Assembly (NCBI RefSeq): GCF_018417475.1
Contig: NZ_CP054856.1
Span: 2,511,001 to 2,575,000 of the forward strand
Direction of reading: 5' to 3'
DNA length: 64,000 nucleotides
Origin: Novosphingobium decolorationis
Lineage (GTDB): Bacteria; Pseudomonadota; Alphaproteobacteria; Sphingomonadales; Sphingomonadaceae
The position numbers and the translations under genes are program-made. A model generated the notes under the pieces. The model saw nothing but the letters and a program-made list of their open reading frames with translations, was not told the origin of the DNA and ran no database searches. Shown piece by piece: positions 1 to 64,000 of this stretch (its first letter is position 1; each line of letters opens with the position of its first letter).

Positions 1-396
1 GCCACGATGCTCGCCACCTGCGGCTCGGACGAGGCGGTAATCCCGCTGGCCGAGCAGTTCTGGGCCTGGCAGCCCAACATGTTCGAGAACCTGCAGAGCG
101 CGGGCGAGGAAAAGCTCCAGCAGATCGGCGCAATGCCGCGCGACAAGCAGTTCGCCGCGCTTGCCGAGGCCTCGGGCATGACCGACTTCTTCGCCTCGCG
201 CGGGATCTCCAAGGAGCAGGGCGCACAGTGCCTCGCCAAGACCGAGACCGCGCAGGCCCTCGCGGACCAGACCGATGCGGCCGGCAAGGAAAAGAACATC
301 ACCGGCACCCCCACCTTCTTCATCAACGGCGCCAACGTCGGATCGATGGAATGGAAGCCGCTTGAAGCCAAGCTGCAGCAGGCCGGCGCGCGCTGA
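1..396 (+). CDS. DsbA-family thioredoxin-fold protein, C-terminal part (5' truncated by window edge)
   Basis: The reading frame is open from the first base, so the start lies outside the window; an internal ATG at 7 is probably not the real start. The visible residues are helical and end in a thioredoxin-fold segment with GTPTFFING, whose TP pair is the cis-proline loop of DsbA-like oxidoreductases. The CxxC active site would lie upstream and cannot be checked. Such proteins usually act in the periplasm on disulfide bonds. The gene ends 45 bp before smc on the same strand. The family call is fairly secure; the exact role (oxidase or isomerase) is not. Confidence 0.8.
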   Translation, partial: ATMLATCGSDEAVIPLAEQFWAWQPNMFENLQSAGEEKLQQIGAMPRDKQFAALAEASGMTDFFASRGISKEQGAQCLAKTETAQALADQTDAAGKEKNITGTPTFFINGANVGSMEWKPLEAKLQQAGAR

Positions 397-441
397 TGCT
401 ACGGGCGGTCCTTCCCTGCCCCGAGCGGGCGTAGGACCGCC

Positions 442-3400
442 GTGCATTTCCGGCGTCTCAAGCTCACCGGCTTCAAGAGCTTCGTCGAACCTTCCGAACT
501 GCACATCGAGCCCGGCCTGACAGGCGTCGTGGGCCCCAACGGCTGCGGCAAGTCCAATCTCCTCGAAGCGTTGCGCTGGGTCATGGGCGAAAGCTCGGCC
601 AAGTCGATGCGCGGCGGCGGCATGGAGGACGTGATCTTCGCAGGCACGTCGGGCCGCCCCGCGCGCGCCTTTGCCGAAGTCGTCCTCCAGGCCCGGACGC
701 ACGACGACGAAGAGCTCGAGGTCGTGCGCCGGATCGAGCGCGGCGCAGGCTCGGCCTACCGCGTCAACGGGCGCGACGTGCGGGCCAAGGACGTCGCGCT
801 CATCTTTGCCGATGCCGCCACCGGCGCGCACAGCCCCGCGCTCGTCAGCCAGGGCCGCATCGCGGCGGTCGTCGCGGCCAAGCCTGCCGAGCGCCGCGCC
901 ATGCTGGAGGATGCCGCGGGGATCTCAGGCCTCCACGTGCGCCGCAAGGACGCCGAGCAGAAGCTGCGCGCGACCGAGACCAACCTTGCCCGGCTCGAGG
1001 ACATCATGGCCGGCCTCGACAAGCAGGTCGCCGGGCTGCGCCGCCAGGCCAAGGCGGCCGAACGCTACAAGCAAATCTCCGAGCAGATCCGCCACGCCGA
1101 GGCGCGCCTCCTCTACGCGCGCTGGCGCGATGCCGCCGCCGCCGCCGAGGCCGCGAAGAAGGAGGCCGAGGCCGCCGACACCCGCGTCGGGGCTGCCCAG
1201 CGCGCCGCCTTCGAGGCACAGAAAGCCCAAGGCGCCGCCGCGCAAGGCCTTGTCACCGCGCGCGATGAGCAGACCGACCGGCGCGACGATGTCCAGGCCC
1301 AAGCGCACCGTTTGTCCACCCTTACCAACCAGTTGGACGCGGCCGAGGAGCGGCGCGCCGACCTCGACCGCCAGAAGGCCCGGCTGGAGGAAGACCGCGA
1401 CCACGCCGACCGCGTCACGCGCGAAGCCGCCGAAGCGCTGGCCAAGCTGGAGACGGACCTTTCCGAGGGCGCCGCGAAGCTGGCCGAGGACGAGGCCCTG
1501 CGCCCGCGCCTCGCCAACGCATTGGAAGGGGTGGAGCGCGCCGCCCGCAGCGCCGAACTCGACCTTGCGCAGGCCACCGCCGCGCAGGCCGGGGTCGACG
1601 CCGAATGGCGCATCGCCGCCGCCGAGCTGGAGCAGGCACAGGGCCGCCTCGACCGGCTCGCCGCCGAAGCTGCAAAACTGGAGCAGCAGCGCGCCGCCCT
1701 CGCCCAGGAGGACGATCCCGACACGGCCCTCGCCGCCGCCCACACCCAGGCCGAAGCGGCCAGCACCGCGCTGGCCAACACGCGCGCCGCGCTCGAAGCG
1801 CTGGGCCAGCGCAAGAGCGCGCTGCAGGCCGAGCGTGACGCCGCCGCCTCCGCGCTGGCGGGCGCCAAGGCCGACCTGACCGGCGTGGAGCGCGAGCACG
1901 CCGCCCTCATGCGCGACCGCGAGGCCCGCGCCAAGGGCGCCAAGGCGGCACATGGCCTCCCCCGCGCGATCGACGCCCTGCGCGCCGAGCCCGGCTACGA
2001 ACGCGCGCTCGCCGCCGTGCTGGGGCGCGACGCCAAAGTGCCGCTCGGGCTCGTGGATGGGGCCGAAGGGCGCTTCTGGAGCGGGGCGCAGGCCCCTGAC
2101 CCCGTGGCGGACAGCCTCGCCGCCCACGTGCCGGAATGCCCCGAGGAACTGGCCGCCCGGCTCGCACTGGTCCATGTCGCGCCCGAAGACGATGGCCGCG
2201 CGCTCGCCCCGGGCGAATGGCTGGTGACGCTGGGCGGCGTGTTGCGGCGCTGGGACGGCTTTGTCGCGCGCGGCGAAGGCGGGGCCGAAGCCGCGCGGCT
2301 GGAAGCGGAAAACCGGCTCGCCGAACTGGAGGAGCGCCTGCCCCCCCTGCACGCGGCGGTCACGTCGGCCCAAGCGCAGCAGACGGACGCGCAGGACGCG
2401 CTGTCCGCCCTTCAGAGCGAGATCGTGGCCGCCGAACGCACGGTAGCCGAGGCCGCCAACACCGACCGCGCGGCCCTGCGCCGCGTCGATCAGGCCGAGG
2501 CCGCACGCGAACGCCACGCCGCCCGGTCCACCGAAGTCGCCACGGGCCTGGAGGACCTCGCCCAGCGCCGCGAGGTCGCGCAGGACGAGCTTGCCCAGGC
2601 CGAGGCGAAGCGCGCGGGGCTCCCCGATCCAGAAGCGGGCCGCGCCGCGCTCGACGCCGCGCGCACCCGCAACACCGAGGCCCGCGACGCGCACCAGACC
2701 GCAACCGCCCAGCTGGCCGCGCACGACCAGGCGCTGGCCGTCGCACGCGAGAGGCACGCAACGCAAGCCAGCGACATCCAGAGCTGGCAGACTCGCGCGG
2801 GCGATGCAGCGTCGCGCCTCGCGCAGATGGCCGGGCGGCTCGACGAGATCGAGACCGAGCTGCGCATCGTCGCGGCCAAGCCGGAGGCGCTCCACGACCA
2901 GATCGCCGAGGCCGAAGCGGTCCGTACCCGCCTCGCGGACGACCTCGCCCGCGCAGAAGAGGCCGTGGAGGCCGCGCAGGAGGCTGCCAAGGCCGCCGAC
3001 ACGGCGCTCGCCGCCTCGCAAGAGGAGCTCGCCAGCGCCCGCGAGGCCCGCGCCGGGGCCAACGCGCGCGCCGAAAACGAGGACGCGCGCCGTGTCGAAC
3101 TTGCGCGCCTGTCGGGCGAGCGCTTCCAGTGCCCGCCCCCGGTCCTGGCCGAACGCTACGCTTTCACCGCCGCCGACGTGGGCTCCGCCGAGGCCGAGAA
3201 TGCGCAGCTGGAAAAACTCTCCGCCGAGCGCGAACGGATCGGCCCGGTCAACCTCGTCGCCGCCGACGAACTCGCCGCCGCCGAAGCGCAGCTGGGCACC
3301 TCGGTCAGCGAGAAGGACGAACTGGCCGAGGCGGTCGCGCGCCTGCGCGGTTCGATCGGCAATCTCAACCGCGAGGGGCGCGAGCGGCTGCGCGCGGCCT

Positions 3401-3864
3401 TCGAGGCGGTCGACGCGCACTTCCAGCGCCTCTTCACCCAGTTGTTCATGGGCGGCAACGCGCACCTGGCCTTCATCGATTCGGACGATCCGCTCGAAGC
3501 GGGCCTCGAGATCTATGCCCAGCCGCCGGGCAAGCGACTCCAGTCGCTGACGCTGCTCTCGGGCGGGGAACAGGCGCTGACGGCGGTCGCGCTCGTCTTT
3601 GCGCTCTTCCTCACCAACCCCGCGCCGATCTGCGTGCTCGACGAGGTCGACGCCCCGCTCGACGATGCCAATGTCGAGCGCTTCTGCGACCTGCTCGACG
3701 CCATGACCCGCGAGACGCAGACCCGCTACCTCATCGTCACCCACAACGCCGTGACCATGAGCCGGATGCACCGCCTGTTCGGGGTCACGATGGTCGAAAA
3801 GGGCGTCTCGCGCCTTGTCAGCGTGGACCTGGGCGGGGCGGAAGAGCTGCTCGCGGCAGAGTAG
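442..3864 (+). CDS. smc: Chromosome segregation ATPase SMC
   Basis: SMC is the ATPase of the SMC-ScpAB complex that organises and segregates the chromosome. At 1140 aa the length is normal. The N-terminal head has a Walker A GPNGCGKS at residues 31-38. Long Ala/Glu/Arg-rich coiled coils follow, with a non-coiled hinge at roughly 500-630 and a second coiled coil. The C-terminal head has the ABC signature LLSGGEQ near 1038 and the Walker B CVLDEVD near 1064. The start is GTG, and MHFRRLKLTGFKSF is the expected N terminus of the family. The gene is followed 15 bp later by an intergenic palindromic repeat. Long open frames on the opposite strand are composition artefacts. Confidence 0.97.
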   Translation: MHFRRLKLTGFKSFVEPSELHIEPGLTGVVGPNGCGKSNLLEALRWVMGESSAKSMRGGGMEDVIFAGTSGRPARAFAEVVLQARTHDDEELEVVRRIERGAGSAYRVNGRDVRAKDVALIFADAATGAHSPALVSQGRIAAVVAAKPAERRAMLEDAAGISGLHVRRKDAEQKLRATETNLARLEDIMAGLDKQVAGLRRQAKAAERYKQISEQIRHAEARLLYARWRDAAAAAEAAKKEAEAADTRVGAAQRAAFEAQKAQGAAAQGLVTARDEQTDRRDDVQAQAHRLSTLTNQLDAAEERRADLDRQKARLEEDRDHADRVTREAAEALAKLETDLSEGAAKLAEDEALRPRLANALEGVERAARSAELDLAQATAAQAGVDAEWRIAAAELEQAQGRLDRLAAEAAKLEQQRAALAQEDDPDTALAAAHTQAEAASTALANTRAALEALGQRKSALQAERDAAASALAGAKADLTGVEREHAALMRDREARAKGAKAAHGLPRAIDALRAEPGYERALAAVLGRDAKVPLGLVDGAEGRFWSGAQAPDPVADSLAAHVPECPEELAARLALVHVAPEDDGRALAPGEWLVTLGGVLRRWDGFVARGEGGAEAARLEAENRLAELEERLPPLHAAVTSAQAQQTDAQDALSALQSEIVAAERTVAEAANTDRAALRRVDQAEAARERHAARSTEVATGLEDLAQRREVAQDELAQAEAKRAGLPDPEAGRAALDAARTRNTEARDAHQTATAQLAAHDQALAVARERHATQASDIQSWQTRAGDAASRLAQMAGRLDEIETELRIVAAKPEALHDQIAEAEAVRTRLADDLARAEEAVEAAQEAAKAADTALAASQEELASAREARAGANARAENEDARRVELARLSGERFQCPPPVLAERYAFTAADVGSAEAENAQLEKLSAERERIGPVNLVAADELAAAEAQLGTSVSEKDELAEAVARLRGSIGNLNREGRERLRAAFEAVDAHFQRLFTQLFMGGNAHLAFIDSDDPLEAGLEIYAQPPGKRLQSLTLLSGGEQALTAVALVFALFLTNPAPICVLDEVDAPLDDANVERFCDLLDAMTRETQTRYLIVTHNAVTMSRMHRLFGVTMVEKGVSRLVSVDLGGAEELLAAE

Positions 3865-3878
3865 AAGAAAAGAGGATA

Positions 3879-3994
3879 CAAGGGGCCATCGCCCCTTGGA
3901 CCCCGGAAATGGGCGACCTCACCCCATTAGTCCCACGTAGCGCGACCAAGTTGAGCTCGACCATTTTGGGAGCCCGAGGGCGATGGCCCTCGGA
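3879..3994 (-). repeat. Intergenic palindromic repeat, copy 1 (B and A modules, reverse)
   Basis: The B hairpin, AAGGGGCCATCGCCCCTT in this orientation, lies at 3879-3899. The A hairpin CCGAGGGCGATGGCCCTCGG lies at 3974-3993, with a spacer containing GACCTCACC between them. The copy starts 15 bp after the smc stop codon. The same modules recur at eleven other places in the window. Confidence 0.9.
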
Positions 3995-4032
3995 AATGTC
4001 CTTTCATCTTTCATCCAAAACACTTGCCCTCC

Positions 4033-4066
4033 CGATCAATTGGCTTAATGGCATACCAATTGATCG
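4033..4066. promoter_or_regulatory. Perfect 11-bp inverted repeat, candidate operator
   Basis: CGATCAATTGG at 4033-4043 is matched exactly by CCAATTGATCG at 4056-4066, with a 12-bp spacer. It stands about 110 bp upstream of the GTG of the DUF3598-like gene and is AT-rich compared with its surroundings. A dimeric repressor or activator site is the simplest reading. No regulator gene adjoins it, so the binding protein is unknown. Confidence 0.5.
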
Positions 4067-4175
4067 CACCCCGGATAGCCCCGCAAAGAGCTCTCCCCCG
4101 GTGCCGCGATCCTCCAAGAATAGGCCCACGTTGCCACGAAGGTGGCGCGCAAGATCCCCCGGAAGGAGAGTACCC

Positions 4176-4700
4176 GTGACCGACCTGATCAACCAGCCCG
4201 GCGTGCGCGAAGCCATGCCGATCCTCGCCTCGAACGAAGGTGTGTGGGAAGGCTGGTACCGCTATTACGATGCCAAGACCGGCGAACTCGTCGACCAGCA
4301 CCGCTCGCGCCTGATCTGCCGCCTGATCCACAAGGACGGCGTCGATCACTACCACCAGACCAACCACTACTTCTGGGACGACGGCCGCAAGGAAGTGCGC
4401 GACTTCCCCGCGGTCTACAAGGACGGCCGCATCTGGTGGGACAACGATCTCATCAAGGGCTGGGCCGCCGAGATGCAGCCCGACGACTTCAACCGCTCGA
4501 CCTGCCTCAACTGGACCCGCAAGAACGAGCCGGGCATCTACCTCTACGAGATGATCCAGAACAACGACGCGCGCACCCACCGCTCGCGCACCTGGCAGTG
4601 GTTCCGCGACGGCATCTGCTACCAGCGCACGCTGATCGACGAGAAGTTCATCACCCCCGACTGGCAGAACTTCACCAACGAGGACGCGCCCGACGTCTGA
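4176..4700 (+). CDS. DUF3598-like domain protein
   Basis: This is a soluble 174-aa protein with no signal peptide, rich in Trp, Tyr and charged residues. Its opening ILASNEGVWEGWYRYYD resembles the N-terminal strand of calycin-like DUF3598 proteins. No catalytic motif is recognised and no function is assigned. The GTG start was chosen because GGAAGGAG lies 6-13 bp upstream and the frame further 5' is only read-through from smc. An inverted repeat at 4033 suggests individual regulation, and a good terminator follows at 4727. Confidence 0.7.
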   Translation: MTDLINQPGVREAMPILASNEGVWEGWYRYYDAKTGELVDQHRSRLICRLIHKDGVDHYHQTNHYFWDDGRKEVRDFPAVYKDGRIWWDNDLIKGWAAEMQPDDFNRSTCLNWTRKNEPGIYLYEMIQNNDARTHRSRTWQWFRDGICYQRTLIDEKFITPDWQNFTNEDAPDV

Positions 4701-4726
4701 GGCTCCACCTCGTCGAGACGCACGAA

Positions 4727-4755
4727 GGGGCTGCGCCGATGCGCGGCCCCTTTTT
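4727..4755 (+). terminator. Rho-independent terminator
   Basis: GGGGCTGCGC pairs with GCGCGGCCCC across a four-base loop, with one G-U pair, and is followed by TTTTT. It ends the DUF3598-like transcript. The A tract on the left is too weak for it to be called a strong terminator for soxR on the opposite strand. Confidence 0.8.
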
Positions 4756-4764
4756 CGTGAACGC

Positions 4765-5205
4765 TCAGTCGGGGGCCAGCACCAGACGCGGCCCCGGGCC
4801 TTCCCGCCCCTTCACATCCTCGGCGTTGTAGAGGTGGCACTTGGCAAGACTGAGGCAGCCGCAGCCGATGCACCCGTCGAGCCGGTCGCGGGTGCGCTCG
4901 AGCATGGCGATCTGGTCCTCGATCGCCCGGCGCATCGAACGGCTGATGCGCGCCCAGTCCTGTGCACTCGGCGTGCGGCCCTGCGGCAGGCGCGCCAGTT
5001 CCCGCTCGATCTCGGCAAGCGGCAGCCCCAGCTTCTGCGCGATGAGGATGAAGCTCACGCGCCGGATGTCCGAGCGCAGAAACCGCCGCTGGTTCCCGCT
5101 CGTGCGCAGCGCCTGGAGCAGGCCCTTCTCCTCGTAGAAGCGGATCGCGGAGGTCTTTACGCCCGTGCGCCGGGCCAGTTCGCCGATGGTGATGAAGCTG
5201 GGCAT
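4765..5205 (-). CDS. soxR: Redox-sensitive transcriptional activator SoxR
   Basis: SoxR is a MerR-family dimer whose [2Fe-2S] cluster senses redox-cycling compounds and superoxide. This 146-aa protein has the winged HTH at residues 5-45 (IGELARRTGVKTSAIRFYEE), a dimerisation helix at about 85-110, and the cluster ligands Cys112, Cys115, Cys117 and Cys123 in CIGCGCLSLAKC. The start at 5205 gives the usual N terminus; the frame extends further but that part runs into a repeat. A SoxR-type operator lies in front of the divergent VOC gene, suggesting a one-target local regulon. Confidence 0.96.
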   Translation of the reverse strand: MPSFITIGELARRTGVKTSAIRFYEEKGLLQALRTSGNQRRFLRSDIRRVSFILIAQKLGLPLAEIERELARLPQGRTPSAQDWARISRSMRRAIEDQIAMLERTRDRLDGCIGCGCLSLAKCHLYNAEDVKGREGPGPRLVLAPD

Positions 5206-5245
5206 CGCGGTCTCCGGGAAGATGGAAAAAGGAACAGGCATGATT

Positions 5246-5265
5246 CCGAGGGCCATCGCCCTCGG
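5246..5265 (+). repeat. Intergenic palindromic repeat, copy 2 (A module only)
   Basis: The sequence CCGAGGGCCATCGCCCTCGG has 8-bp arms and a CATC loop. It is followed by the GGCTCCC and GTCGAGCTCACC spacer seen in longer copies, but the B module is missing. It lies between the divergent soxR and VOC genes, an unusual place for this family. Confidence 0.85.
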
Positions 5266-5328
5266 GCTCCCAAAACGGTCGAGCTCACCTTTGTCGCGCC
5301 GCCTTCACACAGGACGCACATTTCCCGC

Positions 5329-5359
5329 TTGATCTCAACCTAACTTGAACTTGCACTTT
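5329..5359 (+). promoter_or_regulatory. SoxR-type promoter/operator in front of the VOC gene
   Basis: TCTCAACCTAACTTGAAC at 5333-5350 matches the enterobacterial soxS operator CCTCAAGTTAACTTGAGG at 13 of 18 positions. It sits between TTGATC (-35, 5329-5334) and a weak -10 CACTTT (5354-5359). The 19-bp spacing is typical of promoters that MerR-family activators open by DNA distortion. The divergent neighbour is soxR itself. The site is seen in the sequence; the regulation is inferred. Confidence 0.72.
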
Positions 5360-5403
5360 CTCCAAGCCGGTTGATTCGCCGGTGACACAACAGGAGAAAA
5401 GTC

Positions 5404-5775
5404 ATGGCCCGTGGCCGTCTGGAGCACGCCAACATCACCGTCAGCGACATTGATCGCTCGTCCCGCCTGCTGCAGAGCCTGCTCGGCTGGCACGAGCGCT
5501 GGCGCGGGCCCGCCATCAACGGCGGCGAGACGATCCATGTCGGCGAGGCGTTCAGCTACATGGCGGTCTATACCGACCGCAAGGCGCACGAAGGGTTCGC
5601 CAAGGGCCAGCCGCTCAACCACATCGGGCTGGTGGTGGACGATCTCGACGCGGCCGAGGCGGTGGTGATCGCAGCCGGGCTCACCCCGTTCAACCATGGC
5701 GACTACGAGCCGGGGCGGCGCTTCTATTTCTTCGACTGGGACCACATCGAATTCGAGGTGGTCAGCTATGAATGA
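5404..5775 (+). CDS. VOC (glyoxalase/dioxygenase superfamily) protein
   Basis: This 123-aa single-domain protein has paired beta-alpha-beta-beta-beta modules typical of the vicinal oxygen chelate fold. Candidate metal ligands are His8 (LEHANITV), the His in LNHIGLVVDD and the Glu in HIEFEVVS. Members include glyoxalases, dioxygenases and antibiotic-binding proteins, and the substrate cannot be read from the sequence. The start has a good ribosome-binding site (CAGGAG). The SoxR-type operator upstream suggests a role in coping with redox-active compounds. Confidence 0.88.
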   Translation: MARGRLEHANITVSDIDRSSRLLQSLLGWHERWRGPAINGGETIHVGEAFSYMAVYTDRKAHEGFAKGQPLNHIGLVVDDLDAAEAVVIAAGLTPFNHGDYEPGRRFYFFDWDHIEFEVVSYE

Positions 5776-5783
5776 GCCCGTGC

Positions 5784-6458
5784 TCAGAGAAGCCGGGGCA
5801 TGGTCTCGTCCGCGTCCCCGTCGGGCTCCGCGCCCTCTTCGGCCGACGCTGGCAGATCGCCTGCGCCGGTCCATAGCCGCCGTGTTCGCTCCACCGTCAG
5901 CGGCGCCGGGGAGGTAACGCACAGACCAAACGCCTCTTCCGGCGCGGCCTCGATCCAGCGGGACCAGTCGCGCCGGGGGAGGAGGACGGGCATGCGGTCA
6001 TGGACATCGACCATCTGTTCGCAGGCGGGTGCCATGACCAGGGTGTAGACCCGGCCCCATTCCGGGCTGTCGCGCCACAGGCCCGCAACCGCGAAAGTGT
6101 CCACCCCCTCGATCCCGTACCAGGTGCGCGTCATCTGCCCCGCGTTCCCCTCGGGCTCGGCCCAGCGTGTGACGGGCACCAGGCAGCGGCGGTGGACGAA
6201 GCTGTCCTTCCAGAAACGGGTGTGCAGCTTGTCGTCGCGCGCGTTGGTGACGGGCTTGGGCTTGAGGGGCTGGCCCTGCCGGCCCTTCAGCACGAGCGGA
6301 AAGCCCCAGGTCATCGTCTGCGCGCGCCCCTCCGCAACGACAAGGCCGGAGTAACCGGGATAGACTTCCTCGGCGAAGTTGGCACCTTCCTGGGGCAGAA
6401 CCTCGAACAGGGCGGCGACCTCGGCGGTGCCCTTGGTCATGCGGTAGAGATTGCACAT
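5784..6458 (-). CDS. SOS response-associated peptidase (SRAP/YedK/HMCES family)
   Basis: SRAP proteins form a covalent thiazolidine link with abasic sites in single-stranded DNA and shield them during replication. The 224-aa sequence begins MCNLYR, leaving the catalytic Cys2 at the N terminus after Met removal. The other expected active-site residues are visible: Asn72 in TNARDD, Glu101 in AEPEG and His153 in DVHDRMPVLL. The start is fixed by the requirement for Cys2. It lies 21 bp downstream of ubiA on the same strand. No LexA box was recognised. Confidence 0.93.
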   Translation of the reverse strand: MCNLYRMTKGTAEVAALFEVLPQEGANFAEEVYPGYSGLVVAEGRAQTMTWGFPLVLKGRQGQPLKPKPVTNARDDKLHTRFWKDSFVHRRCLVPVTRWAEPEGNAGQMTRTWYGIEGVDTFAVAGLWRDSPEWGRVYTLVMAPACEQMVDVHDRMPVLLPRRDWSRWIEAAPEEAFGLCVTSPAPLTVERTRRLWTGAGDLPASAEEGAEPDGDADETMPRLL

Positions 6459-6479
6459 GATGGCCGTTGGGGCGCGTCC

Positions 6480-7430
6480 TCAGACGACCCCGGCGTTGCC
6501 CACCACCCAGCAGGCCAGCACCATCACGAAACCCAGATCCCGGTTCGAGCGGAACCGCGCCAGCGCGTTGTCGCCGTCTGCTGTGTCGAGTGTCACGACC
6601 TGGAAGCCCAGGTGCATCGCGACGGGCACCAGCGCCATCAGGCCCACCCAGTCCGGGCGCACCGTCCAGAAGGCGAGCCCCCAGAACGCCACGGCCAGCG
6701 CGTAGAAGCCACCGACGCCCAGCCGCACGTGCTCGCCCAGCCGCCGCGCAGACGAACGGATGCCCACCAGCGCATCGTCCTCGCGGTCCTGGATGGCGTA
6801 GATCGTGTCGTAGCCGATGCACCACACGATGGAGCCTGCGTAAAGCGCGGCCAGCGCGCCCAGCTGGTCCTGCCGGATCTCGATCCAGCCGACCAGCGCG
6901 CCCCAGGTGAAGACCAGGCCAAGCCAGGCCTGCGGCCACCAGGTGATGCGCTTCATGAACGGATAGGCCGCCACGAGCGCCACGCTGCCCAGCGCCACCA
7001 GCTGCGCTTCAAGGCGCAGTTGGAAGAGAACCACAAGGCCCACCGCACAGAGCAGCAGGAGCCAGCCCCAGGCCGCCTTCTTGCTCACCCGACCACTTGC
7101 CACCGGGCGCTGCGCGGTGCGCGCCACCTTGCGGTCAAGGTCGGCATCGACAATGTCGTTGAGCACGCAGCCCGCGCCGCGCATCGCAATCGAGCCCACC
7201 AGCAGCCAGGCGATGAGCCCCAGGCGCTGTTCGCCGCCCGCCAGCATCACGCTCCACGCGCAGGGCCAGAACAGCAGCCACCAGCCGATAGGACGGTCGA
7301 AACGGGCCAGCATCGCGTAATCGCGAAGCTGGGGCGGCAGGGCCGCGACGAGGCCACGTTGCTGGCTGTCGGGGACGAAGGTAGGATCACTCACCCCCCG
7401 GGAAATACCGGATCGGGACGCCCCTGTCAT
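6480..7430 (-). CDS. ubiA: 4-hydroxybenzoate polyprenyltransferase
   Basis: UbiA attaches the polyprenyl tail to 4-hydroxybenzoate in ubiquinone synthesis at the inner membrane. The 316-aa protein has about eight to nine membrane segments. Both Asp-rich motifs that bind the Mg-diphosphate are present: NDIVDADLDRKVARTAQRP from residue 91 and DTIYAIQDREDD from 208. The first 30 residues are variable, and GTG codons inside them could be the true start. It is divergent from the M20 peptidase gene. Confidence 0.95.
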   Translation of the reverse strand: MTGASRSGISRGVSDPTFVPDSQQRGLVAALPPQLRDYAMLARFDRPIGWWLLFWPCAWSVMLAGGEQRLGLIAWLLVGSIAMRGAGCVLNDIVDADLDRKVARTAQRPVASGRVSKKAAWGWLLLLCAVGLVVLFQLRLEAQLVALGSVALVAAYPFMKRITWWPQAWLGLVFTWGALVGWIEIRQDQLGALAALYAGSIVWCIGYDTIYAIQDREDDALVGIRSSARRLGEHVRLGVGGFYALAVAFWGLAFWTVRPDWVGLMALVPVAMHLGFQVVTLDTADGDNALARFRSNRDLGFVMVLACWVVGNAGVV

Positions 7431-7544
7431 GTCCTGCGTGTCCCATGCACACAGCCTTGCCGCTTTGGCGTTGCGCCAGGTGCCTGAACGCGCAACAACA
7501 CAGGCTCGCTCACAACGCGATCACGAACGGGGGACACGAAAACG

Positions 7545-8954
7545 ATGCGCTTGAACACACTCGCCTTTTGCACCGCGATGGGAAGCGTCCTGGCACTCGC
7601 CACACCGCCCGCGATGGCCCAGGCGCCCGAGACGCCCGCGGGCCGCGAAGCGCTCACCGTCCTCCAGGAAGCCGTCGCCATTCCGACCGTTCAGGGCCGC
7701 GGACAGGTCCCCGTGCTCGCCGCCAAGCTCAAGGCGCGCCTGCTCGACGCCGGATTCGCCGAGGACGAGGTGACCTTCGTGCCCCAGGGTGAGACCGGCT
7801 ACCTCCTCGCCCGCTACCCGGGCCGCGACCGCAAGGCGCCGGTCACCGCGATCATCGCGCACATGGACGTCGTCGAGGCCAAGCCCGAGGACTGGGAGCG
7901 CGATCCCTTCAACCCGGTGATCGAGGACGGCTACCTGTTCGGGCGCGGTTCGCTCGACAACAAGGCCGGGCTCTCCATCGTGACCGCGACGATGATGAAA
8001 CTGCGCCGCGAGGGCTGGGTCCCGGCCCACGACATCGTGCTCGGCTTCTCGGGCGACGAGGAAACCCAGATGGCGACCACCGCCGCCATGGCCAGCGCCA
8101 TCGTCCAGGAGGCGGGGAAGGTCGATCTCGTCCTCAACGCCGATTCGGGCGGCGGCACGCTCGACGAGGCGGGCCAGCCCTTCGTCTACGAGGTCCAGGC
8201 GGGCGAGAAGACTTACGCCGACTACAAGCTGACGCTGACCGATCCCGGCGGCCACTCCAGCCGTCCGGGCGCGACCAACGCCATTGCCGCCATGAGCGCG
8301 GCGATGGAGAAGATCTGGGCCTACAAATTCCCGGTCACCGTCAGCCCGCTGACCAAGGCCTACTTCGAGAGCAGCGTGGCTGCTGCCCCCGCCGAAGTGG
8401 CGCCCGCGATGCGCGCGCTCATCGCCGATCCCACCGACGCGAAGGCCGCCGCCACGCTCTCCGCGCGGCCCGAATATATCGGCCTCATCCGCACGACCTG
8501 CGTGCCCACCATGATCGAGGGCGGCCATGCCCCCAACGCGCTGCCCCAGTCGGTCAGCGCCAACGTCAATTGCCGCATCTTCCCCGGCACCTCCCGCGCC
8601 AAGGTGCAGGAGACGCTGGCGCAGGTGATCGCCGATCCCGAGATCACCTGCGCCTTCCAGGACAACGGCACGCTCGAATCGATCGAGAGCCCCTTGCGCA
8701 GCGACGTCCTGAAAGCCGTCGAGGTCGCCGTCCACGAACGCGCGCCCGGGCTCTCCATCGTTCCGGGCATGAGCGCGGGCGCCACCGATTCGATGCACTT
8801 TCGCTCCAAGGGCATCCCCGCCTTCGGCGTCTCGGCCGTGTTCATGGAGCCCAAGGACGAATTTGCCCACGGCCTCAACGAACGCCTGCCGCTCGCCACG
8901 CTCGACCCGGCGGTGAAGCAGTGGGAGACGCTGCTGCGTACGCTGTTGAAGTGA
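7545..8954 (+). CDS. Secreted M20 family metallopeptidase
   Basis: This 469-aa protein has a signal peptide (hydrophobic 5-22, likely cleavage after AMA at 25). M20 zinc-binding motifs follow: AHMDVV (His106, Asp108), GRGSLDNKAG (Asp138) and GFSGDEE (Glu172/Glu173), and a dimerisation domain lies around 215-330. Members are di-zinc amino- or carboxypeptidases or deacylases acting on short peptides or N-acyl amino acids; here the site would be the periplasm. The gene stands alone and is followed by two repeat copies. The family call is secure; the substrate is unknown. Confidence 0.92.
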   Translation: MRLNTLAFCTAMGSVLALATPPAMAQAPETPAGREALTVLQEAVAIPTVQGRGQVPVLAAKLKARLLDAGFAEDEVTFVPQGETGYLLARYPGRDRKAPVTAIIAHMDVVEAKPEDWERDPFNPVIEDGYLFGRGSLDNKAGLSIVTATMMKLRREGWVPAHDIVLGFSGDEETQMATTAAMASAIVQEAGKVDLVLNADSGGGTLDEAGQPFVYEVQAGEKTYADYKLTLTDPGGHSSRPGATNAIAAMSAAMEKIWAYKFPVTVSPLTKAYFESSVAAAPAEVAPAMRALIADPTDAKAAATLSARPEYIGLIRTTCVPTMIEGGHAPNALPQSVSANVNCRIFPGTSRAKVQETLAQVIADPEITCAFQDNGTLESIESPLRSDVLKAVEVAVHERAPGLSIVPGMSAGATDSMHFRSKGIPAFGVSAVFMEPKDEFAHGLNERLPLATLDPAVKQWETLLRTLLK

Positions 8955-8975
8955 GCAAATAAGAAGAGGGAGTTT

Positions 8976-9090
8976 CCGAGGGCCATCGCCCTCGGGCTCC
9001 CCAAATGGTCGAGCTCAGCTTTCTCCTGCCGCCCTGGCCGAGAACTCCGAGCCCTCCGATTCTGGGGTAAAGGGGTAATAACCCCTTGAA
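8976..9090 (+). repeat. Intergenic palindromic repeat, copy 3 (A plus degenerate B)
   Basis: The A hairpin is perfect at 8976-8995, 22 bp after the peptidase stop. The B position (9061-9090) keeps the flanks GGGGT and CCCCTTGAAAA. The usual GCGATGGC core is replaced, leaving AAGGGGT-AATA-ACCCCTT, which still forms a hairpin. Confidence 0.85.
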
Positions 9091-9181
9091 AAGATATTTC
9101 CTTCACGCCCTTCCCCTCTGGTTTCTGGCGGACTCTCAGCCAAGATCACAGGCCAAAGGTAAACTGGACGGGCTGCGGAGC

Positions 9182-9201
9182 CCGAGGGCGATGGGCCTCG
9201 G
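9182..9201 (-). repeat. Intergenic palindromic repeat, copy 4 (A module, reverse)
   Basis: CCGAGGGCGATGGGCCTCGG is the A hairpin read on the opposite strand, with one substitution relative to the consensus. It is preceded by GGAGC and followed by GGACCTCACC, as in other reverse copies. It faces copy 3 across about 90 bp. Confidence 0.8.
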
Positions 9202-9285
9202 ACCTCACCTTCTTCAATCTTTCCCTTTGATCTCCCCTGCCCGCCCCCTCTAAGGCGCCCCCATCTGCTGCAACGAGATCCGCCC

Positions 9286-10038
9286 ATGCCCGCCACTCCC
9301 GCCTGGCCGCCGCGTTCGGCCCCCCGTCTGTTCGTTTCCGGCCCGCTCGCCGAGGGGCAGGAGCTGACCCTTGACGGCAACCCGGCGAACTACCTCGCGC
9401 GGGTCATGCGCGTGGGCGCGGGCGATGCCGTCATCCTGTGCGACGATGTGACCGGCGAATGGGCGGCCGAGGTGCTCGACGCGGGCAAGCGCCACGTCAC
9501 CCTCGCCCTTCGTGACAAGCTGCGCGACCGCGAGGCGGTGCCCGATTTCTGGCTCTGCGCCGCGCTTCTGAAGAAGCCCAACTTCGATCTCGTGCTGGAA
9601 AAGGCCACTGAACTGGGCGTCGCCCGGATCCAGCCGGTACTGACCCGGCGCTGCGTTGCCGACAAGCTCAACCCCGAGCGCGCGCAGACGATCGTGTCCG
9701 AAGCGGCCGAGCAGTGCGCGCGCACCGCGCTGCCCGAACTGACAGGCCCGATGAAGCTCGACGCGCTGCTGGCCGACTGGCCGGAGGACCGCGCCCTCTT
9801 CTTTGCCGACGAGCAGGGCGGGGAACCGGCCGCCGCACAATTTGCCGCGCACAGCGGCCCCGCCGCGCTGCTGGTAGGCCCGGAAGGCGGCTTTGACGAT
9901 GCCGAGCGTGCCGCCATCCGCGCCCATCCCGCCGCCCGCGCGATCACGCTGGGCCCGCGCATCCTGCGCGGTGAAACCGCCACGATCGCGGCCTGCGCGG
10001 TGTGGATGGCAACGCGGGGCGACTGGTCCACCGTGTGA
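9286..10038 (+). CDS. rsmE: 16S rRNA (uracil1498-N3)-methyltransferase
   Basis: RsmE methylates N3 of U1498 in helix 44 of 16S rRNA using S-adenosylmethionine. The 250-aa protein has an N-terminal PUA-like domain (about 1-85) and a SPOUT methyltransferase domain with the knot motifs LLVGPEGGFDDAE (near 206) and LGPRILRGETA (near 230). The ATG start follows AACGAGATC, a weak ribosome-binding site. It is upstream of gshA on the same strand, an arrangement common in related genomes. Confidence 0.96.
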   Translation: MPATPAWPPRSAPRLFVSGPLAEGQELTLDGNPANYLARVMRVGAGDAVILCDDVTGEWAAEVLDAGKRHVTLALRDKLRDREAVPDFWLCAALLKKPNFDLVLEKATELGVARIQPVLTRRCVADKLNPERAQTIVSEAAEQCARTALPELTGPMKLDALLADWPEDRALFFADEQGGEPAAAQFAAHSGPAALLVGPEGGFDDAERAAIRAHPAARAITLGPRILRGETATIAACAVWMATRGDWSTV

Positions 10039-10114
10039 ATACCTAGCCATATTGTATGCCTGGAAACAAAAATGGGGCTGGCGCTAAGGCCTTCGCATCT
10101 CTACCTCCGGGCCC

Positions 10115-11488
10115 ATGAGTACCCGCGAGGCTTCGGATCGTGACGATCCGGTAATCGAGACCCTGGACCAGCTTGCCGCGCCGATGGCCGCGGGCGAGAA
10201 GCCGCGCGAGGCGTGGCGGATCGGAACCGAGCACGAGAAGTTCGTCTACGACACGAGCGACCACCACGCCCCCTCCTACGACGAGGAAGGCGGCATCCGC
10301 GACCTTCTCCTCGCGCTTGAGGAATTCGGCTGGGAGCCGATCCTGGAGGGCGGCAAGGTCATCGCGATGAAGGGTTCGGACGGCACCGTCAGCCTGGAGC
10401 CGGCCGGACAGCTCGAATTGTCGGGCGCGCCGCTGGAAAACCTGCACCAGACCTGCGCCGAGACCGGACGTCACCTGGCCCAGGTCAAGACCATCGGCGA
10501 TCGCATCGGCAAGGGCTTCCTGGGGCTGGGCATGTGGCCCGACAAGGCCCGCGCGGACCTGCCGCTGATGCCCAAGGGCCGCTACGACATCATGACCCGG
10601 CACATGCCGCGCGTCGGCTCGATGGGCCTCGACATGATGCTGCGCACCTGCACCATCCAGGTCAATCTCGACTATTCGAGCGAGGCGGACATGGTGCAGA
10701 AGTTCCGCACTTCGCTGGCGCTACAGCCGCTGGCGACCGCGCTGTTCGCCAATTCGCCCTTCACCGAGGGCAAGCCCAACGGCATGCTCTCCTACCGCAG
10801 CCACATCTGGTCGGACACCGACCCGGCGCGCACGGGCATGCTGCCCTTCGTGTTCGAAGAGGGCTTCGGCTACGAACGCTATGTCGAGTACATGCTCGAC
10901 GTGCCGATGTACTTCGTCTTCCGCGACGGCAAGTACATCGATGCCGCCGGCCTCTCCTTCCGCGACTTCCTGAAGGGCGAACTTTCGGTCCTGCCCGGCG
11001 AGAAGCCGCGCATCTCGGACTGGAACGACCACCTCTCCACCGCCTTTCCCGAAGTGCGCCTCAAGTCCTTCCTGGAAATGCGCGGCGCCGATGGTGGCCC
11101 GTGGAACCGCATCTGCGCGCTGCCCGCGCTGTGGGTCGGCCTGCTCTATGACCAGGGCGCACTCGACGCGGCCTGGGACCTGGTCAAGGACTGGGACATG
11201 GAAGGGCGCGAAACGCTGCGCAGCTCGGTCCCGAAACTCGGCCTCGACGCGCCGATCCCGACCGGGGGCACCTTGCGCGACATCGCGGGCGAAGTGCTCG
11301 ACATCGCGCGGCAGGGGCTTGCCGCACGTGGCCGCCTCAACGCGAGCGGCGACAACGAGACCGGCTATCTGGAACCGCTCGCCGAGATCGTCGCCAGCGG
11401 CCGGGTTCCCGCCCAGCGCCTGCTCGACCTCTACAACGGCGAGTGGCAGGGCGAGATCGCCCCTGTCTACAAGGTCAAGAGCTTCTGA
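10115..11488 (+). CDS. gshA: Glutamate-cysteine ligase
   Basis: The enzyme joins L-glutamate and L-cysteine with ATP, the first step of glutathione synthesis. This 457-aa protein belongs to the GCS2 class found in alphaproteobacteria and plants, not the E. coli class. Visible family features are WRIGTEHEKF near residue 29, KGSDGTVSLEPAGQLELSG near 87 (substrate-binding), and MLRTCTIQVNLDY near 174. The gene follows rsmE by 76 bp and ends 15 bp from the convergent ICMT-like gene. Confidence 0.96.
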   Translation: MSTREASDRDDPVIETLDQLAAPMAAGEKPREAWRIGTEHEKFVYDTSDHHAPSYDEEGGIRDLLLALEEFGWEPILEGGKVIAMKGSDGTVSLEPAGQLELSGAPLENLHQTCAETGRHLAQVKTIGDRIGKGFLGLGMWPDKARADLPLMPKGRYDIMTRHMPRVGSMGLDMMLRTCTIQVNLDYSSEADMVQKFRTSLALQPLATALFANSPFTEGKPNGMLSYRSHIWSDTDPARTGMLPFVFEEGFGYERYVEYMLDVPMYFVFRDGKYIDAAGLSFRDFLKGELSVLPGEKPRISDWNDHLSTAFPEVRLKSFLEMRGADGGPWNRICALPALWVGLLYDQGALDAAWDLVKDWDMEGRETLRSSVPKLGLDAPIPTGGTLRDIAGEVLDIARQGLAARGRLNASGDNETGYLEPLAEIVASGRVPAQRLLDLYNGEWQGEIAPVYKVKSF

Positions 11489-11503
11489 TCCGGCCGGGCC
11501 GCC

Positions 11504-12871
11504 CTACTCGGCGGCCTGCGCGGATACCGGCCTGGGCGCAACGCGCGTCCAGAGCCCCGAGATGGTGCGCGTAATGAAGGCGTTGCGCGCCATCCACGCG
11601 TGGTATTCGCGGTATTTCGCGTCCTCACGCAGGAGATGCGCTTCCTCGGTCTTCGCGCGCCAGAAGTAGATCGAACTGACGATGGCGAGGAGGACGGTGT
11701 TGCGCACCATGTCGGTGAGCGACCCGTTGGTGACGAGGAAGGGCAGCGTCGAGAGCCACCAGAAGGCGTTTTTCGACAGGTAGGCCGGGTGGCGCGTGAA
11801 GCGGTACGGCCCGTTCGTCAGGACGCCGCGATAGGTGAGGTTGGAAAAGCGCAGGCCGAAGGCAAAGGTCGCCCAGGCGTAGATCGCGGTCAGCACCACC
11901 ATCAGCCCTGCCCAGAGCCACAGAAGCGGCGTGTAGCCCTCCAGCCAGTAGGCCCACCCGCCGGTGTGGACTTCATAGCCCAGCACGTCCGAACGCCCGA
12001 TCGTGCCCCACACGAAGGGCGGGTAGCACAGGAGCGCAGCCACCCAGCCCGCCAGGAACGGGTTGCCGCTGCGGATATGCGCGTCGAGCGGGCGGAAGGT
12101 GAAGATATAGCCGACCGTGCCGATCTGCACGTCGATGAGGAAGAGAAGGCCGATCAGGAGCGAGCCCGTCTCGACCGGGTCGGAGCCGATCCGCGACAGG
12201 TCCGCCTCGACGATCTGGGCAAAGCCGCCGGGCAGGATCGAGATCATGAAGGCGCCGAAGAAGCCCTTGATCGCCCAGGCGCGCCAGTGCTTCTTCACCT
12301 GCTCGGCTTCCCATGCCTCGCGACCCAGAAGAAGCGCGCCGAAGTGCCAGGAGGCGTCACGCGGTTCGACAAGGACCCGGTCGAGCCACAGGACATAGGG
12401 GATCGAGAGGAGGAACAGGACCGGCGCCGCCGCGCCGATCACCTGCATGGCGAAGAGATACTGCCCGTCCCAGTACCAGCGCGCGATGCAGTAGAAGAGG
12501 CCGATCCCGACCCAGGTCGCCCAGAGCCCGGCGATCTTGGTGATCGAGATCTCGCGGACCGCGCGCCAAGGGCGCGGGCGGGCCCAGTCGATGCCGGTGG
12601 AGGGGTTGCGATGAACCTTGTCGACGAAGAGCGCATAGAGGCTCATCGCGGTGCCCGTCACGAAGAGCGCGGCGAGCGAGGCGTAAGGACCGCTCATCGG
12701 GGCCCGGGGGCCGGGAATGCCGAACATCGCGGCCAGGCTCGCCCAGTTGCGGCAGATCAGCAGCCAACACAGGAGCGCAGCCAGCCCGACAAGGCCGACA
12801 CCCGCCGACACGTCACTGGCCGGGCGCTGTGCGCCTGTCTCGCTATCCCCCGTGTCCCTCTGGCTCGTCAT
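11504..12871 (-). CDS. ICMT/PEMT-like integral membrane methyltransferase
   Basis: This 455-aa polytopic protein has about ten hydrophobic segments. Its C-terminal quarter carries the isoprenylcysteine carboxyl methyltransferase / phospholipid methyltransferase signature, seen as NGPYRFTRHPAYLSKN around residue 350 and EEAHLLREDAKYREYHAWM around 410. These motifs bind S-adenosylmethionine and the carboxylate or lipid substrate at the membrane face. The N-terminal half has no recognisable function. Bacteria lack protein prenylation, so a lipid or small-molecule substrate is likely. Family secure, activity unknown. Confidence 0.82.
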   Translation of the reverse strand: MTSQRDTGDSETGAQRPASDVSAGVGLVGLAALLCWLLICRNWASLAAMFGIPGPRAPMSGPYASLAALFVTGTAMSLYALFVDKVHRNPSTGIDWARPRPWRAVREISITKIAGLWATWVGIGLFYCIARWYWDGQYLFAMQVIGAAAPVLFLLSIPYVLWLDRVLVEPRDASWHFGALLLGREAWEAEQVKKHWRAWAIKGFFGAFMISILPGGFAQIVEADLSRIGSDPVETGSLLIGLLFLIDVQIGTVGYIFTFRPLDAHIRSGNPFLAGWVAALLCYPPFVWGTIGRSDVLGYEVHTGGWAYWLEGYTPLLWLWAGLMVVLTAIYAWATFAFGLRFSNLTYRGVLTNGPYRFTRHPAYLSKNAFWWLSTLPFLVTNGSLTDMVRNTVLLAIVSSIYFWRAKTEEAHLLREDAKYREYHAWMARNAFITRTISGLWTRVAPRPVSAQAAE

Positions 12872-12977
12872 GCCAAGAGAGCTACCCGCAATTGGTTAAA
12901 GCGACCGAAACGGAGGAAATCGGCGCGAAGAGAGGATAAGGGCGCATGTCCGGAGCCGAACACGCGCCCCACCGTCC

Positions 12978-14357
12978 TTAGCGGAACGCGGTAATGCGGC
13001 CCGAATCGTCGAGCACGAAGAGCGTCGAGTTGGCCACCACAGGGGCGAGCGAGACCGCGTCCTTGACCTTGGTGAAGAGGGTTTCCTCACCGCTTGCCGG
13101 GTCGATGCGGTAGACCTCGCCGTCCGAGTTGCCCGTCCACAGCGCGTTGCCCGCCAGCACCGGACCGACCCAGAACACCGGGTTCTTGCGCTTCTTGGGG
13201 TTGCCGTAGCGGGTCAGCTGGGTCAGCCAGCGCACCTTGCCGTTGGCGCGCGAGATCGCGAGGATCTCGGCCTTGTCGTCAAGCGTGAAGACCCAGTCCC
13301 CCGCGACCGCCGGGGTGGAGATGCCTGCCAGGTTCAGCTCCCACACGCGCTGGCCGGTGAGCAGTTCGTACGCCGCCATACGCCCGCCCTGGCCCAGCGC
13401 GAAGACGCGGCCCTGGTCGATGATGGGATCGGCATCGACGTCGGTGAGGCTGCCTACTTCGGTCGAGATCGAGGTGCGTGCGAGCGCGTCCGACCAGAGC
13501 TGGCGGCCGTTCTCGTAGCGGTAGGCGACAAGCTCGCCCGACGAATAACCGGCAATCACGGTGCCGCGCGCGGCGGCGGGCGAGGCCACGCCGAAGACGC
13601 CGGACTGGGTGATCGAGCCCGATTCGCTCCACAGCACCTTGCCGTCGGCCGCGTTGAGCGCGAAGATCTGGTTGTCCTGCGTCATCACGTAGATCGCGTT
13701 GAAGGCGACCGTGGGCGCGCCGCGCAAGGGGCCTGCGGGCTTGACCGACCAGCTCTGCTCACCGGTGCGCGCGTCAAGCGCGGCCACTTCGCCCACGCCC
13801 GTGGTGACGAAGACCTTGCCGCCATCGAAGCTGACGCCGCCGCCGAAGATCGACTTCTCGTCCTCGCCAGAGACCTTGAAGCTCTTGGTCCAGACCTCGC
13901 TGCCAGTTTCCACGTTGAAGGCGTGGACGACACCGCGCGTGTCGATGACGTAGAGACGTCCGTTACCCACCACCGGCGAGGCGGCGAGGCGCGCGCGCTG
14001 CGTGGAGCCTGCGATGCTGGCGCTCCAGACCTCGGACGGGTTGGAGGACAGCGCGAGGTGGCCGTAGGACTTGCTGGCGCTGCCACCGCCCTGCGCCCAG
14101 GTGGCGTTGACCTGTTCGGGGGGCAGGATCACCGAGACGCCGGCCATCGAGGGATCGACTTCGGCGCCGCTCTCGATGCGCGAGAGGATGGGGATACGCT
14201 CACCCACGGTCGGGGTCTTGGGACCACCGTCTCCGCCACCGCCGAAGAGCTTGCAGCCCGAAAGGCCCGTCACCAGCGCGAGCGCCAGGAGCGGAGCGGC
14301 GCGGCGGCGCCACACGGCGCGGCGCGGGGCCCGATGGGTCAGGTCGACTGCGGTCAT
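12978..14357 (-). CDS. bamB: Outer membrane assembly lipoprotein BamB
   Basis: BamB is the beta-propeller lipoprotein of the BAM complex that inserts outer membrane proteins. With the start at 14357 it has 459 aa, a signal sequence ending in LVTGLSGC with lipid-bearing Cys35, then eight PQQ-like repeats (recurrent G-x-V/L-A-L-D/N and W-x-x motifs). This start has AAGGATAAAG upstream; an ATG nine codons earlier overlaps the TPR gene stop and has no ribosome-binding site. It is co-transcribed with the YfgM-like gene. The GTPase gene der, which usually follows bamB, is not downstream. Confidence 0.92.
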   Translation of the reverse strand: MTAVDLTHRAPRRAVWRRRAAPLLALALVTGLSGCKLFGGGGDGGPKTPTVGERIPILSRIESGAEVDPSMAGVSVILPPEQVNATWAQGGGSASKSYGHLALSSNPSEVWSASIAGSTQRARLAASPVVGNGRLYVIDTRGVVHAFNVETGSEVWTKSFKVSGEDEKSIFGGGVSFDGGKVFVTTGVGEVAALDARTGEQSWSVKPAGPLRGAPTVAFNAIYVMTQDNQIFALNAADGKVLWSESGSITQSGVFGVASPAAARGTVIAGYSSGELVAYRYENGRQLWSDALARTSISTEVGSLTDVDADPIIDQGRVFALGQGGRMAAYELLTGQRVWELNLAGISTPAVAGDWVFTLDDKAEILAISRANGKVRWLTQLTRYGNPKKRKNPVFWVGPVLAGNALWTGNSDGEVYRIDPASGEETLFTKVKDAVSLAPVVANSTLFVLDDSGRITAFR

Positions 14358-14380
14358 GCCTTTATCCTTACAGGTAGATT

Positions 14381-15235
14381 TCATTCGGCGGCCGTATCGC
14401 CGCTGTCGGCGGCCTGCGCCTTGGCGCCCTTGGGCGCGGCTTCGGATTCGGACGTGGTCTCGGCGTCCTCGATTGCCTCGCCGCGCGCATCGACCACGTC
14501 GGGCACGGCATCGACGCCCAGCACGGCGGCAAGCTGGCGCGCGCGGCTGCGCTGGCCTTCACTGGCGTTCTTGTCCTTGGCGATCTCGGCGAAGAGGGGA
14601 CCGGCCTGGCCGGGCTTGTCCATCTTGAGGTAGGCCATGCCGACCATCTCGGCCGCAACGCCGAACCAGGCGTTGCCGGGCGCGGCGAGCGGCTTGAGCC
14701 GGTCCACCACGTCCTGCGGCTTCATCTCGTCAAAGCGCGCCGCGACAAGGCGCACGGTGGCGAGGTCACGCAGCGGCTTGGGTGCGGCTTCATCGGCGGC
14801 GACGCCTTCGTAGATCCTGGCGGCACCGGCAACGTCGTCCTGCTCCTGCGCGATCGCGGCCAGCATCAGCCTGGCGGGCACGGCGTTGCCCTTGGCATCC
14901 TCGCCGCTCAGCGCCTGAAGCTTGGCCTTGGCGTCGTCGAGATTGCCCGACTGGACGCTGTCGAGCGCCTGGATATAGGCCTCGGCGTGCTCTTCGCGCA
15001 GGGTCTTCTGGTGGTGGTTCCAGTAAAGCCAGCCACCAAAGCCAGCAAGGACAAGCACGATCAGCACGGCGAGTGCCAGCCCCTTGCCCTTCAGGAAGCT
15101 TTCCATCTGGTCCTGGCGCAGGGCATCGTCGACCTCGCGGACGAAGACGTCCTGCTGCGCGGCCTTCTGGGCGGCGGCCTTGTCGTTCTTGTCGGAGCCG
15201 GTGGAGGCGGAATTCGTGTCAGGTGGCAGGGCCAA
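14381..15235 (-). CDS. YfgM-like tetratricopeptide membrane protein
   Basis: This 284-aa protein has a short cytoplasmic N terminus, one membrane helix at residues 52-72, and a periplasmic Ala-rich region of TPR-like helices (TPR_21 type), with an acidic tail. YfgM homologues link the Sec translocon to periplasmic chaperones and sit next to bamB in many proteobacteria. The same order is kept here, with only 23 bp between this stop and the chosen bamB start. Confidence 0.85.
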   Translation of the reverse strand: MALPPDTNSASTGSDKNDKAAAQKAAQQDVFVREVDDALRQDQMESFLKGKGLALAVLIVLVLAGFGGWLYWNHHQKTLREEHAEAYIQALDSVQSGNLDDAKAKLQALSGEDAKGNAVPARLMLAAIAQEQDDVAGAARIYEGVAADEAAPKPLRDLATVRLVAARFDEMKPQDVVDRLKPLAAPGNAWFGVAAEMVGMAYLKMDKPGQAGPLFAEIAKDKNASEGQRSRARQLAAVLGVDAVPDVVDARGEAIEDAETTSESEAAPKGAKAQAADSGDTAAE

Positions 15236-15352
15236 GATCGGGGCGCTTTCTGCGGTACGAGGTGGGTTTGGGGCTGTTTAGCGTATGAATGCGGCTTTTC
15301 AACGGCCATCATCGCTGCACGTCCCGCTCTGAAGCGGAACTGAACGGGCCTT

Positions 15353-16492
15353 TCAGGACGGCAAGGGCCAGCCTTGCGCGCCTCCCATAGCCGCTGCGTA
15401 GGTTTCCCGATAGGCCGAAATCATCGCGTTTTCATCGTAGAAGGCCTGCGCATGGGCCTGGTTCGCCGCACCGATCCGGGCGCGCAGGGCCCCCTCCCCG
15501 GCAAGCTCGCCCAGCGCGCGGGCCAGTGCGGCCTCATCGCCAGGCGCGGTAATGAAGGGGCGGTTTTCCCCAGCCACCATCGCCGCCACGTCTCCGACGG
15601 CCGGCGCGGCGATGGCAAGGCCCGCCGCCATCGATTCGACCACCGAGATCGGAAACTGCTCGCTGTCGGAGGAAAGCGCGAAGAGATCGAAGAGCCCCAC
15701 CACGCGCGCCGGATCGGCAACGAAGCCGGGCAGGTGGACACGCTGCGCCACCCCCAGCCGCTGCGCTTCGGCGAGGATCGCCGCGCGTTCGGGCCCCTCA
15801 CCCACGATCACCAGTTGCCATGGCTGCGGCAGCGCGGCGAAGGCGCGCACCAGCCGGGGCAGGTTCTTGACCGCGCGCAGGCCCGCGAGCGTCCCCAGCC
15901 AGAACGTGCCGGACGCCTTGGTGAGGCCGGGAAGGGAATCGGACGCCGGGCGCACGGTATAGCGCGCGGTGGGAATGCCGTTGCCGATCAGCCGCACGCG
16001 CGCGGAAGGCTGGTGCCAGGCGTCCCGCGCGATAGCGGCAAGGCGCTGCGAAGGAACGACCAGCGCCGCCGCCCCCGCCAGCGCCACGCGCCGGAAGAGA
16101 TTGCGCTGCCACTTGAGCCCGCCCGCCTCGTCTTCGTTGAAGCCGTCCTCGTGGTGAACCAGCGGGGGCAGGCCAAGGCGCCGGACGAAAAGACGGTGCG
16201 CCAGCACCGCGTCCATGGCGCCCCAGTTGTAGCTGAGGACAAGATCGTACCCCCGCATCGCCCGGGCGATACGCCACAGGCGGGCGGGTGTGGGCCGCCC
16301 CTGAAGCGCGGGAAAATCGCCTCCCAGCGTCACCTGCAAGGCCGGATCGAGCACATCGGCCGCGCCATAGGCGCCGGGCTGGGCAGAGACCACGGTGTGC
16401 GCGATGTCCGGCCCGAACGCCTGCATCAGGCGCACCGCGCGCAGTTCCTTGCCCCCTGCGTTGAAGCCCGAATGAAGGTGCAGGACATGCAC
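15353..16492 (-). CDS. GT4-type glycosyltransferase
   Basis: This 379-aa GT-B protein opens MHVLHLHSGFNAGGKELRAV, the N-terminal Rossmann strand and glycine loop of family 4 glycosyltransferases. The C-terminal domain has the nucleotide-sugar-binding stretch VGEGPERAAI and the EX7E motif region (SDSEQFPISVVESMAAGLAI, near 290). These enzymes transfer a sugar from a nucleotide donor with retention, often in polysaccharide or glycolipid synthesis. Neither donor nor acceptor is evident, and no polysaccharide cluster surrounds it. The stop lies 118 bp from the YfgM-like start. Confidence 0.88.
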   Translation of the reverse strand: MHVLHLHSGFNAGGKELRAVRLMQAFGPDIAHTVVSAQPGAYGAADVLDPALQVTLGGDFPALQGRPTPARLWRIARAMRGYDLVLSYNWGAMDAVLAHRLFVRRLGLPPLVHHEDGFNEDEAGGLKWQRNLFRRVALAGAAALVVPSQRLAAIARDAWHQPSARVRLIGNGIPTARYTVRPASDSLPGLTKASGTFWLGTLAGLRAVKNLPRLVRAFAALPQPWQLVIVGEGPERAAILAEAQRLGVAQRVHLPGFVADPARVVGLFDLFALSSDSEQFPISVVESMAAGLAIAAPAVGDVAAMVAGENRPFITAPGDEAALARALGELAGEGALRARIGAANQAHAQAFYDENAMISAYRETYAAAMGGAQGWPLPS

Positions 16493-16521
16493 AGGCGCCC
16501 CCTTTCCTCTCCCCGCCCCGT

Positions 16522-17424
16522 TCAGAGCGTGCGCGCCAGCAGCGCCTCGATCGCGGCGAGCGCCTCGGGCTCATCAAGCGTCGGGGCGTGGCCCACGTGG
16601 GCCAGCGTCAGCGCCTCGGCGCCGGGCACCCGCTCCAGCATCTGCGCCAGGGTCTTGAGCGAGAGCACGTCGGAAAGTTCGCCGCGCACCACCAGCAGCG
16701 GACGCCCCGCCATTGCCTCCCACGAGGGCCACAGGTCGGGCTGGTCGGCAAGGTCGATGTCGAGCACCGGCTCGGCGATCTTCATGTCGTAGTCGAAGAC
16801 CACGCGACCGCTGCTCGAAAGCGTCATCAGCCGCTTGGCCATGCGGATCCAGAAGTCCAATGGCTGGTCGGGGTGCGAGCCGTCGTGCGCGTCCTCGATC
16901 CCGCGCGCGGCGTGGACCCAGGTGGGATAGCTGCGCCCCTGCCCCAGGTACTCGCGGATGCGCTCCATCCCTGCCGGTTCAAGCCAGGGGCCGACATCGT
17001 TGATGACCGCGCCCGCGATCCGCTCGGGGATCTCCTGGACCAGCCCCATGGCCAGAAGCCCGCCCAGCGAGGTGCCGATGACAACGACCTTCTGGAGCCC
17101 CTCGTGGCGGATGAGATCGAGGATATCGGCGACGTACTGGACAGGGCCGTAACTGGAGGCCTCCTTCGCGTAGTCGCTCTCGCCCCGCCCGCGCAGGTCC
17201 GGGCACAGCACGTGCCAGCCGCGATGCGCCAGGTGGGGGGCAAGGCCGTCGAAATCGCGCGCGTTGCGGCTGAGGCCGTGGAGGCACAGCACCACGGGGC
17301 GCGCCTCGTCCAGCACCTGCGCGCCCTCCACGCTGGCGGGAAGATAGTCGCGGTAGTGGAGCTTGAGACCGTCCGCGCTCGACCAGTAGCGATCCTCCCA
17401 GAGCCGTTCCTCGTAATTGGTCAT
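16522..17424 (-). CDS. Alpha/beta hydrolase
   Basis: This 300-aa alpha/beta hydrolase has an oxyanion-hole motif HGLSRN near residue 49 and the nucleophile elbow GTSLGG with Ser119. An acidic residue follows in LLVVRGELSDVLS, and the catalytic His is in LAHVGHAPTLDEPE near the C terminus. The start at 17424 gives the MTNYEERLWEDRYW N terminus usual for this group; the frame extends about 70 codons further upstream without conservation. Esterase or lactonase activity is possible. It is separated from selO by a divergent 203-bp gap. Confidence 0.88.
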   Translation of the reverse strand: MTNYEERLWEDRYWSSADGLKLHYRDYLPASVEGAQVLDEARPVVLCLHGLSRNARDFDGLAPHLAHRGWHVLCPDLRGRGESDYAKEASSYGPVQYVADILDLIRHEGLQKVVVIGTSLGGLLAMGLVQEIPERIAGAVINDVGPWLEPAGMERIREYLGQGRSYPTWVHAARGIEDAHDGSHPDQPLDFWIRMAKRLMTLSSSGRVVFDYDMKIAEPVLDIDLADQPDLWPSWEAMAGRPLLVVRGELSDVLSLKTLAQMLERVPGAEALTLAHVGHAPTLDEPEALAAIEALLARTL

Positions 17425-17627
17425 GTCGCGATGGCGTCCCGGTCTCGTCCTGTTGCGGTTGCCTGGCGCTCTGCGCATTGCCGGCGCCAGGGGCAAGCGA
17501 CTGATAGCCCTCCCCGATCCATCTGAACACCCGGCTTGGCCGAGGCGCTGCGAAGGGACGCTCGCCCTGCGCGCGGCGCACGCGCTTAGCGCTTGAAGCC
17601 GCGCGCGGAGACGTCCACCTAGGAGGG

Positions 17628-19049
17628 ATGGCAAGCTCCCCCCCTGCGTCCGCCCCCTACTGCCCCGACACCCCGATCACCGCGCTGGCCGACTGGCTGG
17701 CCGATTCGGTCTCGCCCGCCCGGTTCCCCGCGCACACGCTGCGCTTTCGCAACGACCGATGGGCGCAGGCGGTGGGCCTTGGCGAGCTCAGCGAAGACCA
17801 GTGGGTTGCCCACTTCGGCCGGTTCGAGCCGCTGGAGGGCAATCTTCCCCGCCCGCTCGCGCTGCGCTACCACGGGCATCAGTTCCGCAACTACAACCCT
17901 GACCTTGGCGACGGACGCGGCTTTCTGTTCGCACAGATGCGCGAAGGAGGCTCGGACGGACGCCTGCTGGATCTGGGCACCAAGGGCTCGGGCCAGACAC
18001 CCTGGAGCCGCGATGGCGACGGGCGCCTGACGCTGAAAGGGGCCGTGCGCGAGATCCTCGCCACCGAAATGCTCGAGGCGCTCGGCGTCGACACCTCCAA
18101 GACCTTTTCGGTGGTCGAGACCGGCGAGGAACTGTGGCGCGGGGATGAACCCTCCCCCACCCGCTCGGCGGTCATGGTGCGCCTCTCGCACGGGCACATC
18201 CGCATCGGCTCGTTCCAGCGCCTCTACGCGCTGGAAGAGAGGGAACACCTTTCCCGCCTCGTCGACTACGCGCTGGCCCAGTACCCGGGAGGCCAGCCGC
18301 CCGAGGACGCGCCCGACCGCGCCAATCCCGCCATCGTGCTCCTCCACCAGGTGGTCGAGCGGCTCGCCGATCTTGCCGCATCCTGGATGGTCGCGGGCTT
18401 CGTCCACGGCGTCCTCAACACCGACAACATGAACATTTCGGGCGAGAGCTTCGACTACGGCCCCTGGCGCTGGGCACCGCGCTGGGACCCGCGCTTCACC
18501 GCCGCCTACTTCGACCGCACCGGCCTTTACGCCTTCGGCCGCCAGCCCGAGGCGCTCCTGTGGAACTGCGGCCAGCTGGCTCAGGCGCTGAGCCCCCTTG
18601 CCGAAACGAAGCCGCTGATCGCCGCGCTCGACCGCTTCGCCCCGCTCTACCAGGCCGCCATGGCGCGGCGCTTCTGCTGGCGCCTGGGCGTCCAGTCGCG
18701 CGGGCAGGAGGCGGACACCGCGCTCATCCAGGCCGCCGAGGACGCCATGGTCGAGACCGGCTTCTCGCCCGACCGCTTCTTCTTCCACCACCGCGCGGCC
18801 CGCAACGCGGGCGAGGACGCCTTCGGCCAGCGCCTTGCCGCCTATGCCCCCGCCGCCGGGCTCGACGATCCGTTCTGGCACGAGGAGACCCCGCCCGACC
18901 TCCACATCGAGGAAGTCGAGCGCATCTGGGCCGCCATTGCCGAACACGACGACTGGAGCGAACTCGAAACCAAGATACAAGCGATCCGGACGCTGGGGGA
19001 CCGGCTGGGGGCAAAACCGAAGCCAGCAGGCCGCTGCGCGCTTTTGTAA
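17628..19049 (+). CDS. selO: Protein adenylyltransferase SelO (YdiU/UPF0061)
   Basis: SelO is a pseudokinase-fold enzyme that transfers AMP to hydroxyl side chains of target proteins, linked to redox stress. The 473-aa sequence has the family blocks ALRYHGHQFRNYNPDLGDGR, LDLGTKGSGQTPWSR, EILATEMLEALGVDTSK and GVLNTDNMNISGESFDYGPW, covering the nucleotide and Mg-binding sites. AGGAGG is only 1 bp from the ATG, much closer than normal, but no alternative start gives the conserved N terminus. The C terminus is CALL, not the Cys-Ser-Ser type seen in enterobacteria. Confidence 0.94.
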   Translation: MASSPPASAPYCPDTPITALADWLADSVSPARFPAHTLRFRNDRWAQAVGLGELSEDQWVAHFGRFEPLEGNLPRPLALRYHGHQFRNYNPDLGDGRGFLFAQMREGGSDGRLLDLGTKGSGQTPWSRDGDGRLTLKGAVREILATEMLEALGVDTSKTFSVVETGEELWRGDEPSPTRSAVMVRLSHGHIRIGSFQRLYALEEREHLSRLVDYALAQYPGGQPPEDAPDRANPAIVLLHQVVERLADLAASWMVAGFVHGVLNTDNMNISGESFDYGPWRWAPRWDPRFTAAYFDRTGLYAFGRQPEALLWNCGQLAQALSPLAETKPLIAALDRFAPLYQAAMARRFCWRLGVQSRGQEADTALIQAAEDAMVETGFSPDRFFFHHRAARNAGEDAFGQRLAAYAPAAGLDDPFWHEETPPDLHIEEVERIWAAIAEHDDWSELETKIQAIRTLGDRLGAKPKPAGRCALL

Positions 19050-19109
19050 CTCGCATTAGGAACCCGGTAGGGATACCTGTGCAAGGGAATGCAGGATTTC
19101 CAACTTCTT

Positions 19110-19137
19110 CCCCTTAGGGATCGCAGGCTCTAAGGGG
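19110..19137. repeat. 8-bp inverted repeat between selO and the aldehyde dehydrogenase
   Basis: CCCCTTAG at 19110-19117 pairs exactly with CTAAGGGG at 19130-19137 across 12 bases. It is followed by CTTCTCAG and not a T run, so it is a weak terminator candidate for selO or an operator for the next gene 55 bp downstream. Confidence 0.4.
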
Positions 19138-19192
19138 ACTTCTCAGTAACGTGCATTAAGCACAGACAAACGATCGGGGAACGGCCGGGAAC

Positions 19193-20605
19193 GTGAGCGC
19201 ACCGGATATCATCTCTCTGGAACCGGCGACCGGCGCCGAGGTCTGGCGTGGCAAGCCCTGCGACGTCGACGACGTCGTTGCGCGTGCACGGCGCGCCTGG
19301 CCGGCCTGGGCCGCCCAGCCGCTGACCACGCGCATGGAGCTCATGCGCCGCTTTGCCAACGAGGTCCGCAAGGAGGCCGACACGCTGGCGCGCACCATCG
19401 CGCGCGAAGTGGGCAAGCCCTTGTGGGAGGCCCACAACGAGGTCGAGGCGGTCATCGCCAAGGTCGAGATCTCGATCCGCGCCTATGCCGAGCGCACCAG
19501 CCAGCGCAAGCTCGACTCCGCGCTCCAGGGCAAGATGGCACTGCGCCACAAGCCGCACGGCGTGCTCGTCGTGCTGGGGCCCTTCAACTACCCCTGCCAC
19601 CTGCCCGGTGCGCACATCGTGCCCGCGCTGATCGCGGGCAACGTCATCGTCTTCAAGCCGAGCGAGAAGGCTCCGGCTTCGGGCGAGCTGCTCGCCCGCT
19701 GCTTCCAGCGCGCCGGGGTCTCGGCCGCGGTCATGCAGTTCGCACCGGGCGGCCCGGGCGAAGGCCAGCGCCTGGTTGCCCACGACGGGATCGACGGCGT
19801 GCTGTTCACCGGCTCCGCGCCGACCGGCATCGCCATCAACCGCAAGCTCGCCACCCGCCCCGACAAGATCGTGGCGCTGGAGATGGGCGGCAACAACGCG
19901 ATGGTGATGTGGGACACGCCCAAGCTTGCCGATGCGGCCGCGCTCATTGTCCAGTCCGCCTTTGCGACCGCGGGCCAGCGCTGCACGGCCGCGCGGCGCC
20001 TGATCGTCAAGGCCTCGCTCTACGACCAGATCGTGCCGCTGGTAAAAAGCCTTGCCGACCGCATCATCGTGGGCGCCCCGTTCGACGAGCCCGCCCCGTT
20101 CATGGGCCCGGTCATCGACAACGCGGCCGCCGACGGATTGTCGGAAAGCTTCCTCTACCTGATGAGCCACGGCGGCAAGGCGATCAAGCACCTCCAGCGC
20201 CCCGAGGGCACGCTGCCCTTCCTCTCGCCTGCAATCATCGACACGACCGCGATGGCCAGCCGCCCCGACGTCGAACTGTTCGGCCCGATCCTGCAGGTCA
20301 TCAAGGTCGACGACTTCGACCAGGCCATCGCGGAAGCCAACAACACCCGCTTCGGCCTCGCCGCCTCGCTGATCGGGGGCACCCCGCAGGAGTACAACCG
20401 CTTCTGGGCCAACATGCGCGCCGGGATCGTCAACTGGAACCGCGCGACCGTGGGCCCCAGCCACGCCGCGCCAATGGGCGGCATCGGCCTTTCGGGCAAC
20501 CACCGCCCGACCGGCTATTACGCCGCGGACTACTGCGCCTACCCGGTCACTTCGGGCGAGATGGAACAGCCCCGCGCCGTGATCGGCGTGGGACTGAAGT
20601 CCTGA
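19193..20605 (+). CDS. astD: Aldehyde dehydrogenase, succinylglutamate-semialdehyde dehydrogenase type
   Basis: This 470-aa NAD(P)-dependent aldehyde dehydrogenase has Asn132 in GPFNYPC, the cofactor loop FTGSAPTG near 205, Glu230 in LEMGGNNA and catalytic Cys264 in GQRCTAARR. The overall sequence is closest to AstD, which oxidises N-succinylglutamate 5-semialdehyde in arginine catabolism. No astA, astB, astC or astE gene is nearby, so the physiological substrate could differ. The start is GTG, with only a weak ribosome-binding site. Family certain, substrate moderately so. Confidence 0.85.
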   Translation: MSAPDIISLEPATGAEVWRGKPCDVDDVVARARRAWPAWAAQPLTTRMELMRRFANEVRKEADTLARTIAREVGKPLWEAHNEVEAVIAKVEISIRAYAERTSQRKLDSALQGKMALRHKPHGVLVVLGPFNYPCHLPGAHIVPALIAGNVIVFKPSEKAPASGELLARCFQRAGVSAAVMQFAPGGPGEGQRLVAHDGIDGVLFTGSAPTGIAINRKLATRPDKIVALEMGGNNAMVMWDTPKLADAAALIVQSAFATAGQRCTAARRLIVKASLYDQIVPLVKSLADRIIVGAPFDEPAPFMGPVIDNAAADGLSESFLYLMSHGGKAIKHLQRPEGTLPFLSPAIIDTTAMASRPDVELFGPILQVIKVDDFDQAIAEANNTRFGLAASLIGGTPQEYNRFWANMRAGIVNWNRATVGPSHAAPMGGIGLSGNHRPTGYYAADYCAYPVTSGEMEQPRAVIGVGLKS

Positions 20606-20632
20606 TCTGAGGAACAGGTCAAAAAGATGAAT

Positions 20633-20747
20633 CCGAGGGCCATCGCCCTCGGGCTCCCCGAACGGTCCACCTCACCTTGCGCGTGCCACGGTGGCTGAAA
20701 GAGGCAAGGTCGCCGATTTTGGGGTCAAGGGGCGATGGCCCCTTGAA
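20633..20747 (+). repeat. Intergenic palindromic repeat, copy 5 (A plus B)
   Basis: The A hairpin at 20633-20652 is 28 bp after the dehydrogenase stop. The B hairpin at 20725-20746 is 28 bp from the stop of the convergent lipoprotein gene. The spacer carries CACCTCACCTTGCG and AAGGTCGCCGATTTT. This is a typical complete short-form copy filling a convergent gap. Confidence 0.9.
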
Positions 20748-20774
20748 TCACTCTCTTTCTGCTGCTCTGGCGCC

Positions 20775-21500
20775 CTACTTGCCAGTAGTCACGAGATTGA
20801 CCTCGGTCGTCCCCGGCCCGGACGGCCCGGCGTAGACGACATAGGCCGCATCGCCCTTGCGCCCGCCGATGGCGTAGTTCGTGCCGGTGCGGCGCACCTG
20901 CGCGCTGTAGCCCGCCTTGTCGGCCATGGCGTGGTAGAAGGCCACGACATCGCCCGCGCCGATGGGCGTGGCGTAGTTCACCACGATCATTGCGCAGCCT
21001 TCGCCCGCGACACCGGCCGCTTCCTGCACCGCGCCGCGCGGGTAGACGGGAAGCGCCGTGGGCACCTTGGCCGCCCAAGTGTTCGAAAAGGCGAGCTTGG
21101 TCGTGCAGTCGGTCTTGGCCAGCTTGGTCGCCTTGGCGACCTGCGCCGCGGTCGCCGCGCTTTCGGTGAGGACGTTGACCCCGCCCTGGCGCGCTTCGGG
21201 CGCAGGCTGGATCGGGTGGCCCACCAGCTTTTCGGCTTTCGCGCGCGCATCACGGATGGCCTCGGGCGAGCGATCGGCCGGGGGCAGGCTCACCTCGCCC
21301 TCGTCAGCTTCGAGCGCCGCGCCGGCCTGGCCGGCCATCTCGGGGTCGACCATGATGTCCTCCCCCAGAGCCCCGCTCATCGCCGGATCGCTGGCCGGAG
21401 AGGTCGGCTCCTCGGAGGTGCCGCAGCCTGCCAGGAGAACGCTCGCCAGCGCCGCGCAGGCCCAGCCGCCCGTCCGCTTTCCTCGCACCAACTCCTGCAT
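20775..21500 (-). CDS. Predicted lipoprotein of unknown function
   Basis: This 241-aa protein has a lipoprotein signal ending in LLAGC near residue 26. An acidic, Pro/Ser-rich linker follows, then a C-terminal domain of about 120 aa containing two cysteines (TDCTTKL, EGCAMIV) and a segment with VVAFYHAMADKAGYSAQVRR. The last part resembles small alpha-beta domains of sphingomonad secreted proteins, but no named family was recognised. The start at 21500 was chosen over an earlier ATG because GAAGGATA lies just upstream and the signal peptide begins there. Confidence 0.8.
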   Translation of the reverse strand: MQELVRGKRTGGWACAALASVLLAGCGTSEEPTSPASDPAMSGALGEDIMVDPEMAGQAGAALEADEGEVSLPPADRSPEAIRDARAKAEKLVGHPIQPAPEARQGGVNVLTESAATAAQVAKATKLAKTDCTTKLAFSNTWAAKVPTALPVYPRGAVQEAAGVAGEGCAMIVVNYATPIGAGDVVAFYHAMADKAGYSAQVRRTGTNYAIGGRKGDAAYVVYAGPSGPGTTEVNLVTTGK

Positions 21501-21654
21501 CGTCCCGGTATCCTTCCTGCCCGCGTGCCTCATGGCACCGGGGACATGCACTCAAAGGGCAAACGGCAGGTAAAGACCAGCGCCTTGACCCCCAGCGTCC
21601 CATTTCGGGAAACGGACGCGCACAATCCTTGCCGTGGGTGAAGCACCGCACACG

Positions 21655-21692
21655 AAAAAGGGCGCCTGCACATGTGGTGCAGACGCCCTTCC
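21655..21692 (-). terminator. Rho-independent terminator (minus strand)
   Basis: Read on the minus strand, AAGGGCGTCTGCAC pairs with GTGCAGGCGCCCTT with one mismatch, and is followed by TTTTTCGTG. It is about 190 bp beyond the stop of the glycine-zipper gene, leaving a long untranslated stretch between gene and terminator. Confidence 0.7.
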
Positions 21693-21801
21693 ACCCGAGC
21701 GGGCAGGCCGTGAAGCGTGCCAGCACCGCCGGGCGTGCCCCCACCTGCGCATCGCCGTCTGCGCGGACAGGGATTTCAAGGATTGGGGGAGCTCACGGAC
21801 G

Positions 21802-21854
21802 GGACAGGGCCGCTCCATCAGGGGAGGGAGAGAGCGGTCGAAGCGACCCTGTCC
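21802..21854 (-). ncRNA. Candidate structured RNA (three-stem arrangement)
   Basis: An outer stem GGACAGGG/CCCTGTCC (21802-21809 with 21847-21854, perfect) directly encloses a second perfect stem CCGCTC/GAGCGG (21810-21815 with 21832-21837) and a small TCG-AAG-CGA hairpin. No unpaired bases separate the stems, which is unusual by chance. The minus strand is preferred because a terminator lies downstream on that strand. It may be only a 3' UTR structure of the upstream gene. Confidence 0.3.
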
Positions 21855-21878
21855 GCAGCGCGTGAGGCCCTATCGCCC

Positions 21879-22322
21879 TTAGCGGCAGCTCTGGCCGCCA
21901 CGGTCGACCTCTCGGCCGAGCAGGGCACCAGCCGCCGCGCCGATCAGCGTGCCGACCGTGCGGTCACGTCCGCCGTCGATCTCACGGCCGAGCAGCGCGC
22001 CCGCCGCACCGCCGATCAGGAGGCCGGTCGTGCCGTCCTTCTTTTCGCAGTAGTAGCGTCCGTTGTTGCCGCGCCACACGCGGCGGGGCTCGTCGTAGCC
22101 ACGATAGCTGCTGCGGCCGTAGCCCCGGCGGCGATCCTCGCGCGAATAGCGGTAACGGTCGCGGCCATAGCTCTGCGTATCGGCCTGGTTCACCTCGAAC
22201 GCGCTGACCGCCGCAGGCGCAGGCTGCGCGGCCTGGCTCTGAATGGCCGCCGAAGCGGGAACGGCGGTGGCGATGCTGGCGCTCGCCGCCACCAGCGCGG
22301 TTGCCTTGAAGAATGCGTGCAT
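21879..22322 (-). CDS. Secreted glycine-zipper 2TM protein
   Basis: This 147-aa protein has a signal peptide with likely cleavage after VPASA (residue 25). An Arg/Tyr-rich linker follows (RDRYRYSREDRRRGYGRSSYRG), then two short glycine-zipper repeats TGLLIGGAAGALLGREIDGG and VGTLIGAAAGALLGREVDRG. Glycine-zipper proteins are envelope-associated and often lipoprotein-like or stress-induced, with no defined enzymatic role. The two zipper repeats are nearly identical, suggesting recent internal duplication. The 3' region is long and structured. Confidence 0.88.
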   Translation of the reverse strand: MHAFFKATALVAASASIATAVPASAAIQSQAAQPAPAAVSAFEVNQADTQSYGRDRYRYSREDRRRGYGRSSYRGYDEPRRVWRGNNGRYYCEKKDGTTGLLIGGAAGALLGREIDGGRDRTVGTLIGAAAGALLGREVDRGGQSCR

Positions 22323-22634
22323 CGGTGTTCTCCTCGATTGCGGGACCCGGGCCCGGTGGACGGGGGCCTATCCGCGGTACGCATTCAGGTTTAGAGCACT
22401 GAAGCTGAACGGAGTGCAACGGCGCTGTCAGATTCCCCTTTTGCGACGAAATGATACGATTGCGGGGGTGAGATGCGCCCCAAACGGCCAAACTCACCTC
22501 CCCGCGCCACGGCGGCGCAGAGAGGTGAACTCGCCAATTCGGGGGTCAAGGGACGATGGCCTCTTGAAAAAGTCCTCTCTTCCCTATTCTTCTGGCCCCT
22601 GCCTGCCCCCCCCCCCTCCTCGAAAGTCCCCCCG
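22323..22634. other. Intergenic region between the glycine-zipper gene and rarD
   Basis: This 312-bp divergent gap contains the B half of an intergenic repeat (22478-22567). A homopolymeric C run at 22608-22616 lies just before rarD. No gene was recognised. An in-frame extension upstream of rarD lies mostly inside the repeat and is not considered coding. Confidence 0.75.
22478..22567 (+). repeat. Intergenic palindromic repeat, copy 6 (spacer plus degenerate B)
   Basis: The B hairpin at 22546-22567 carries a G-to-A change in each arm (AAGGGACGATGGCCTCTT). The upstream spacer keeps AACTCACC, the CGCCACGG block and AGGTGAACTCGCC as in other copies, but the A module is absent. Confidence 0.8.
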
Positions 22635-23552
22635 ATGACCGCCCCCACCCCAAGCCCTGCCAGCGGCCTGCCCTACGCGCTGGGGACATATGTCTTCTGG
22701 GGCCTGTTCCCGCTCTACTTCGCGGCACTGCGCCATGTGCCCGCGTTCGAGATGGTGGGCTGGCGCATTGTCTTCACGCTGCCCTTCTGCGCGGTGCTGG
22801 TGCTGTGGCGGCGCAACGTGGGCGCGGTGCTGGCCGCGCTGCGCAATCCGCGCACCCTCGGCATCCTCGCAGCCAGTTCGCTGTTCATCGGGGCCAACTG
22901 GACGATCTACGTCTGGGCGGTACAGAGCGGCCACGTCCTGGCCGCGAGTCTCGGCTATTACATCAACCCGCTGCTCAACGTGCTGGCGGGCACGCTCTTC
23001 CTGAAGGAGCGGCTCTCGCGCCTGCAGTGGGGCGCGGTAGCGCTCGCCGCGCTGGGCGTCGCCATCCTCGCCTTCAACGCGCTGACGATGCTGTGGGTGA
23101 GCCTGGGGCTCAGCCTCTCGTTCTGCTGCTATGGCCTCTTGCGCAAGCGCGTGGCGGTGGAGGCGCTGCCCGGGCTCGCGGTCGAATCGCTGTTCCTGCT
23201 GATCCCGGGGATCGCCATCGTCACCAACCAGGCGCTGTCACCTGCGGGCTCGAGCCTGGGGCAGTCGCTCACCACCGACGCCTTGCTGGCGCTCGCCGGG
23301 GTATTCACCGGCCTGCCGCTGCTGCTCTTCGCCATTGCCGCGCGGCGCATGGACTATTCGACGCTGGGCTTCGTCCAGTTCGTGACGCCCACGCTGGTCT
23401 TTCTGCTCGGCGTCTTCGTCTTTCGCGAAGAGGTGCGCACGACGCAGATCGTGTGCTTCGCCTTCATCTGGAGCGCGATCGTGCTGTTCAGCCTCGACCT
23501 CCTGCGTCGCCGCAAGCGGACGCGCGCAGGAGTGAGACCAAAGGCAGCCTGA
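22635..23552 (+). CDS. rarD: RarD-type EamA family transporter
   Basis: This 305-aa inner membrane protein has ten predicted helices in two EamA repeats, with the typical RarD opening PYALGTYVFWGLFPLYF. The second repeat includes FAIAARRMDYSTLGFVQF. Homologues are drug/metabolite-superfamily permeases annotated as chloramphenicol-sensitive protein; the substrate is not established. The start at 22635 fits the family; the frame extends 54 codons upstream through repeat DNA. It converges on pyrC with only 3 bp between the stops. Confidence 0.9.
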   Translation: MTAPTPSPASGLPYALGTYVFWGLFPLYFAALRHVPAFEMVGWRIVFTLPFCAVLVLWRRNVGAVLAALRNPRTLGILAASSLFIGANWTIYVWAVQSGHVLAASLGYYINPLLNVLAGTLFLKERLSRLQWGAVALAALGVAILAFNALTMLWVSLGLSLSFCCYGLLRKRVAVEALPGLAVESLFLLIPGIAIVTNQALSPAGSSLGQSLTTDALLALAGVFTGLPLLLFAIAARRMDYSTLGFVQFVTPTLVFLLGVFVFREEVRTTQIVCFAFIWSAIVLFSLDLLRRRKRTRAGVRPKAA

Positions 23553-23555
23553 GCC

Positions 23556-24890
23556 TTAGAGAGCGCCTGCAAAGCGCAGCGGTTCGCCCTGCGCGCGCTC
23601 GCCCAGCTGGCCTTCCCACATCGCGGTGTGGCCGCGCACGATAGTGCCGACGACGCGGCCTTCCAGCTCCATGCCGGTGAACGGCGACCAGCCGCAGCGG
23701 CTTTCCAGCCAGTCCTCGGTGATGGTGAAGCGGCCCTTGCGGTCGATCACGGTGAAGTCGGCGTCATAGCCGGTCGCGATGCGGCCCTTGCCGACAAGGC
23801 CGAAGACACGCTGCACGCCCGAGGAGGTCATGTCGATCAGACGCTCGAGCGTCATGTTGCCCTTGGCGACATGGTCGAGCATCAGCGGCAGCAGCGTCTG
23901 CACGCCGGGCATGCCCGAGGGGCTGGCCGGGTAGCTCTTGGCCTTCTCCTCCTTGGTGTGGGGTGCGTGGTCGGACCCCAGCACATCGGGCACGCCCTGC
24001 TGGAGCCAGTGCCACAGCCCGTCGCGGTGCGCCTTGGAGCGGATCGGCGGGTTCATCTGCGCGTAGGAGCCCAGGCGCGGATAGGCGTCCTCGGCCCAGA
24101 GCGTGAGGTGCTGCGGGGTCACCTCGCAGGTCGCGATGTCGCGGTGCTGGGCGATCAGCTCCAGTTCGGCGGGCGTGGTGATGTGGAGGATGTGGATCGG
24201 GCGCTTGGCTTCGCGCGCGAGGCGCAGGATGCGCTTGGTGGAGAGCATAGCGCTCTCATCGTCGCGCCAGACCGGATGGCTGGAGGGATCGCCCTCGACC
24301 CGCTCGCCCTTGCGCGCGTTCATGCGGTCCTCGTCCTCGGAGTGGATCGCGACGCGGCGCGTGCCGCTGGCCAGCACGCGGGCCAGTTCCGGGTCGTGGG
24401 CGACCAGCAGGTTGCCGGTCGAAGCGCCCATGAAGATCTTGACGCCCGCGGTGCCCGGAATGCGCTCCAGATCGGCCAGTTCGGGCGCGTTCTCGGCGGT
24501 CGCACCGACGTAGAAGGCGTGGTCGCAGTACATGCGGTGGTAGGCGCGGTCGAGCTTGTCCTGGATGCGCATCACCGAATCGGTGTTCGGGTTGGTGTTG
24601 GGCATCTCGAAGACGGCGGTGATGCCGCCCATGACCGCCGCGCGGCCACCGCTTTCGAGGTCTTCCTTGTGTTCGAGGCCCGGCTCGCGGAAGTGGACCT
24701 GGCTGTCGATGACGCCGGGCAGCACGTCGAGCCCGGTGCAGTCGATGCGGCGCGCGGCATCGGGGTAGGACCCCACGCCCAGGATCTTGCCGCCGCGCAC
24801 GGCGACGTCCGCCACGCCCGAACCGTTGGGCGTGTGCACGGTGCCGCCGGAAAGTACGAGTTCGGGTGCCATGTCAGCCGGGTCAGTCAT
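23556..24890 (-). CDS. pyrC: Dihydroorotase
   Basis: Dihydroorotase closes carbamoyl-aspartate to dihydroorotate in pyrimidine synthesis. The 444-aa protein shows the class I signatures DSQVHFREPG (His66 and His68-type zinc ligands near 62-70), EMPNTNPNT near 95, GVKIFMGASTG near 150 (the carboxylated lysine region), HILHITTP and GSDHAPHT near 305. In some bacteria related inactive copies exist, but here all zinc ligands look intact. An unrelated pyrimidine gene, pyrE, lies 22 kb away. Confidence 0.93.
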   Translation of the reverse strand: MTDPADMAPELVLSGGTVHTPNGSGVADVAVRGGKILGVGSYPDAARRIDCTGLDVLPGVIDSQVHFREPGLEHKEDLESGGRAAVMGGITAVFEMPNTNPNTDSVMRIQDKLDRAYHRMYCDHAFYVGATAENAPELADLERIPGTAGVKIFMGASTGNLLVAHDPELARVLASGTRRVAIHSEDEDRMNARKGERVEGDPSSHPVWRDDESAMLSTKRILRLAREAKRPIHILHITTPAELELIAQHRDIATCEVTPQHLTLWAEDAYPRLGSYAQMNPPIRSKAHRDGLWHWLQQGVPDVLGSDHAPHTKEEKAKSYPASPSGMPGVQTLLPLMLDHVAKGNMTLERLIDMTSSGVQRVFGLVGKGRIATGYDADFTVIDRKGRFTITEDWLESRCGWSPFTGMELEGRVVGTIVRGHTAMWEGQLGERAQGEPLRFAGAL

Positions 24891-25059
24891 GTCGCTTGCG
24901 CCTCTTTTGTCCTGGGGTCCCGCGCGTGAAGGCGGGGGTCATGCACGTCGAACTAGGACCGGCGCGCGGGGGGCGCAAGGCACGAGAGCGCCAAACCGCC
25001 CTCTTTCGGCCCCAATTGGACGGCAATTTCGCCTGCACATCTGTCCAACAGGAGCGCCC

Positions 25060-25419
25060 ATGCCCCTCGCCGAGCCCGCGCCTGCCCCGCCGATCCTCTC
25101 CCTGCAGAGCACGGCGCAGAGCTTCGACCTTGCGGACCTCGGCGCCGCGGAAAAGACAATCGATTTCAGCGCGGTGCAGCGGCGCTGCGCGCCCGCCTCG
25201 CGGCCCGGCGAGATCGTGGTCTGCGCCCCCGATCCCGAGGCCGAGCGCCTTGGCACGATAGCCGGCGCGCAGGACTTCGAACCGGCCGATACCGGCCCGC
25301 CCCGCGCGGCGATCAAGCTGACCGAGAATATCGAGGCCGACGTCCACCTCGATTCGTACGGCCTTCCCAACGGCATGGTCAGCAACAGGGTCATGTTCGG
25401 GGGCAAGGTCACGTTCTGA
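25060..25419 (+). CDS. Small hypothetical protein with a Cys-x15-Cys block
   Basis: This 119-aa acidic protein has no clear signal peptide or membrane helix. The middle carries RRCAPASRPGEIVVCAPDPEAER. A similar C...GEIVVC pattern is common in small uncharacterised sphingomonad proteins, but no function is attached to it. The start at 25060 has AACAGGAG about 6 bp upstream. A hairpin follows 12 bp after the stop. Confidence 0.7.
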   Translation: MPLAEPAPAPPILSLQSTAQSFDLADLGAAEKTIDFSAVQRRCAPASRPGEIVVCAPDPEAERLGTIAGAQDFEPADTGPPRAAIKLTENIEADVHLDSYGLPNGMVSNRVMFGGKVTF

Positions 25420-25430
25420 GCCCATGCGAA

Positions 25431-25485
25431 AAGGCCCGGCCCGCACGCCGACCTTGCCAGAAGATCGGCCCGCGGACCGGGCCCG
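25431..25485 (+). terminator. Possible terminator (nested hairpin)
   Basis: An outer pairing GGCCCGG/CCGGGCC encloses GCCGACCTT-GCCAG-AAGATCGGC, starting 12 bp after the stop of the small hypothetical gene. No T tract follows, so it may act as a 3'-end stabiliser or a Rho-associated hairpin. It sits between convergent genes. Confidence 0.45.
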
Positions 25486-25548
25486 GTTCGGTACCCGCCG
25501 GTGATGGTGGTGGTTGGCAGGTGCCGGGGTGCCTGCCGGGTTATCCCG

Positions 25549-26139
25549 TCAGGCGAACGTGCCCGCGCGCGCGATCTCGCTCGCGGCCTTGCGGCCGACC
25601 GGCGCCTCGCGGTCCTGCAGGTAGTCGGGAAGCGTAGCCTTGTCGCCGATCTTGCCGATCACGAAGGCGGCTTCGAGCCGGTGGTCGGCCGGAACGCCCA
25701 GCGCCGCTTCGGCCTCACCGAACTTGATGCCGGTCATGCCGTGGGTGTGGTAGCCCAGTGCCTGCGCCTGGAGGGCCGCGGCCATCCAGGCCGCCCCCGC
25801 ATCGAAGCTGGCGCTGTAGTTGTCCGAGTTGCCCTTTTCCGAGCGCATCTGCGTGTCCGAGACGACGAAGACCAGCGCCGAGGCGCTCTGCGCCCAGCCC
25901 TTGTTGAAGTCGATCAGCTGCGAGAGGAACAGGTCCCAGTTGGCATCGCCCTTGACCGCGTAAAGGAACGTCCAGGGCTGCACGTTGTAGGCCGAAGGCG
26001 CCCAACCGGCCGCCTCGAAGATCACGTCGAGGTCGTCCTGGGGAATCGCACTTCCGTCAAAGGCGCGGGGCGACCAGCGATCGACGATCAGCTTCTCGAC
26101 CTTGGCGTGGGCGGTGCGTCCGAGCGATTGGGCAGTCAT
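25549..26139 (-). CDS. Nitroreductase-family protein
   Basis: This 196-aa protein is of the flavin-dependent nitroreductase type, with the FMN-phosphate-binding segment IVDRWSPRAFDGSAIP near 18-33 and AAGWAPSAYNVQPWTFLYA near 43. The C-terminal part has GYHTHGMTGIKF and a KATLPDYLQDREAP tail. Such enzymes reduce nitro-aromatics, quinones or enones with NAD(P)H. The start at 26139 follows CAAGGATATC, and the earlier frame is not conserved. It lies downstream of the pirin gene, and both are divergent from a LysR regulator. Confidence 0.88.
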   Translation of the reverse strand: MTAQSLGRTAHAKVEKLIVDRWSPRAFDGSAIPQDDLDVIFEAAGWAPSAYNVQPWTFLYAVKGDANWDLFLSQLIDFNKGWAQSASALVFVVSDTQMRSEKGNSDNYSASFDAGAAWMAAALQAQALGYHTHGMTGIKFGEAEAALGVPADHRLEAAFVIGKIGDKATLPDYLQDREAPVGRKAASEIARAGTFA

Positions 26140-26246
26140 GTCGGGATATCCTTGGCAATCGGGATGGGAGAGAGGCGAAAGAAATGGCAGCAAAGGACGC
26201 TAGCGTGCCGACAGGGTCGACGCACCGGCGTCCTTCGCCACAACCG

Positions 26247-26966
26247 TCAGGCGGCATCCACCAGAACGATTTCCGCATCCTCTAGCGCGGTTACCGCGAG
26301 GCTGGAAAGGCCCGTGATCGCAACGCCATCACGCGCCTCAGCCTCCACAGCCTCGCCCCCCGACGCTCCATCGGCCACGCGGATGCGCCCGCGCGTCGAG
26401 ACCAGGTAGAGATGGCGGCCCGGCGCGGCTTCGTAGTGCGCGGTTTCGCCCAAGGGAACGGTCGCGCCCAGCACGCGCGCATCGGCGCGGATCGGCAGCG
26501 CGTCACCGTCCCCGTCCTGCCCGCTGGCAAGCGCCACGAAGCGGCCCGCGCGGTCGTCCTTCGGGAAAGGCCGCGTGCCCCAGTCAGGCGCCCCGCCGCG
26601 GCTGTCGGGCAGGATCCAGATCTGGAAGATCTGGGTCTCTTCGGCTTCCAGGTTGTATTCGGCATGCTGGATGCCGGTGCCCGCGCTCATCACCTGGACA
26701 TCGCCCGCGACCGTGCGGCCCGCGTTGCCCATGTTGTCCTGGTGGGTGATCGCGCCCTTGCGGACATAGGTGACGATTTCCATGTCGCGGTGCGGGTGCG
26801 GGGGAAAGCCCGTCTGCGGCGCGATGGTGTCATCGTTCCAGACCCTGAGGCGCCCCCAGTTGGTGCGCGCAGGGTCATGGTAGTTGGCAAAGGAAAAGTG
26901 GTGGTGGGCATCGAGCCAGCCATGGTTGGCCGCTCCGAGCCCCGCAAAGGGACGCAGCTCGATCAT
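26247..26966 (-). CDS. Pirin family protein (YhhW-like)
   Basis: This 239-aa bicupin of the pirin family has the N-terminal metal site visible in FPPHPHRDMEIVTYV (His pair), the following HQDNMG segment and GIQHAEYN. E. coli YhhW has quercetin 2,3-dioxygenase activity; other pirins act as regulators. CAGGAG lies 9 bp before the ATG at 26966; a TTG three codons earlier is too close to it. It is the first gene of a probable pirin-nitroreductase unit controlled by the divergent LysR. Confidence 0.92.
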   Translation of the reverse strand: MIELRPFAGLGAANHGWLDAHHHFSFANYHDPARTNWGRLRVWNDDTIAPQTGFPPHPHRDMEIVTYVRKGAITHQDNMGNAGRTVAGDVQVMSAGTGIQHAEYNLEAEETQIFQIWILPDSRGGAPDWGTRPFPKDDRAGRFVALASGQDGDGDALPIRADARVLGATVPLGETAHYEAAPGRHLYLVSTRGRIRVADGASGGEAVEAEARDGVAITGLSSLAVTALEDAEIVLVDAA

Positions 26967-27028
26967 GCTATTCAACTCCTGGGGCGAAGAGGCCGCCGTC
27001 CCATCCTGCGGCGGCCCCTCGAAAAGGC

Positions 27029-27063
27029 GGTCCGGCCCTTGAAGGGCTCTTGCGGACCATTTT
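27029..27063 (+). terminator. Terminator-like hairpin upstream of lysR
   Basis: GGTCCG pairs with CGGACC, with an inner GCCCTT-GA-AGGGC stem, followed by ATTTTTG. It is on the plus strand in the divergent region, about 120 bp before the LysR start, where it would stop transcripts entering lysR from the left or act as an attenuator. Confidence 0.5.
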
Positions 27064-27132
27064 TGCGAACCGAAGGGCCCCGGGATCGATGGGAGGGGCG
27101 CTTTCGCGTGTCCCGTCCCAGATAGGCATTTT

Positions 27133-27160
27133 CATTTGATCGGAAAATTGCGATAAAATG
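27133..27160. promoter_or_regulatory. LysR-type operator dyad
   Basis: A 28-bp AT-rich imperfect palindrome shows 11 of 14 symmetric pairs, with half-sites CATTTGATCG and CGATAAAATG. It contains the T-N11-A style core expected of LysR-family sites. It lies in the middle of the pirin/lysR divergent region, 24 bp before the LysR start codon, a place consistent with autoregulation and control of the pirin gene. Confidence 0.6.
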
Positions 27161-27184
27161 GATGGAAATGTTCAAGGATCTTGA

Positions 27185-28102
27185 ATGCCCAACCTGGTGA
27201 CGCCCAGTCTCGACCACCTGCGCATCGTCCTCGCCGTCGTCGAGGAGGGCAGCTTCGGGGGCGCCGCGCGCAAGCTGGGGCGGGCGGTCTCGGTCGTCAG
27301 CTATGCCGTGGCGCAAGTCGAGGCCCAGCTCGATCTGGTGCTGTTCGAACGCGAAGGCTCGCGCAAACCCGTGCTGACGAAGAACGGGCGGGCCCTGCTC
27401 GCCGACATGCAGATCATCCGCGAGGACAGCGAGGCCCTGCTCGCCCGCGTGCGCAGCCTGCGCCAGGGGCTGGAGGCCGAACTCGCCCTTGCGGTCGACG
27501 TCATGGTGCCGGGACAGGTCCTCGCTCCCCTCCTGCGCGCCTTCCAGGAGCGCTACCCGCGCGTGCCGCTGCGCCTTCACATCGAGGCGCTGGGCGCGGT
27601 CGCCGCCTCGCTTATCGAGGGGCGCGCCAGCCTCGCCATCGCCGGGCCCGACCTCCCCCAGCTTGGCGACTTCGAGCGCGAAGTGATCGGCGCGGTCGAA
27701 ATGGTCCCGGTCGCCGCACCCTCGCACCCGCTTGCACAGCAGGCCCGGATCGCACCGGGCGACACACGCCGCCATCTCCAGCTTGTCCTTACCGACCGCT
27801 CGACGCTGACGCAGGGCCACGATTTCGCGGTGATGAGCCCGCACACCTGGCGCCTTGCCGATCTGGGCGCCAAGCACGCGCTGCTGCGCGAAGGCATCGG
27901 CTGGGGCTCGATGCCGCGCGATGCGGTGCACGGCGACCTTGCCGATGGCACGCTCGTCGCGCTCGACCTGCCCGAGCGGCGGATGATGTCCTACCACCTC
28001 CTCGCGCTGTGGCGGCGCGACAACCGGCCTGGCCCCGCCGCGCTGTGGGTGCTGGAGGAACTGCGCACGCGCCTTGCCGAACACGCCGCGAGCACGGCCT
28101 GA
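27185..28102 (+). CDS. LysR-family transcriptional regulator
   Basis: This 305-aa LysR regulator has an N-terminal winged HTH (about 9-65: LDHLRIVLAVVEEGSFGGAA) and a linker helix. A C-terminal periplasmic-binding-protein-like effector domain follows, with PGQVLAPLLRAFQERYPRVPL. The closest arrangement is with pirin and nitroreductase genes transcribed divergently, which are its probable targets. An inducer cannot be predicted. The ATG at 27185 has AAGGAT upstream. Confidence 0.92.
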   Translation: MPNLVTPSLDHLRIVLAVVEEGSFGGAARKLGRAVSVVSYAVAQVEAQLDLVLFEREGSRKPVLTKNGRALLADMQIIREDSEALLARVRSLRQGLEAELALAVDVMVPGQVLAPLLRAFQERYPRVPLRLHIEALGAVAASLIEGRASLAIAGPDLPQLGDFEREVIGAVEMVPVAAPSHPLAQQARIAPGDTRRHLQLVLTDRSTLTQGHDFAVMSPHTWRLADLGAKHALLREGIGWGSMPRDAVHGDLADGTLVALDLPERRMMSYHLLALWRRDNRPGPAALWVLEELRTRLAEHAASTA

Positions 28103-28153
28103 TTCGCACCTTGGGATCTTGCACTTGGGCGCAATCTCCCCATGTGCTCAGAC

Positions 28154-28915
28154 ATGAGCGCCACCCGACTGTTCGACCGAGCCGTGATCCGGCTTTCCGC
28201 CCGCCCCGACACCGGCGAGGACGTCGCCGCCTTCCTGCAGGGGCTCGTCACATCCGATGTGAAGGGATCGCTTCCCGTCTGGGCCGGGCTGCTCAGCCCG
28301 CAGGGCAAGGTCCTGTTCGATTTCCTGGTCTGGCCCTCGGGCGAGGACCTCCTGATCGACTGCGAGGCGAATGTCGCCGACGCGCTGGCGAAGCGCCTCT
28401 CGATGTACCGCCTGCGCCGCGCGATCGACATCGCGCGCGAGGATCACCTCGTCGTCCACTGGCGCCCCCACACCGGGGACGGCGCGGCCTCGGACCCGCG
28501 CCTTTCCGCGCTGGGCGAACGCTGGATCGCGCCCTTTGACCCCAATGACCCGGACGATATCGTGACCGGCGCCGACGAGGCCTGGCGCGCGCATCGCCTC
28601 AGGCACGGCGTGTGCGAGGGCCGCGCGGAACTGGGCGATGGCGAACTGCTCTGGCTGGAATGCAACGCGACCGAACTGCACGGCGTCAGCTTCACCAAGG
28701 GCTGCTACGTGGGGCAGGAGAACACCGCGCGCATGAACTGGCGCCAGAAGATCAACCGCCGCCTGGTCGTGGTCCCGCTCGAAAGCTCGAACGAGAAACG
28801 CCGCCGCGCGGCCTACACCGACTTGGGCCTTGCCGTCGATCACCTGCGCGTCGCGGATATTCCCGCCGAATGCGTGCCGGGCTGGATGGAGCTGGCCAAG
28901 GACGAGGCGGAGTAA
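28154..28915 (+). CDS. ygfZ: Folate-binding YgfZ/GcvT-like protein
   Basis: YgfZ-type proteins use a tetrahydrofolate-binding GcvT fold to assist iron-sulfur cluster assembly. The 253-aa version from 28154 has the signature KGCYVGQE at 182-189, followed by TARMNWRQKINRRL. Another ATG lies four codons earlier at 28142; neither has an obvious ribosome-binding site, and the family N terminus favours 28154. A long-form intergenic repeat follows 16 bp after the stop. Confidence 0.9.
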   Translation: MSATRLFDRAVIRLSARPDTGEDVAAFLQGLVTSDVKGSLPVWAGLLSPQGKVLFDFLVWPSGEDLLIDCEANVADALAKRLSMYRLRRAIDIAREDHLVVHWRPHTGDGAASDPRLSALGERWIAPFDPNDPDDIVTGADEAWRAHRLRHGVCEGRAELGDGELLWLECNATELHGVSFTKGCYVGQENTARMNWRQKINRRLVVVPLESSNEKRRRAAYTDLGLAVDHLRVADIPAECVPGWMELAKDEAE

Positions 28916-28930
28916 GGCAGAAGGGATTTT

Positions 28931-29123
28931 CCGAGGGCCATCGCCCTCGGGCTCCCCGAATTGTCCAGCCCAGCTGTCGCCCGGCGCGTTGGCGGATATG
29001 GAGGCGCAAAGCCCCTCTAAAATCATCCGATGCGTGGATGCGTGCCCTCTCCTTGCGCAAACTGCGCGTGCGGAGAAAGCCAAGGGTGCCGAGTCCGGGG
29101 TCAAGGGGCGATGGCCCCTTGAA
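28931..29123 (+). repeat. Intergenic palindromic repeat, copy 7 (long form A-C-B)
   Basis: A hairpin at 28931-28950 and B hairpin at 29101-29122 are separated by a long spacer with a third hairpin module, GAGGCGC-AAA-GCCCCTC at 29001-29017, followed by AATCATCCGATGCGTG. It fills the convergent gap between ygfZ and a GNAT gene. The same long spacer occurs in copy 8. Confidence 0.9.
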
Positions 29124-29136
29124 GCGGTCCCCTTCT

Positions 29137-29715
29137 TCAGGCGCTGAGCGGCTGCGCGCTGCTGCGTTCGTAGGCAACCCGGCCGACTGGGGGCATGGCC
29201 CGCCATTCGAGCGGCGCCTCGTAACAATGCACCGCGACGGCTTCCCCGCGAGCCGCGCTGAAGCGCTCCTCGATGCGGAAGCTGTCCTCGAAGCCTGCGG
29301 CAAGCAGGACGCGCGCGTCGCTCTCGCTGTCGAGCGGTTCGTAGGCGACGATACGGTGGTGGCCCAGCGCGCGGGCGTGGTCGAGCATGGCCCGCACCGC
29401 CTCGCGGGCGAAGCCCAGGCCGCAGAACCGGCCCTTGATCCAGTAGACAAGCTCCACTTCGCCGCGCTCCCCGGCCACAAGGCCGATATGCCCCACCAGG
29501 CGCGCCCCTCCCGGCGCACGCAGATAGATCATGAACTGGGGCAGGCGCTGGTCACGCTCGCCTTCCAGCAGCGCGCGCACCTCACCAAGGGACCGGGGCA
29601 ACCCGGGCACAGTCAGTGTACGGGGCACGGCATCCGAATTGAGGGCCTCGAAGATATCCTCGAGATCCTCCGGCCAGCCGGGCCTCAGAAACAACCTCTC
29701 CGTGCGGATGAACAT
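29137..29715 (-). CDS. GNAT family N-acetyltransferase (copy 1)
   Basis: This 192-aa RimJ/RimL-like acetyltransferase opens MFIRTERLFLRPGWPEDLED. The motif A region IKGRFCGLGFAREAV binds the acetyl-CoA pyrophosphate, and the later ALGHHRIVAYEPLDSESDARVLLAAGF is typical. Related enzymes acetylate protein N termini or small amines; the substrate here is unknown. The start at 29715 matches its neighbour. A paralogue with the same N terminus lies just upstream on the same strand. Confidence 0.88.
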   Translation of the reverse strand: MFIRTERLFLRPGWPEDLEDIFEALNSDAVPRTLTVPGLPRSLGEVRALLEGERDQRLPQFMIYLRAPGGARLVGHIGLVAGERGEVELVYWIKGRFCGLGFAREAVRAMLDHARALGHHRIVAYEPLDSESDARVLLAAGFEDSFRIEERFSAARGEAVAVHCYEAPLEWRAMPPVGRVAYERSSAQPLSA

Positions 29716-29943
29716 CGTACGTCTCTCCGTCGTTTTTTCTTTTCCGCAACCGCCCTTATGCAACACCCCAACTCACATTGCACGGAAATTGCGCAAAAGA
29801 GCTTCGCTCCTGCCGTAAAGGGTCTGAAGTCTGGACATTAAGAACACGACAGCAGGCGGCTCCGGTGCCCTGCGGATTGCCTTCACGCACCGAATCGCAG
29901 GGTGGGTCGGGCCACCCGATTCGCACAGGAGCGAACGCGGGTT

Positions 29944-30543
29944 TCAGGCCGCCTTGCGGACCATGCCCGCATCGCCCGCGCCATCGCCGCGATCCGCGTC
30001 CCCGTCCGAGCCCCCATCTTCCAGCGCAAGCGTGTACTCGAGCGCCATCGCGCTCTCGCCCCGGCCCGAGCTGTAGCGCTCGACAAGGCGTCCGGTAGGC
30101 CGGAAACCGGCCTTACGCAGGACCGCGCCCGAGGCGGGGTTGTCGATGAAGTGGCTGGCGACAAGGCGGGTGTGGCCCAGCGTACGGGCGAGCGAAAGGA
30201 CCCCGCGCGCCGCCTCGCTGGCGTAACCCTGCCCCCAGTGGGGGCGTGCGATCCAGTAGCCGAGCTCGACCTCGTCACGCTGCGCCGCCCCGTCACCGAG
30301 ATGGGCAAGGCCAATGCAGCCCAGGATCGGGGCGCCGGGAAGGTCCGGACGCGTGATGAGGAAGGTGGGCAGGCCGTGCTCGGCCGGGCGCGCCAGGAAG
30401 CGCGCGGCATCGCCCGGCGCATAGGGCCAGGGGGCGGACGCCAGGTTGCAGACGACCTCGGGATCCGCGATCGCGGCGTAGAGTTCGTCCCGGTCCTCGG
30501 CCCAGCCGGGCCGCAGGAACAGCCGTTCGCTGCGAAGGAACAT
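29944..30543 (-). CDS. GNAT family N-acetyltransferase (copy 2)
   Basis: This 199-aa protein is paralogous to the GNAT downstream of it: it opens MFLRSERLFLRPGWAEDRDE and has the motif A block IARPHWGQGYASEAARGVL, followed by ASHFIDNPASGAVLRKAGFRPTG. The C-terminal 30 residues are a Gly/Asp-rich tail absent from the neighbour. The start at 30543 gives the conserved N terminus. The two stand in tandem, separated by 228 bp. Confidence 0.88.
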   Translation of the reverse strand: MFLRSERLFLRPGWAEDRDELYAAIADPEVVCNLASAPWPYAPGDAARFLARPAEHGLPTFLITRPDLPGAPILGCIGLAHLGDGAAQRDEVELGYWIARPHWGQGYASEAARGVLSLARTLGHTRLVASHFIDNPASGAVLRKAGFRPTGRLVERYSSGRGESAMALEYTLALEDGGSDGDADRGDGAGDAGMVRKAA

Positions 30544-30758
30544 TGTCTCTCTCCATTCATCAGCCCCGCGCGGCCGCTTAGGCGCTGCGCGTGACAACCC
30601 GGTTACGCCGCATCCACAGGTGCGCGGCGATCCCGGAGGTTCGAGCCCCGTCGCCGGCCGTGCCGGTCAACCGAAGCGATGAAATGAGGGAGACATGCAA
30701 AGAGGGAGACAGGCCAGGCCCTCTCCCTCGTGCAGCCGAAACCTTACAAGGTTCGGCA

Positions 30759-30781
30759 GGGCCATCCTGTCCGGATGGCCC
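30759..30781 (-). terminator. Hairpin downstream of rpmA
   Basis: GGGCCATCC pairs perfectly with GGATGGCCC across TGTCC, starting 18 bp beyond the rpmA stop. Additional small palindromes (AACCTT-AC-AAGGTT and GAGGGAGA...TCTCCCTC) follow on the same side. None has a T tract, so the mechanism is unclear, but a 3'-end role for the ribosomal protein transcript is likely. Confidence 0.5.
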
Positions 30782-30798
30782 CTATGGCGACCATCCGC

Positions 30799-31071
30799 TT
30801 ATTCGGCGGCTTCAGCCATCGCAGCGTCGACCGACACGTACTTGCGGCCGAGCTTGCCATCGTGGAAGCGCACGCGGCCTTCGGCCAGCGCGAACAGGGT
30901 GTGATCCTTGCCCATGCCGACGTTGACGCCCGGGTACACCTTGGTGCCACGCTGACGGATGATGATGTTGCCGCCGATCACTTCCTGACCGCCGAACTTC
31001 TTGACGCCAAGGCGGCGGCCTGCTGAGTCGCGGCCGTTACGCGACGAGCCGCCTGCTTTCTTATGTGCCAT
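30799..31071 (-). CDS. rpmA: 50S ribosomal protein L27
   Basis: L27 (90 aa) lies near the ribosomal peptidyl-transferase centre. The sequence begins [20 protein letters not shown], whose N-terminal tail reaches the P-site tRNA, and continues with the conserved [12 protein letters not shown] and [17 protein letters not shown] blocks. Length is normal. It follows rplU in the usual two-gene operon, with 26 bp between them. Confidence 0.98.
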
Positions 31072-31097
31072 CTCGTTTTCCTTTCGAAATTCGGCGC

Positions 31098-31394
31098 TTA
31101 GCCGACCGAGGTGATGCGAAGCAGCGTAAGCTGCTGGCGGTGGCCGTTCTTGCGGCGATAGTTGTGGCGGCGACGCTTCTTGAAGACGATGACCTTCTCG
31201 CTCTTGGCCTGCGCGATGATCTCGGCCGAAACCGAAACCTTCGACGCGTCGACGACATCGCCGTCCTTGCCTGCGATCAGAACATCACCCAGCGTGATGG
31301 TCTCGCCAGCTTCACCAGCCAGCTTTTCAACCGCGATCTTGTCTCCGGCGGCAACCCGATACTGCTTGCCGCCCGTGCGCACTACTGCGAACAT
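31098..31394 (-). CDS. rplU: 50S ribosomal protein L21
   Basis: L21 (98 aa from the ATG at 31394) binds 23S rRNA. It starts [18 protein letters not shown] and ends with the basic [19 protein letters not shown] block typical of the family. An upstream extension of the frame (38 codons) lies in the leader and is not part of the protein. It is the first gene of the rplU-rpmA operon; a good promoter lies about 165 bp upstream. Confidence 0.97.
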
Positions 31395-31755
31395 GGTGCC
31401 CTTACCTAATCTCGTGTGTGCCCGAAACGAGCCGAAACAATGTTTTTGCCCCGGCCGCTTTGGTCCGACGAAGAACCGTGGGAAGCCTTGCGGGCGACGC
31501 ACCGACATACACGCTGCAAATCGAGGATCTGAATGCGCGATGCCGGAAAGAGAGCGAGCCGTTAGGGCACACGACGATTCGTGTCAACCGAAAGAGTCGG
31601 CTCTCCTGCGCCTTCCCATATCGGGAAAGACGCCCGAGGCTTTCCAACCGGACGCCACCATGGCGCCCGCTATCGCGCGCTCCTTTGCACGAATCGCGTG
31701 GAGCGCCAAGCGATTCGCTGTCGATCCCGTGCGCGCGCGTGCTATGAGCGGCGCC
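31395..31755. other. Divergent intergenic region upstream of rplU
   Basis: This 361-bp gap contains the rplU promoter (31559-31587) and a leader of about 155 nt. The other side, toward the lipoprotein gene at 31756, has no clear promoter. No ORF with homology was recognised. Confidence 0.7.
31559..31587 (-). promoter_or_regulatory. Sigma70-type promoter of rplU-rpmA
   Basis: On the minus strand TTGACA (31587-31582) and TAACGG (31564-31559) are separated by exactly 17 bp. The predicted start near 31552 gives a leader of about 155 nt before the rplU ATG, long enough to fold, although no known L21 leader motif was identified. Confidence 0.65.
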
Positions 31756-32310
31756 ATGACCACGCGCCCTGCCCGCTTCATCCGCCGTTTCGCGCGCCCT
31801 GCCGCGCTTGCCCTGCCGCTTGCCGCCGCCCTTCTTTCCTCCGGGTGCGCGAGCACGCGCGACTATCCCTCGCTCTCGATCCGCGAGGTCGAACGCAACA
31901 TGCGCGCCCGCCCGAGCAAGGCCGAGGAAGCCGAAACGCCCCAGCTGCCCGCCGCCAGCGCCGACCTTGCAACTCGCCTCGACGGTCTGGTCGCGATGGC
32001 GCGCACCGCCGATGGCCAGTTTGCGGATGAAAAGAACAGGGCCGAGCGCGCGGTGGCCGCAGCGGGCGGGCGTACCAGCGATTCGTGGAGCGCGGCCCAG
32101 ATCGCGCTCGCCGCGCTCGAAAGCCACCGCTCGCACGCGATGACCGCGCTGGCCGAACTCGACCAGCTCTATGTCGATGCGCGCGACGAAGCCCCGCTCG
32201 CCCCTTCGCCCAAGGCCGAATCGATCGCGGCCGCGCGCGATACGGTCAGCGACATCATCTCGGCTCAGGATTCCGTGATCGACGGTCTCTCGGCACGACT
32301 CGCGGGCTGA
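31756..32310 (+). CDS. Predicted lipoprotein
   Basis: This 184-aa protein has a basic N region and a hydrophobic stretch ending LLSSGCAS, a lipobox. The mature part is helical and Ala/Glu-rich, containing SIREVERNMRARPSK and ending with SDIISAQDSVIDGLSARLAG. No named domain was recognised. An ATG four codons earlier (31744) is equally possible as start; both give the same lipobox. It is followed by a hairpin at 32332 and a long repeat-rich gap. Confidence 0.78.
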   Translation: MTTRPARFIRRFARPAALALPLAAALLSSGCASTRDYPSLSIREVERNMRARPSKAEEAETPQLPAASADLATRLDGLVAMARTADGQFADEKNRAERAVAAAGGRTSDSWSAAQIALAALESHRSHAMTALAELDQLYVDARDEAPLAPSPKAESIAAARDTVSDIISAQDSVIDGLSARLAG

Positions 32311-32331
32311 TCGCCACCTCCAGAACGTGAA

Positions 32332-32361
32332 AACCCCTCCCCGCGTATGCGAGAAGGGGTT
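32332..32361 (+). terminator. Hairpin after the lipoprotein gene
   Basis: AACCCCT at 32332-32338 pairs with AGGGGTT at 32355-32361, with a further CGC-GTAT-GCG inside, 21 bp after the stop. The tail is TTCCCG and not a T run, so it is only a probable terminator. Confidence 0.5.
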
Positions 32362-32650
32362 CCCGAACGCCTGATCCGTAAAACGCCTGCAAGCCCCCCG
32401 GCACCGGCATTCCAGGATCAGGTGGTCAAAACCGCAAAGGTCCCGACCGGCGGTGCGCCGCCACCATGACGAGGCGCGCACACTCCAGCGACGAGAAGAC
32501 CATGTACCCTCAGACAGTCTCGTGCAGGGCCTGAAGGAGGGCTTGCCATGGCTTGGGATGGGGGGAATTGATGCGGATCAACTTTGCACATTTCGCGTAA
32601 GACCGCAGGCCAGAGGCACGCGATGAAGCGAACTACGAGAAAAGATGATT

Positions 32651-32835
32651 CCGAGGGCCAACGCCCTCGGGCTCCCCGAACTGTCCAGCGCAGCAGTCTC
32701 CCGCCGCGTTGGTGGATATCGAGGGGCAAAGCCCCTCTAGAATCATCCGATGCGTGCCCTCACCTTCCGCAAGCTGCGGGCGCTGAGAAAGACGAGGCTG
32801 CCGATTCCGGGGTCAAGGGGCGATGGCCCCTTGAA
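32651..32835 (+). repeat. Intergenic palindromic repeat, copy 8 (long form A-C-B)
   Basis: The A hairpin at 32651-32670 has an AACG loop variant, the C hairpin GAGGGGC-AAA-GCCCCTC lies at 32721-32737, and the B hairpin at 32813-32834. The spacer matches copy 7 for most of its length, including GTTGG-GGATAT and AATCATCCGATGCGTG. B ends 29 bp from the moaE stop. Confidence 0.9.
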
Positions 32836-32863
32836 AATCCACCTTCTTACTGGCTTGCGCCTT

Positions 32864-33340
32864 CTATTCGGCCGCCGCGCTGTCCCAGCGCGCGATATCC
32901 TCGAAATCTTCCTCGCGTGGTTCGATCCAGCGCCAGGTGCCGTCCACCTTTTCGCGCTTCCAGAACCAGGACTGGCTCTTGAGGTGATCCATCGCAAAGT
33001 CCGCCGCGGCAAAGGCATCGCGGCGGTGGCGGGCCGCCGCGGCGACCAGCACGATGGGATCGGCCGGTGCCATCTCGCCGCTGCGGTGCAGGATGAGGAG
33101 CCCGTCGAGCGCCCAGCGCCCGCGCACCTGGGCAGCCAGGTCCTCCATCGCGGGAAGCGTGAGCGGTTCGTAATGCTGGAGTTCGAGCGCCTCGACCCCG
33201 CCGCCCTCGCGCACCTGCCCCAGGAAGCTGACGATACCCCCGGCTGCGGGATGGGCGCGGGTAAAGCGGTCCACTTCCTCGCCGGGGGTGAAAGCCTGCG
33301 TCAGAAGGCGCACGTCGCTGCGGGTCGGCTCTGCACTCAT
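32864..33340 (-). CDS. moaE: Molybdopterin synthase catalytic subunit
   Basis: MoaE with MoaD converts precursor Z (cPMP) into molybdopterin by adding two sulfurs. This 158-aa protein has GGIVSFLGQVREGG near 34, LELQHYEPL near 52, the Arg-rich AAARHRRDAF, and the catalytic KSQSWFWKRE near 121. Its start overlaps the moaD stop (ATGA type), implying translational coupling. It is the last gene of the folB-moaA-moaD-moaE run. Confidence 0.96.
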   Translation of the reverse strand: MSAEPTRSDVRLLTQAFTPGEEVDRFTRAHPAAGGIVSFLGQVREGGGVEALELQHYEPLTLPAMEDLAAQVRGRWALDGLLILHRSGEMAPADPIVLVAAAARHRRDAFAAADFAMDHLKSQSWFWKREKVDGTWRWIEPREEDFEDIARWDSAAAE

Positions 33341-33579
33341 CCGCCGGAGACCGGGGGCAGGAAGGCGATTTCGTCGCCATCGCGCAGCACCGGCGCGTCC
33401 CGGTCCTGAAGCAGGATGCCGTTGACGGCGAGCTTCACGCGCGGTTCGCGCAGGGCGCTCGCCAGCTGGGGACCGAGGCTGTCGATCGCGTCATCGAGCG
33501 TACCTGTCAGTTCCACTTCGCGCGCGCCGCAGCCCGCCAAGTCTTCGAGCTTGCCCAGAAACACCATGTTGAGCGCCAT
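33337..33579 (-). CDS. moaD: Molybdopterin synthase sulfur carrier subunit
   Basis: This 80-aa ubiquitin-like protein ends in SGG, the C-terminal Gly-Gly that carries the thiocarboxylate sulfur. The LRDGDEIAFLPPVSGG ending is characteristic. It follows moaA by 7 bp and overlaps moaE by 4 bp. Confidence 0.95.
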   Translation of the reverse strand: MALNMVFLGKLEDLAGCGAREVELTGTLDDAIDSLGPQLASALREPRVKLAVNGILLQDRDAPVLRDGDEIAFLPPVSGG

Positions 33580-33586
33580 CTTCGCG

Positions 33587-34603
33587 TTATCCTCCGGTCA
33601 TCGACATGTGACGGGAAAGCGCTGGCGCGGCGCCCGGTTCCTCGATGGCGAAGTGATGGCGTTCTGGCTTGATGCGCATGGCGGTGTCGAGCGCGTCCTG
33701 AAGCGCCCGGTCGGGCGCGTCGGAGCGCAGCGCGGCGCGCAGGTCCACCTGTTCGTTCCCGCCAAGACAGGCATAAAGCTGGCCCGTCGCCGTCACGCGG
33801 ATGCGGTTGCAGCCCTCGCAGAAATTCTGGGTGAGCGGGGTGATGAGCCCCAGGCGTCCGCCGGTCTCGGCAATGTCGAAGTACCGCGCCGGACCGCCCG
33901 TGCGGTGCTCGCTGGGCTGGAGCGTCCAGCGCTTTTCCAGGTCCTCGCGCACGGCCAGGAGCGGCAGGTAGTGGTCGAAGCGGTCTTCCTCCACCTCGCC
34001 CAGCGGCATGACCTCGATCAGCGTGATCTCGAAGCCCTGCCCGTGCGCCCAGGCGATGATGTCGGGAATCTCGGCCTCGTTGATGCCCTTCAGGGCGACC
34101 GTGTTGAGCTTGACGACAAGCCCCGCCTCGCGCGCGGCCTGAAGCCCTTCAAGGACCTGCGGCAGCGAATCGCGGCGCGCAAGAGCGGCAAACCCCTCCC
34201 GGTCGAGCGTGTCGAGCGAGACGTTGACGCGCTTTACCCCGGCGGCGGCCAGGCCATCGGCAAATTCGGCCAGCCGCGTCGCGTTGGTGGTGAGGGTCAG
34301 TTCATCCAGCCCGTCGCCGATCTTGCGCCCCAGCGCCTGAACCAGCTCCATCATGTCGCGGCGCACCAGCGGCTCGCCGCCGGTCAGGCGGATCTTGCGG
34401 ATGCCGCGCGCGATGAAGCCAAGCGAGAGCTCGTGCAGTTCCTCCAGACTGAGCACGTCCTTGCGCGGCAGGAAGGTCATGCGCTCGGGCATGCAGTAGG
34501 AGCAGCGCAGATCGCACCGATCGGTAACCGAAAGGCGCAGGTACGTGATCCGGCGCTGGAACTGGTCGACAAGGGGAGCAGCTGAGGTCATCCGCCCCGT
34601 CAT
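33587..34603 (-). CDS. moaA: GTP 3',8-cyclase MoaA
   Basis: MoaA is a radical-SAM enzyme that starts molybdenum cofactor synthesis by rearranging GTP. The 338-aa protein has the CxxxCxxC cluster motif CDLRCSYC (Cys30, Cys34, Cys37) and the second cluster site NFCEGCNRIRV with a further Cys in LYACLGG. It ends in MTGG, the C-terminal GG arm that enters the active site. Its first codons overlap the upstream unknown gene by 4 bp. An ATG four codons later is an alternative start. Confidence 0.96.
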   Translation of the reverse strand: MTGRMTSAAPLVDQFQRRITYLRLSVTDRCDLRCSYCMPERMTFLPRKDVLSLEELHELSLGFIARGIRKIRLTGGEPLVRRDMMELVQALGRKIGDGLDELTLTTNATRLAEFADGLAAAGVKRVNVSLDTLDREGFAALARRDSLPQVLEGLQAAREAGLVVKLNTVALKGINEAEIPDIIAWAHGQGFEITLIEVMPLGEVEEDRFDHYLPLLAVREDLEKRWTLQPSEHRTGGPARYFDIAETGGRLGLITPLTQNFCEGCNRIRVTATGQLYACLGGNEQVDLRAALRSDAPDRALQDALDTAMRIKPERHHFAIEEPGAAPALSRHMSMTGG

Positions 34604-34941
34604 ACCATTGACATGGCACCATTACCATCAAGAGCGAACAGCTGGCCGGTTATGGCCTTTACCCCCTCTAGCCACTGCCTTGTAGCGGCCAGCGCTTCTG
34701 TGCTGTCGGTCTCCACCGCATTGACCCGCGAAGGGGCATAGCGGCGGGCCAGCCCCTGCACGGTGGCGAGCCGCCAGGCCCGGTGGTCCGCGCCCGCAGG
34801 TTCGAACACCAGAGTCAGCGGGTCCGCGCCGCCGCCCAGTGTCAGCTCGACGCCGGGCAGGACGCGCGCGTGAAAATCGCTCGACGCCTCAAGCGGATCC
34901 TCGGCCAGCGGGCCGACATAGAGCAGCTCGCCCATGCCCAT
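34600..34941 (-). CDS. Small protein of unknown function in the pterin operon
   Basis: This 113-aa soluble protein lies between folB and moaA, overlapping moaA by 4 bp and starting 4 bp after folB stops. It has an N-terminal GELLYVGPLAEDPLEAS, a central beta-rich part and a helical end ALAATRQWLEGVKAITGQLF. The final helix-strand resembles the last part of a short-chain dehydrogenase Rossmann fold, but no NAD-binding GxxxGxG is present. Tight packing suggests a role in pterin or molybdopterin metabolism. Confidence 0.75.
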   Translation of the reverse strand: MGMGELLYVGPLAEDPLEASSDFHARVLPGVELTLGGGADPLTLVFEPAGADHRAWRLATVQGLARRYAPSRVNAVETDSTEALAATRQWLEGVKAITGQLFALDGNGAMSMV

Positions 34942-34945
34942 GCCC

Positions 34946-35317
34946 TTAGCGGCGGTGCCGGGTCAGGGTAATGCCGATCTTCTCGCCCGCCTCGGCAATC
35001 GCAAGCTTCACGATCTTGACGGTGACCGCGGTAATCCGCGCGTCCTGCAGGAACAGCGTGTCGCAGACATGGTCGGCCACGGCTTCGATCAGCGTGAAGT
35101 GGACGCCTTCGGGAATCGCGCCCGAGGCCGCGAACTTCAGGTCCATGTAGTTCTTGCTCGCCTCGAGCGGGGTGTCGGGCGTGTAGTGCGCCGCGGGCTT
35201 CAGAGCGACGGAGATCGTGAAGCGCAGCGGCTGCGGCTTGCCGGTCTCTTCGGAGTAGATCCCGGTGAGGACGTCCTGTTCGAAGTCCGCGACTTCAAGG
35301 ATAAGCGAATCGGTCAT
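34946..35317 (-). CDS. folB: Dihydroneopterin aldolase family protein
   Basis: This 123-aa T-fold protein resembles dihydroneopterin aldolase, which makes 6-hydroxymethyl-dihydropterin in folate synthesis. Evidence is the VLTGIYSEETGKPQPLRFTIS strand with its acidic residue, NYMDL in place of the usual NY(G/A)D(V/L) strand, and EAVADHVCDTLF helix. The catalytic Lys expected near the C terminus is plausibly that in VTVKIVKL. It heads the pterin operon; both folate and molybdopterin derive from GTP. Confidence 0.82.
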   Translation of the reverse strand: MTDSLILEVADFEQDVLTGIYSEETGKPQPLRFTISVALKPAAHYTPDTPLEASKNYMDLKFAASGAIPEGVHFTLIEAVADHVCDTLFLQDARITAVTVKIVKLAIAEAGEKIGITLTRHRR

Positions 35318-35330
35318 GGCGCCCCTTAGA

Positions 35331-35370
35331 GCATTTTCCAGTCAGGTTGCATCACCTGATTGGAGAATGC
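35331..35370. terminator. 17-bp inverted repeat between HNH gene and folB
   Basis: GCATTTTCCAGTCAGGT (35331-35347) pairs with ACCTGATTGGAGAATGC (35354-35370) over all 17 positions if two G-U pairs are allowed, with loop TGCATC. It fits exactly between the HNH stop and the folB start. It resembles CAATCAGGT-type palindromes seen in other alphaproteobacteria and could terminate the HNH transcript, although there is no T run. Confidence 0.6.
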
Positions 35371-35371
35371 C

Positions 35372-35704
35372 CTAGCGCTTCTTCTTCGTGATCGGCGCGT
35401 TGAAATCGGGGTCCTTCCTGGCCACCCAGGCGACGAACTTGGCGATGGTCGGATCGTCCAGAAGCCCCTGCGCCTCCATCCCGAAACGCTCCAGCTGCGA
35501 GTTGGTGAAGTGGGTGATGATCGTCCGCTGGCAGATCGGGTGCATCGGCACCGTATCCTTGCCGCCCCGGCTCTTGGGAATGGGATGGTGCCAGACGATC
35601 TCCGACCCGGTCATCCGCCCGCACAGCCAGCAGTCGGGCGGCGGCGCGGCCTCTTCCTCGGTCTCGTCGTCCAATTCCCAGTCATTGCGGCGTTTGCGGG
35701 CCAT
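35372..35704 (-). CDS. HNH endonuclease family protein
   Basis: This 110-aa protein has Cys-x2-Cys (CWLCGR) followed by VWHHPIPKSRGGKDTVPMHPICQ, the HH...N/C pattern of a zinc-stabilised HNH nuclease. A hydrophilic acidic N terminus precedes it and a basic tail (ITKKKR) follows. HNH proteins cut DNA in many contexts; without a partner gene, a specific role cannot be named. The start at 35704 begins MARKRRNDWE; the longer frame overlaps the divergent gene. Confidence 0.88.
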   Translation of the reverse strand: MARKRRNDWELDDETEEEAAPPPDCWLCGRMTGSEIVWHHPIPKSRGGKDTVPMHPICQRTIITHFTNSQLERFGMEAQGLLDDPTIAKFVAWVARKDPDFNAPITKKKR

Positions 35705-35777
35705 GGTGTGCTTTCGATAAGGCTTGATCGCGCGCCCTGTTGGCATAGAGCGCGCGGCTGTGACAGGACTTAATGCC

Positions 35778-35993
35778 ATGACCACCCCACAAGACACCCC
35801 TCCAAGCGACACCACGCTCCCGCGCCCGCAGCGCCGCCTGCTCGCCCGCCTGTTCAACGCCCGCACGACGCCCATCTGCGTCGACGGGCGCGAATTGCTG
35901 ACCTTCCAGGAGGCCAAACGCTACCTGCTCTCGCTGGAGCCCGAACCGCGCGAGGCGGCCTACCACGCGATCAAGACGCAGGCAGAGAGATAG
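35778..35993 (+). CDS. Small hypothetical protein
   Basis: This 71-aa protein has an N-terminal Pro/Thr-rich stretch, then PICVDGRELLTFQEAKRYLLSLEPEPREAAYHAIKTQ, probably a short strand-helix unit. It is divergent from the HNH gene, has GACAGGA upstream, and is followed 16 bp later by an A-module repeat. Similar short proteins occur in sphingomonads but no function is known. Confidence 0.65.
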   Translation: MTTPQDTPPSDTTLPRPQRRLLARLFNARTTPICVDGRELLTFQEAKRYLLSLEPEPREAAYHAIKTQAER

Positions 35994-36556
35994 AAAGAAG
36001 GAAGATGACCGAGGGCCATCGCCCTCGGGCTCCCGGAATCGGAGAGGCTTGGGTGGGACCGGAGCGGCCGCTAGCGCGTCCACACCGCGATGGAGGCTTG
36101 AACACTCGAGATCCATGCCAACGAGCAGTGAAGCTGCGAATAAGAACGCGATGGACAGTGGCCAGGGCGAACCTTGCACTTTGCAAAAGAGATGATTGCA
36201 AAAATGTCGGGGGGCGTTGGCAATCTGAAAAGACAATCGTGACGGATGGGGCGTTGCCTTTGCATTGACATCAAAATGCCTAAGGGATGCGATGACTTCA
36301 ATAGACAGGCGCTGTCAGCCTGCATTCCTCCCGAGCCGTTCGTTTTGCTAACAGCACGGATCTCCCGTGTGCTTACCTATTCCAAGAAAGTTCGCATTCC
36401 GCGCAATTAGAGCAACCTTCTTTTGGGCATTTCGGTATTCTGCCATAGGAGGGCGCAGGATGTTCAGGGATCTTGCTGGTTTTTCCTGCACATTATTGGC
36501 GGCCGGATAGAGTGTGGCGAAAGGATTGAATCATTAAGTGGATTTATCGTGCGTCG
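35994..36556. other. Intergenic stretch entering an AT-richer region
   Basis: This 563-bp stretch opens with an A-module repeat at 36009-36028. From about 36040 the base composition shifts to noticeably more A and T, and short open frames here have no recognisable homology. No promoter was identified with confidence. It is the left flank of an island-like segment extending to about 38265. Confidence 0.7.
36009..36028 (+). repeat. Intergenic palindromic repeat, copy 9 (A module only)
   Basis: The A hairpin is perfect and 16 bp after the stop of the small hypothetical gene. GGCTCCCGGAATC follows, but the sequence then departs from the family and no B module is present. Confidence 0.85.
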
Positions 36557-37441
36557 ATGCGGGCAATCGCTGTGCTCGCCTCAATCAGCGACGCTCAGGC
36601 CCATGATGCGCTGCGTAGATTGTCGCCCAGTTCGCCCTGGAACGCGGATTGGGCCGAAAATGCTTGCAGATTGCAGCGTGTGTTCGGCACGGGAGATGAT
36701 CTCGTCCTGCTGCGCTTTTCGGCCTTTACGCCGGGTTCGAGTTTCCGAACAGAACTGTCAGGTCAGCTCGCACATGTTGATGGAAAGGGACAAAAAATCG
36801 GATTGTCCTATCTGCCGGACCCCAGTCGAAAGGTGGGGATGCGGGCGGGCGTAGATGGTCCCGACAAGATCCCCACTCTCATTTTCACCAGCTCGTTTGC
36901 CCGCGATGAGGTTGAACAGGCTGAGAAATTGGAGATGATGAAAGCTGATGCAAACCAGCATCCGAACGATTTCCCCGATGCGGTCCTAGCTCCGGCACTG
37001 GCCCGAGACGTGACCGGTATGAGACTTGATTTCGGCACCCGACAGTTGGAGCTCGAAACGGGGGCCTTCGACAAAGCCCTTGCCGCCTTAAATCGCTGTG
37101 CAGACAACCTGTTGAAGACGTGGGGCATCGATCCCGAGATCAATCGGCTCGTCGTAACGCCCGCCAAGCTCAGGGACAATCAAGCCTTTGTGCGTAAGAT
37201 TCAGTTTCAATATCCCTTGAATCTTGCGCGGCAGAACGAAATTGGGCTGGTCAGTGCCGTCGTCACAGTCGACGGCGATGGCAAAGCGACCAGTTGCAGG
37301 GTCCCTCAGTCGCTTAATGATAAGCGCTTCGATGATCTCGTCTGCGAGGAACTTATGCGAACTCAGTACGAACCAGCTCGATTGGCTGATGGCATGCCGG
37401 TTGTAAGCTATTACAGCTTGACGGTCCACTATCCCATGTGA
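36557..37441 (+). CDS. TonB C-terminal-like protein in AT-richer segment
   Basis: This 294-aa protein opens with a very short potential signal (MRAIAVLASISDAQA). A central region around MRLDFGTRQLELETGAFDKALAALNRCADNLL follows, then a C-terminal domain with GLVSAVVTVDGDGKATSCRV and ending VVSYYSLTVHYPM, like the TonB C-terminal fold of sphingomonad energy-transducer-like proteins. There is no membrane anchor or Pro-rich arm, so it is not a classic TonB. Codon usage is less GC-rich than neighbours, and an IS3 remnant follows 18 bp later. Confidence 0.7.
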   Translation: MRAIAVLASISDAQAHDALRRLSPSSPWNADWAENACRLQRVFGTGDDLVLLRFSAFTPGSSFRTELSGQLAHVDGKGQKIGLSYLPDPSRKVGMRAGVDGPDKIPTLIFTSSFARDEVEQAEKLEMMKADANQHPNDFPDAVLAPALARDVTGMRLDFGTRQLELETGAFDKALAALNRCADNLLKTWGIDPEINRLVVTPAKLRDNQAFVRKIQFQYPLNLARQNEIGLVSAVVTVDGDGKATSCRVPQSLNDKRFDDLVCEELMRTQYEPARLADGMPVVSYYSLTVHYPM

Positions 37442-37459
37442 CCCTGCCGGCCTTGGAGT

Positions 37460-38094
37460 GAGGTGGTTCAGCCTTCTTCGACAGTTTGGCGGCTGAGTTA
37501 AGCTAATCCCGGTTGTCGTTCATGCCGACTGTTTGATCATCAGATAGAGGAAGCCACGGCGCATCGGAATGTACGTCATGTCGGCGCACCACACATGATT
37601 GGACCGTTCGATCGCCAGCGCCTCATCCGTCTCCGGCACCGGGGCATAGGAATAGGACGAGCGGCTGATCCGCAGCAGGTGGCACTGCGCCGTGATCGAT
37701 AGGCGGTGGTGAGTAGCTTCGACCATCGCCCGCCTCCGGTCCACGCTCATCGACCGAAGGCTTTCGCTAAAAAACCCCGCTCGACGACCAATTGCCCGAT
37801 CTTGGCGTTCAGCCTTTCGACCTCGCTCTTGCTGACGGCCTTGGCGACATCGCCAGCCCCGGAGAACGTGCCTGCGATCCCGTCGATGGCCTGCCACTTC
37901 CACGACGGATCATCGTGTGGTGCACGCCATGCTTGGCTGCCAGCTCCGCCAGCGCCAGATCGCCCCGGATCGCTTCCAGCGCGATCTTGGCCTTAAGATC
38001 CGCGCTGTAGCGCTTCCTCGTCGCCTTCATTTCCGTACCAATCCACCAGGTCGGGACTAGCTTAACACCCTGTCCAGAAAACCGGCACCACCTC
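37460..38094 (-). mobile_element. IS3-family insertion sequence, internally deleted remnant
   Basis: Imperfect terminal inverted repeats begin GAGGTGGT at 37460 and, on the other strand, at 38094. Both contain a CAG...TTAAGCTA-TCCCG block, with a short indel between the two copies. Between them only about 630 bp remain, half the usual length of an IS3 element, and the transposase frames are broken. No convincing target-site duplication was found. Confidence 0.8.
37520..38030 (-). pseudogene. IS3-family transposase OrfA/OrfB remnant
   Basis: OrfA begins MKATRKRYSADLKAKIALEA at 38030 but shifts frame after HGVHHTMI (about 37910). The next frame continues QLVVERGFF into the OrfB start MSVDRRRAMVEA. 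About 80 residues are then missing between PVPETDEAL and ERSNHVWCADMTYIPMRRG, which is the start of the DDE catalytic core. The rest of the core is gone and the frame ends MIKQSA. It cannot encode an active transposase. Confidence 0.85.
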
Positions 38095-38097
38095 ATC

Positions 38098-38265
38098 ATG
38101 ATTCAGGCGGGCTCGCTGGACGAGCCGGATCAGGTCACGCCGCAGAACGTCATATACGGCAAGGCCGCCGTCCGCTGGGACCATTTTGATCCGGCACTGA
38201 AGGTCTACGACCTTTACGCGCGCTTTGACGAGCAGACCCAAACCGCGGTGGCCGCAGACCGGTAG
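38098..38265 (+). pseudogene. 3' fragment of a gene, possibly GFA family
   Basis: An open frame of 55 codons begins right after the IS end with MIQAGSLDEPDQVTPQNVIY and ends VAADR. The phrase GSLD(E/D)P...PQ is typical of the C-terminal part of GFA (glutathione-dependent formaldehyde-activating, Mss4-like) proteins, whose Cys-rich N-terminal zinc part is absent. The 5' portion was probably lost when the IS inserted and later decayed. Confidence 0.5.
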
Positions 38266-38381
38266 GCCGCGCTCTCCGGGATCGAATATCCATGGCCTTC
38301 TATCCCCAGCCCCCTTCCGAAGGGCGCTCGATCAGACCGCCGGTTCACGCGGTCAGGGGACAGTAGATCGCCTTCCCTTCC

Positions 38382-39269
38382 TTACGCCGGGTTCGACCAG
38401 CGCGCGAAGATGGCGGTGGGGAGGAGGCGGCCTTCGCCGTCCTCGCGCACGGAGAGGTCGCCGTGTTCGATGGTGCCCGGGAGGTCTGTGAAGAGTTCAT
38501 CCATCAGCCCGGCCAGCGCGAGCGAGGACATGCGCACCGCGTAGACGGTGAGGAACAGGAAGCGGCTGTCGCCGTCGAGCAGCTGGCGGCAGTTCGAGAG
38601 GAGCTCGGGCAGGTTCTCTTCAAGGCGCCAGGTCTCGCCACCGGGGCCGCGGCCGAACTTGGGTGGATCGAGGATGATGCCGTCGTAGCGGCGGCCACGG
38701 CGCACTTCGCGCGCGGCGAACTTGGCGGCATCGTCGATCATCCAGCGCACCGGGCGATCCTCAAGGCCTGCCAGCGCGGCGTTCTCGCGCGCCTGTGCGA
38801 CCGACTTCTTCGAGGCATCGACGTGGGTGACGCGGCCATGCGCGGAGAGCGCCAGCGTGCCCACGCCGGTGTAGCCGAACAGGTTCATCGTCTCGGCATC
38901 GTCGCGCCCGGCCAGTTGCGCGCGCATCCAGTCCCACACCGGCGCCATGTCCGGGAAGAAGCCGAGGTGGCGAAACGGCGTGCAGCTGGCGGTGAAGGCC
39001 ACCTCGTTCCAGGCGAGCGGCCAGCCTTCGCGCGGGACGTCGCGGTCGAAGAGCCACTTGCCCCCGCCATCTTCGTCCGAGCCGGGAACGAATTCGCCGT
39101 CGGCATCCCAGGTCTCGGTGCGCGGGCTCCACATCGCCTGCGGTTCGGGCCGCACGAAGCGGCGCGCGCCATAGCGTTCGAGCTTGCGGCCGTGGCCCGA
39201 GTCGACGAGGCCGTAGTCGTCCCAGCCTTCGCCGATCATCAGGACGGGGGATGTTAAGAGCGTTGCCAT
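38382..39269 (-). CDS. Class I SAM-dependent methyltransferase, RlmI/RlmK-like
   Basis: This 295-aa protein has the SAM-binding motif I NLFGYTGVGTLAL near 143, motif II THVDASKKSV, and DPPKFGRG near 208, the motif IV found in rRNA cytosine methyltransferases such as RlmI/RlmK. An N-terminal PUA domain is absent, so the exact target is unclear. The start at 39269 follows an upstream frame that overlaps thrC. It is the last gene of the cox-thrC minus-strand run, with its ATG 17 bp from the thrC stop. Confidence 0.85.
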   Translation of the reverse strand: MATLLTSPVLMIGEGWDDYGLVDSGHGRKLERYGARRFVRPEPQAMWSPRTETWDADGEFVPGSDEDGGGKWLFDRDVPREGWPLAWNEVAFTASCTPFRHLGFFPDMAPVWDWMRAQLAGRDDAETMNLFGYTGVGTLALSAHGRVTHVDASKKSVAQARENAALAGLEDRPVRWMIDDAAKFAAREVRRGRRYDGIILDPPKFGRGPGGETWRLEENLPELLSNCRQLLDGDSRFLFLTVYAVRMSSLALAGLMDELFTDLPGTIEHGDLSVREDGEGRLLPTAIFARWSNPA

Positions 39270-39286
39270 GGGCTGTGCCCTAGCCC

Positions 39287-40687
39287 TCAGACCTTGGGTG
39301 CGGCAAGCCCCGCGACGAATTCGGCCACGGCGTCGTATTCGCCCGCCAGCTTCGTGCACTTCTCCTCGCGGTCGAACAGGTCACCCACGCGCGCGGGCAG
39401 GCTCGGCCGGTGGCCGGTCGAACGCTCGACCGCCTCGGGGAACTTGGCCGGGTGCGCGGTCGCCAGGGTGACGACGGGCGTCTTCGCGTCGATCCCGGCG
39501 GTGCGCGCGGCAAAGAGGCCACAGGCGGTGTGCGGATCGATCAGCTCGCCGCAGTTCTCCCAGGCCCAGCGGATCGTCTCGGCCATCTCGTCCTGGTCGG
39601 CTCGGGCCGACTGGAAGAGTGCAGCCGCGCCTTCGCGCTGCGCGTTCGAAAGCTGCATCGCCTTGGTCGCCTCAAAGCCCTTCATCTGCTCGGCCATGGC
39701 CGCGCCGTCACGGCCGCCAAGGTCGAACAGCAGGCGCTCGAAGTTGGAGGAGACCTGGATATCCATCGAGGGCGCGGCGGTCGGCGTCACGGTCCCCTGC
39801 GAGTAGTCGCCGCTCGAGAGCGCGCGGTGCAGGATGTCGTTCACATTGGTGGCCACCACCAGCTTGGCAACGGGCAGGCCCATCTGCGCCGCGACATAGC
39901 CGGCGAAGACATCGCCGAAGTTGCCGGTCGGCACCGAGAAGGCGACCTCGCGCTCGGGCGCACCAAGCTGGAGCGCGGCGGCGAAGTAGTAGACGACCTG
40001 GGCCATCAGGCGCGCCCAGTTGATCGAGTTCACCGCGCCGATCGCGAAGCGGTCGGTCATCGCGGTATCGTTGAACATGCGCTTCACCATCGCCTGCGCG
40101 TCGTCGAACGAGCCGTCGATGGCGATGTTGTGGACGTTGGGCGCGAGCACCGTCGTCATCTGGCGGCGCTGCACGTCCGAGACGCGGCCGTGCGGGTGGA
40201 GCATGAAGATGTCCACCTTGGCGCGGCCCGCCACCGCGTCGATCGCGGCCGAGCCGGTGTCGCCCGAGGTCGCGCCCACGATGGTGAGGTTGCGGTCCGA
40301 ACGGCTGAGGAATTCCTCGAAGAAGAGGCCGAGCAGCTGGAGCGCGACGTCCTTGAAGGCGAGCGTGGGGCCGTGGAACAGTTCGAGCACCCAGTGCTGC
40401 TCGTCGAGCTGCTTGAGCGGTGTCACCGCCTTGTGCGCGAATCGGCCATAGGCCTCGGTGGTGAGTTCGAGCAGGCGCTCGTAGGTCAGGCTCTGGCCGA
40501 CGAACGGCGCCATGACCCGCGCGGCGAGTTCGGCGTAGGAGAGACCGGCCATGCCCGCGATCTCGTCCTTGGAGAAACGCGGCCATTCGCGCGGAACGTA
40601 GAGCCCGCCGTCGCTGGCGAGGCCAGCCAGCGTGGCGCCTTCGAAATCGAGCGCCGGTGCGCTGCCGCGGGTGCTGATGTAGTCCAT
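39287..40687 (-). CDS. thrC: Threonine synthase
   Basis: Threonine synthase converts O-phosphohomoserine to threonine using PLP. This 466-aa protein is of the longer class with N-terminal MDYISTRG, PLP lysine in FHGPTLAFKDVALQ (near 113), the phosphate-binding block GATSGDTGSAA near 155, and a helical C-terminal domain. It lies downstream of surf1 in the same direction, an order often kept in sphingomonads. The 149-bp gap upstream may contain its own promoter. Confidence 0.96.
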   Translation of the reverse strand: MDYISTRGSAPALDFEGATLAGLASDGGLYVPREWPRFSKDEIAGMAGLSYAELAARVMAPFVGQSLTYERLLELTTEAYGRFAHKAVTPLKQLDEQHWVLELFHGPTLAFKDVALQLLGLFFEEFLSRSDRNLTIVGATSGDTGSAAIDAVAGRAKVDIFMLHPHGRVSDVQRRQMTTVLAPNVHNIAIDGSFDDAQAMVKRMFNDTAMTDRFAIGAVNSINWARLMAQVVYYFAAALQLGAPEREVAFSVPTGNFGDVFAGYVAAQMGLPVAKLVVATNVNDILHRALSSGDYSQGTVTPTAAPSMDIQVSSNFERLLFDLGGRDGAAMAEQMKGFEATKAMQLSNAQREGAAALFQSARADQDEMAETIRWAWENCGELIDPHTACGLFAARTAGIDAKTPVVTLATAHPAKFPEAVERSTGHRPSLPARVGDLFDREEKCTKLAGEYDAVAEFVAGLAAPKV

Positions 40688-40836
40688 GACTTCCCTGTTC
40701 GTCGGATCCGGCCTGCCGAAACGGACCTTGCTCGGTGGTTCTGCCCGGTGTGCCCGCGGCCTTTGCAGGCGCGGTTAGCGCCCGCGAGGCGGCAAGGCAA
40801 TCCCGCTGTGAAACGCGGCCCCACGAAACGCAAGGC

Positions 40837-41400
40837 TCATGAACGCCCCTTCCGGCGCAAGACCATTGCGTAAATGACCAGCGCGGTCAGTGCAAAGGAG
40901 AACCACTGGACCGCGTAGGAGAGGTGGTTGTTGGGCAGATCGGACGGGTCGGGAAGCGCGTTCGCCTCGAGTCCGCCCAGCGCCGGGTCGGCCACCAGAC
41001 GCGGGCCCGGCGCGATCACGCCGTGCACCTCGCCGCCCTGCCAGGTGCCCTTGCCATCGGGCCGCCGGGTCCAGCCCAGCACCACCCGCGCCTCGCCGCC
41101 GCCTGCCAGCGCGCAGGTCGCGGTGCGCGCGAAGCCGGTCTCGTCGTTGCGATTGCGGCCCGCCACCGCGCTGGTCGCGGTCACGGCGGTGCAGGTGAGA
41201 TGGGCGCGGCGATAGAGCAGCTGCGCGCCCGGACCTTGCCTCGGCCAGGCGATCTCCTGCGTGAGGCCTGCCGCCCCGGCGTAGTGCGCGAGCAGCTGGG
41301 CCTTCTCCTCGCGGCGCTCCAGCTGCCAGAGGCCAAGCGCGATCATCACGCCGACGGCCAGGAGTACGACCAGCGTGGAGACAATGGGGATGGAGCGCAT
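40837..41400 (-). CDS. SURF1 family cytochrome oxidase assembly protein
   Basis: This 187-aa membrane protein has one N-terminal helix (about 6-24) ending in GLWQLERREEK, a periplasmic middle portion, and a C-terminal helix after NNHLSYAVQWFSFALTALV. This two-helix layout and the QW(F/Y) motif define SURF1, which helps heme a insertion into subunit I. It is the usual neighbour of coxC and follows it in this operon. Confidence 0.92.
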   Translation of the reverse strand: MRSIPIVSTLVVLLAVGVMIALGLWQLERREEKAQLLAHYAGAAGLTQEIAWPRQGPGAQLLYRRAHLTCTAVTATSAVAGRNRNDETGFARTATCALAGGGEARVVLGWTRRPDGKGTWQGGEVHGVIAPGPRLVADPALGGLEANALPDPSDLPNNHLSYAVQWFSFALTALVIYAMVLRRKGRS

Positions 41401-41445
41401 GGATCAGGGCCTTTTCGTCGGGCACGGGAATCAGGAAGAGAGATA

Positions 41446-41559
41446 CAAGGGGCCATCGCCCCTTGACCCCAAAATCGGCGACCTCACCTTTCCCGGCCAC
41501 CGCAGCGCGCGAAAGGTGAGGTAGACAGTTTGGGGAGCCCGAGGGCGATGGCCCTCGGA
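41446..41559 (-). repeat. Intergenic palindromic repeat, copy 10 (B and A, reverse)
   Basis: The B hairpin at 41446-41466 and the A hairpin at 41539-41558 flank a spacer that is itself palindromic: ACCTCACCTTTC (41481-41492) matches GAAAGGTGAGGT (41511-41522) exactly. The whole copy is thus nearly symmetric. It lies between coxC and surf1 in an otherwise continuous minus-strand run. Confidence 0.9.
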
Positions 41560-41662
41560 AATCATCTCTCTACTAACAATCGCACGTGAGGCCCCACCAA
41601 ACCGAAAGGGCAGCCGGCGCGAACGCGGGCTGCCCTTTGCGGCTTTGCGAGACCTGCGCGGA

Positions 41663-42484
41663 TCAGTGCGTGGGATAGCCCCAGCCGCCCCAGATGTAGA
41701 CCGCGACGAAGAGGAACAGCCACACCACGTCGACGAAGTGCCAGTACCAGGCCGCGGCCTCGAAGCCGAAGTGCTGGCGCGGCGTGAAGTCGCCCTGGTA
41801 GCTGCGCACGAGGCACACGGCGAGGAAGATGGTGCCGACGATGACGTGGAAGCCATGGAAGCCGGTCGCCATGTAGAAGGCCGAACCATAGGTGTTGCCG
41901 CCAAAGCCGAACGGCGCGTGCAGGTATTCGTAGCCCTGGATCGCGCTGAACAGGACGCCCAGCGCAATCGTCGCCCACAGGCCCTTCTTGAGGCCCTCAC
42001 GGTCGCCGTGGATCAGCGAGTGGTGGGCCCAGGTCACCGTGGTGCCCGAGGTCAGCAGGATCAGCGTGTTGAGCAGCGGCAGCGCGAAGGGATCCATGAC
42101 CGCCTCGATCGCCTTGGGCGGCCACTGTCCGTCCACCACCTCGGTAAGAGTGGAGGGGAACAGCGAGAAATCGAAGAAGGCCCAGAACCAGCCGACAAAG
42201 AACATCACCTCCGAGGCGATGAACAGGATCATGCCGTAGCGCTGGTGCAACTGGACGACCGGGGTATGGTCACCTGCGCGCGCTTCGTGGACGATCTTGG
42301 AGAACCACATCCACATCGAGGCGATGAGGAGCGCCAAGCCCATCCACGGCACGAAGGCACCGCCGGGCATGTCGTGCATGAACAGCACCATGCCCGAGGT
42401 GAAGATCAGCGCGCCCAGCGTGGTCGCCAGCGGCGCGATGTCCGGCGGCAGGATGTGGTAATCGTGGTTCTTGGTACCGGCCAT
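41663..42484 (-). CDS. coxC: Cytochrome c oxidase subunit III
   Basis: This 273-aa subunit has seven membrane helices. Landmarks are WWFSKIVHEARAG-like loop (seen as MWFSKIVHEARAGDHT), FIASEVMFFVGWFWAFF with the conserved Glu near 91, TVTWAHHSL and WYWHFVDVVWLFLF near the C terminus. Subunit III stabilises the aa3-type oxidase. It is downstream of ctaG and upstream of surf1. Confidence 0.97.
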   Translation of the reverse strand: MAGTKNHDYHILPPDIAPLATTLGALIFTSGMVLFMHDMPGGAFVPWMGLALLIASMWMWFSKIVHEARAGDHTPVVQLHQRYGMILFIASEVMFFVGWFWAFFDFSLFPSTLTEVVDGQWPPKAIEAVMDPFALPLLNTLILLTSGTTVTWAHHSLIHGDREGLKKGLWATIALGVLFSAIQGYEYLHAPFGFGGNTYGSAFYMATGFHGFHVIVGTIFLAVCLVRSYQGDFTPRQHFGFEAAAWYWHFVDVVWLFLFVAVYIWGGWGYPTH

Positions 42485-42568
42485 GTGCCTTCATCCCCGT
42501 TTATCGAATACTGTTCTAGCCGCTGCGCCCGGCGCCACGTGCCGGAGGAAACGGTCCCCAAATGAGCC

Positions 42569-43201
42569 TTAACTTCCCGCCCCGGCGCGGTCCAGACCCT
42601 TTGCATCCGCAGGAGATGTCTGAACTTCGTTGAGGTGGAAGGTGTAGCTGAGCGTAATCTGTTCGACGTCCTTGTTGTCTTCATCGCCAAGGATCGCCGG
42701 ATCGACGTAGTAGAGCACCGGCATCTTCACGGTTTCGCCGGGCTGGAGTGTCTGCTGCGTGAAGCAGAAGCACTGGATCTTGTTGAAATACTTGGCCGCC
42801 TGTTCGGGCTCCACGTTGAAGCTGGCGGTGCCGGTCACGGGTTTGTCCGAGGTGTTGGTGGCCTCGAACAGCGCCATGTCGCGCTGACCCACGGTGATGT
42901 CGTGGGTGGTCTGGAGCGGCTTGAAATTCCAGGGCATGTCGTGCGCGACATTGGCGTCGAAACGGATCGACATGGGCCGCGCGGCAACCTGGACAGCCTC
43001 AGCCGTCGCCCCGTCGACGCGCTGGGTGGTGCCACCATAGCCCGTCACCTGGCAGAAGATGCGGTAGAGCGGAACCGCCGCAAAGCCCAGCGCCAGCATG
43101 CCCAGCGCCATCGAAAGACCGATCAGGCCGACCTTGCGGTTGCGGCGGCGCGTCTGCGCGGCCTGGCTCGTGGCATCGTGGGGCGTGGACAGGCTCGCCA
43201 T
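42569..43201 (-). CDS. ctaG: Cytochrome c oxidase assembly protein CtaG/Cox11
   Basis: Cox11 delivers copper to the CuB centre of subunit I. The 210-aa protein has a single N-terminal helix (about 26-45) followed by YRIFCQVTGYGGTTQ, a beta-rich domain, and the copper-binding KIQCFCFTQQTL motif. It follows a tiny membrane protein by 3 bp in the operon. Confidence 0.96.
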   Translation of the reverse strand: MASLSTPHDATSQAAQTRRRNRKVGLIGLSMALGMLALGFAAVPLYRIFCQVTGYGGTTQRVDGATAEAVQVAARPMSIRFDANVAHDMPWNFKPLQTTHDITVGQRDMALFEATNTSDKPVTGTASFNVEPEQAAKYFNKIQCFCFTQQTLQPGETVKMPVLYYVDPAILGDEDNKDVEQITLSYTFHLNEVQTSPADAKGLDRAGAGS

Positions 43202-43204
43202 GGC

Positions 43205-43348
43205 TCAGCCCATCTTCGCGATCGAGATGAAGAAGACGAGGACCACGAAGGCGGCGAGACCCAGGCCAAGCACGCGATTGCGGTCCTTGCGGATCTGCTC
43301 GACGCTGCGGGTATCGGGCACGGGGGTGTCGGGCTTTTCCTCGTCCAT
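43205..43348 (-). CDS. Small single-helix membrane protein of the cox operon
   Basis: This 47-aa protein has an acidic N terminus MDEEKPDTPVPDTRSVEQIR and one hydrophobic helix LGLGLAAFVVLVFFISIAKMG. It lies 8 bp after ctaB and 3 bp before ctaG. Similar-sized membrane proteins at this position occur in alphaproteobacterial cox operons and may assist assembly or be a minor subunit. Its small size means it is easily missed. Confidence 0.82.
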   Translation of the reverse strand: MDEEKPDTPVPDTRSVEQIRKDRNRVLGLGLAAFVVLVFFISIAKMG

Positions 43349-43356
43349 AAACTCCC

Positions 43357-44277
43357 TCAGATGACGATGAACCGGTCGAGTACCAGCGCGGCAAAGAGCG
43401 CAAAGAGGTAGATGACCGAGTAGGCGAAGAGCTGCTTCTCGGGCTTCATCGTGTCCTCTTCGCCCCGCGTGCGCAGGCCGACCCGGACCGAGAGCGCGAG
43501 GAACAGCGCGGACAGCACGAATGCGCTCGCGCCGTAGACGAGGCCCGTACCGCCGATCCACCAGGGGACCATCGTGAGCGGCAGGAGCAGCACCGAGTAG
43601 ATCAGGATCTGGCGGCGCGTGGCCTTTTCACCCGCGACGACCGGCATCATCGGGATGCCGACCTTGGCGTAGTCGCTCTTCACGAAGAGCGCGAGCGCCC
43701 AGAAGTGCGGCGGCGTCCACATGAAGATGATGGCAAAGAGCACCACTGGCATGAGCGTGATCTCGCCCGTGGCCGCAACCCAGCCGATCAGCGGCGGGAA
43801 CGCGCCTGCGCCGCCACCGATGACGATGTTCTGCGGTGTGCGGGGCTTCAGCCAGATAGTGTAGATGACCGAATAGTAGACGATCGAGACGGCCAGGATC
43901 GCGGCCGGCAGCCAGCCGATCGCAAAGCCCATCAGGAACACCGAGCCCGAGCAGAGCACCAGCGCGAAGTCGCGCGCGGTGGTGCGGTCGAGACGGCCCT
44001 GCGGGAGCGGGCGCTTGGCGGTGCGCTTCATGCCCGCATCAAGGTCGGCTTCCCACCACTGGTTGAGCGCGGCCGCGCCGCCGGCCCCGATGGCGATGCA
44101 CAGGATCGCGGTGAAGGCGAGGACCGGGTGGATGCGCGTAGGCGCGGCGATGAGGCCGCACAGGCCGGTGAAGATGACAAGGCTCATCACGCGCGGCTTG
44201 GTCAGCGCGATGAGGTCACGCCATTCGGCCGGACGCCGGGCGGGAGCCGGATTCGGGGGGGTAATCGAGGTGGTCAT
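43357..44277 (-). CDS. ctaB: Protoheme IX farnesyltransferase (heme O synthase)
   Basis: The enzyme adds a farnesyl chain to heme b to make heme o. The 306-aa polytopic UbiA-superfamily protein has the Asp motif [20 protein letters not shown] near 78 and [20 protein letters not shown] near 190. The start at 44277 ([10 protein letters not shown]) gives the usual N terminus; six extra codons upstream are possible. It is located between coxA and ctaG. Confidence 0.96.
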
Positions 44278-44387
44278 GGTGGCGTGCCCATACACCGTTC
44301 GTGCCTTTCAGGCGAGACGGACAATTTGCCCGACCCGAAGGCCCGGCAAATCGTCGCGTGTGCGCCGTTGGGAGGGACCGGGACCGA

Positions 44388-46073
<1,686 letters not shown>

Positions 46074-46108
46074 GGTGGTAAACCCTAATCCTTGCGTTCG
46101 CGGGGCCG

Positions 46109-47101
46109 TCAGGCGGCGGCTTCGGTGGCGGCGTCTTCCGGCATGTCGGCCGGGACGGTTTCGCCCTCGCCCGCCGGAGCGGCCGCGGCCGGCTCTTCAC
46201 GCCCGTCGATCACGGCGCCGGGATGGGTCAGGACCCACTGGTTGTACTTTTCGCGCGGGAGCGCCTCGAGCGCGATGGGCATGTAGCCGTGCTTCGCGCC
46301 GCACAGTTCCGAACACTGGCCGTAGTAGACGCCCGGCTTCTCGACGAAGAGGACCTTCTCGTTGATGCGGCCCGGCACCGCGTCGAGCTTGAACCACAGC
46401 GAGGGCACGGCGAACGAGTGGATCACGTCGGCCGCGGTGATCTGCAGGCGGATCGGTTCGCCCGCGGGCACGACGAGGCGGTTGTCGACTTCGAGGTGCG
46501 AGGGGCCATCCCAGGCCTGCGAGCCGACTTCGCGCACACCGTTGTTGATGACCGGCTGGCCCGGAATGTTGAGCATGTTCGAGATCACCTCGAACTCGCC
46601 ATTGTCGGGGTAGCCATAGGTCCAGAACCACTGGTTGCCGGTGACCTTGATGGTCAGCGCTTCCTTGGGCGCAGGCTTGTACTGCTTGGCGATGAGGTCG
46701 ATCGAGGGGACCGCGATGCCGAGCAGAATGAACACCGGCAGGATCGTCCAGACGACCTCGATCGCGGTGTTGTGGCTGGTCTTGGAGGCGACCGGGTTGG
46801 CGCGGCGGTTGTAGCGCACCACGACCCAGATCAGCAGCGCGAGCACGAACAGCGTGATGATCGTGATGATCGGCATCAGAGCGTAGTTGTGAATCTTCAG
46901 CGCGTATTCACCAATCGGCGAATACTGTTCCTGGAAGCCGATCCCGCCCGGCGTCGGCATGCCCACGCCTTCGGTCGGCGTCATCGGCGTGTAGCTACCT
47001 TCCTCCTGCGCCAGCGCGGGCGCGGCCAGAAATGCAGCTGCGAAAAAAAGGCTGGCCTTCCCCAAAAGGCGCGGTGAGCGGGCGATGTGTCCGGATATCA
47101 T
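46109..47101 (-). CDS. coxB: Cytochrome c oxidase subunit II
   Basis: Subunit II takes electrons from cytochrome c at the CuA centre. The 330-aa precursor has a signal peptide ending APALA, two membrane helices, and a C-terminal cupredoxin domain with [14 protein letters not shown], holding the CuA Cys, His and Met ligands, and the [12 protein letters not shown] aromatic patch. The tail after residue 300 is an acidic Ala-rich extension. It is the first gene of the cox operon. Confidence 0.97.
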
Positions 47102-47133
47102 CGTTATAGCGCTTCCGTTTCTCTTTTATAACG
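47102..47133. promoter_or_regulatory. Inverted repeat overlapping the coxB promoter region
   Basis: CGTTATA (47102-47108) is matched by TATAACG (47127-47133) across 18 bp, directly before the coxB start codon on the minus strand. The right arm gives a TATAAA-like -10 on that strand. No known operator was recognised; it may be coincidental promoter AT content. Confidence 0.35.
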
Positions 47134-47309
47134 TACACGCGAATCGCCCCGCCTGCACGCACCCCAAATGCGGAGGCTCTTGCCCCCCTTCCATCTTGGC
47201 CTATACGCGCGCTTGCTGCGCGTCTCAAGCGCTACTAGGGAATTTTTGACTTTGGGCGCCGCGCAAGGCCGCCGAATTACGTGTTTTTAATGAAAGGAAG
47301 TTGACCGCC

Positions 47310-47894
47310 ATGCAGGAAGAAGAGGTCCTCGCCGAGTTCCGCGCCAGCAAGGCCCTGTTGGAAGGACATTTCCTTCTTTCCTCGGGCCGCCACAGCGCCC
47401 ACTACCTGCAGTGCGCGCGCGTTCTGCAGAGCCCCGACCGCGCCGCACGCCTGGCCGTCGCGCTGGCCGCCACGTTCCCCCACGACGTGCGCAAGCAGAT
47501 CCAGAAGGTCGTCTCGCCCGCGATGGGCGGGGTCATCATCGGCCAGGAAATGGGCCGTGCGCTCCAGGTCGATGCCATGTTCGTCGAGCGCCCGACCGGC
47601 ACGTTCGAGCTGCGCCGCGGCTTCGAGCTCGATCCGGGCGACAAGGTGCTGATGGTCGAGGACGTGGTCACCACCGGCAAGTCCAGCCGCGAGGCGATCA
47701 AGGCGATCGAGGCCGCCGGCGGCACGGTCATTGCCGCAGCCGCCCTCGTCGACCGTTCGGCGGGCGCTGTGGACCTGGGCGTCCCGTTCTATCCGCTCGT
47801 CGCGCTCAGCTTCCCGACGTATGCCGAGGACGAGCTTCCGGCCGAGCTTGCCGCCACCCCCGCGATCAAGCCGGGCAGCCGCCAGCAGCCCTGA
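47310..47894 (+). CDS. pyrE: Orotate phosphoribosyltransferase
   Basis: PyrE makes orotidine 5'-phosphate from orotate and PRPP. The 194-aa protein has the PRPP-binding loop VLMVEDVVTTGKSS near 114 and an N-terminal FLLSSGRHSAHYLQ. The ATG at 47310 has AAGGAA 10 bp upstream; a TTG three codons earlier is too close to it. The gene is divergent from coxB and leads the pyrE-pdxJ-acpS-lepB run. Confidence 0.95.
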   Translation: MQEEEVLAEFRASKALLEGHFLLSSGRHSAHYLQCARVLQSPDRAARLAVALAATFPHDVRKQIQKVVSPAMGGVIIGQEMGRALQVDAMFVERPTGTFELRRGFELDPGDKVLMVEDVVTTGKSSREAIKAIEAAGGTVIAAAALVDRSAGAVDLGVPFYPLVALSFPTYAEDELPAELAATPAIKPGSRQQP

Positions 47895-47900
47895 GCCACA

Positions 47901-47923
47901 GGCGCCCGGTAGCCCCGGGCGCC
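47901..47923 (+). terminator. GC-rich hairpin after pyrE
   Basis: GGCGCCCGG (47901-47909) pairs with CCGGGCGCC (47915-47923), 6 bp after the pyrE stop. There is no T tract, and pdxJ follows in the same direction, so it may partly terminate or process the transcript. Confidence 0.4.
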
Positions 47924-47966
47924 GTCCTCGCCGTTTGTCCTCCCGCAACGCAAAGGCCCGCCTCCC

Positions 47967-48710
47967 GTGTCCAGCGTCCTTAATCCCGCGCACCTGCGCC
48001 TTGGCGTGAACATCGATCACGTCGCCACCATCCGCAACGCGCGCGGCGGGCTCCATCCCGATCCGGCCCGTGCCGCGCAGATCGTGGCGCAGGCGGGCGG
48101 GGATGGCATCACCGTGCACCTGCGCGAGGATCGCCGCCACATCGTCGACGGTGACATCCAGCGCGTGCAGGACGCAACCGGCCTGCCCGTCAACCTGGAG
48201 ATGGCCGCGACCCAGGAGATGCTGGAAATCGCGCTCAGGCATCGCCCGCACGCGGCCTGCATCGTGCCCGAGCGGCGCGAGGAGCGCACCACCGAGGGCG
48301 GGCTTGATGCTGCAGGCCTGCACAACCAGCTCGCCCCCATCGTCGGCCGGCTGACCGAGGCGGGCGTGCGCGTCAGCCTCTTCATCGGCCCCGAACCGCA
48401 CCAGATCGCGGCGGCGATGAAGCTGGGCGCCCCGGTGGTGGAGCTGCACACCGGCGAATACGCCCACGCCACCGGCCCGGACGTGGCGACAGAGCTCAGG
48501 CGCATCGCCGACATGGCCGCGCTCGCCGCCAAGAACGGGATCGAGCCCCACGCCGGGCACGGCCTCACGTATGAGAACGTCCAGCCGATCGCGGCCATCC
48601 CCCAGATCGCCGAGCTCAACATCGGCCACTACCTCATCGGCGAGGCCATCTTTACCGGGCTCGAGGCCAGCATCGCAAAGATGCGCGCGCTGATGGACGA
48701 GGTCCGGTGA
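47967..48710 (+). CDS. pdxJ: Pyridoxine 5'-phosphate synthase
   Basis: PdxJ condenses 1-deoxyxylulose 5-phosphate with 3-amino-1-hydroxyacetone phosphate to form the B6 ring. The 247-aa TIM-barrel protein shows LGVNIDHVATIRNARGG, GITVHLREDRRHI, and GHGLTYENVQPI with NIGHYLIGEAIF near the end. The start is GTG. The stop overlaps the next gene's GTG. Confidence 0.96.
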   Translation: MSSVLNPAHLRLGVNIDHVATIRNARGGLHPDPARAAQIVAQAGGDGITVHLREDRRHIVDGDIQRVQDATGLPVNLEMAATQEMLEIALRHRPHAACIVPERREERTTEGGLDAAGLHNQLAPIVGRLTEAGVRVSLFIGPEPHQIAAAMKLGAPVVELHTGEYAHATGPDVATELRRIADMAALAAKNGIEPHAGHGLTYENVQPIAAIPQIAELNIGHYLIGEAIFTGLEASIAKMRALMDEVR

Positions 48711-48973
48711 AACGTGAAGGTGCGGATTTTACGCGCCTCAAACGCCGCATCCGCCTTGTTTGCCTGGGTTTCGTCCCCATAGTCGCCTGCATCACGACGG
48801 CACTTGCCCTCTGGAGCGACTACCGCGCCGGACGGCCGTTCGAGCCGCACCCGATCTTTTCGGGGCTGGGGCTCATCGGCTGGGGCTTTGCCGTCTTCGT
48901 GCTCTCGGGCCCCGCGCTGACCGCGGCCGAGCGCATTCGTGCAGACTGGCGCAACAGGAGAAGGCGCAAGTGA
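48707..48973 (+). CDS. Small two-helix membrane protein
   Basis: This 88-aa protein has a basic N terminus and two hydrophobic helices (about 17-36 and 51-70), ending in a basic tail RNRRRRK. No family was recognised. Its GTG overlaps the pdxJ stop by four bases and its own stop overlaps the acpS GTG, so it is translationally coupled on both sides, which supports it as a real gene. Confidence 0.8.
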
Positions 48974-49392
48974 TCATCGGCCTGGGTTCGGACCTGTGCA
49001 ACATCGAGCGCATCGCCAATTCGCTCGAACGGTACGGGGACCGCTTCCTCAATCGCGTCTTCACCGAGCAGGAGCGCGCCAAGGCCGCGCGGCGCCCACA
49101 CACCGTCGCAGGCACGCTGGCCAAGCGTTTCGCGGCCAAGGAAGCCTATTCCAAGGCGGTCGGGACCGGCTTCAAGCAAGGTGTCTTCATGAAGGACATC
49201 GGCGTCGTCAACGCCCCGTCCGGCGCGCCCACGCTGGCGCTGTCGGGCGGCGCGAAGGAGCGGCTTGATGCGATGACCCCTGCAGGGCACGAAGCCGTGG
49301 TTCACCTCACGCTCACCGACGATCACCCATGGGCGCAGGCTTTCGTCGTCATCGAGGCGCGCCCGCTCGCCCCTTGCGCCGCTACCGAGTAG
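48970..49392 (+). CDS. acpS: Holo-[acyl-carrier-protein] synthase
   Basis: AcpS transfers 4'-phosphopantetheine from CoA to acyl carrier protein. The 140-aa protein begins with GTG ([15 protein letters not shown]), with the catalytic Asp in [10 protein letters not shown], and has [16 protein letters not shown] with the Mg-binding Glu. Length is normal. Translationally coupled to the preceding membrane protein, and followed by lepB. Confidence 0.95.
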
Positions 49393-49410
49393 AGTTTCTT
49401 GTCCCAGACC

Positions 49411-50349
49411 ATGCGCGAACCGTCCGCCCCCTCTTCCGAAAACTCCACATCCGCCAAGGCGAAGGGTAAGGGTAAGGGTAAGGGTAAGGAAAAGGTCAAC
49501 TGGCTGCACGAAGTGCGCGGCCTCGCGCTGATGCTGCTGGGGGTGCTGGCGTTCCACTCGTTCGTCGCCAAGCCCTTCTACATTCCCTCGATCTCGATGA
49601 TGCCGGGCCTGCTGGTGGGGGACCGCCTCGTCGTCTCCAAGTACGCCTATGGCTGGAACTGGTCCTCGATCAGCTTCCACGCCCTGCCGCGCAGCGACTG
49701 GCGGATCCTGGGTTCCACGCCCGAATACGGCGACATCGTCATCGTCGTGCCGGGCAACCGCAAGGAAGACCTCATCAAGCGCGTGGTCGCCCGCCCCGGC
49801 GACCGGATCGCGGTGATCGACGGGCGCATTCGCCTCAACGGCCGCTTCATCCCGCGCGAGGTCGTGCCCGCCACGCAGCTGGGCGCCGATCCCGCGCTCC
49901 AGTGCGACGGGCAGGAGGTGGGCCACTGCTACGACGGCTTCGAAGCCTTCCGCACCCGCCTGCCCTCGGGCCGCGAAGTCTACGAAATGCCGACCTACCG
50001 GGAAACCTTGCCCAACGGCGCGAGTTACAACGTCATCGATTACATGAACCAGCGCCTCGACAACTACCCGGAGACCCGCGTGCCCGAAGGCCACGTCTTC
50101 CTGATGGGCGACGACCGTGACCGCTCGTCCGACAGCCGTGCCCCGTTCGACGACTGGGCCGGGGTGCCCGGAGGCGGCCTCAACGGCCCGGTGCCGCTCT
50201 CCGACATTGGCGGGCGCGCCGAGTTCATCACGTTCTCGCTCGATGGCACCCAGACCTGGAACCCGCTGACCTGGTGGAGCGCGCTGCGCCCCGGCCGCGC
50301 CTTGACCAGCCTGCGCCCTGCCCTCGACGCGAGCAAGGCCGCGCAGTGA
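49411..50349 (+). CDS. lepB: Signal peptidase I
   Basis: LepB cleaves signal peptides at the periplasmic face of the inner membrane. From the ATG at 49411 the protein has 312 aa: a hydrophilic tail with a Lys-Gly dipeptide run, one membrane helix (about 36-52), catalytic Ser62 in PSISMMP and general base Lys123 in DLIKRVVARPGD. The box E MGDDRDRSSDSR is near 236. A TTG four codons upstream (49399) is an alternative start. The Lys-Gly run is encoded by a pure hexanucleotide repeat. Confidence 0.96.
   Translation: MREPSAPSSENSTSAKAKGKGKGKGKEKVNWLHEVRGLALMLLGVLAFHSFVAKPFYIPSISMMPGLLVGDRLVVSKYAYGWNWSSISFHALPRSDWRILGSTPEYGDIVIVVPGNRKEDLIKRVVARPGDRIAVIDGRIRLNGRFIPREVVPATQLGADPALQCDGQEVGHCYDGFEAFRTRLPSGREVYEMPTYRETLPNGASYNVIDYMNQRLDNYPETRVPEGHVFLMGDDRDRSSDSRAPFDDWAGVPGGGLNGPVPLSDIGGRAEFITFSLDGTQTWNPLTWWSALRPGRALTSLRPALDASKAAQ
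49462..49489 (+). repeat. Hexanucleotide tandem repeat inside lepB
   Basis: Four uninterrupted AAGGGT units, plus a partial fifth, encode alternating Lys and Gly in the cytoplasmic tail of signal peptidase I. Six-base units keep the frame, so changes in copy number would only alter tail length by two residues per unit. Confidence 0.9.
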
Positions 50350-51524
50350 GCCTTGCTGCGGGGGAGCCCCCGCAGACCGCTCCGGGCGCCGAGGAACCTG
50401 CGGCGCCCTCCCCCGCCCCCGAGACGCCTTCGCGCGTGCGCCGCGTCGGCCCCACCGACATCGCCGATCCGCTGATCCGCACCGAGGCGCGCAAGGCCTT
50501 CGTGTGGATCGGCATGCTGCTGCTTTTCGCGCTGGCGATCTTCCTCTCGCAATCGCTGCTGGTCATCTTCGGGGGCATCGTGTTCGGCGCGCTGCTTGAT
50601 GGCGGCGCGCGCCTGCTGGGCCGGGTGGTGCCGCTCGGGCGCACCTGGTGCGTGGCCATCGTGCTCGCCCTCGCTCTGATGGCGGTCATATGGATCGCGC
50701 GTTTTGCCGGGAGCCAGATCGCGGTCCAAGCCGCCGAACTTCCCGCCACGATCGAAGGGCAATACTACCTCGCGCTGGAATGGCTGCGCGGCCATGGTCT
50801 CAACGTCACGGCAGTGGACCTGCGGTCCATGGCGCGCGAGGCGATGGGCGGGATGAGCCAGGTCACGGCGGTGGTGGGCGGCCTCATCGGCGCGGTCACC
50901 ACGCTCTTCCTGATCCTGGTCCTGGGCATCTACTTCGCGCTGGAGCCGCGCCTCTACCGCCGGGGTGTGGGCTGGTTCCTGCCGGTCGACCGGCGCGACC
51001 ATTTCGAGGGCACCGCGCGCGCGATGGGGGCGGCGCTGCGCCGCCTGCTGTTCGGGCGCGTCATCGGCATGAGTGTGGAAGGCCTGTTCACCTGGGCCAT
51101 GCTGGAGGCCTACAGCGTGCCGATGGCCGCGCTCCTGGGCATCATCACCGCGCTCCTCGCCTTCCTCCCCAACATCGGCGCGCCGATTTCGGGCGCGATC
51201 ATGATCCTTGTCGGCTTTTCGGGCGGCATGGAGATGGGGCTCTACACGATGTTCGTGTACCTCATCGTCCACCTCATCGATGGCTACGTGATCGTGCCCA
51301 TGATCGCGCGCAAGACGGTCGACCTGCCGCCCGCGCTGGTGCTCGCCGCCCAGCTCATTCTGGGCGTCCTGTTCGGTATCCTGGGCCTGGCCCTTGCCGA
51401 CCCGCTGGTGGCCATGCTCAAGATCTGGCTGGAGCGCGAAGCCGCGCGCAACCGCGTGCTGCCCCCCGGCACGCAAGTCCCGCCCGAGGCCGACACCGAT
51501 CCTGCAGGCGCGCTGCACGCGTAA
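50346..51524 (+). CDS. AI-2E family permease (PerM-like)
   Basis: This 392-aa membrane protein of the AI-2E/PerM family has a Pro/Ala-rich N terminus followed by about eight helices. Landmarks are FGGIVFGALLDGGARLL, GGLIGAVTTLFLILVLGIYF, ALLAFLPNIGAPISGAI near 275 and LIVHLIDGYVIVPMI. Members are transporters, one reported for autoinducer-2 export and others for sodium/proton antiport; substrate unknown. The GTG at 50346 overlaps the lepB stop; upstream frame is read-through from lepB. Confidence 0.87.
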   Translation: MSLAAGEPPQTAPGAEEPAAPSPAPETPSRVRRVGPTDIADPLIRTEARKAFVWIGMLLLFALAIFLSQSLLVIFGGIVFGALLDGGARLLGRVVPLGRTWCVAIVLALALMAVIWIARFAGSQIAVQAAELPATIEGQYYLALEWLRGHGLNVTAVDLRSMAREAMGGMSQVTAVVGGLIGAVTTLFLILVLGIYFALEPRLYRRGVGWFLPVDRRDHFEGTARAMGAALRRLLFGRVIGMSVEGLFTWAMLEAYSVPMAALLGIITALLAFLPNIGAPISGAIMILVGFSGGMEMGLYTMFVYLIVHLIDGYVIVPMIARKTVDLPPALVLAAQLILGVLFGILGLALADPLVAMLKIWLEREAARNRVLPPGTQVPPEADTDPAGALHA

Positions 51525-51582
51525 GGCCCACTCTCTGCGGCGACGCTTGACCGATCCGGCCGAACCGGCAACAGGAGAGACC

Positions 51583-52746
51583 ATGGCCCGCAAGTTCCTC
51601 TACGTCGTCGCCGTGTGCCTCGTGCTCTTCGTGGCCGCACGCCTCGCGCTCACCTTCTGGTCGGACGAGCTGACCGAGCTCACCTTCGTCCCCTCGGGCG
51701 AGTTCGAGACCCGGCCCGCCAAGCCCGAAGGCGACTGGGACGCGCCCGCGATGTGGGTTGCGCGGCCCGGCCTTCAGAACGATCCCGCGCAATGGCTGCC
51801 CGAAGGGGCGAGCACGGCACCTGTGGGCTCGGCCCGCGCGGCCATCTTCTTCGTGCATCCCACCAGCTACATGGAGAAGGCGCACTGGAACGCGCCGCTC
51901 GACGACGAGGACGCGAACAATCGCGCCGCGCTCTTCACGCAGACCATGGCCAGCGCCTTCACCGCCGCGGGCGATGTCTGGGCCCCGCGCTATCGTCAGG
52001 CCACGATCGGCGCCTTCTTCACCGCCCGGCCCGAAGCGCAGCAGGCGCTCGACCTTGCCTATGGCGACCTTGAGAGCGCCTTTGCCGTGTTCCTGCGCGA
52101 AAACCCGGAAGGGCCCATCGTCCTTGTCGGCCACAGCCAGGGCGCGCTCTTGCTGCGCCGCCTGCTGCGCGACCACGTGGCGGGCACGCCCGTCGCCGCG
52201 CGCGTGGCCGCAGCCTACCTGCCCGGCTGGCCGGTCTCGCTTGACCATGACCTGCCGAAGATGGGCCTGCCCCAGTGCACCAGCGACAACCAGGCGGGCT
52301 GCGTGCTTTCCTGGCTCTCGGTCGCCGACCCGGCCGACACCTCGGCACTGACGGCGGGCTACCTGCGCCAGACCGGGCTTGACGGGCAGAAGCTGGATGG
52401 CAGCCCGTTCCTGTGCACCAACCCGCTGATCGGCGCGCAGGACGGCGCGGCGGATGCGCGCGCCAACACCGGCACGCTGGTCCCCGACTTCGCCGAGAAG
52501 ACCGGCACGCTGGCCCCGCAGGTCGTGCCCGCGGCCTGCGAGCTCGACAACTTCCTGCACATCGGCGCGCCGCCCAAGCTGGAGCTGGGCGATTACGTGC
52601 TGCCGGGCAATAACTACCACGTCTACGACATCCTCCTGTTCTGGGAGAACCTGCGCGCCGACGCCCGCAAGCGCCTGACCGCCTGGCTCGCCGCGCAAGA
52701 CGAAGCGCCCGAGGAAAGCGCCCCCAAGGTGAAGGCCGTCGGCTGA
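51583..52746 (+). CDS. DUF3089 domain protein (alpha/beta-hydrolase-like)
   Basis: This 387-aa protein has an N-terminal signal or anchor helix (about 4-22), a region with [16 protein letters not shown] typical of DUF3089, the serine nucleophile motif [10 protein letters not shown] near 183, and a C-terminal [18 protein letters not shown]. The fold is alpha/beta hydrolase; a periplasmic esterase or lipase is plausible, substrate unknown. The ATG has ACAGGAGAGACC upstream. The stop overlaps the ruvX ATG by one base. Confidence 0.88.
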
Positions 52747-53219
52747 TGAGCACCGTCACCACCAGCGCGCTCGACTTTCGCGACGCCCTGCCCGATGCGG
52801 GCGCGCTCCTGGGCCTTGACCTCGGCACCCAGACCATCGGCACCGCCTTCTGCGATGCGGGCTGGCGCTTCGCCTCGCCCGGCAAGACCCTGAAGCGTGG
52901 CAAGTTCGGCGCCGACAAGGCCGCGCTCTCCGCCCTTGTCGCGGAGCGTTCGATTACCGGCATCGTCATCGGCCTGCCGCTCAACATGGATGGCTCGGAA
53001 GGCCCGCGCTCGCAGTCGAGCCGCGCCTACGCGCGCAACCTCGCCGCGCTGGGCCTGCCCATCCTGCTGTGGGACGAGCGCTGGTCGACCATGGGCGCCG
53101 AACGCGGCCTACTTGACCAGGACATGAGCCGCGCCAAGCGCAAGGAGCGCATCGACAGCGCAGCCGCCGCCGTCATCCTGCAGGGCGCCATCGACGGACT
53201 GGCCGGGGGCATGTTCTGA
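52746..53219 (+). CDS. ruvX: Holliday junction resolvase-like RuvX/YqgF
   Basis: RuvX/YqgF is an RNase H-fold nuclease that processes pre-16S rRNA 5' ends in E. coli and has been proposed as a resolvase. The 157-aa protein has [12 protein letters not shown] with the first Asp near 25, [29 protein letters not shown] with Glu, and [11 protein letters not shown] with the last Asp. All acidic residues are present. It is translationally coupled to the DUF3089 gene. Confidence 0.94.
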
Positions 53220-53337
53220 GCCGTCCCGGCGTCCCGCACATCGGATTTTAACGATTTCAGTTCCAAGCCCTGCAATGTTCCGGAAATTGACAGGAACGCG
53301 CCTCTAGGCGCCGCTGTCACGAAGACGGGGTTGCAAG

Positions 53338-53895
53338 ATGGGTTTGGGCATACTCGCCGCCGCGGCCGTGGCGGTATCGGGCAGTGGCGGTGCGACCGCT
53401 ATCGGCAGCGCGGCAGACAGGTCGGGCCTGGCCGATGTCGTCCTTGCCATCCACAACCAGGAACGCGCCGCCGTCGGTGCCCCACCGCTGCGCTGGAGCC
53501 CCGCCCTGGCCCGCGAGGCGCAAGGCTGGGCGCAGCGGCTCGCGGCCACCGGCACCTTCCGCCACGACACCTCCAACCGCGACACCGGCGAGAACCTGTG
53601 GATGGGTACGCGCGGCGCCTACAGCCTCGCGGACATGGTCGCAGGCTGGGCCCACGAGAAAACCGCGCTGAGCGCCCGGACCTCCTGGCAGGCCAACTTC
53701 CCGCGCGTGGGACACTACACGCAGATGATCTGGGCGCGCACGAGCGCGGTCGGCTGCGCCCTCGCCCAGAGCGCCCACCACGAATACCTCGTGTGCCGCT
53801 ACGATCCGCCGGGCAACGTGTGGAACGAAAGCCCCTACACCACGGCGGAGCTGGCCTCGAACCGGCGTTTCGCCGCATCCGGCGCGCGCGAGTAG
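53338..53895 (+). CDS. CAP/SCP family secreted protein
   Basis: This 185-aa protein has a short hydrophobic N terminus (signal) and a CAP domain with IHNQERAAVG, TGENLWMGT, VGHYTQMIWARTSAVGCAL and YLVCRYDPPGNVWN. The His and Glu of the CAP cavity are present. Bacterial CAP proteins are extracellular or periplasmic, with roles from lipid binding to unknown. It ends 17 bp before a full repeat copy. Confidence 0.92.
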   Translation: MGLGILAAAAVAVSGSGGATAIGSAADRSGLADVVLAIHNQERAAVGAPPLRWSPALAREAQGWAQRLAATGTFRHDTSNRDTGENLWMGTRGAYSLADMVAGWAHEKTALSARTSWQANFPRVGHYTQMIWARTSAVGCALAQSAHHEYLVCRYDPPGNVWNESPYTTAELASNRRFAASGARE

Positions 53896-53911
53896 AAAGA
53901 AGAATATTTAT

Positions 53912-54026
53912 CCGAGGGCCATCGCCCTCGGGCTCCCCGAACTGTCGAGGTTTCCTTCCGCGCGCCACGTAGCTTGTGAAAGGTGAGGTCGCCCATTTTG
54001 GGGTCAAGGGGCGATGGCCCCTTGAA
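53912..54026 (+). repeat. Intergenic palindromic repeat, copy 11 (A plus B)
   Basis: The A hairpin lies at 53912-53931 and the B hairpin at 54004-54025, with spacer GTGAAAGGTGAGGTCGCCCATTTTGGGG near B. It occupies almost the whole convergent gap: 17 bp after the CAP gene stop and 4 bp before the siroheme-gene stop. Confidence 0.9.
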
Positions 54027-54029
54027 AAG

Positions 54030-54824
54030 CTAATCCCTTGGCGCGCGCATCACCACGGTCAGCCCCGCATCGGCCTCGACCGCAGCGCCATTCTCGATCC
54101 CATGGCGTACCGCATCAGCGCGGGCCCGGACGAGGAGCGCTTCGGGGATACCCGGTTCACAGGCCAGCGTGTCGGCCTCACCGATGAGGCGGGCCTGGCG
54201 CAGGGTCAGGTCGTCGGGGTCAAGGCTGGTGAGCGCGATCTCGAACAGGCCGCGCGCCTGTTCCTGCACCGTGCCCGAGAGCCATTGCTCGACCTTGTCC
54301 GCGCTGTCCTCGCGCAAGGGGTCGAGCGGACCTCCTGCAGTCAACGCAGCATCGATGGCGCGGCGCCGGTCGGCCGCAGCGGGCCAGCGGCTGCGCAAGG
54401 CCCCGCGCGCATCGCGCAAGGCCCCCGCCAGTTGGCCGAGCGACTGCGGAAGCAGCGTTTCAAGGCGCAGGCGCAAGTGCTTGGCCAGCCCCGCCGAGGC
54501 CCCGCCGGTCCCGAAGGCCACGAGGACCGGCGTGCGGTCAAGGATCGAGGGCACCGTGAAATCGCAGAGCGAGGGCCGGTCGGTGACGTTGACGAGCAGG
54601 CCCGCCCCCCGCGCGCGGCGCGCATCGCGCGCGGCAAGCTCTTCCTCCTCGTGCGCGATGAAGACCAACCGCGCGCCGCGCAGCAGCCCTTCGCGAAAAT
54701 CGTCGATCACAAGGCCGCCCGCCCGCTCGACCAGGCGGCGCTTGGCAAGAGCGGCCTCGCCGCGTCCGAGGACGAGGACGGGCCGGTCCCGGACGGCGTG
54801 GAAGAGCGGCAGATTGTCGATCAT
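54030..54824 (-). CDS. Precorrin-2 dehydrogenase / sirohydrochlorin ferrochelatase (CysG N-terminal type)
   Basis: This 264-aa protein resembles the N-terminal half of CysG, which oxidises precorrin-2 and inserts iron to make siroheme for sulfite and nitrite reductases. Visible are VLVLGRGEAALAKRRLVERAG with the NAD-binding loop, NVTDRPSLCDFTVPSIL near 78 and FGTGGASAGLAKHLRLRLE near 104. The methyltransferase half is absent, so a separate CobA is expected elsewhere. It is downstream of lysA on the same strand. Confidence 0.9.
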   Translation of the reverse strand: MIDNLPLFHAVRDRPVLVLGRGEAALAKRRLVERAGGLVIDDFREGLLRGARLVFIAHEEEELAARDARRARGAGLLVNVTDRPSLCDFTVPSILDRTPVLVAFGTGGASAGLAKHLRLRLETLLPQSLGQLAGALRDARGALRSRWPAAADRRRAIDAALTAGGPLDPLREDSADKVEQWLSGTVQEQARGLFEIALTSLDPDDLTLRQARLIGEADTLACEPGIPEALLVRARADAVRHGIENGAAVEADAGLTVVMRAPRD

Positions 54825-54859
54825 CGCCGCTCCTTACCAAGCCAGCGCGAGGGGCTCAA

Positions 54860-56119
54860 TCAGACGAGGAAGTCCGGCACGCTCTCGGCCGCGAGGATCG
54901 TCTCGGGCTCGATCCGACCTGCAACCAGCGCCCAGGCATCGCCATCGACCATGACTTCGGGCACCAGCGCGCGGCTGTTGTAGGTGTTGGCCATCGTCGC
55001 GCCATAGGCGCCCGCGGTACGGAAGACGACGAGATCGCCCGCCTTGACCACGTCGACCTCGCGGTTCTTGGCAAAGGTGTCCGAGCTCTCGCAGATCGGA
55101 CCCACGACATTGGCCGTGAAGGTCTCACCAGTCGGCTTGACCGCGGCAAAGTCGTGCCAGGCATCGTACATCGCCGGACGGGCAAGGTCGTTCATCGCCG
55201 CATCAACGACGATCCAGGGCGCGGAGGTCCCCTCCTTGACGCGGATCACCTCGGAGACGAGCACGCCCGCATTGCCCGAGATCACGCGGCCCGGCTCGAA
55301 CATGACGGTCACGTCCCAGCCCTTCGTCACCTCGACCACCATCGCGCCGTAATCGGCGGGCGTGGGCAGGCTCTCGTTGCCCTTGTAGGGAACGCCGAGA
55401 CCTCCGCCCAGGTCCATGTGGGTGACCGAAAGGCCCTGCGCGCGCAGCTCCTCCATCAGCGCGCCCATCTTCACGAAAGCCTGGCGCGAGGGTTCGAGGT
55501 CGCTGATCTGGCTGCCGATGTGGACGGCAAGCCCGCGCATGTTGAGGCCCTCGAGCGCGGAGAGGCGCGCGTAGATCCCGGCGGCGCGGTCATAGGAGAC
55601 GCCAAACTTGTTCTCGGCCTTGCCGGTCGAGATCTTCTCGTGGGTGCGCGCATCGACGTCCGGATTGACGCGCAGCGCGCAGGTGGCCGTGGCGCCGAGT
55701 TCGGAGGCGATGGCCGCCAATTCGACGCCCTCTTCCTCGCTCTCGAGGTTGAACTGGCCGATCCCGGCCTTCACCGCGGCGGTCAGCTCGCGCTTCGACT
55801 TGCCCACGCCCGAGAAGACGATGTCTTCAGCCGGCATTCCGGCGGCCAGCGCGCGGTTCATCTCGCCTTCCGAGACCACGTCCGCGCCATAGCCTTCCTT
55901 CGACAGCAGGCGCAGCACGGCCAGGTTCGGGTTCGACTTCACCGCGAACGCGATGTGCACACTCGGCAGGCCCGAGAGCGCCTCGCGAAAGACGCGGGCG
56001 TGGCGCTCGAAGGTCGCGCGCGAGTAGACGTAGACGGGGGTGCCGACGTCGCGGGCGATGTCGGCGAGCGGCACCTGCTCGGCGCAAAGCTGGCCGTCGA
56101 TCAGCTGAAAATGGTCCAT
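54860..56119 (-). CDS. lysA: Diaminopimelate decarboxylase
   Basis: LysA decarboxylates meso-diaminopimelate to lysine using PLP. The 419-aa protein has the PLP lysine in HIAFAVKSNPNLAVL near 61, the Gly-rich DLGGGLGVPY block, the active-site Cys in VGPICESSDTF near 350, and GAYGATMANTYNSR near 379. It is preceded by a small lipoprotein and argH, a common arrangement. Confidence 0.97.
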   Translation of the reverse strand: MDHFQLIDGQLCAEQVPLADIARDVGTPVYVYSRATFERHARVFREALSGLPSVHIAFAVKSNPNLAVLRLLSKEGYGADVVSEGEMNRALAAGMPAEDIVFSGVGKSKRELTAAVKAGIGQFNLESEEEGVELAAIASELGATATCALRVNPDVDARTHEKISTGKAENKFGVSYDRAAGIYARLSALEGLNMRGLAVHIGSQISDLEPSRQAFVKMGALMEELRAQGLSVTHMDLGGGLGVPYKGNESLPTPADYGAMVVEVTKGWDVTVMFEPGRVISGNAGVLVSEVIRVKEGTSAPWIVVDAAMNDLARPAMYDAWHDFAAVKPTGETFTANVVGPICESSDTFAKNREVDVVKAGDLVVFRTAGAYGATMANTYNSRALVPEVMVDGDAWALVAGRIEPETILAAESVPDFLV

Positions 56120-56187
56120 GGGTGTCCTGTCGGAAAATTCGGTGTGGGCCCGCCACCGGGGCGGGCCGCTGCATGAGTGAGGCGTGG

Positions 56188-56445
56188 TTACTGCGGATCC
56201 ACCGCGCGCTCGGGCGGGGGAAGATCGAAGGGATCGTCCTCGCGTTCCTCCGAGCGCGTGCGCAGCTCGACGCTGCGTTTGGGAATGGCGATGGTCGGGA
56301 TGGTGAGCAGTTCGCGCGGCGCGGGTTTCTGCGCCCGCCCGTACGGCGCCGGAGGCAGGCTCGCGCCTTCCTTGACCGCAAGATCCGCGCGCTGGCCGCA
56401 GGCCGCCAGCGCCGCCAGGACCAGAAGAGCCGCTACGTTGCGCAT
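56188..56445 (-). CDS. Small lipoprotein, LptM-like by position
   Basis: This 85-aa protein has a lipobox AALAACGQ with Cys16, then a short hydrophilic mature region with PPAPYGRAQKPAPRELL and an acidic end. LptM (YifL) lipoproteins, which help mature the LPS transport protein LptD, are similarly small and often adjoin lysA or dapF. Position between argH and lysA and size fit, but the CGxKGPL core is only loosely kept, so the assignment is tentative. Confidence 0.65.
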   Translation of the reverse strand: MRNVAALLVLAALAACGQRADLAVKEGASLPPAPYGRAQKPAPRELLTIPTIAIPKRSVELRTRSEEREDDPFDLPPPERAVDPQ

Positions 56446-56467
56446 TCCCGTGTCTCCTCGCCTGTCC

Positions 56468-57883
56468 TCAGGCCATGCCGAGCGCGGCGCGGGCCTCGGC
56501 CACGCGCGCGCGCACCTGGTCGGGCGCGGTGCCCCCGTGCGACATGCGCGCGGCAACCGACGCCTCGACCGAGAGCGCCTTGAATACGCGCTCGTCGATG
56601 CGGCTGTCGATCTCTTTCAGGTCTTCAAGCGGCAGCTGGTCGAGCGCGACGCCGCGGGCCTCGGCCAGCTTCACCGCCGCGCCCGTGATGTGGTGCGCCT
56701 CGCGGAAGGGAATGTCGCCCTCGCGCACCAGCCAGTCGGCAAGGTCGGTCGCGGTGGCAAAGCCCATCTCGGCGGCCTGGCGCATGCGCTCGGTCTTGAA
56801 GTCGCTGTCGGCGACCATGCCGGTCATCGCCGCGATCGAAAGCGCGAGCAGGCCGTGCGCCTCGAAGACGGGCGGCTTGTCGTCCTGCATGTCCTTGGAA
56901 TAGGCGAGCGGAAGGCCCTTCATGGTCATCATCAGGCCGGTGAGGCAGCCCGCGATGCGGCCCGCGTGGCCGCGCACCAGCTCGGCGGCGTCCGGGTTCT
57001 TCTTCTGCGGCATGATCGAGCTGCCGGTCGAGAGCGAATCGGCCATGCGCACGAAGCCGAAGGGCTGGCTCGCCCAGATGATGAACTCTTCGGCGAGGCG
57101 CGAGAGGTGCAGCGAGCACTGCGCCGCGGCCATCAGGTAGTCGAGCGCGAAGTCGCGGTCCGAGACGGTGTCGAGGCTGTTCGCGGTCGGCCCATCAAAG
57201 CCCAGCGCCTTTGCGGTCATCGCGCGGTCGATGGGGAAGCCCGTGCCCGCGAGCGCCGCGGCGCCCAGCGGCGAGCGGTTCATGCGCACGCGGTTGTCGG
57301 CCAGACGCGAACGGTCGCGCGCGATCATCTCGTAATAGGCCATCAGGTGATGGCCCAGCGTCACGGGCTGCGCGGTCTGGAGGTGGGTAAAGCCGGGCAT
57401 GATCGAGGCCGCGTGGGTTCCGGCCTGCGCCACGAGCGCCTTCTGCAGCGCCTCGAGCCCCGCGTCGACCTCGTCGATCGCCTCGCGCACCCAGAGCTTG
57501 AAGTCGGTCGCGACCTGGTCGTTGCGGCTGCGCGCGGTGTGGAGGCGCCCCGCGACCGGGCCGATCAGTTCGGCCAGACGCGATTCGGTGGTCATGTGGA
57601 TGTCTTCGAGGTCCCAGTTCTCCGGAACGCCGTTCGCTTCGTACTCGGCGGCGACCTGGTCGAGACCCTCGGTGATCGCCTTGGCATCCTGCGCAGTCAC
57701 GATGCCCTGCGTGCCCAGCATCGCGACGTGCGCCTTGCTTGCCGCGATGTCCTGACGCCACAGTGCCTTGTCGAAGGGAATCGACGCGTTTATCTCGCGC
57801 ATGATCGCCGACGGTCCTTCCGCAAACCGTCCGCCCCACATCTGGTTGGAGCCCCCGCCCGTGCCATTGTCCAAATCGCTCAC
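56468..57883 (-). CDS. argH: Argininosuccinate lyase
   Basis: ArgH cleaves argininosuccinate to arginine and fumarate. The 471-aa protein starts with GTG at 57883 and contains [13 protein letters not shown] near 14, [14 protein letters not shown] near 118, and the family signature [12 protein letters not shown] near 290, with the catalytic Ser. Its 5' end overlaps the start of the divergent TlpA-like gene by about 20 bp, which is unusual. An ATG at 57844 would avoid the overlap but would shorten the N terminus. Confidence 0.95.
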
Positions 57884-58472
57884 GTCGCTCGTCCTGTATT
57901 CGTTTGCCGGGTCCTGTGCCCTGCTGCTCGCGGGCTGCGATAGGCAAAGCGCACCCGACGCGCAACCAACAGCTTCGCAGGCTCCGGCAGGCGGGGGCGC
58001 CGAGGCGCCCACCGTGCCCACAGCGCAGGGCAAGCTGGACCGTTCGCACAAGGGCGAGCCGATGCCCGTGATTGCGCTCAGCGACCCCAGCGGCGAAAGC
58101 CTCGATCTGACTTCGCTCAAGGGCAAGCCGGTGCTGGTGAACCTGTGGGCAACCTGGTGCGCGCCGTGCGTGGAGGAACTGCCCACGCTCAACACCCTGA
58201 TCGGGCGCGAGGACGACCTGGGCGTCACCGTCCTGCCCATCTCGCAGGACGCGGGCCAGAGCGGCAAGGTCGTCGAGATCCTGCGCCGCCGCAAGCTCGA
58301 CAACATCGAGCCCTGGATCGACGAGCAAGCCGACCTCTCCTTCCAGTACGGCGGCAACCTGCCCGTCACGATCCTGTTCGACGCCAAGGGCAAGGAAGTG
58401 TGGCGCTGGACCGGCGGCAACGACTGGACCAGCGCGGAGGCCCTGAAGCTGATCGCCGAAGCGAAGTCGTAA
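57861..58472 (+). CDS. TlpA-like thioredoxin-fold lipoprotein
   Basis: This 203-aa protein has a lipobox LLLAGCDRQ after an N-terminal hydrophobic stretch, a low-complexity Ala/Pro linker, and a TlpA-type thioredoxin domain with [15 protein letters not shown] (CxxC) and the cis-Pro region NLPVTILF. It would act as a periplasmic disulfide reductase, for example in cytochrome maturation. Start is GTG 57861 or TTG 57867, both inside the argH 5' end; no start downstream leaves a signal sequence. Confidence 0.88.
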
Positions 58473-58490
58473 GAAGACAAAGGCGAGACT

Positions 58491-58510
58491 CCGAGGGCCA
58501 CCGCCCTCGG
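58491..58510 (+). repeat. Intergenic palindromic repeat, copy 12 (A module only)
   Basis: CCGAGGGCCACCGCCCTCGG has one loop change from the consensus and lies 19 bp after the stop of the TlpA-like gene. Only the A module remains before ada. Confidence 0.85.
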
Positions 58511-58600
58511 ATATCCTCGTCTTCCAACACTTTAGCCCCCGCAGAAATAGACGCCCGAAATCCGGCGCCAAGGCGGCGGCCAAAGTGGTACAAGCGGGCC

Positions 58601-59689
58601 ATGCTGTTCGATCTTCCCGATGACGCGGCGCTCTATGCCGCCCTGCTTGCCCGCGATGCGCGCTTCGACGGGCAGGCCTATGTCTGCGTTGCGACGACGG
58701 GCGTGTTCTGCCGCCTGACCTGTCCGGCGCGTAAGCCCAGGCCCGAGAACTGCACCTTTCGCCCCACCATCGGGGAGTGCATCGAGGCGGGTTTCCGGCC
58801 CTGCAAGCGCTGCCACCCGCTGGAAGCCGCCGCCAGGGCCGAGCCCGTGATCGAGACGCTGCTGGCCGCACTCGACCGCGCGCCCGCCCGCCGCTGGAGC
58901 GAGGGCGACATCGCCGCCATGGGGCTCGACGCCTCGACCGTGCGGCGCGCCTTCAAGCGCCATTTCGGGATGACCTTCCTGGAGATGGCCCGGCAGCGCC
59001 GGGTGCGCGAAGGCTTCACCACGCTCGCCGAGGGCGGCAACGTGATCGAGGCGCAGCTGGAGGCCAGCTTCGAATCCCCCAGCGCCTTTCGCGCCGCTTT
59101 CGCACGCCTCCTGGGCTGCGCTCCGGGCGAGCTCGTCCACGGCGAGGGGCTGCTGCGCGCCAGCTGGATCCCGACCCCGCTGGGCGACATGATCGCGGTC
59201 GCCTCCGCGCATCACCTGCACCTGCTCGAATTCGTCGACCGCAAGGGCCTGCCGGCCGAGCTGAAGAAGCTTCAGGCCGGAACCAACGCGCGGATCGGCA
59301 TCGGCGCGCTCGGGCCCATCGAGCAGGCCAGCCAGGAGCTGTCCGCCTACTTCGCGGCGCAATCGGGCACCTTCGAGACCCCCATCGCCATGGCCGGAAC
59401 GCCTTTCACCCGCCAGGTCTGGGAGGCGCTTCGCACGATCCCCCCCGGCGAGACCCGCAGCTACGGCGAACTTGCCCGCCAGATCGGGCGCCCCAGCGCG
59501 GTGCGCGCGGTCGCAAGGGCCAATGGCGCGAACCAGATCGCGCTGATGATCCCGTGCCACCGCGTGATCGGCGCGGACGGCTCACTCACCGGCTATGCAG
59601 GCGGCCTGTGGCGCAAGCAGCGCCTGATCGAGATCGAGCGCACGTTGCGCGAAAAGAGGACGGCCACCTCCCGCGACGAGGCCGCCTGA
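58601..59689 (+). CDS. ada: Bifunctional transcriptional activator / DNA repair protein Ada
   Basis: Ada repairs alkylated DNA and activates repair genes. The 362-aa protein has the N-terminal zinc domain with Cys37, Cys41, Cys68 and Cys71 (FCRLTCPAR and CKRC), where the first Cys accepts methyl from phosphotriesters. An AraC-type HTH follows at about 85-175 (TFLEMARQRRVREGF), and then an O6-alkylguanine-DNA methyltransferase with the acceptor Cys in IPCHRVIG. All key residues are present. No Ada box was recognised. Confidence 0.95.
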   Translation: MLFDLPDDAALYAALLARDARFDGQAYVCVATTGVFCRLTCPARKPRPENCTFRPTIGECIEAGFRPCKRCHPLEAAARAEPVIETLLAALDRAPARRWSEGDIAAMGLDASTVRRAFKRHFGMTFLEMARQRRVREGFTTLAEGGNVIEAQLEASFESPSAFRAAFARLLGCAPGELVHGEGLLRASWIPTPLGDMIAVASAHHLHLLEFVDRKGLPAELKKLQAGTNARIGIGALGPIEQASQELSAYFAAQSGTFETPIAMAGTPFTRQVWEALRTIPPGETRSYGELARQIGRPSAVRAVARANGANQIALMIPCHRVIGADGSLTGYAGGLWRKQRLIEIERTLREKRTATSRDEAA

Positions 59690-59693
59690 CCTC

Positions 59694-61553
59694 TCAGAAC
59701 TCGGCCCAATCGTCCTGCACGGCGAGGTTGCCCTGCGTCATCGGCGCGGGGGACGGTGCGCGCGCCGGGCCGCGCACGGGCAGACGCTGGACATTCGCCC
59801 CGCCCATGCCGCCACGCGCATGGGCGCCAAGATCGAAGCGTCCGACGAGCTGCCCCATACGCTGGGCTTCCTGCGCCAGGCTGCGCGAGGCGGCCGTCGA
59901 TTCCTCCACCAGCGCCGCGTTCTGCTGGGTCGTGGTGTCCATCTGGCCCACCACCTGGTCGACCTGGCCGATGGCATTGGCCTGTTCGTTCGCCGATTCC
60001 GCGATACGCCCGATCATGTTCGCCAGCTCCCCGGTGCGCGTGACGATCTTGCCCAGCGCCTCGCGGGTCTGGCCCAGCATCTCGACGCCGTTGTGCACCT
60101 CGCCGCAGCTGGTCTGGATGATCCCGCTGATCTCGCGCGCGGCCTCGGCCGAACGCTCGGCCAGCGCGCGCACTTCGGTCGCGACCACCGCAAAGCCCTT
60201 GCCCGCCTCGCCCGCACGCGCGGCCTCGACCCCGGCGTTGAGCGCCAGGAGGTTGGTCTGGAAGGCGATGCCATCGATCAGGGTGACGATCTCGGCCATG
60301 CGTTGGCTCGACTTGGAGATGGCCTCCATCGCGGTGCTCGCGCGAACCATGATCTGGCTGCCATCCTCGGCCTCGCGCTCGGTCGCCTGCGCGTTGTCGC
60401 GCGCGTCCTGCGCCACGCGGGCGGTGTCCGAAACCGACTCGCGCAGTTCGCGCACGGCCGCGGCCGACTGCTCGAGCGCCGCCGCCTGCGCGGTGGTGCG
60501 TCCGGCCAGATCGTCGGCGGCGCTGGCGATCTCGCTCGCGCCATTGTTGACGTTGTCCGCCGCGCCTGCGACATCGCCCAGCACCGTGGCGAGGCTCGTC
60601 ACGGTCTCGTTGAAGTCGACGCGCAAGCGCTCGTAATTTTCCGGGAAGCGCGTGGTGATCGCGCAATCGAGCTTGCCGCCCTTCAGCGCCTCGAGCCCAC
60701 CGGCCAGTTCCTCGACGACGACCCGCTGCGCCTTGGCCGCCGCCTCGGCGCGCTTGCGGGCACGCTCGGCAACGGCCTCCTTGATGGCCTCCAGCGCGCG
60801 GGCGATCGCGCCGATCTCGTCGCGTCCCTCGCGCCCGGGCACGGCACGCTCGAGGTCGCCGCGCGCCATGTCCTCCATCGCGCGCGTCAGCCCGGCGAGC
60901 GGGCGCACCACGCGGTTGGTCATCACTACCAGGACGAGGACGCAGGCCGCGCCGATCAGGACCAGCAGTCCGACGATCCAGTTGAAGGAGCTTGCGACCG
61001 TCGCCTTGCCCTCTTCGCCCGCGGCGTTGCCGATCTCCACGTTGTAGGCGAATTCCTCCTTCACCAGCGAGTCGAGACGGTAGCCCAGCGGCTTCAAGTC
61101 ACGGTTGTAGAGCCCGGTCGCCTCATCGGTGCGCAGGCCCATCGAGGCCGAGCGCACGCCCTGTACCTCGCGCTTCCATTCGTTCCAGGTCGTCGTGAGC
61201 TGGCTGAAGAGCTTTTCCTCCTCGGCGTCGGACACCAGGTTCCGGTAATGGGAGAGCCGCGCGTCGGTCTCCTTGAGCGTCGTTGCAAGTTCCTCGTCGA
61301 TGCGGCGCGTCTCGCTGCGCGTATCGGCCAGGATGTGCTGCGAGATGAGGATGCGCGCCTGGGCCTGGTGCTGCGCGACCTCGCCCAGGACCGACAGGCT
61401 GGGCACGGTGTTGTCCGAGGAATAGGACAGGCTATCGCCCAGCCCATCAATGAAGCGCAGCGCCATCGCCCCGCTCACCAGCGCCAGGGCGCCGATGAGC
61501 AGCGTCGTCACCAGAGTGACCGTCCGAATCTTGAGATTGCCCAGCAGTACCAT
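59694..61553 (-). CDS. Methyl-accepting chemotaxis protein
   Basis: This 619-aa receptor has an N-terminal membrane helix (about 10-33), a periplasmic four-helix ligand domain, and a second helix (about 187-208). A HAMP domain precedes the cytoplasmic signalling domain, whose conserved hairpin tip is in the region with [20 protein letters not shown]. The C terminus ends DDWAEF, similar to pentapeptide tethers for CheR/CheB. The start at 61553 removes 48 non-homologous codons. No che genes are nearby. Confidence 0.92.
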
Positions 61554-61746
61554 CGCGATGTCCGTCTTCCCGCCACGCCCTGTCGTGACCCCGGCGCGGG
61601 TACCACGCGCCCTTGAACAAAGCCCTGAAGCCTCGCCCCCGCAGGAATACGCACGTCCCGAAGACGCTCCGAGCCCCCGCGGCCCTGGACGGGCCACAAA
61701 ACCCCATTGACCAAACGACCAAACCGGTGCAATCGGACCTGCCTTC

Positions 61747-61820
61747 GCGGGTGTAGCTCAATGGTAGAGCAGCAGCTTCCCAAGCTGACGACGAGGGTTC
61801 GATTCCCTTCACCCGCTCCA
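61747..61820 (+). tRNA. tRNA-Gly (CCC)
   Basis: This 74-nt gene folds as a canonical tRNA, with acceptor GCGGGTG/CACCCGC, D loop AATGGTA, T arm GAGGGTTCGATTCCCTT and encoded CCA. The anticodon loop TTCCCAA gives CCC at 61779-61781. A weak promoter-like TTGACC lies 40 bp upstream. The 3' end abuts a decayed serine recombinase gene on the opposite strand, marking a probable integration site. Confidence 0.97.
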
Positions 61821-63100
61821 CCGGCAGCATACATGGCTGTCGAAGGCTGCTCGCCGGTTGCGAGCGCGAGGATAGAGGCAAGTCTGCCGGAAACCTCAAC
61901 GTTAACCCCGCGCTCCGCATCACGAGGGTAGAGTATGACCTGATCAATCAGGCTGCGGATGATCGTTTGTGCTTGTAACGTCGTTTGCTCATCGCTTGTC
62001 AAGGAGCGGGTGAGGTCCATGACCTGCTTGCGATAGGTCTTCGCAATCTCCGGGTGAAGCGCGATCACCGGCACTGCGGCAAGCTCCGAGAGTTCAAGTT
62101 TGCACCGCTCCCGGGCCTGCTGGGCTTTTGCCAAGGCGGATTTGATCTCGTCAAATTCCGCTCCGTTGGCGATGGCATCCACCAGTCGCTGAACTTTCCT
62201 GCCCTCTTCGTCGATTTGACGCTCGAGCTTCCGTCGACGAGCAGCTTGGTCGGCTGTGCGGCGTGCGAATTCCTGATGGTACTCGGTTACGAAGGCCTTG
62301 ACCAAATCGGGATCGAGCATTCTCTCCTGCAAGCCTTTCAGAACGCGTCGCTCGAAACTCGCCGTAGTTATGGATTTCGAGTTCGTGCACCCCCGTCCAT
62401 TGCGGTGGCCGGAGCACCCCCATCGTTCCTTGCCGAAGACGATCCATCGCGCACCACAGATTCCGCAGACCCCCAGCCCTGACAACAAGCGCTTCGGCAG
62501 CTGTTGCCGAGAGAATGGCGTTCCGAAACTTTGTGCTCGCCTTTCTTGAACAGCTTGTCAGAGCTCCTCGGGAATGATCCGAAGCTCAGGCACGTTCTCG
62601 ATCACCCATTCGCTCTCAGCGTTAGGTCTGATCCGAGTCTTTCTGGAAATTGGGTCGATTACCTTGCTTGTCCGATTATGAATCAGCTCGCCCCGGTACA
62701 ACCGGTTCTGCAGAATGCCGTTCCGCCGCTTCCGATCGCCCGTCAGAGTGTTTGCCAACCATGGTCCACCACTTGGCCCCGGTATATTATCTCGATTCAG
62801 ACGCTCTGCGATTGACCTCGGACTAGTATTAGCCGCGAACTCGCGGAAAATGCGCAGGAGGACATCTGCCTCTTCGATTTTGATCTGTCGAAGACCACGT
62901 GTCAGTGAGCCGTCAGCCGCCAGCTGATTGGCGACTTCGTAGCCATAGGCTCGGCCTGCGGGTATTCGCCCGCGCTGCACCGCCCCACGCTGGCCTCTTC
63001 GGATCTTGGCACCCAGGTCCTTGCGGTAATTGGCATCCATCAAGCCTTTGAAAACGGCTGTGATCTCGGTCACCTCTCCGTCCGAAAGCGTAATACCAAG
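61821..63100 (-). pseudogene. Large serine recombinase, decayed (nonsense codon, 5' end lost to IS)
   Basis: The remaining coding region has the recombinase domain with LSDGEVTEITAVFKGLMDAN and KDLGAKIRRGQRG, the zinc ribbon region (VCGICGARW...WGCSGH), and a coiled-coil C terminus with IIRSLIDQVIL. The frame is broken by a TGA at 62558-62560 where the family has Trp (EEL-W-QAVQ), and then continues in the same frame. The N-terminal catalytic domain with the Ser nucleophile is missing beyond 63100, replaced by an IS630-family element. Downstream the frame runs through the tRNA antisense. Confidence 0.82.
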
Positions 63101-64000
63101 GTGCATTGATCAGTACCCATGTGCCCATTGGCGCATTCCGATGGACATGATGCGCCAGGGCTGATCGACGAGCTTGTTCCATGCGAAGCAGCAGTGGTCG
63201 ACGATGTCGTCGTAGGATTTGAAGATGCGGTTCGACAGCCAGTTGTCGCGCATGAACTGCCAGACGTTTTCGACTGGGTTGAGTTCGGGGCATCTCGGCG
63301 GCAGCGGCATCAGGGTGATGTTGGGAGGCACGACCAGTTCGGCCGATCCGTGCCATCCGGCCTGATCGAGCAGGAGGACTGCATGCGCGCCTGGCGCGAC
63401 GTGGAAGGCAATTTCCTCGAGATGCATGCTCATTGCCTCGCTGTTGCAACGGGGCATGACGATGCCGGCGGCCTTGCCTTCGGCGGGACAGATCGCGCCG
63501 AACAGCCATGCCGAGGAGCGACGCTGGTCCTTCGGCGCCGATGGCCGGGTTCCGCGCTTCGCCCAGCGCCGGGTAAGCTTGGTCTGCTGGCCGATGCGGG
63601 CCTCGTCCTGCCACCATAGCTCTATCGGCGTTCCTCTCGGAGCCGCCGCTTGATTTGCGCCAGACGGGCGCCGAAGTTTTAAAATCGACGATGTCATCGC
63701 GCTTCTGGCCACGATGGCGCGGCCGGGCCGAGAGCTTGCGATAACCCATCGCACGAAGCTCGCGCCCGAGAGTGTGGCGTGTGACCGACAGCTCGAACTC
63801 GTCCCAGACCCACAGCGCCAGGTCAGCAAGCCGCCAACGCACGACGCCATGCGCCGCGGGGATCGGCCCCGCCTCGACGATCTCGGCGAGCCGGGCGCGC
63901 TGCTCGTCGTTCAGGATCGAAGCCCGCCCCGGAGCTTTGCGCGTTGCCAGACCGTCGGGACCTCCGTCGTTGAACCGCAGAACCCAGTCGCGCACGATCT
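63091..64000 (-). mobile_element. IS630-family insertion sequence (continues past the window)
   Basis: The left end is near 63091-63106, placed by where recombinase homology ceases; a TA dinucleotide at 63091 would fit the TA target of this family. The element carries one transposase gene, frameshifted, and runs off the window. The terminal repeats cannot be confirmed because the other end is outside. Confidence 0.75.
63110..64000 (-). pseudogene. IS630-family transposase, frameshifted and truncated by window edge
   Basis: The N-terminal HTH part is read in one frame (DWVLRFNDGGPDGL... to QKRDDIVDF, about 63690). The catalytic part is in another (IELWWQDEARIGQQ to RIMSIGMRQWAHGY), with DDE residues in WWQDEARIG, VLLLDQAGWHG and CPELNPVENVW. 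Between them, about 20 codons fit the family (KNFGARLAQIKRRLRE) only in a third frame. Two single-base losses are therefore needed, so it is probably a pseudogene, not a programmed frameshift. Confidence 0.78.

Follow-up and report, generated by a model that had tools for sequence, protein, structure and literature searches.

Palindromic repeats that lie between genes and at 3′ ends are familiar from enterobacteria in the form of BIMEs and ERIC-like repeats. The repeat family considered here, from Novosphingobium decolorationis, is likened to these in its position and palindromic form, and is restricted to Novosphingobium in the searches made. Two other described systems are also close. For the REPINs, that is, GTAG REPs with a RAYT, the description gives a dispersed unit of two inverted hairpins and a spacer, with singlets being decayed doublets (Bertels & Rainey 2011, PMC3116915). 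The CGTC REPs are alphaproteobacterial, have stems of 8–9 bp and loops of 4–5 nt, mostly form inverted doublets in which the two units often differ, and lie near gene 3′ ends and between convergent genes with no dedicated transposase (Di Nocera et al. 2013, PMC3733652).

The Novosphingobium element shares the unit of two inverted hairpins with the REPINs and all of the above traits with the CGTC REPs; as such, an alphaproteobacterial host, doublets, a 3′-end location and the absence of a transposase were already known from the latter. In other respects it departs from them. Neither a GTAG nor a CGTC-type tag (CGTC/TGTC/CCTC) is found at any of 112 hairpins in 464 kb or at any of 45 half-elements; unlike the CGTC REPs, most of its stem feet are without AT pairs and it is flanked by purine and pyrimidine tracts. 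Moreover, unlike the REPINs, it has no counterpart to the RAYT: a search with PF01797 (Y1/RAYT transposase) gives no match in N. decolorationis (genome G000), in genomes G002 and G030, in Novosphingobium sp. BW1 (hereafter BW1) or in N. profundi, and the REP-associated transposase envisaged in a preliminary description of this DNA is, by that search, absent from N. decolorationis. In other words, the element is REP-doublet-like or REPIN-like but carries the tag of neither described superfamily. An Rfam search of the window, the 64-kb stretch of DNA that was analysed, returned a tRNA as its sole match above gathering score, and the literature searched, as far as its available text goes, contained no description of this family. 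As far as the searches went, what is novel is the missing tag, the purine and pyrimidine ends, the long shared arms and a contrast between lineages.

Anatomy and placement of the repeat

The genome, of 4.75 Mb in two contigs, contains 120 exact copies of module A and none of A reversed (read backwards); the window belongs to its 4.64-Mb contig, and the 112-kb contig has no copy. Within the window, module A occurs at 11 sites (with up to three mismatches), compared with a shuffled expectation of 0.05 matches, and module B at seven sites, compared with 0.08. By these scans every one of the twelve coordinates given in the preliminary description is real, but 8976 and 9182 belong to one compound site, which leaves 11 loci.

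Six of these loci are full A…B composites. One, at 3879..3993 on the minus strand, lies 14 nt past the smc stop codon (hairpin B at 3880–3897, hairpin A at 3974–3993) and another, at 20633..20745 on the plus strand, lies in a gap between convergent genes; the BW1 counterparts of both are collapsed to a single hybrid hairpin. The plus-strand composites at 28931..29121 and 32651..32833 have long spacers and are also in convergent gaps, the second of them 30 nt from the moaE stop. A minus-strand element at 41446..41558 occupies the tandem gap between COX3 and SURF1, and one at 53912..54024 (plus strand) fills the gap between convergent CAP-domain and NAD-binding genes. The compound site, at 8976..9201 on the plus strand, begins 21 nt past an M20 peptidase gene and consists of A at 8976–8995, a B variant at 9070–9087 (AAGGGGTAATAACCCCTT) and a reversed A at 9182–9201. 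The remaining four loci, all on the plus strand, are reduced: a truncated element represented by hairpin A at 5246..5265, towards the start of a MerR-family gene, where BW1 has a full element at the corresponding place; a single A hairpin at 36009..36028, 15 nt past a predicted gene end; a single diverged A hairpin at 58491..58510, 18 nt past a redoxin gene; and the element at 22478..22566. This last is real, as first described, but its A side has been lost and the recognisable hairpin stands instead at 22548, being of B type (22547–22566), with the inner arms retained.

The anatomy of the element emerges from a main survey of 464 contiguous kb (the window and 20 stretches), in which a two-strand scan gives 63 A and 49 B hairpins, 112 in total, and 62 elements; a further 12 samples of 20 kb, taken at a distance on the chromosome, contain nine hairpins at five sites. 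There are 49 linked hairpin pairs, with starts less than 200 bp apart, of which 42 span 112–115 bp, each with A at one end, B at the other and a fixed orientation. The other seven span 183–208 bp with a longer spacer, and two of them have A at both ends. Read from either end, the plan is a purine-rich tract, a GATT-like foot, an 8-bp stem with the centre GGGC-CATC-GCCC, YCCC and a spacer arm, the feet of the hairpins reading GATT-like and GCTC/ACCC. One imperfect palindrome of ~113 bp thus has module A at one end and module B at the other; the whole repeat, of ~150 bp, opens with a purine-rich end followed by hairpin A, has a half-palindromic spacer in the middle, and closes with hairpin B and a pyrimidine-rich end. 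The linked pairs agree in this with the earlier view of A and B as one hairpin unit in opposite orientations with diverged outer arms, and inverted hairpin doublets with a spacer are indeed the REP/BIME-like architecture that had been proposed. Spacer copies average 0.703 identity, and therefore descend from one sequence. On folding eight examples as RNA, six gave two separate hairpins and two gave one long hairpin. Complementarity between left and right tracts shows no clear excess within elements as compared with between elements (7.93 vs 7.55 pairs, p = 0.10).

With regard to genes, which were called across the 464 kb with a codon-usage script of our own and are therefore approximate, elements are present in 34 of 67 convergent, 22 of 242 tandem and 5 of 69 divergent gaps, with one on a doubtful gene start. 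The densities per kb are 2.54, 0.56 and 0.22, respectively, the elements themselves lengthening the gaps. The family is hence intergenic for 61 of 62 elements, and the same claim for the window copies stands at 10 loci and fails at the eleventh, that at 5246, which overlaps only the doubtful start of the MerR gene. At 53 of 68 convergent ends the hairpin foot is no more than 40 nt from a stop codon, and in tandem gaps the upstream stop is a median of 28 nt away and the next start a median of 108 nt. One gap that holds the element is occupied in genome G031 by what we take, by eye, to be a CGTC-type doublet, and both families therefore share a niche.

The flanking tracts were considered as a pre-existing target for insertion. 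The first 20 nt after the stop have a purine fraction of 0.64 where they face an element (90 ends) and 0.46 where they do not (177 ends). A pre-existing target was rejected on the element-free gaps of N. profundi, which are not purine-rich (0.42 vs 0.61 purine after the stop, 16 ends); the tracts therefore seem to arrive with the element. Counted over the tracts in full, transitions roughly match transversions in number (58:54 and 45:46), and the same holds at fourfold sites (4331:4589). The ten strongest purine positions have purine contents of 0.92 (N. decolorationis) and 0.93 (BW1); of the changes at them, 31 stay within purines and 17 do not. The corresponding counts for eight pyrimidine positions are 14 and 20. 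The evidence for selection on tract composition is weak at best.

Distribution in Novosphingobium and age of the copies

Related genomes, which the preliminary description proposed to search, do carry the repeat. A 16-base core pattern is found in 11 of 61 genomes, all 11 among the 37 that are Novosphingobium, and a covariance model has matches in 39 of 99 Novosphingobium genomes, scoring being capped at 35 candidates in each. In a sample of the taxonomic family, with 17 candidates scored in each genome under strict filters, none of 198 genomes besides N. decolorationis gave a match, and a plasmid search produced one matching record, from Novosphingobium MBES04. The stem letters differ among species (GCGAGGGC, CCGGGGGC, GAAGGGGC, GCAGGGGC and others, in a set chosen for perfect stems) and covary across 12–13 genomes. 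A set chosen by the model, in which many elements are counted once per strand and the alignment was fitted to the structure, has pairing at 94.6% of cells and changes in both partners at 18 of 22 pairs, far beyond what shuffled and slid controls give. G–U pairs are scarce except at the outermost pairs, the pattern that a DNA palindrome, or a stem that serves in both directions, would produce. Judged from the aligned letters, these comparisons show that the terminal stems conserve pairing rather than letters between species.

Individual genomes add detail to this picture. Among hairpins of G002, taken as 20 of the best model hits, the B loops have 0.567 changes per site relative to the N. decolorationis consensus, while 12 of 15 altered pairs in the B stems are still Watson–Crick (15 of 20 hairpins counted). 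In A of the same genome the values are 0.023 for stems and 0.145 for loops, and all seven altered pairs are not Watson–Crick (19 counted). In G030, 20 of 20 hits have exact stems, the hits having been selected by the model. The suggestion that the loops CATC and GATG might kiss in RNA is not supported, the variable B loops of G002 speaking against conserved kissing, and complementary loops are in any event a trivial outcome of inverted copies.

The age of the copies can be approached through two relatives, to which the SMC protein of the window is 93% (BW1) and 81% (N. profundi F72) identical. Within the stretches compared, 39 of the 62 sites can be paired with BW1 and, by eye, none of the BW1 counterparts is cleanly empty, one being mis-anchored. 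Several BW1 copies have lost part of one hairpin (by eye), and two are reduced to a single hairpin joining the outer halves of both ends, a state suggestive of deletion from one end to the other. There are 157 gaps collinear with N. profundi, 23 occupied in N. decolorationis and 134 unoccupied; N. profundi has no hairpin at 17 of the former and a hairpin at six, and is occupied at one of the latter, presence being scored by a pattern that degenerate copies could escape. At 2750379, one of the 17, six further relatives are likewise empty, and the distinction of gain from loss in N. profundi draws on further relatives at two sites only. The check proposed earlier, whether copy sites are empty in close relatives, hence gives many such sites in N. 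profundi. Dispersal of the element is real, and the insertions are old, given that no paired site is cleanly empty in BW1. On the most straightforward reading, the majority of copies dispersed in the interval between the divergence from N. profundi and the later one from BW1, with almost no movement thereafter.

Stem maintenance in N. decolorationis and BW1

The fate of these shared copies differs between the two genomes. For hairpins with no more than five mismatches to the consensus (for A, 49 of 55 in N. decolorationis and 39 of 45 in BW1), A has 0.008 mismatches per site in the stem vs 0.051 in the loop in N. decolorationis (p = 0.0002), and 0.074 vs 0.096 in BW1 (p = 0.40); the difference between the A stems of the two has p = 2 × 10−11. 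Hairpin B is less sharp, with 0.032 for stems and 0.069 for loops in N. decolorationis and 0.088 and 0.081 in BW1. At sites chosen by the spacer, with a model trained on 28 sites first found via hairpins in N. decolorationis, exact copies of A number 36 of 55 in N. decolorationis vs 9 of 45 in BW1, and those of B 28 vs 10. Across 28 orthologous pairs the spacers are 0.756 identical and the hairpins 0.896 and 0.919. At these paired sites the hairpin is nearer the consensus in N. decolorationis 26 times and in BW1 never, with two ties, and the spacer 17 and 9 times, again with two ties. Where a stem pair has changed, one of the two genomes has usually lost the pairing (51 of 68), and there is therefore little compensation within this pair of genomes. 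Fourfold sites differ at 19%, and the BW1 branch is ~1.3–1.6 times the longer (10 outgroup loci, 8 of which yielded counts, e.g. 565 vs 355), such that the hairpin asymmetry arises in part because BW1 evolves faster overall.

The simplest reading of these rates is that the stems are probably under selection for pairing at fixed sites in N. decolorationis, with the constraint relaxed in BW1. Selection at fixed sites would favour a function in place, or a trans-acting factor, over spread alone. Very short gene conversion may also keep the stems alike. It is possible, if rather doubtful, that the stems rely on a trans-acting factor, such as a hairpin-binding protein, a recombinase or a balance of nucleases, which is active in N. 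decolorationis and perhaps in G002 and G030 and which has been lost or changed in BW1. SbcD was considered as the factor behind stem decay, BW1 having a sub-cut-off match and N. decolorationis none, yet G030, with its many perfect hairpins, has one as well, and it was set aside; G002 and N. profundi give no SbcD match. As such, SbcD is only a lead.

Origin and role of the element

Taken together, we place at about 0.75 the probability that the element is a non-autonomous, REPIN-like non-coding repeat which arose in an old burst by hairpin-guided mobilisation and whose stems are still selected in N. decolorationis. The burst would have preceded the BW1 split, with near-stasis since. By analogy with REPs and REPINs, the hairpin ends would be recognised by a putative trans-acting recombinase on single-stranded or extruded DNA, after which stems at fixed sites would have remained under selection in N. 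decolorationis and become relaxed in BW1. Most likely, either the element is transcribed at mRNA 3′ ends, where its stem would block 3′ exonucleases, or the palindrome is bound by a putative trans-acting protein.

One alternative, that this is a GTAG-type REPIN family mobilised by a RAYT that has been lost or is not recognised, draws on a doublet architecture and a niche that match the described REPINs and REPs (PMC3116915, PMC3733652). It also draws on single hairpins that can be doublet remnants, such as that at 5246 in comparison with the full BW1 element, and on the presence of a Y1 match in 8 of the 39 genomes where the model has matches. Such a match is, however, no commoner there than in genomes without the family (20 of 60), and at six Y1 loci compared, only one of which (G029) comes from a genome with model matches, the element is absent. 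A further point against it is the lack of replichore bias of A (53 of 100 among the copies listed, of 120), alongside the missing tags and PF01797 matches described above, and its likelihood is low. No mobiliser for the element was found. A fourfold tandem repeat of ~968 bp with A hairpins was considered as an autonomous copy and rejected, no transposase being recognisable in it by eye.

Long imperfect inverted repeats, a lack of coding capacity and presence or absence at collinear sites are also what would be seen of classical MITEs, namely internal-deletion derivatives of a transposon moved via terminal inverted repeats of ~50 bp. No parent element was, however, found in the 464 kb; the sole A…B pair ~2 kb apart has, by eye, an apparent IS630-type insertion in its spacer. 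No target-site duplication is seen by eye either, the unoccupied sites available being 17 rather diverged ones. Phages give no match and viral contigs no exact pattern match, and the conservation of pairing rather than letters at the ends between species is a further difficulty, such that a MITE origin is unlikely. The strong enrichment in convergent gaps and beside stop codons would be accounted for were the elements bidirectional transcription terminators that evolved or spread by ending transcription between convergent genes, but neither hairpin is followed directly by a U-run, and a crude scan finds terminators at similar frequency in convergent gaps that hold an element (8 of 34) and in those that do not (4 of 23). 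At 2739706, moreover, the element sits, by eye, between the stop and a terminator that is also present, by eye, in the element-free relatives G005, G006, G087 and G121. On the crude counts and this site, termination was rejected as the main role, and the reading as a whole is improbable.

The wider meaning of the REPIN-like reading lies in how such families persist. The GTAG-type REPs are explained by a tag together with a RAYT; here is a large family within one genus for which neither was found, in the same niche behind genes. Moreover, two sister genomes have nearly all comparable sites in common, with the stems kept in one and decaying in the other, such that service to the host and self-spread of such hairpins become directly testable by comparison and by deletion of single copies. 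If the stems do rely on a trans-acting factor, BW1 would amount to a natural knock-out, with dozens of the hairpins it inherited decaying together, and that factor could emerge from a comparison of gene content across Novosphingobium.

Arrays, an interrupted copy and related plasmid sequences

The element, an imperfect palindrome of ~113 bp with hairpin modules A and B at its opposite ends, also occurs in tandem. In the stretch L249 (8057-11070) there is a head-to-tail array with a unit of ~968 bp, each unit of which carries an A hairpin and the final copy the full element, and in L250 (7095-7714) four elements follow one another at a step of 169 bp. On the chromosome of N. decolorationis (C1) one element is split by what appears by eye to be an IS630-type insertion (L015, 2702728-2704956). 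A 256-kb plasmid of Novosphingobium sp. MBES04 (AP026900.1, L269) contains element-related sequence at three places, one of them adjoining an annotated SbcCD subunit D gene.

Gaps compared with relatives

The convergent gap that holds an A/B element in N. decolorationis is occupied in the relative G031 by a doublet (L227, C2 67450-68000), which we take, by eye, to be a CGTC-type REP. In the gap at C1 2750379, and in L217, L218, L220-L223 and L229, there is a TTGAC-N4-ATCAA-like box that resembles an FNR site; in the relatives compared there, its position is upstream of the gene that follows.

GC skew and module A on the chromosome

Of the 120 exact A copies in the genome 100 were listed, and 46 of these 100 lie within 2.25-3.0 Mb of C1. 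Near 2.78 Mb (L018-L020) the GC skew changes sign from negative to positive, and from this switch the replication origin is probably close by.
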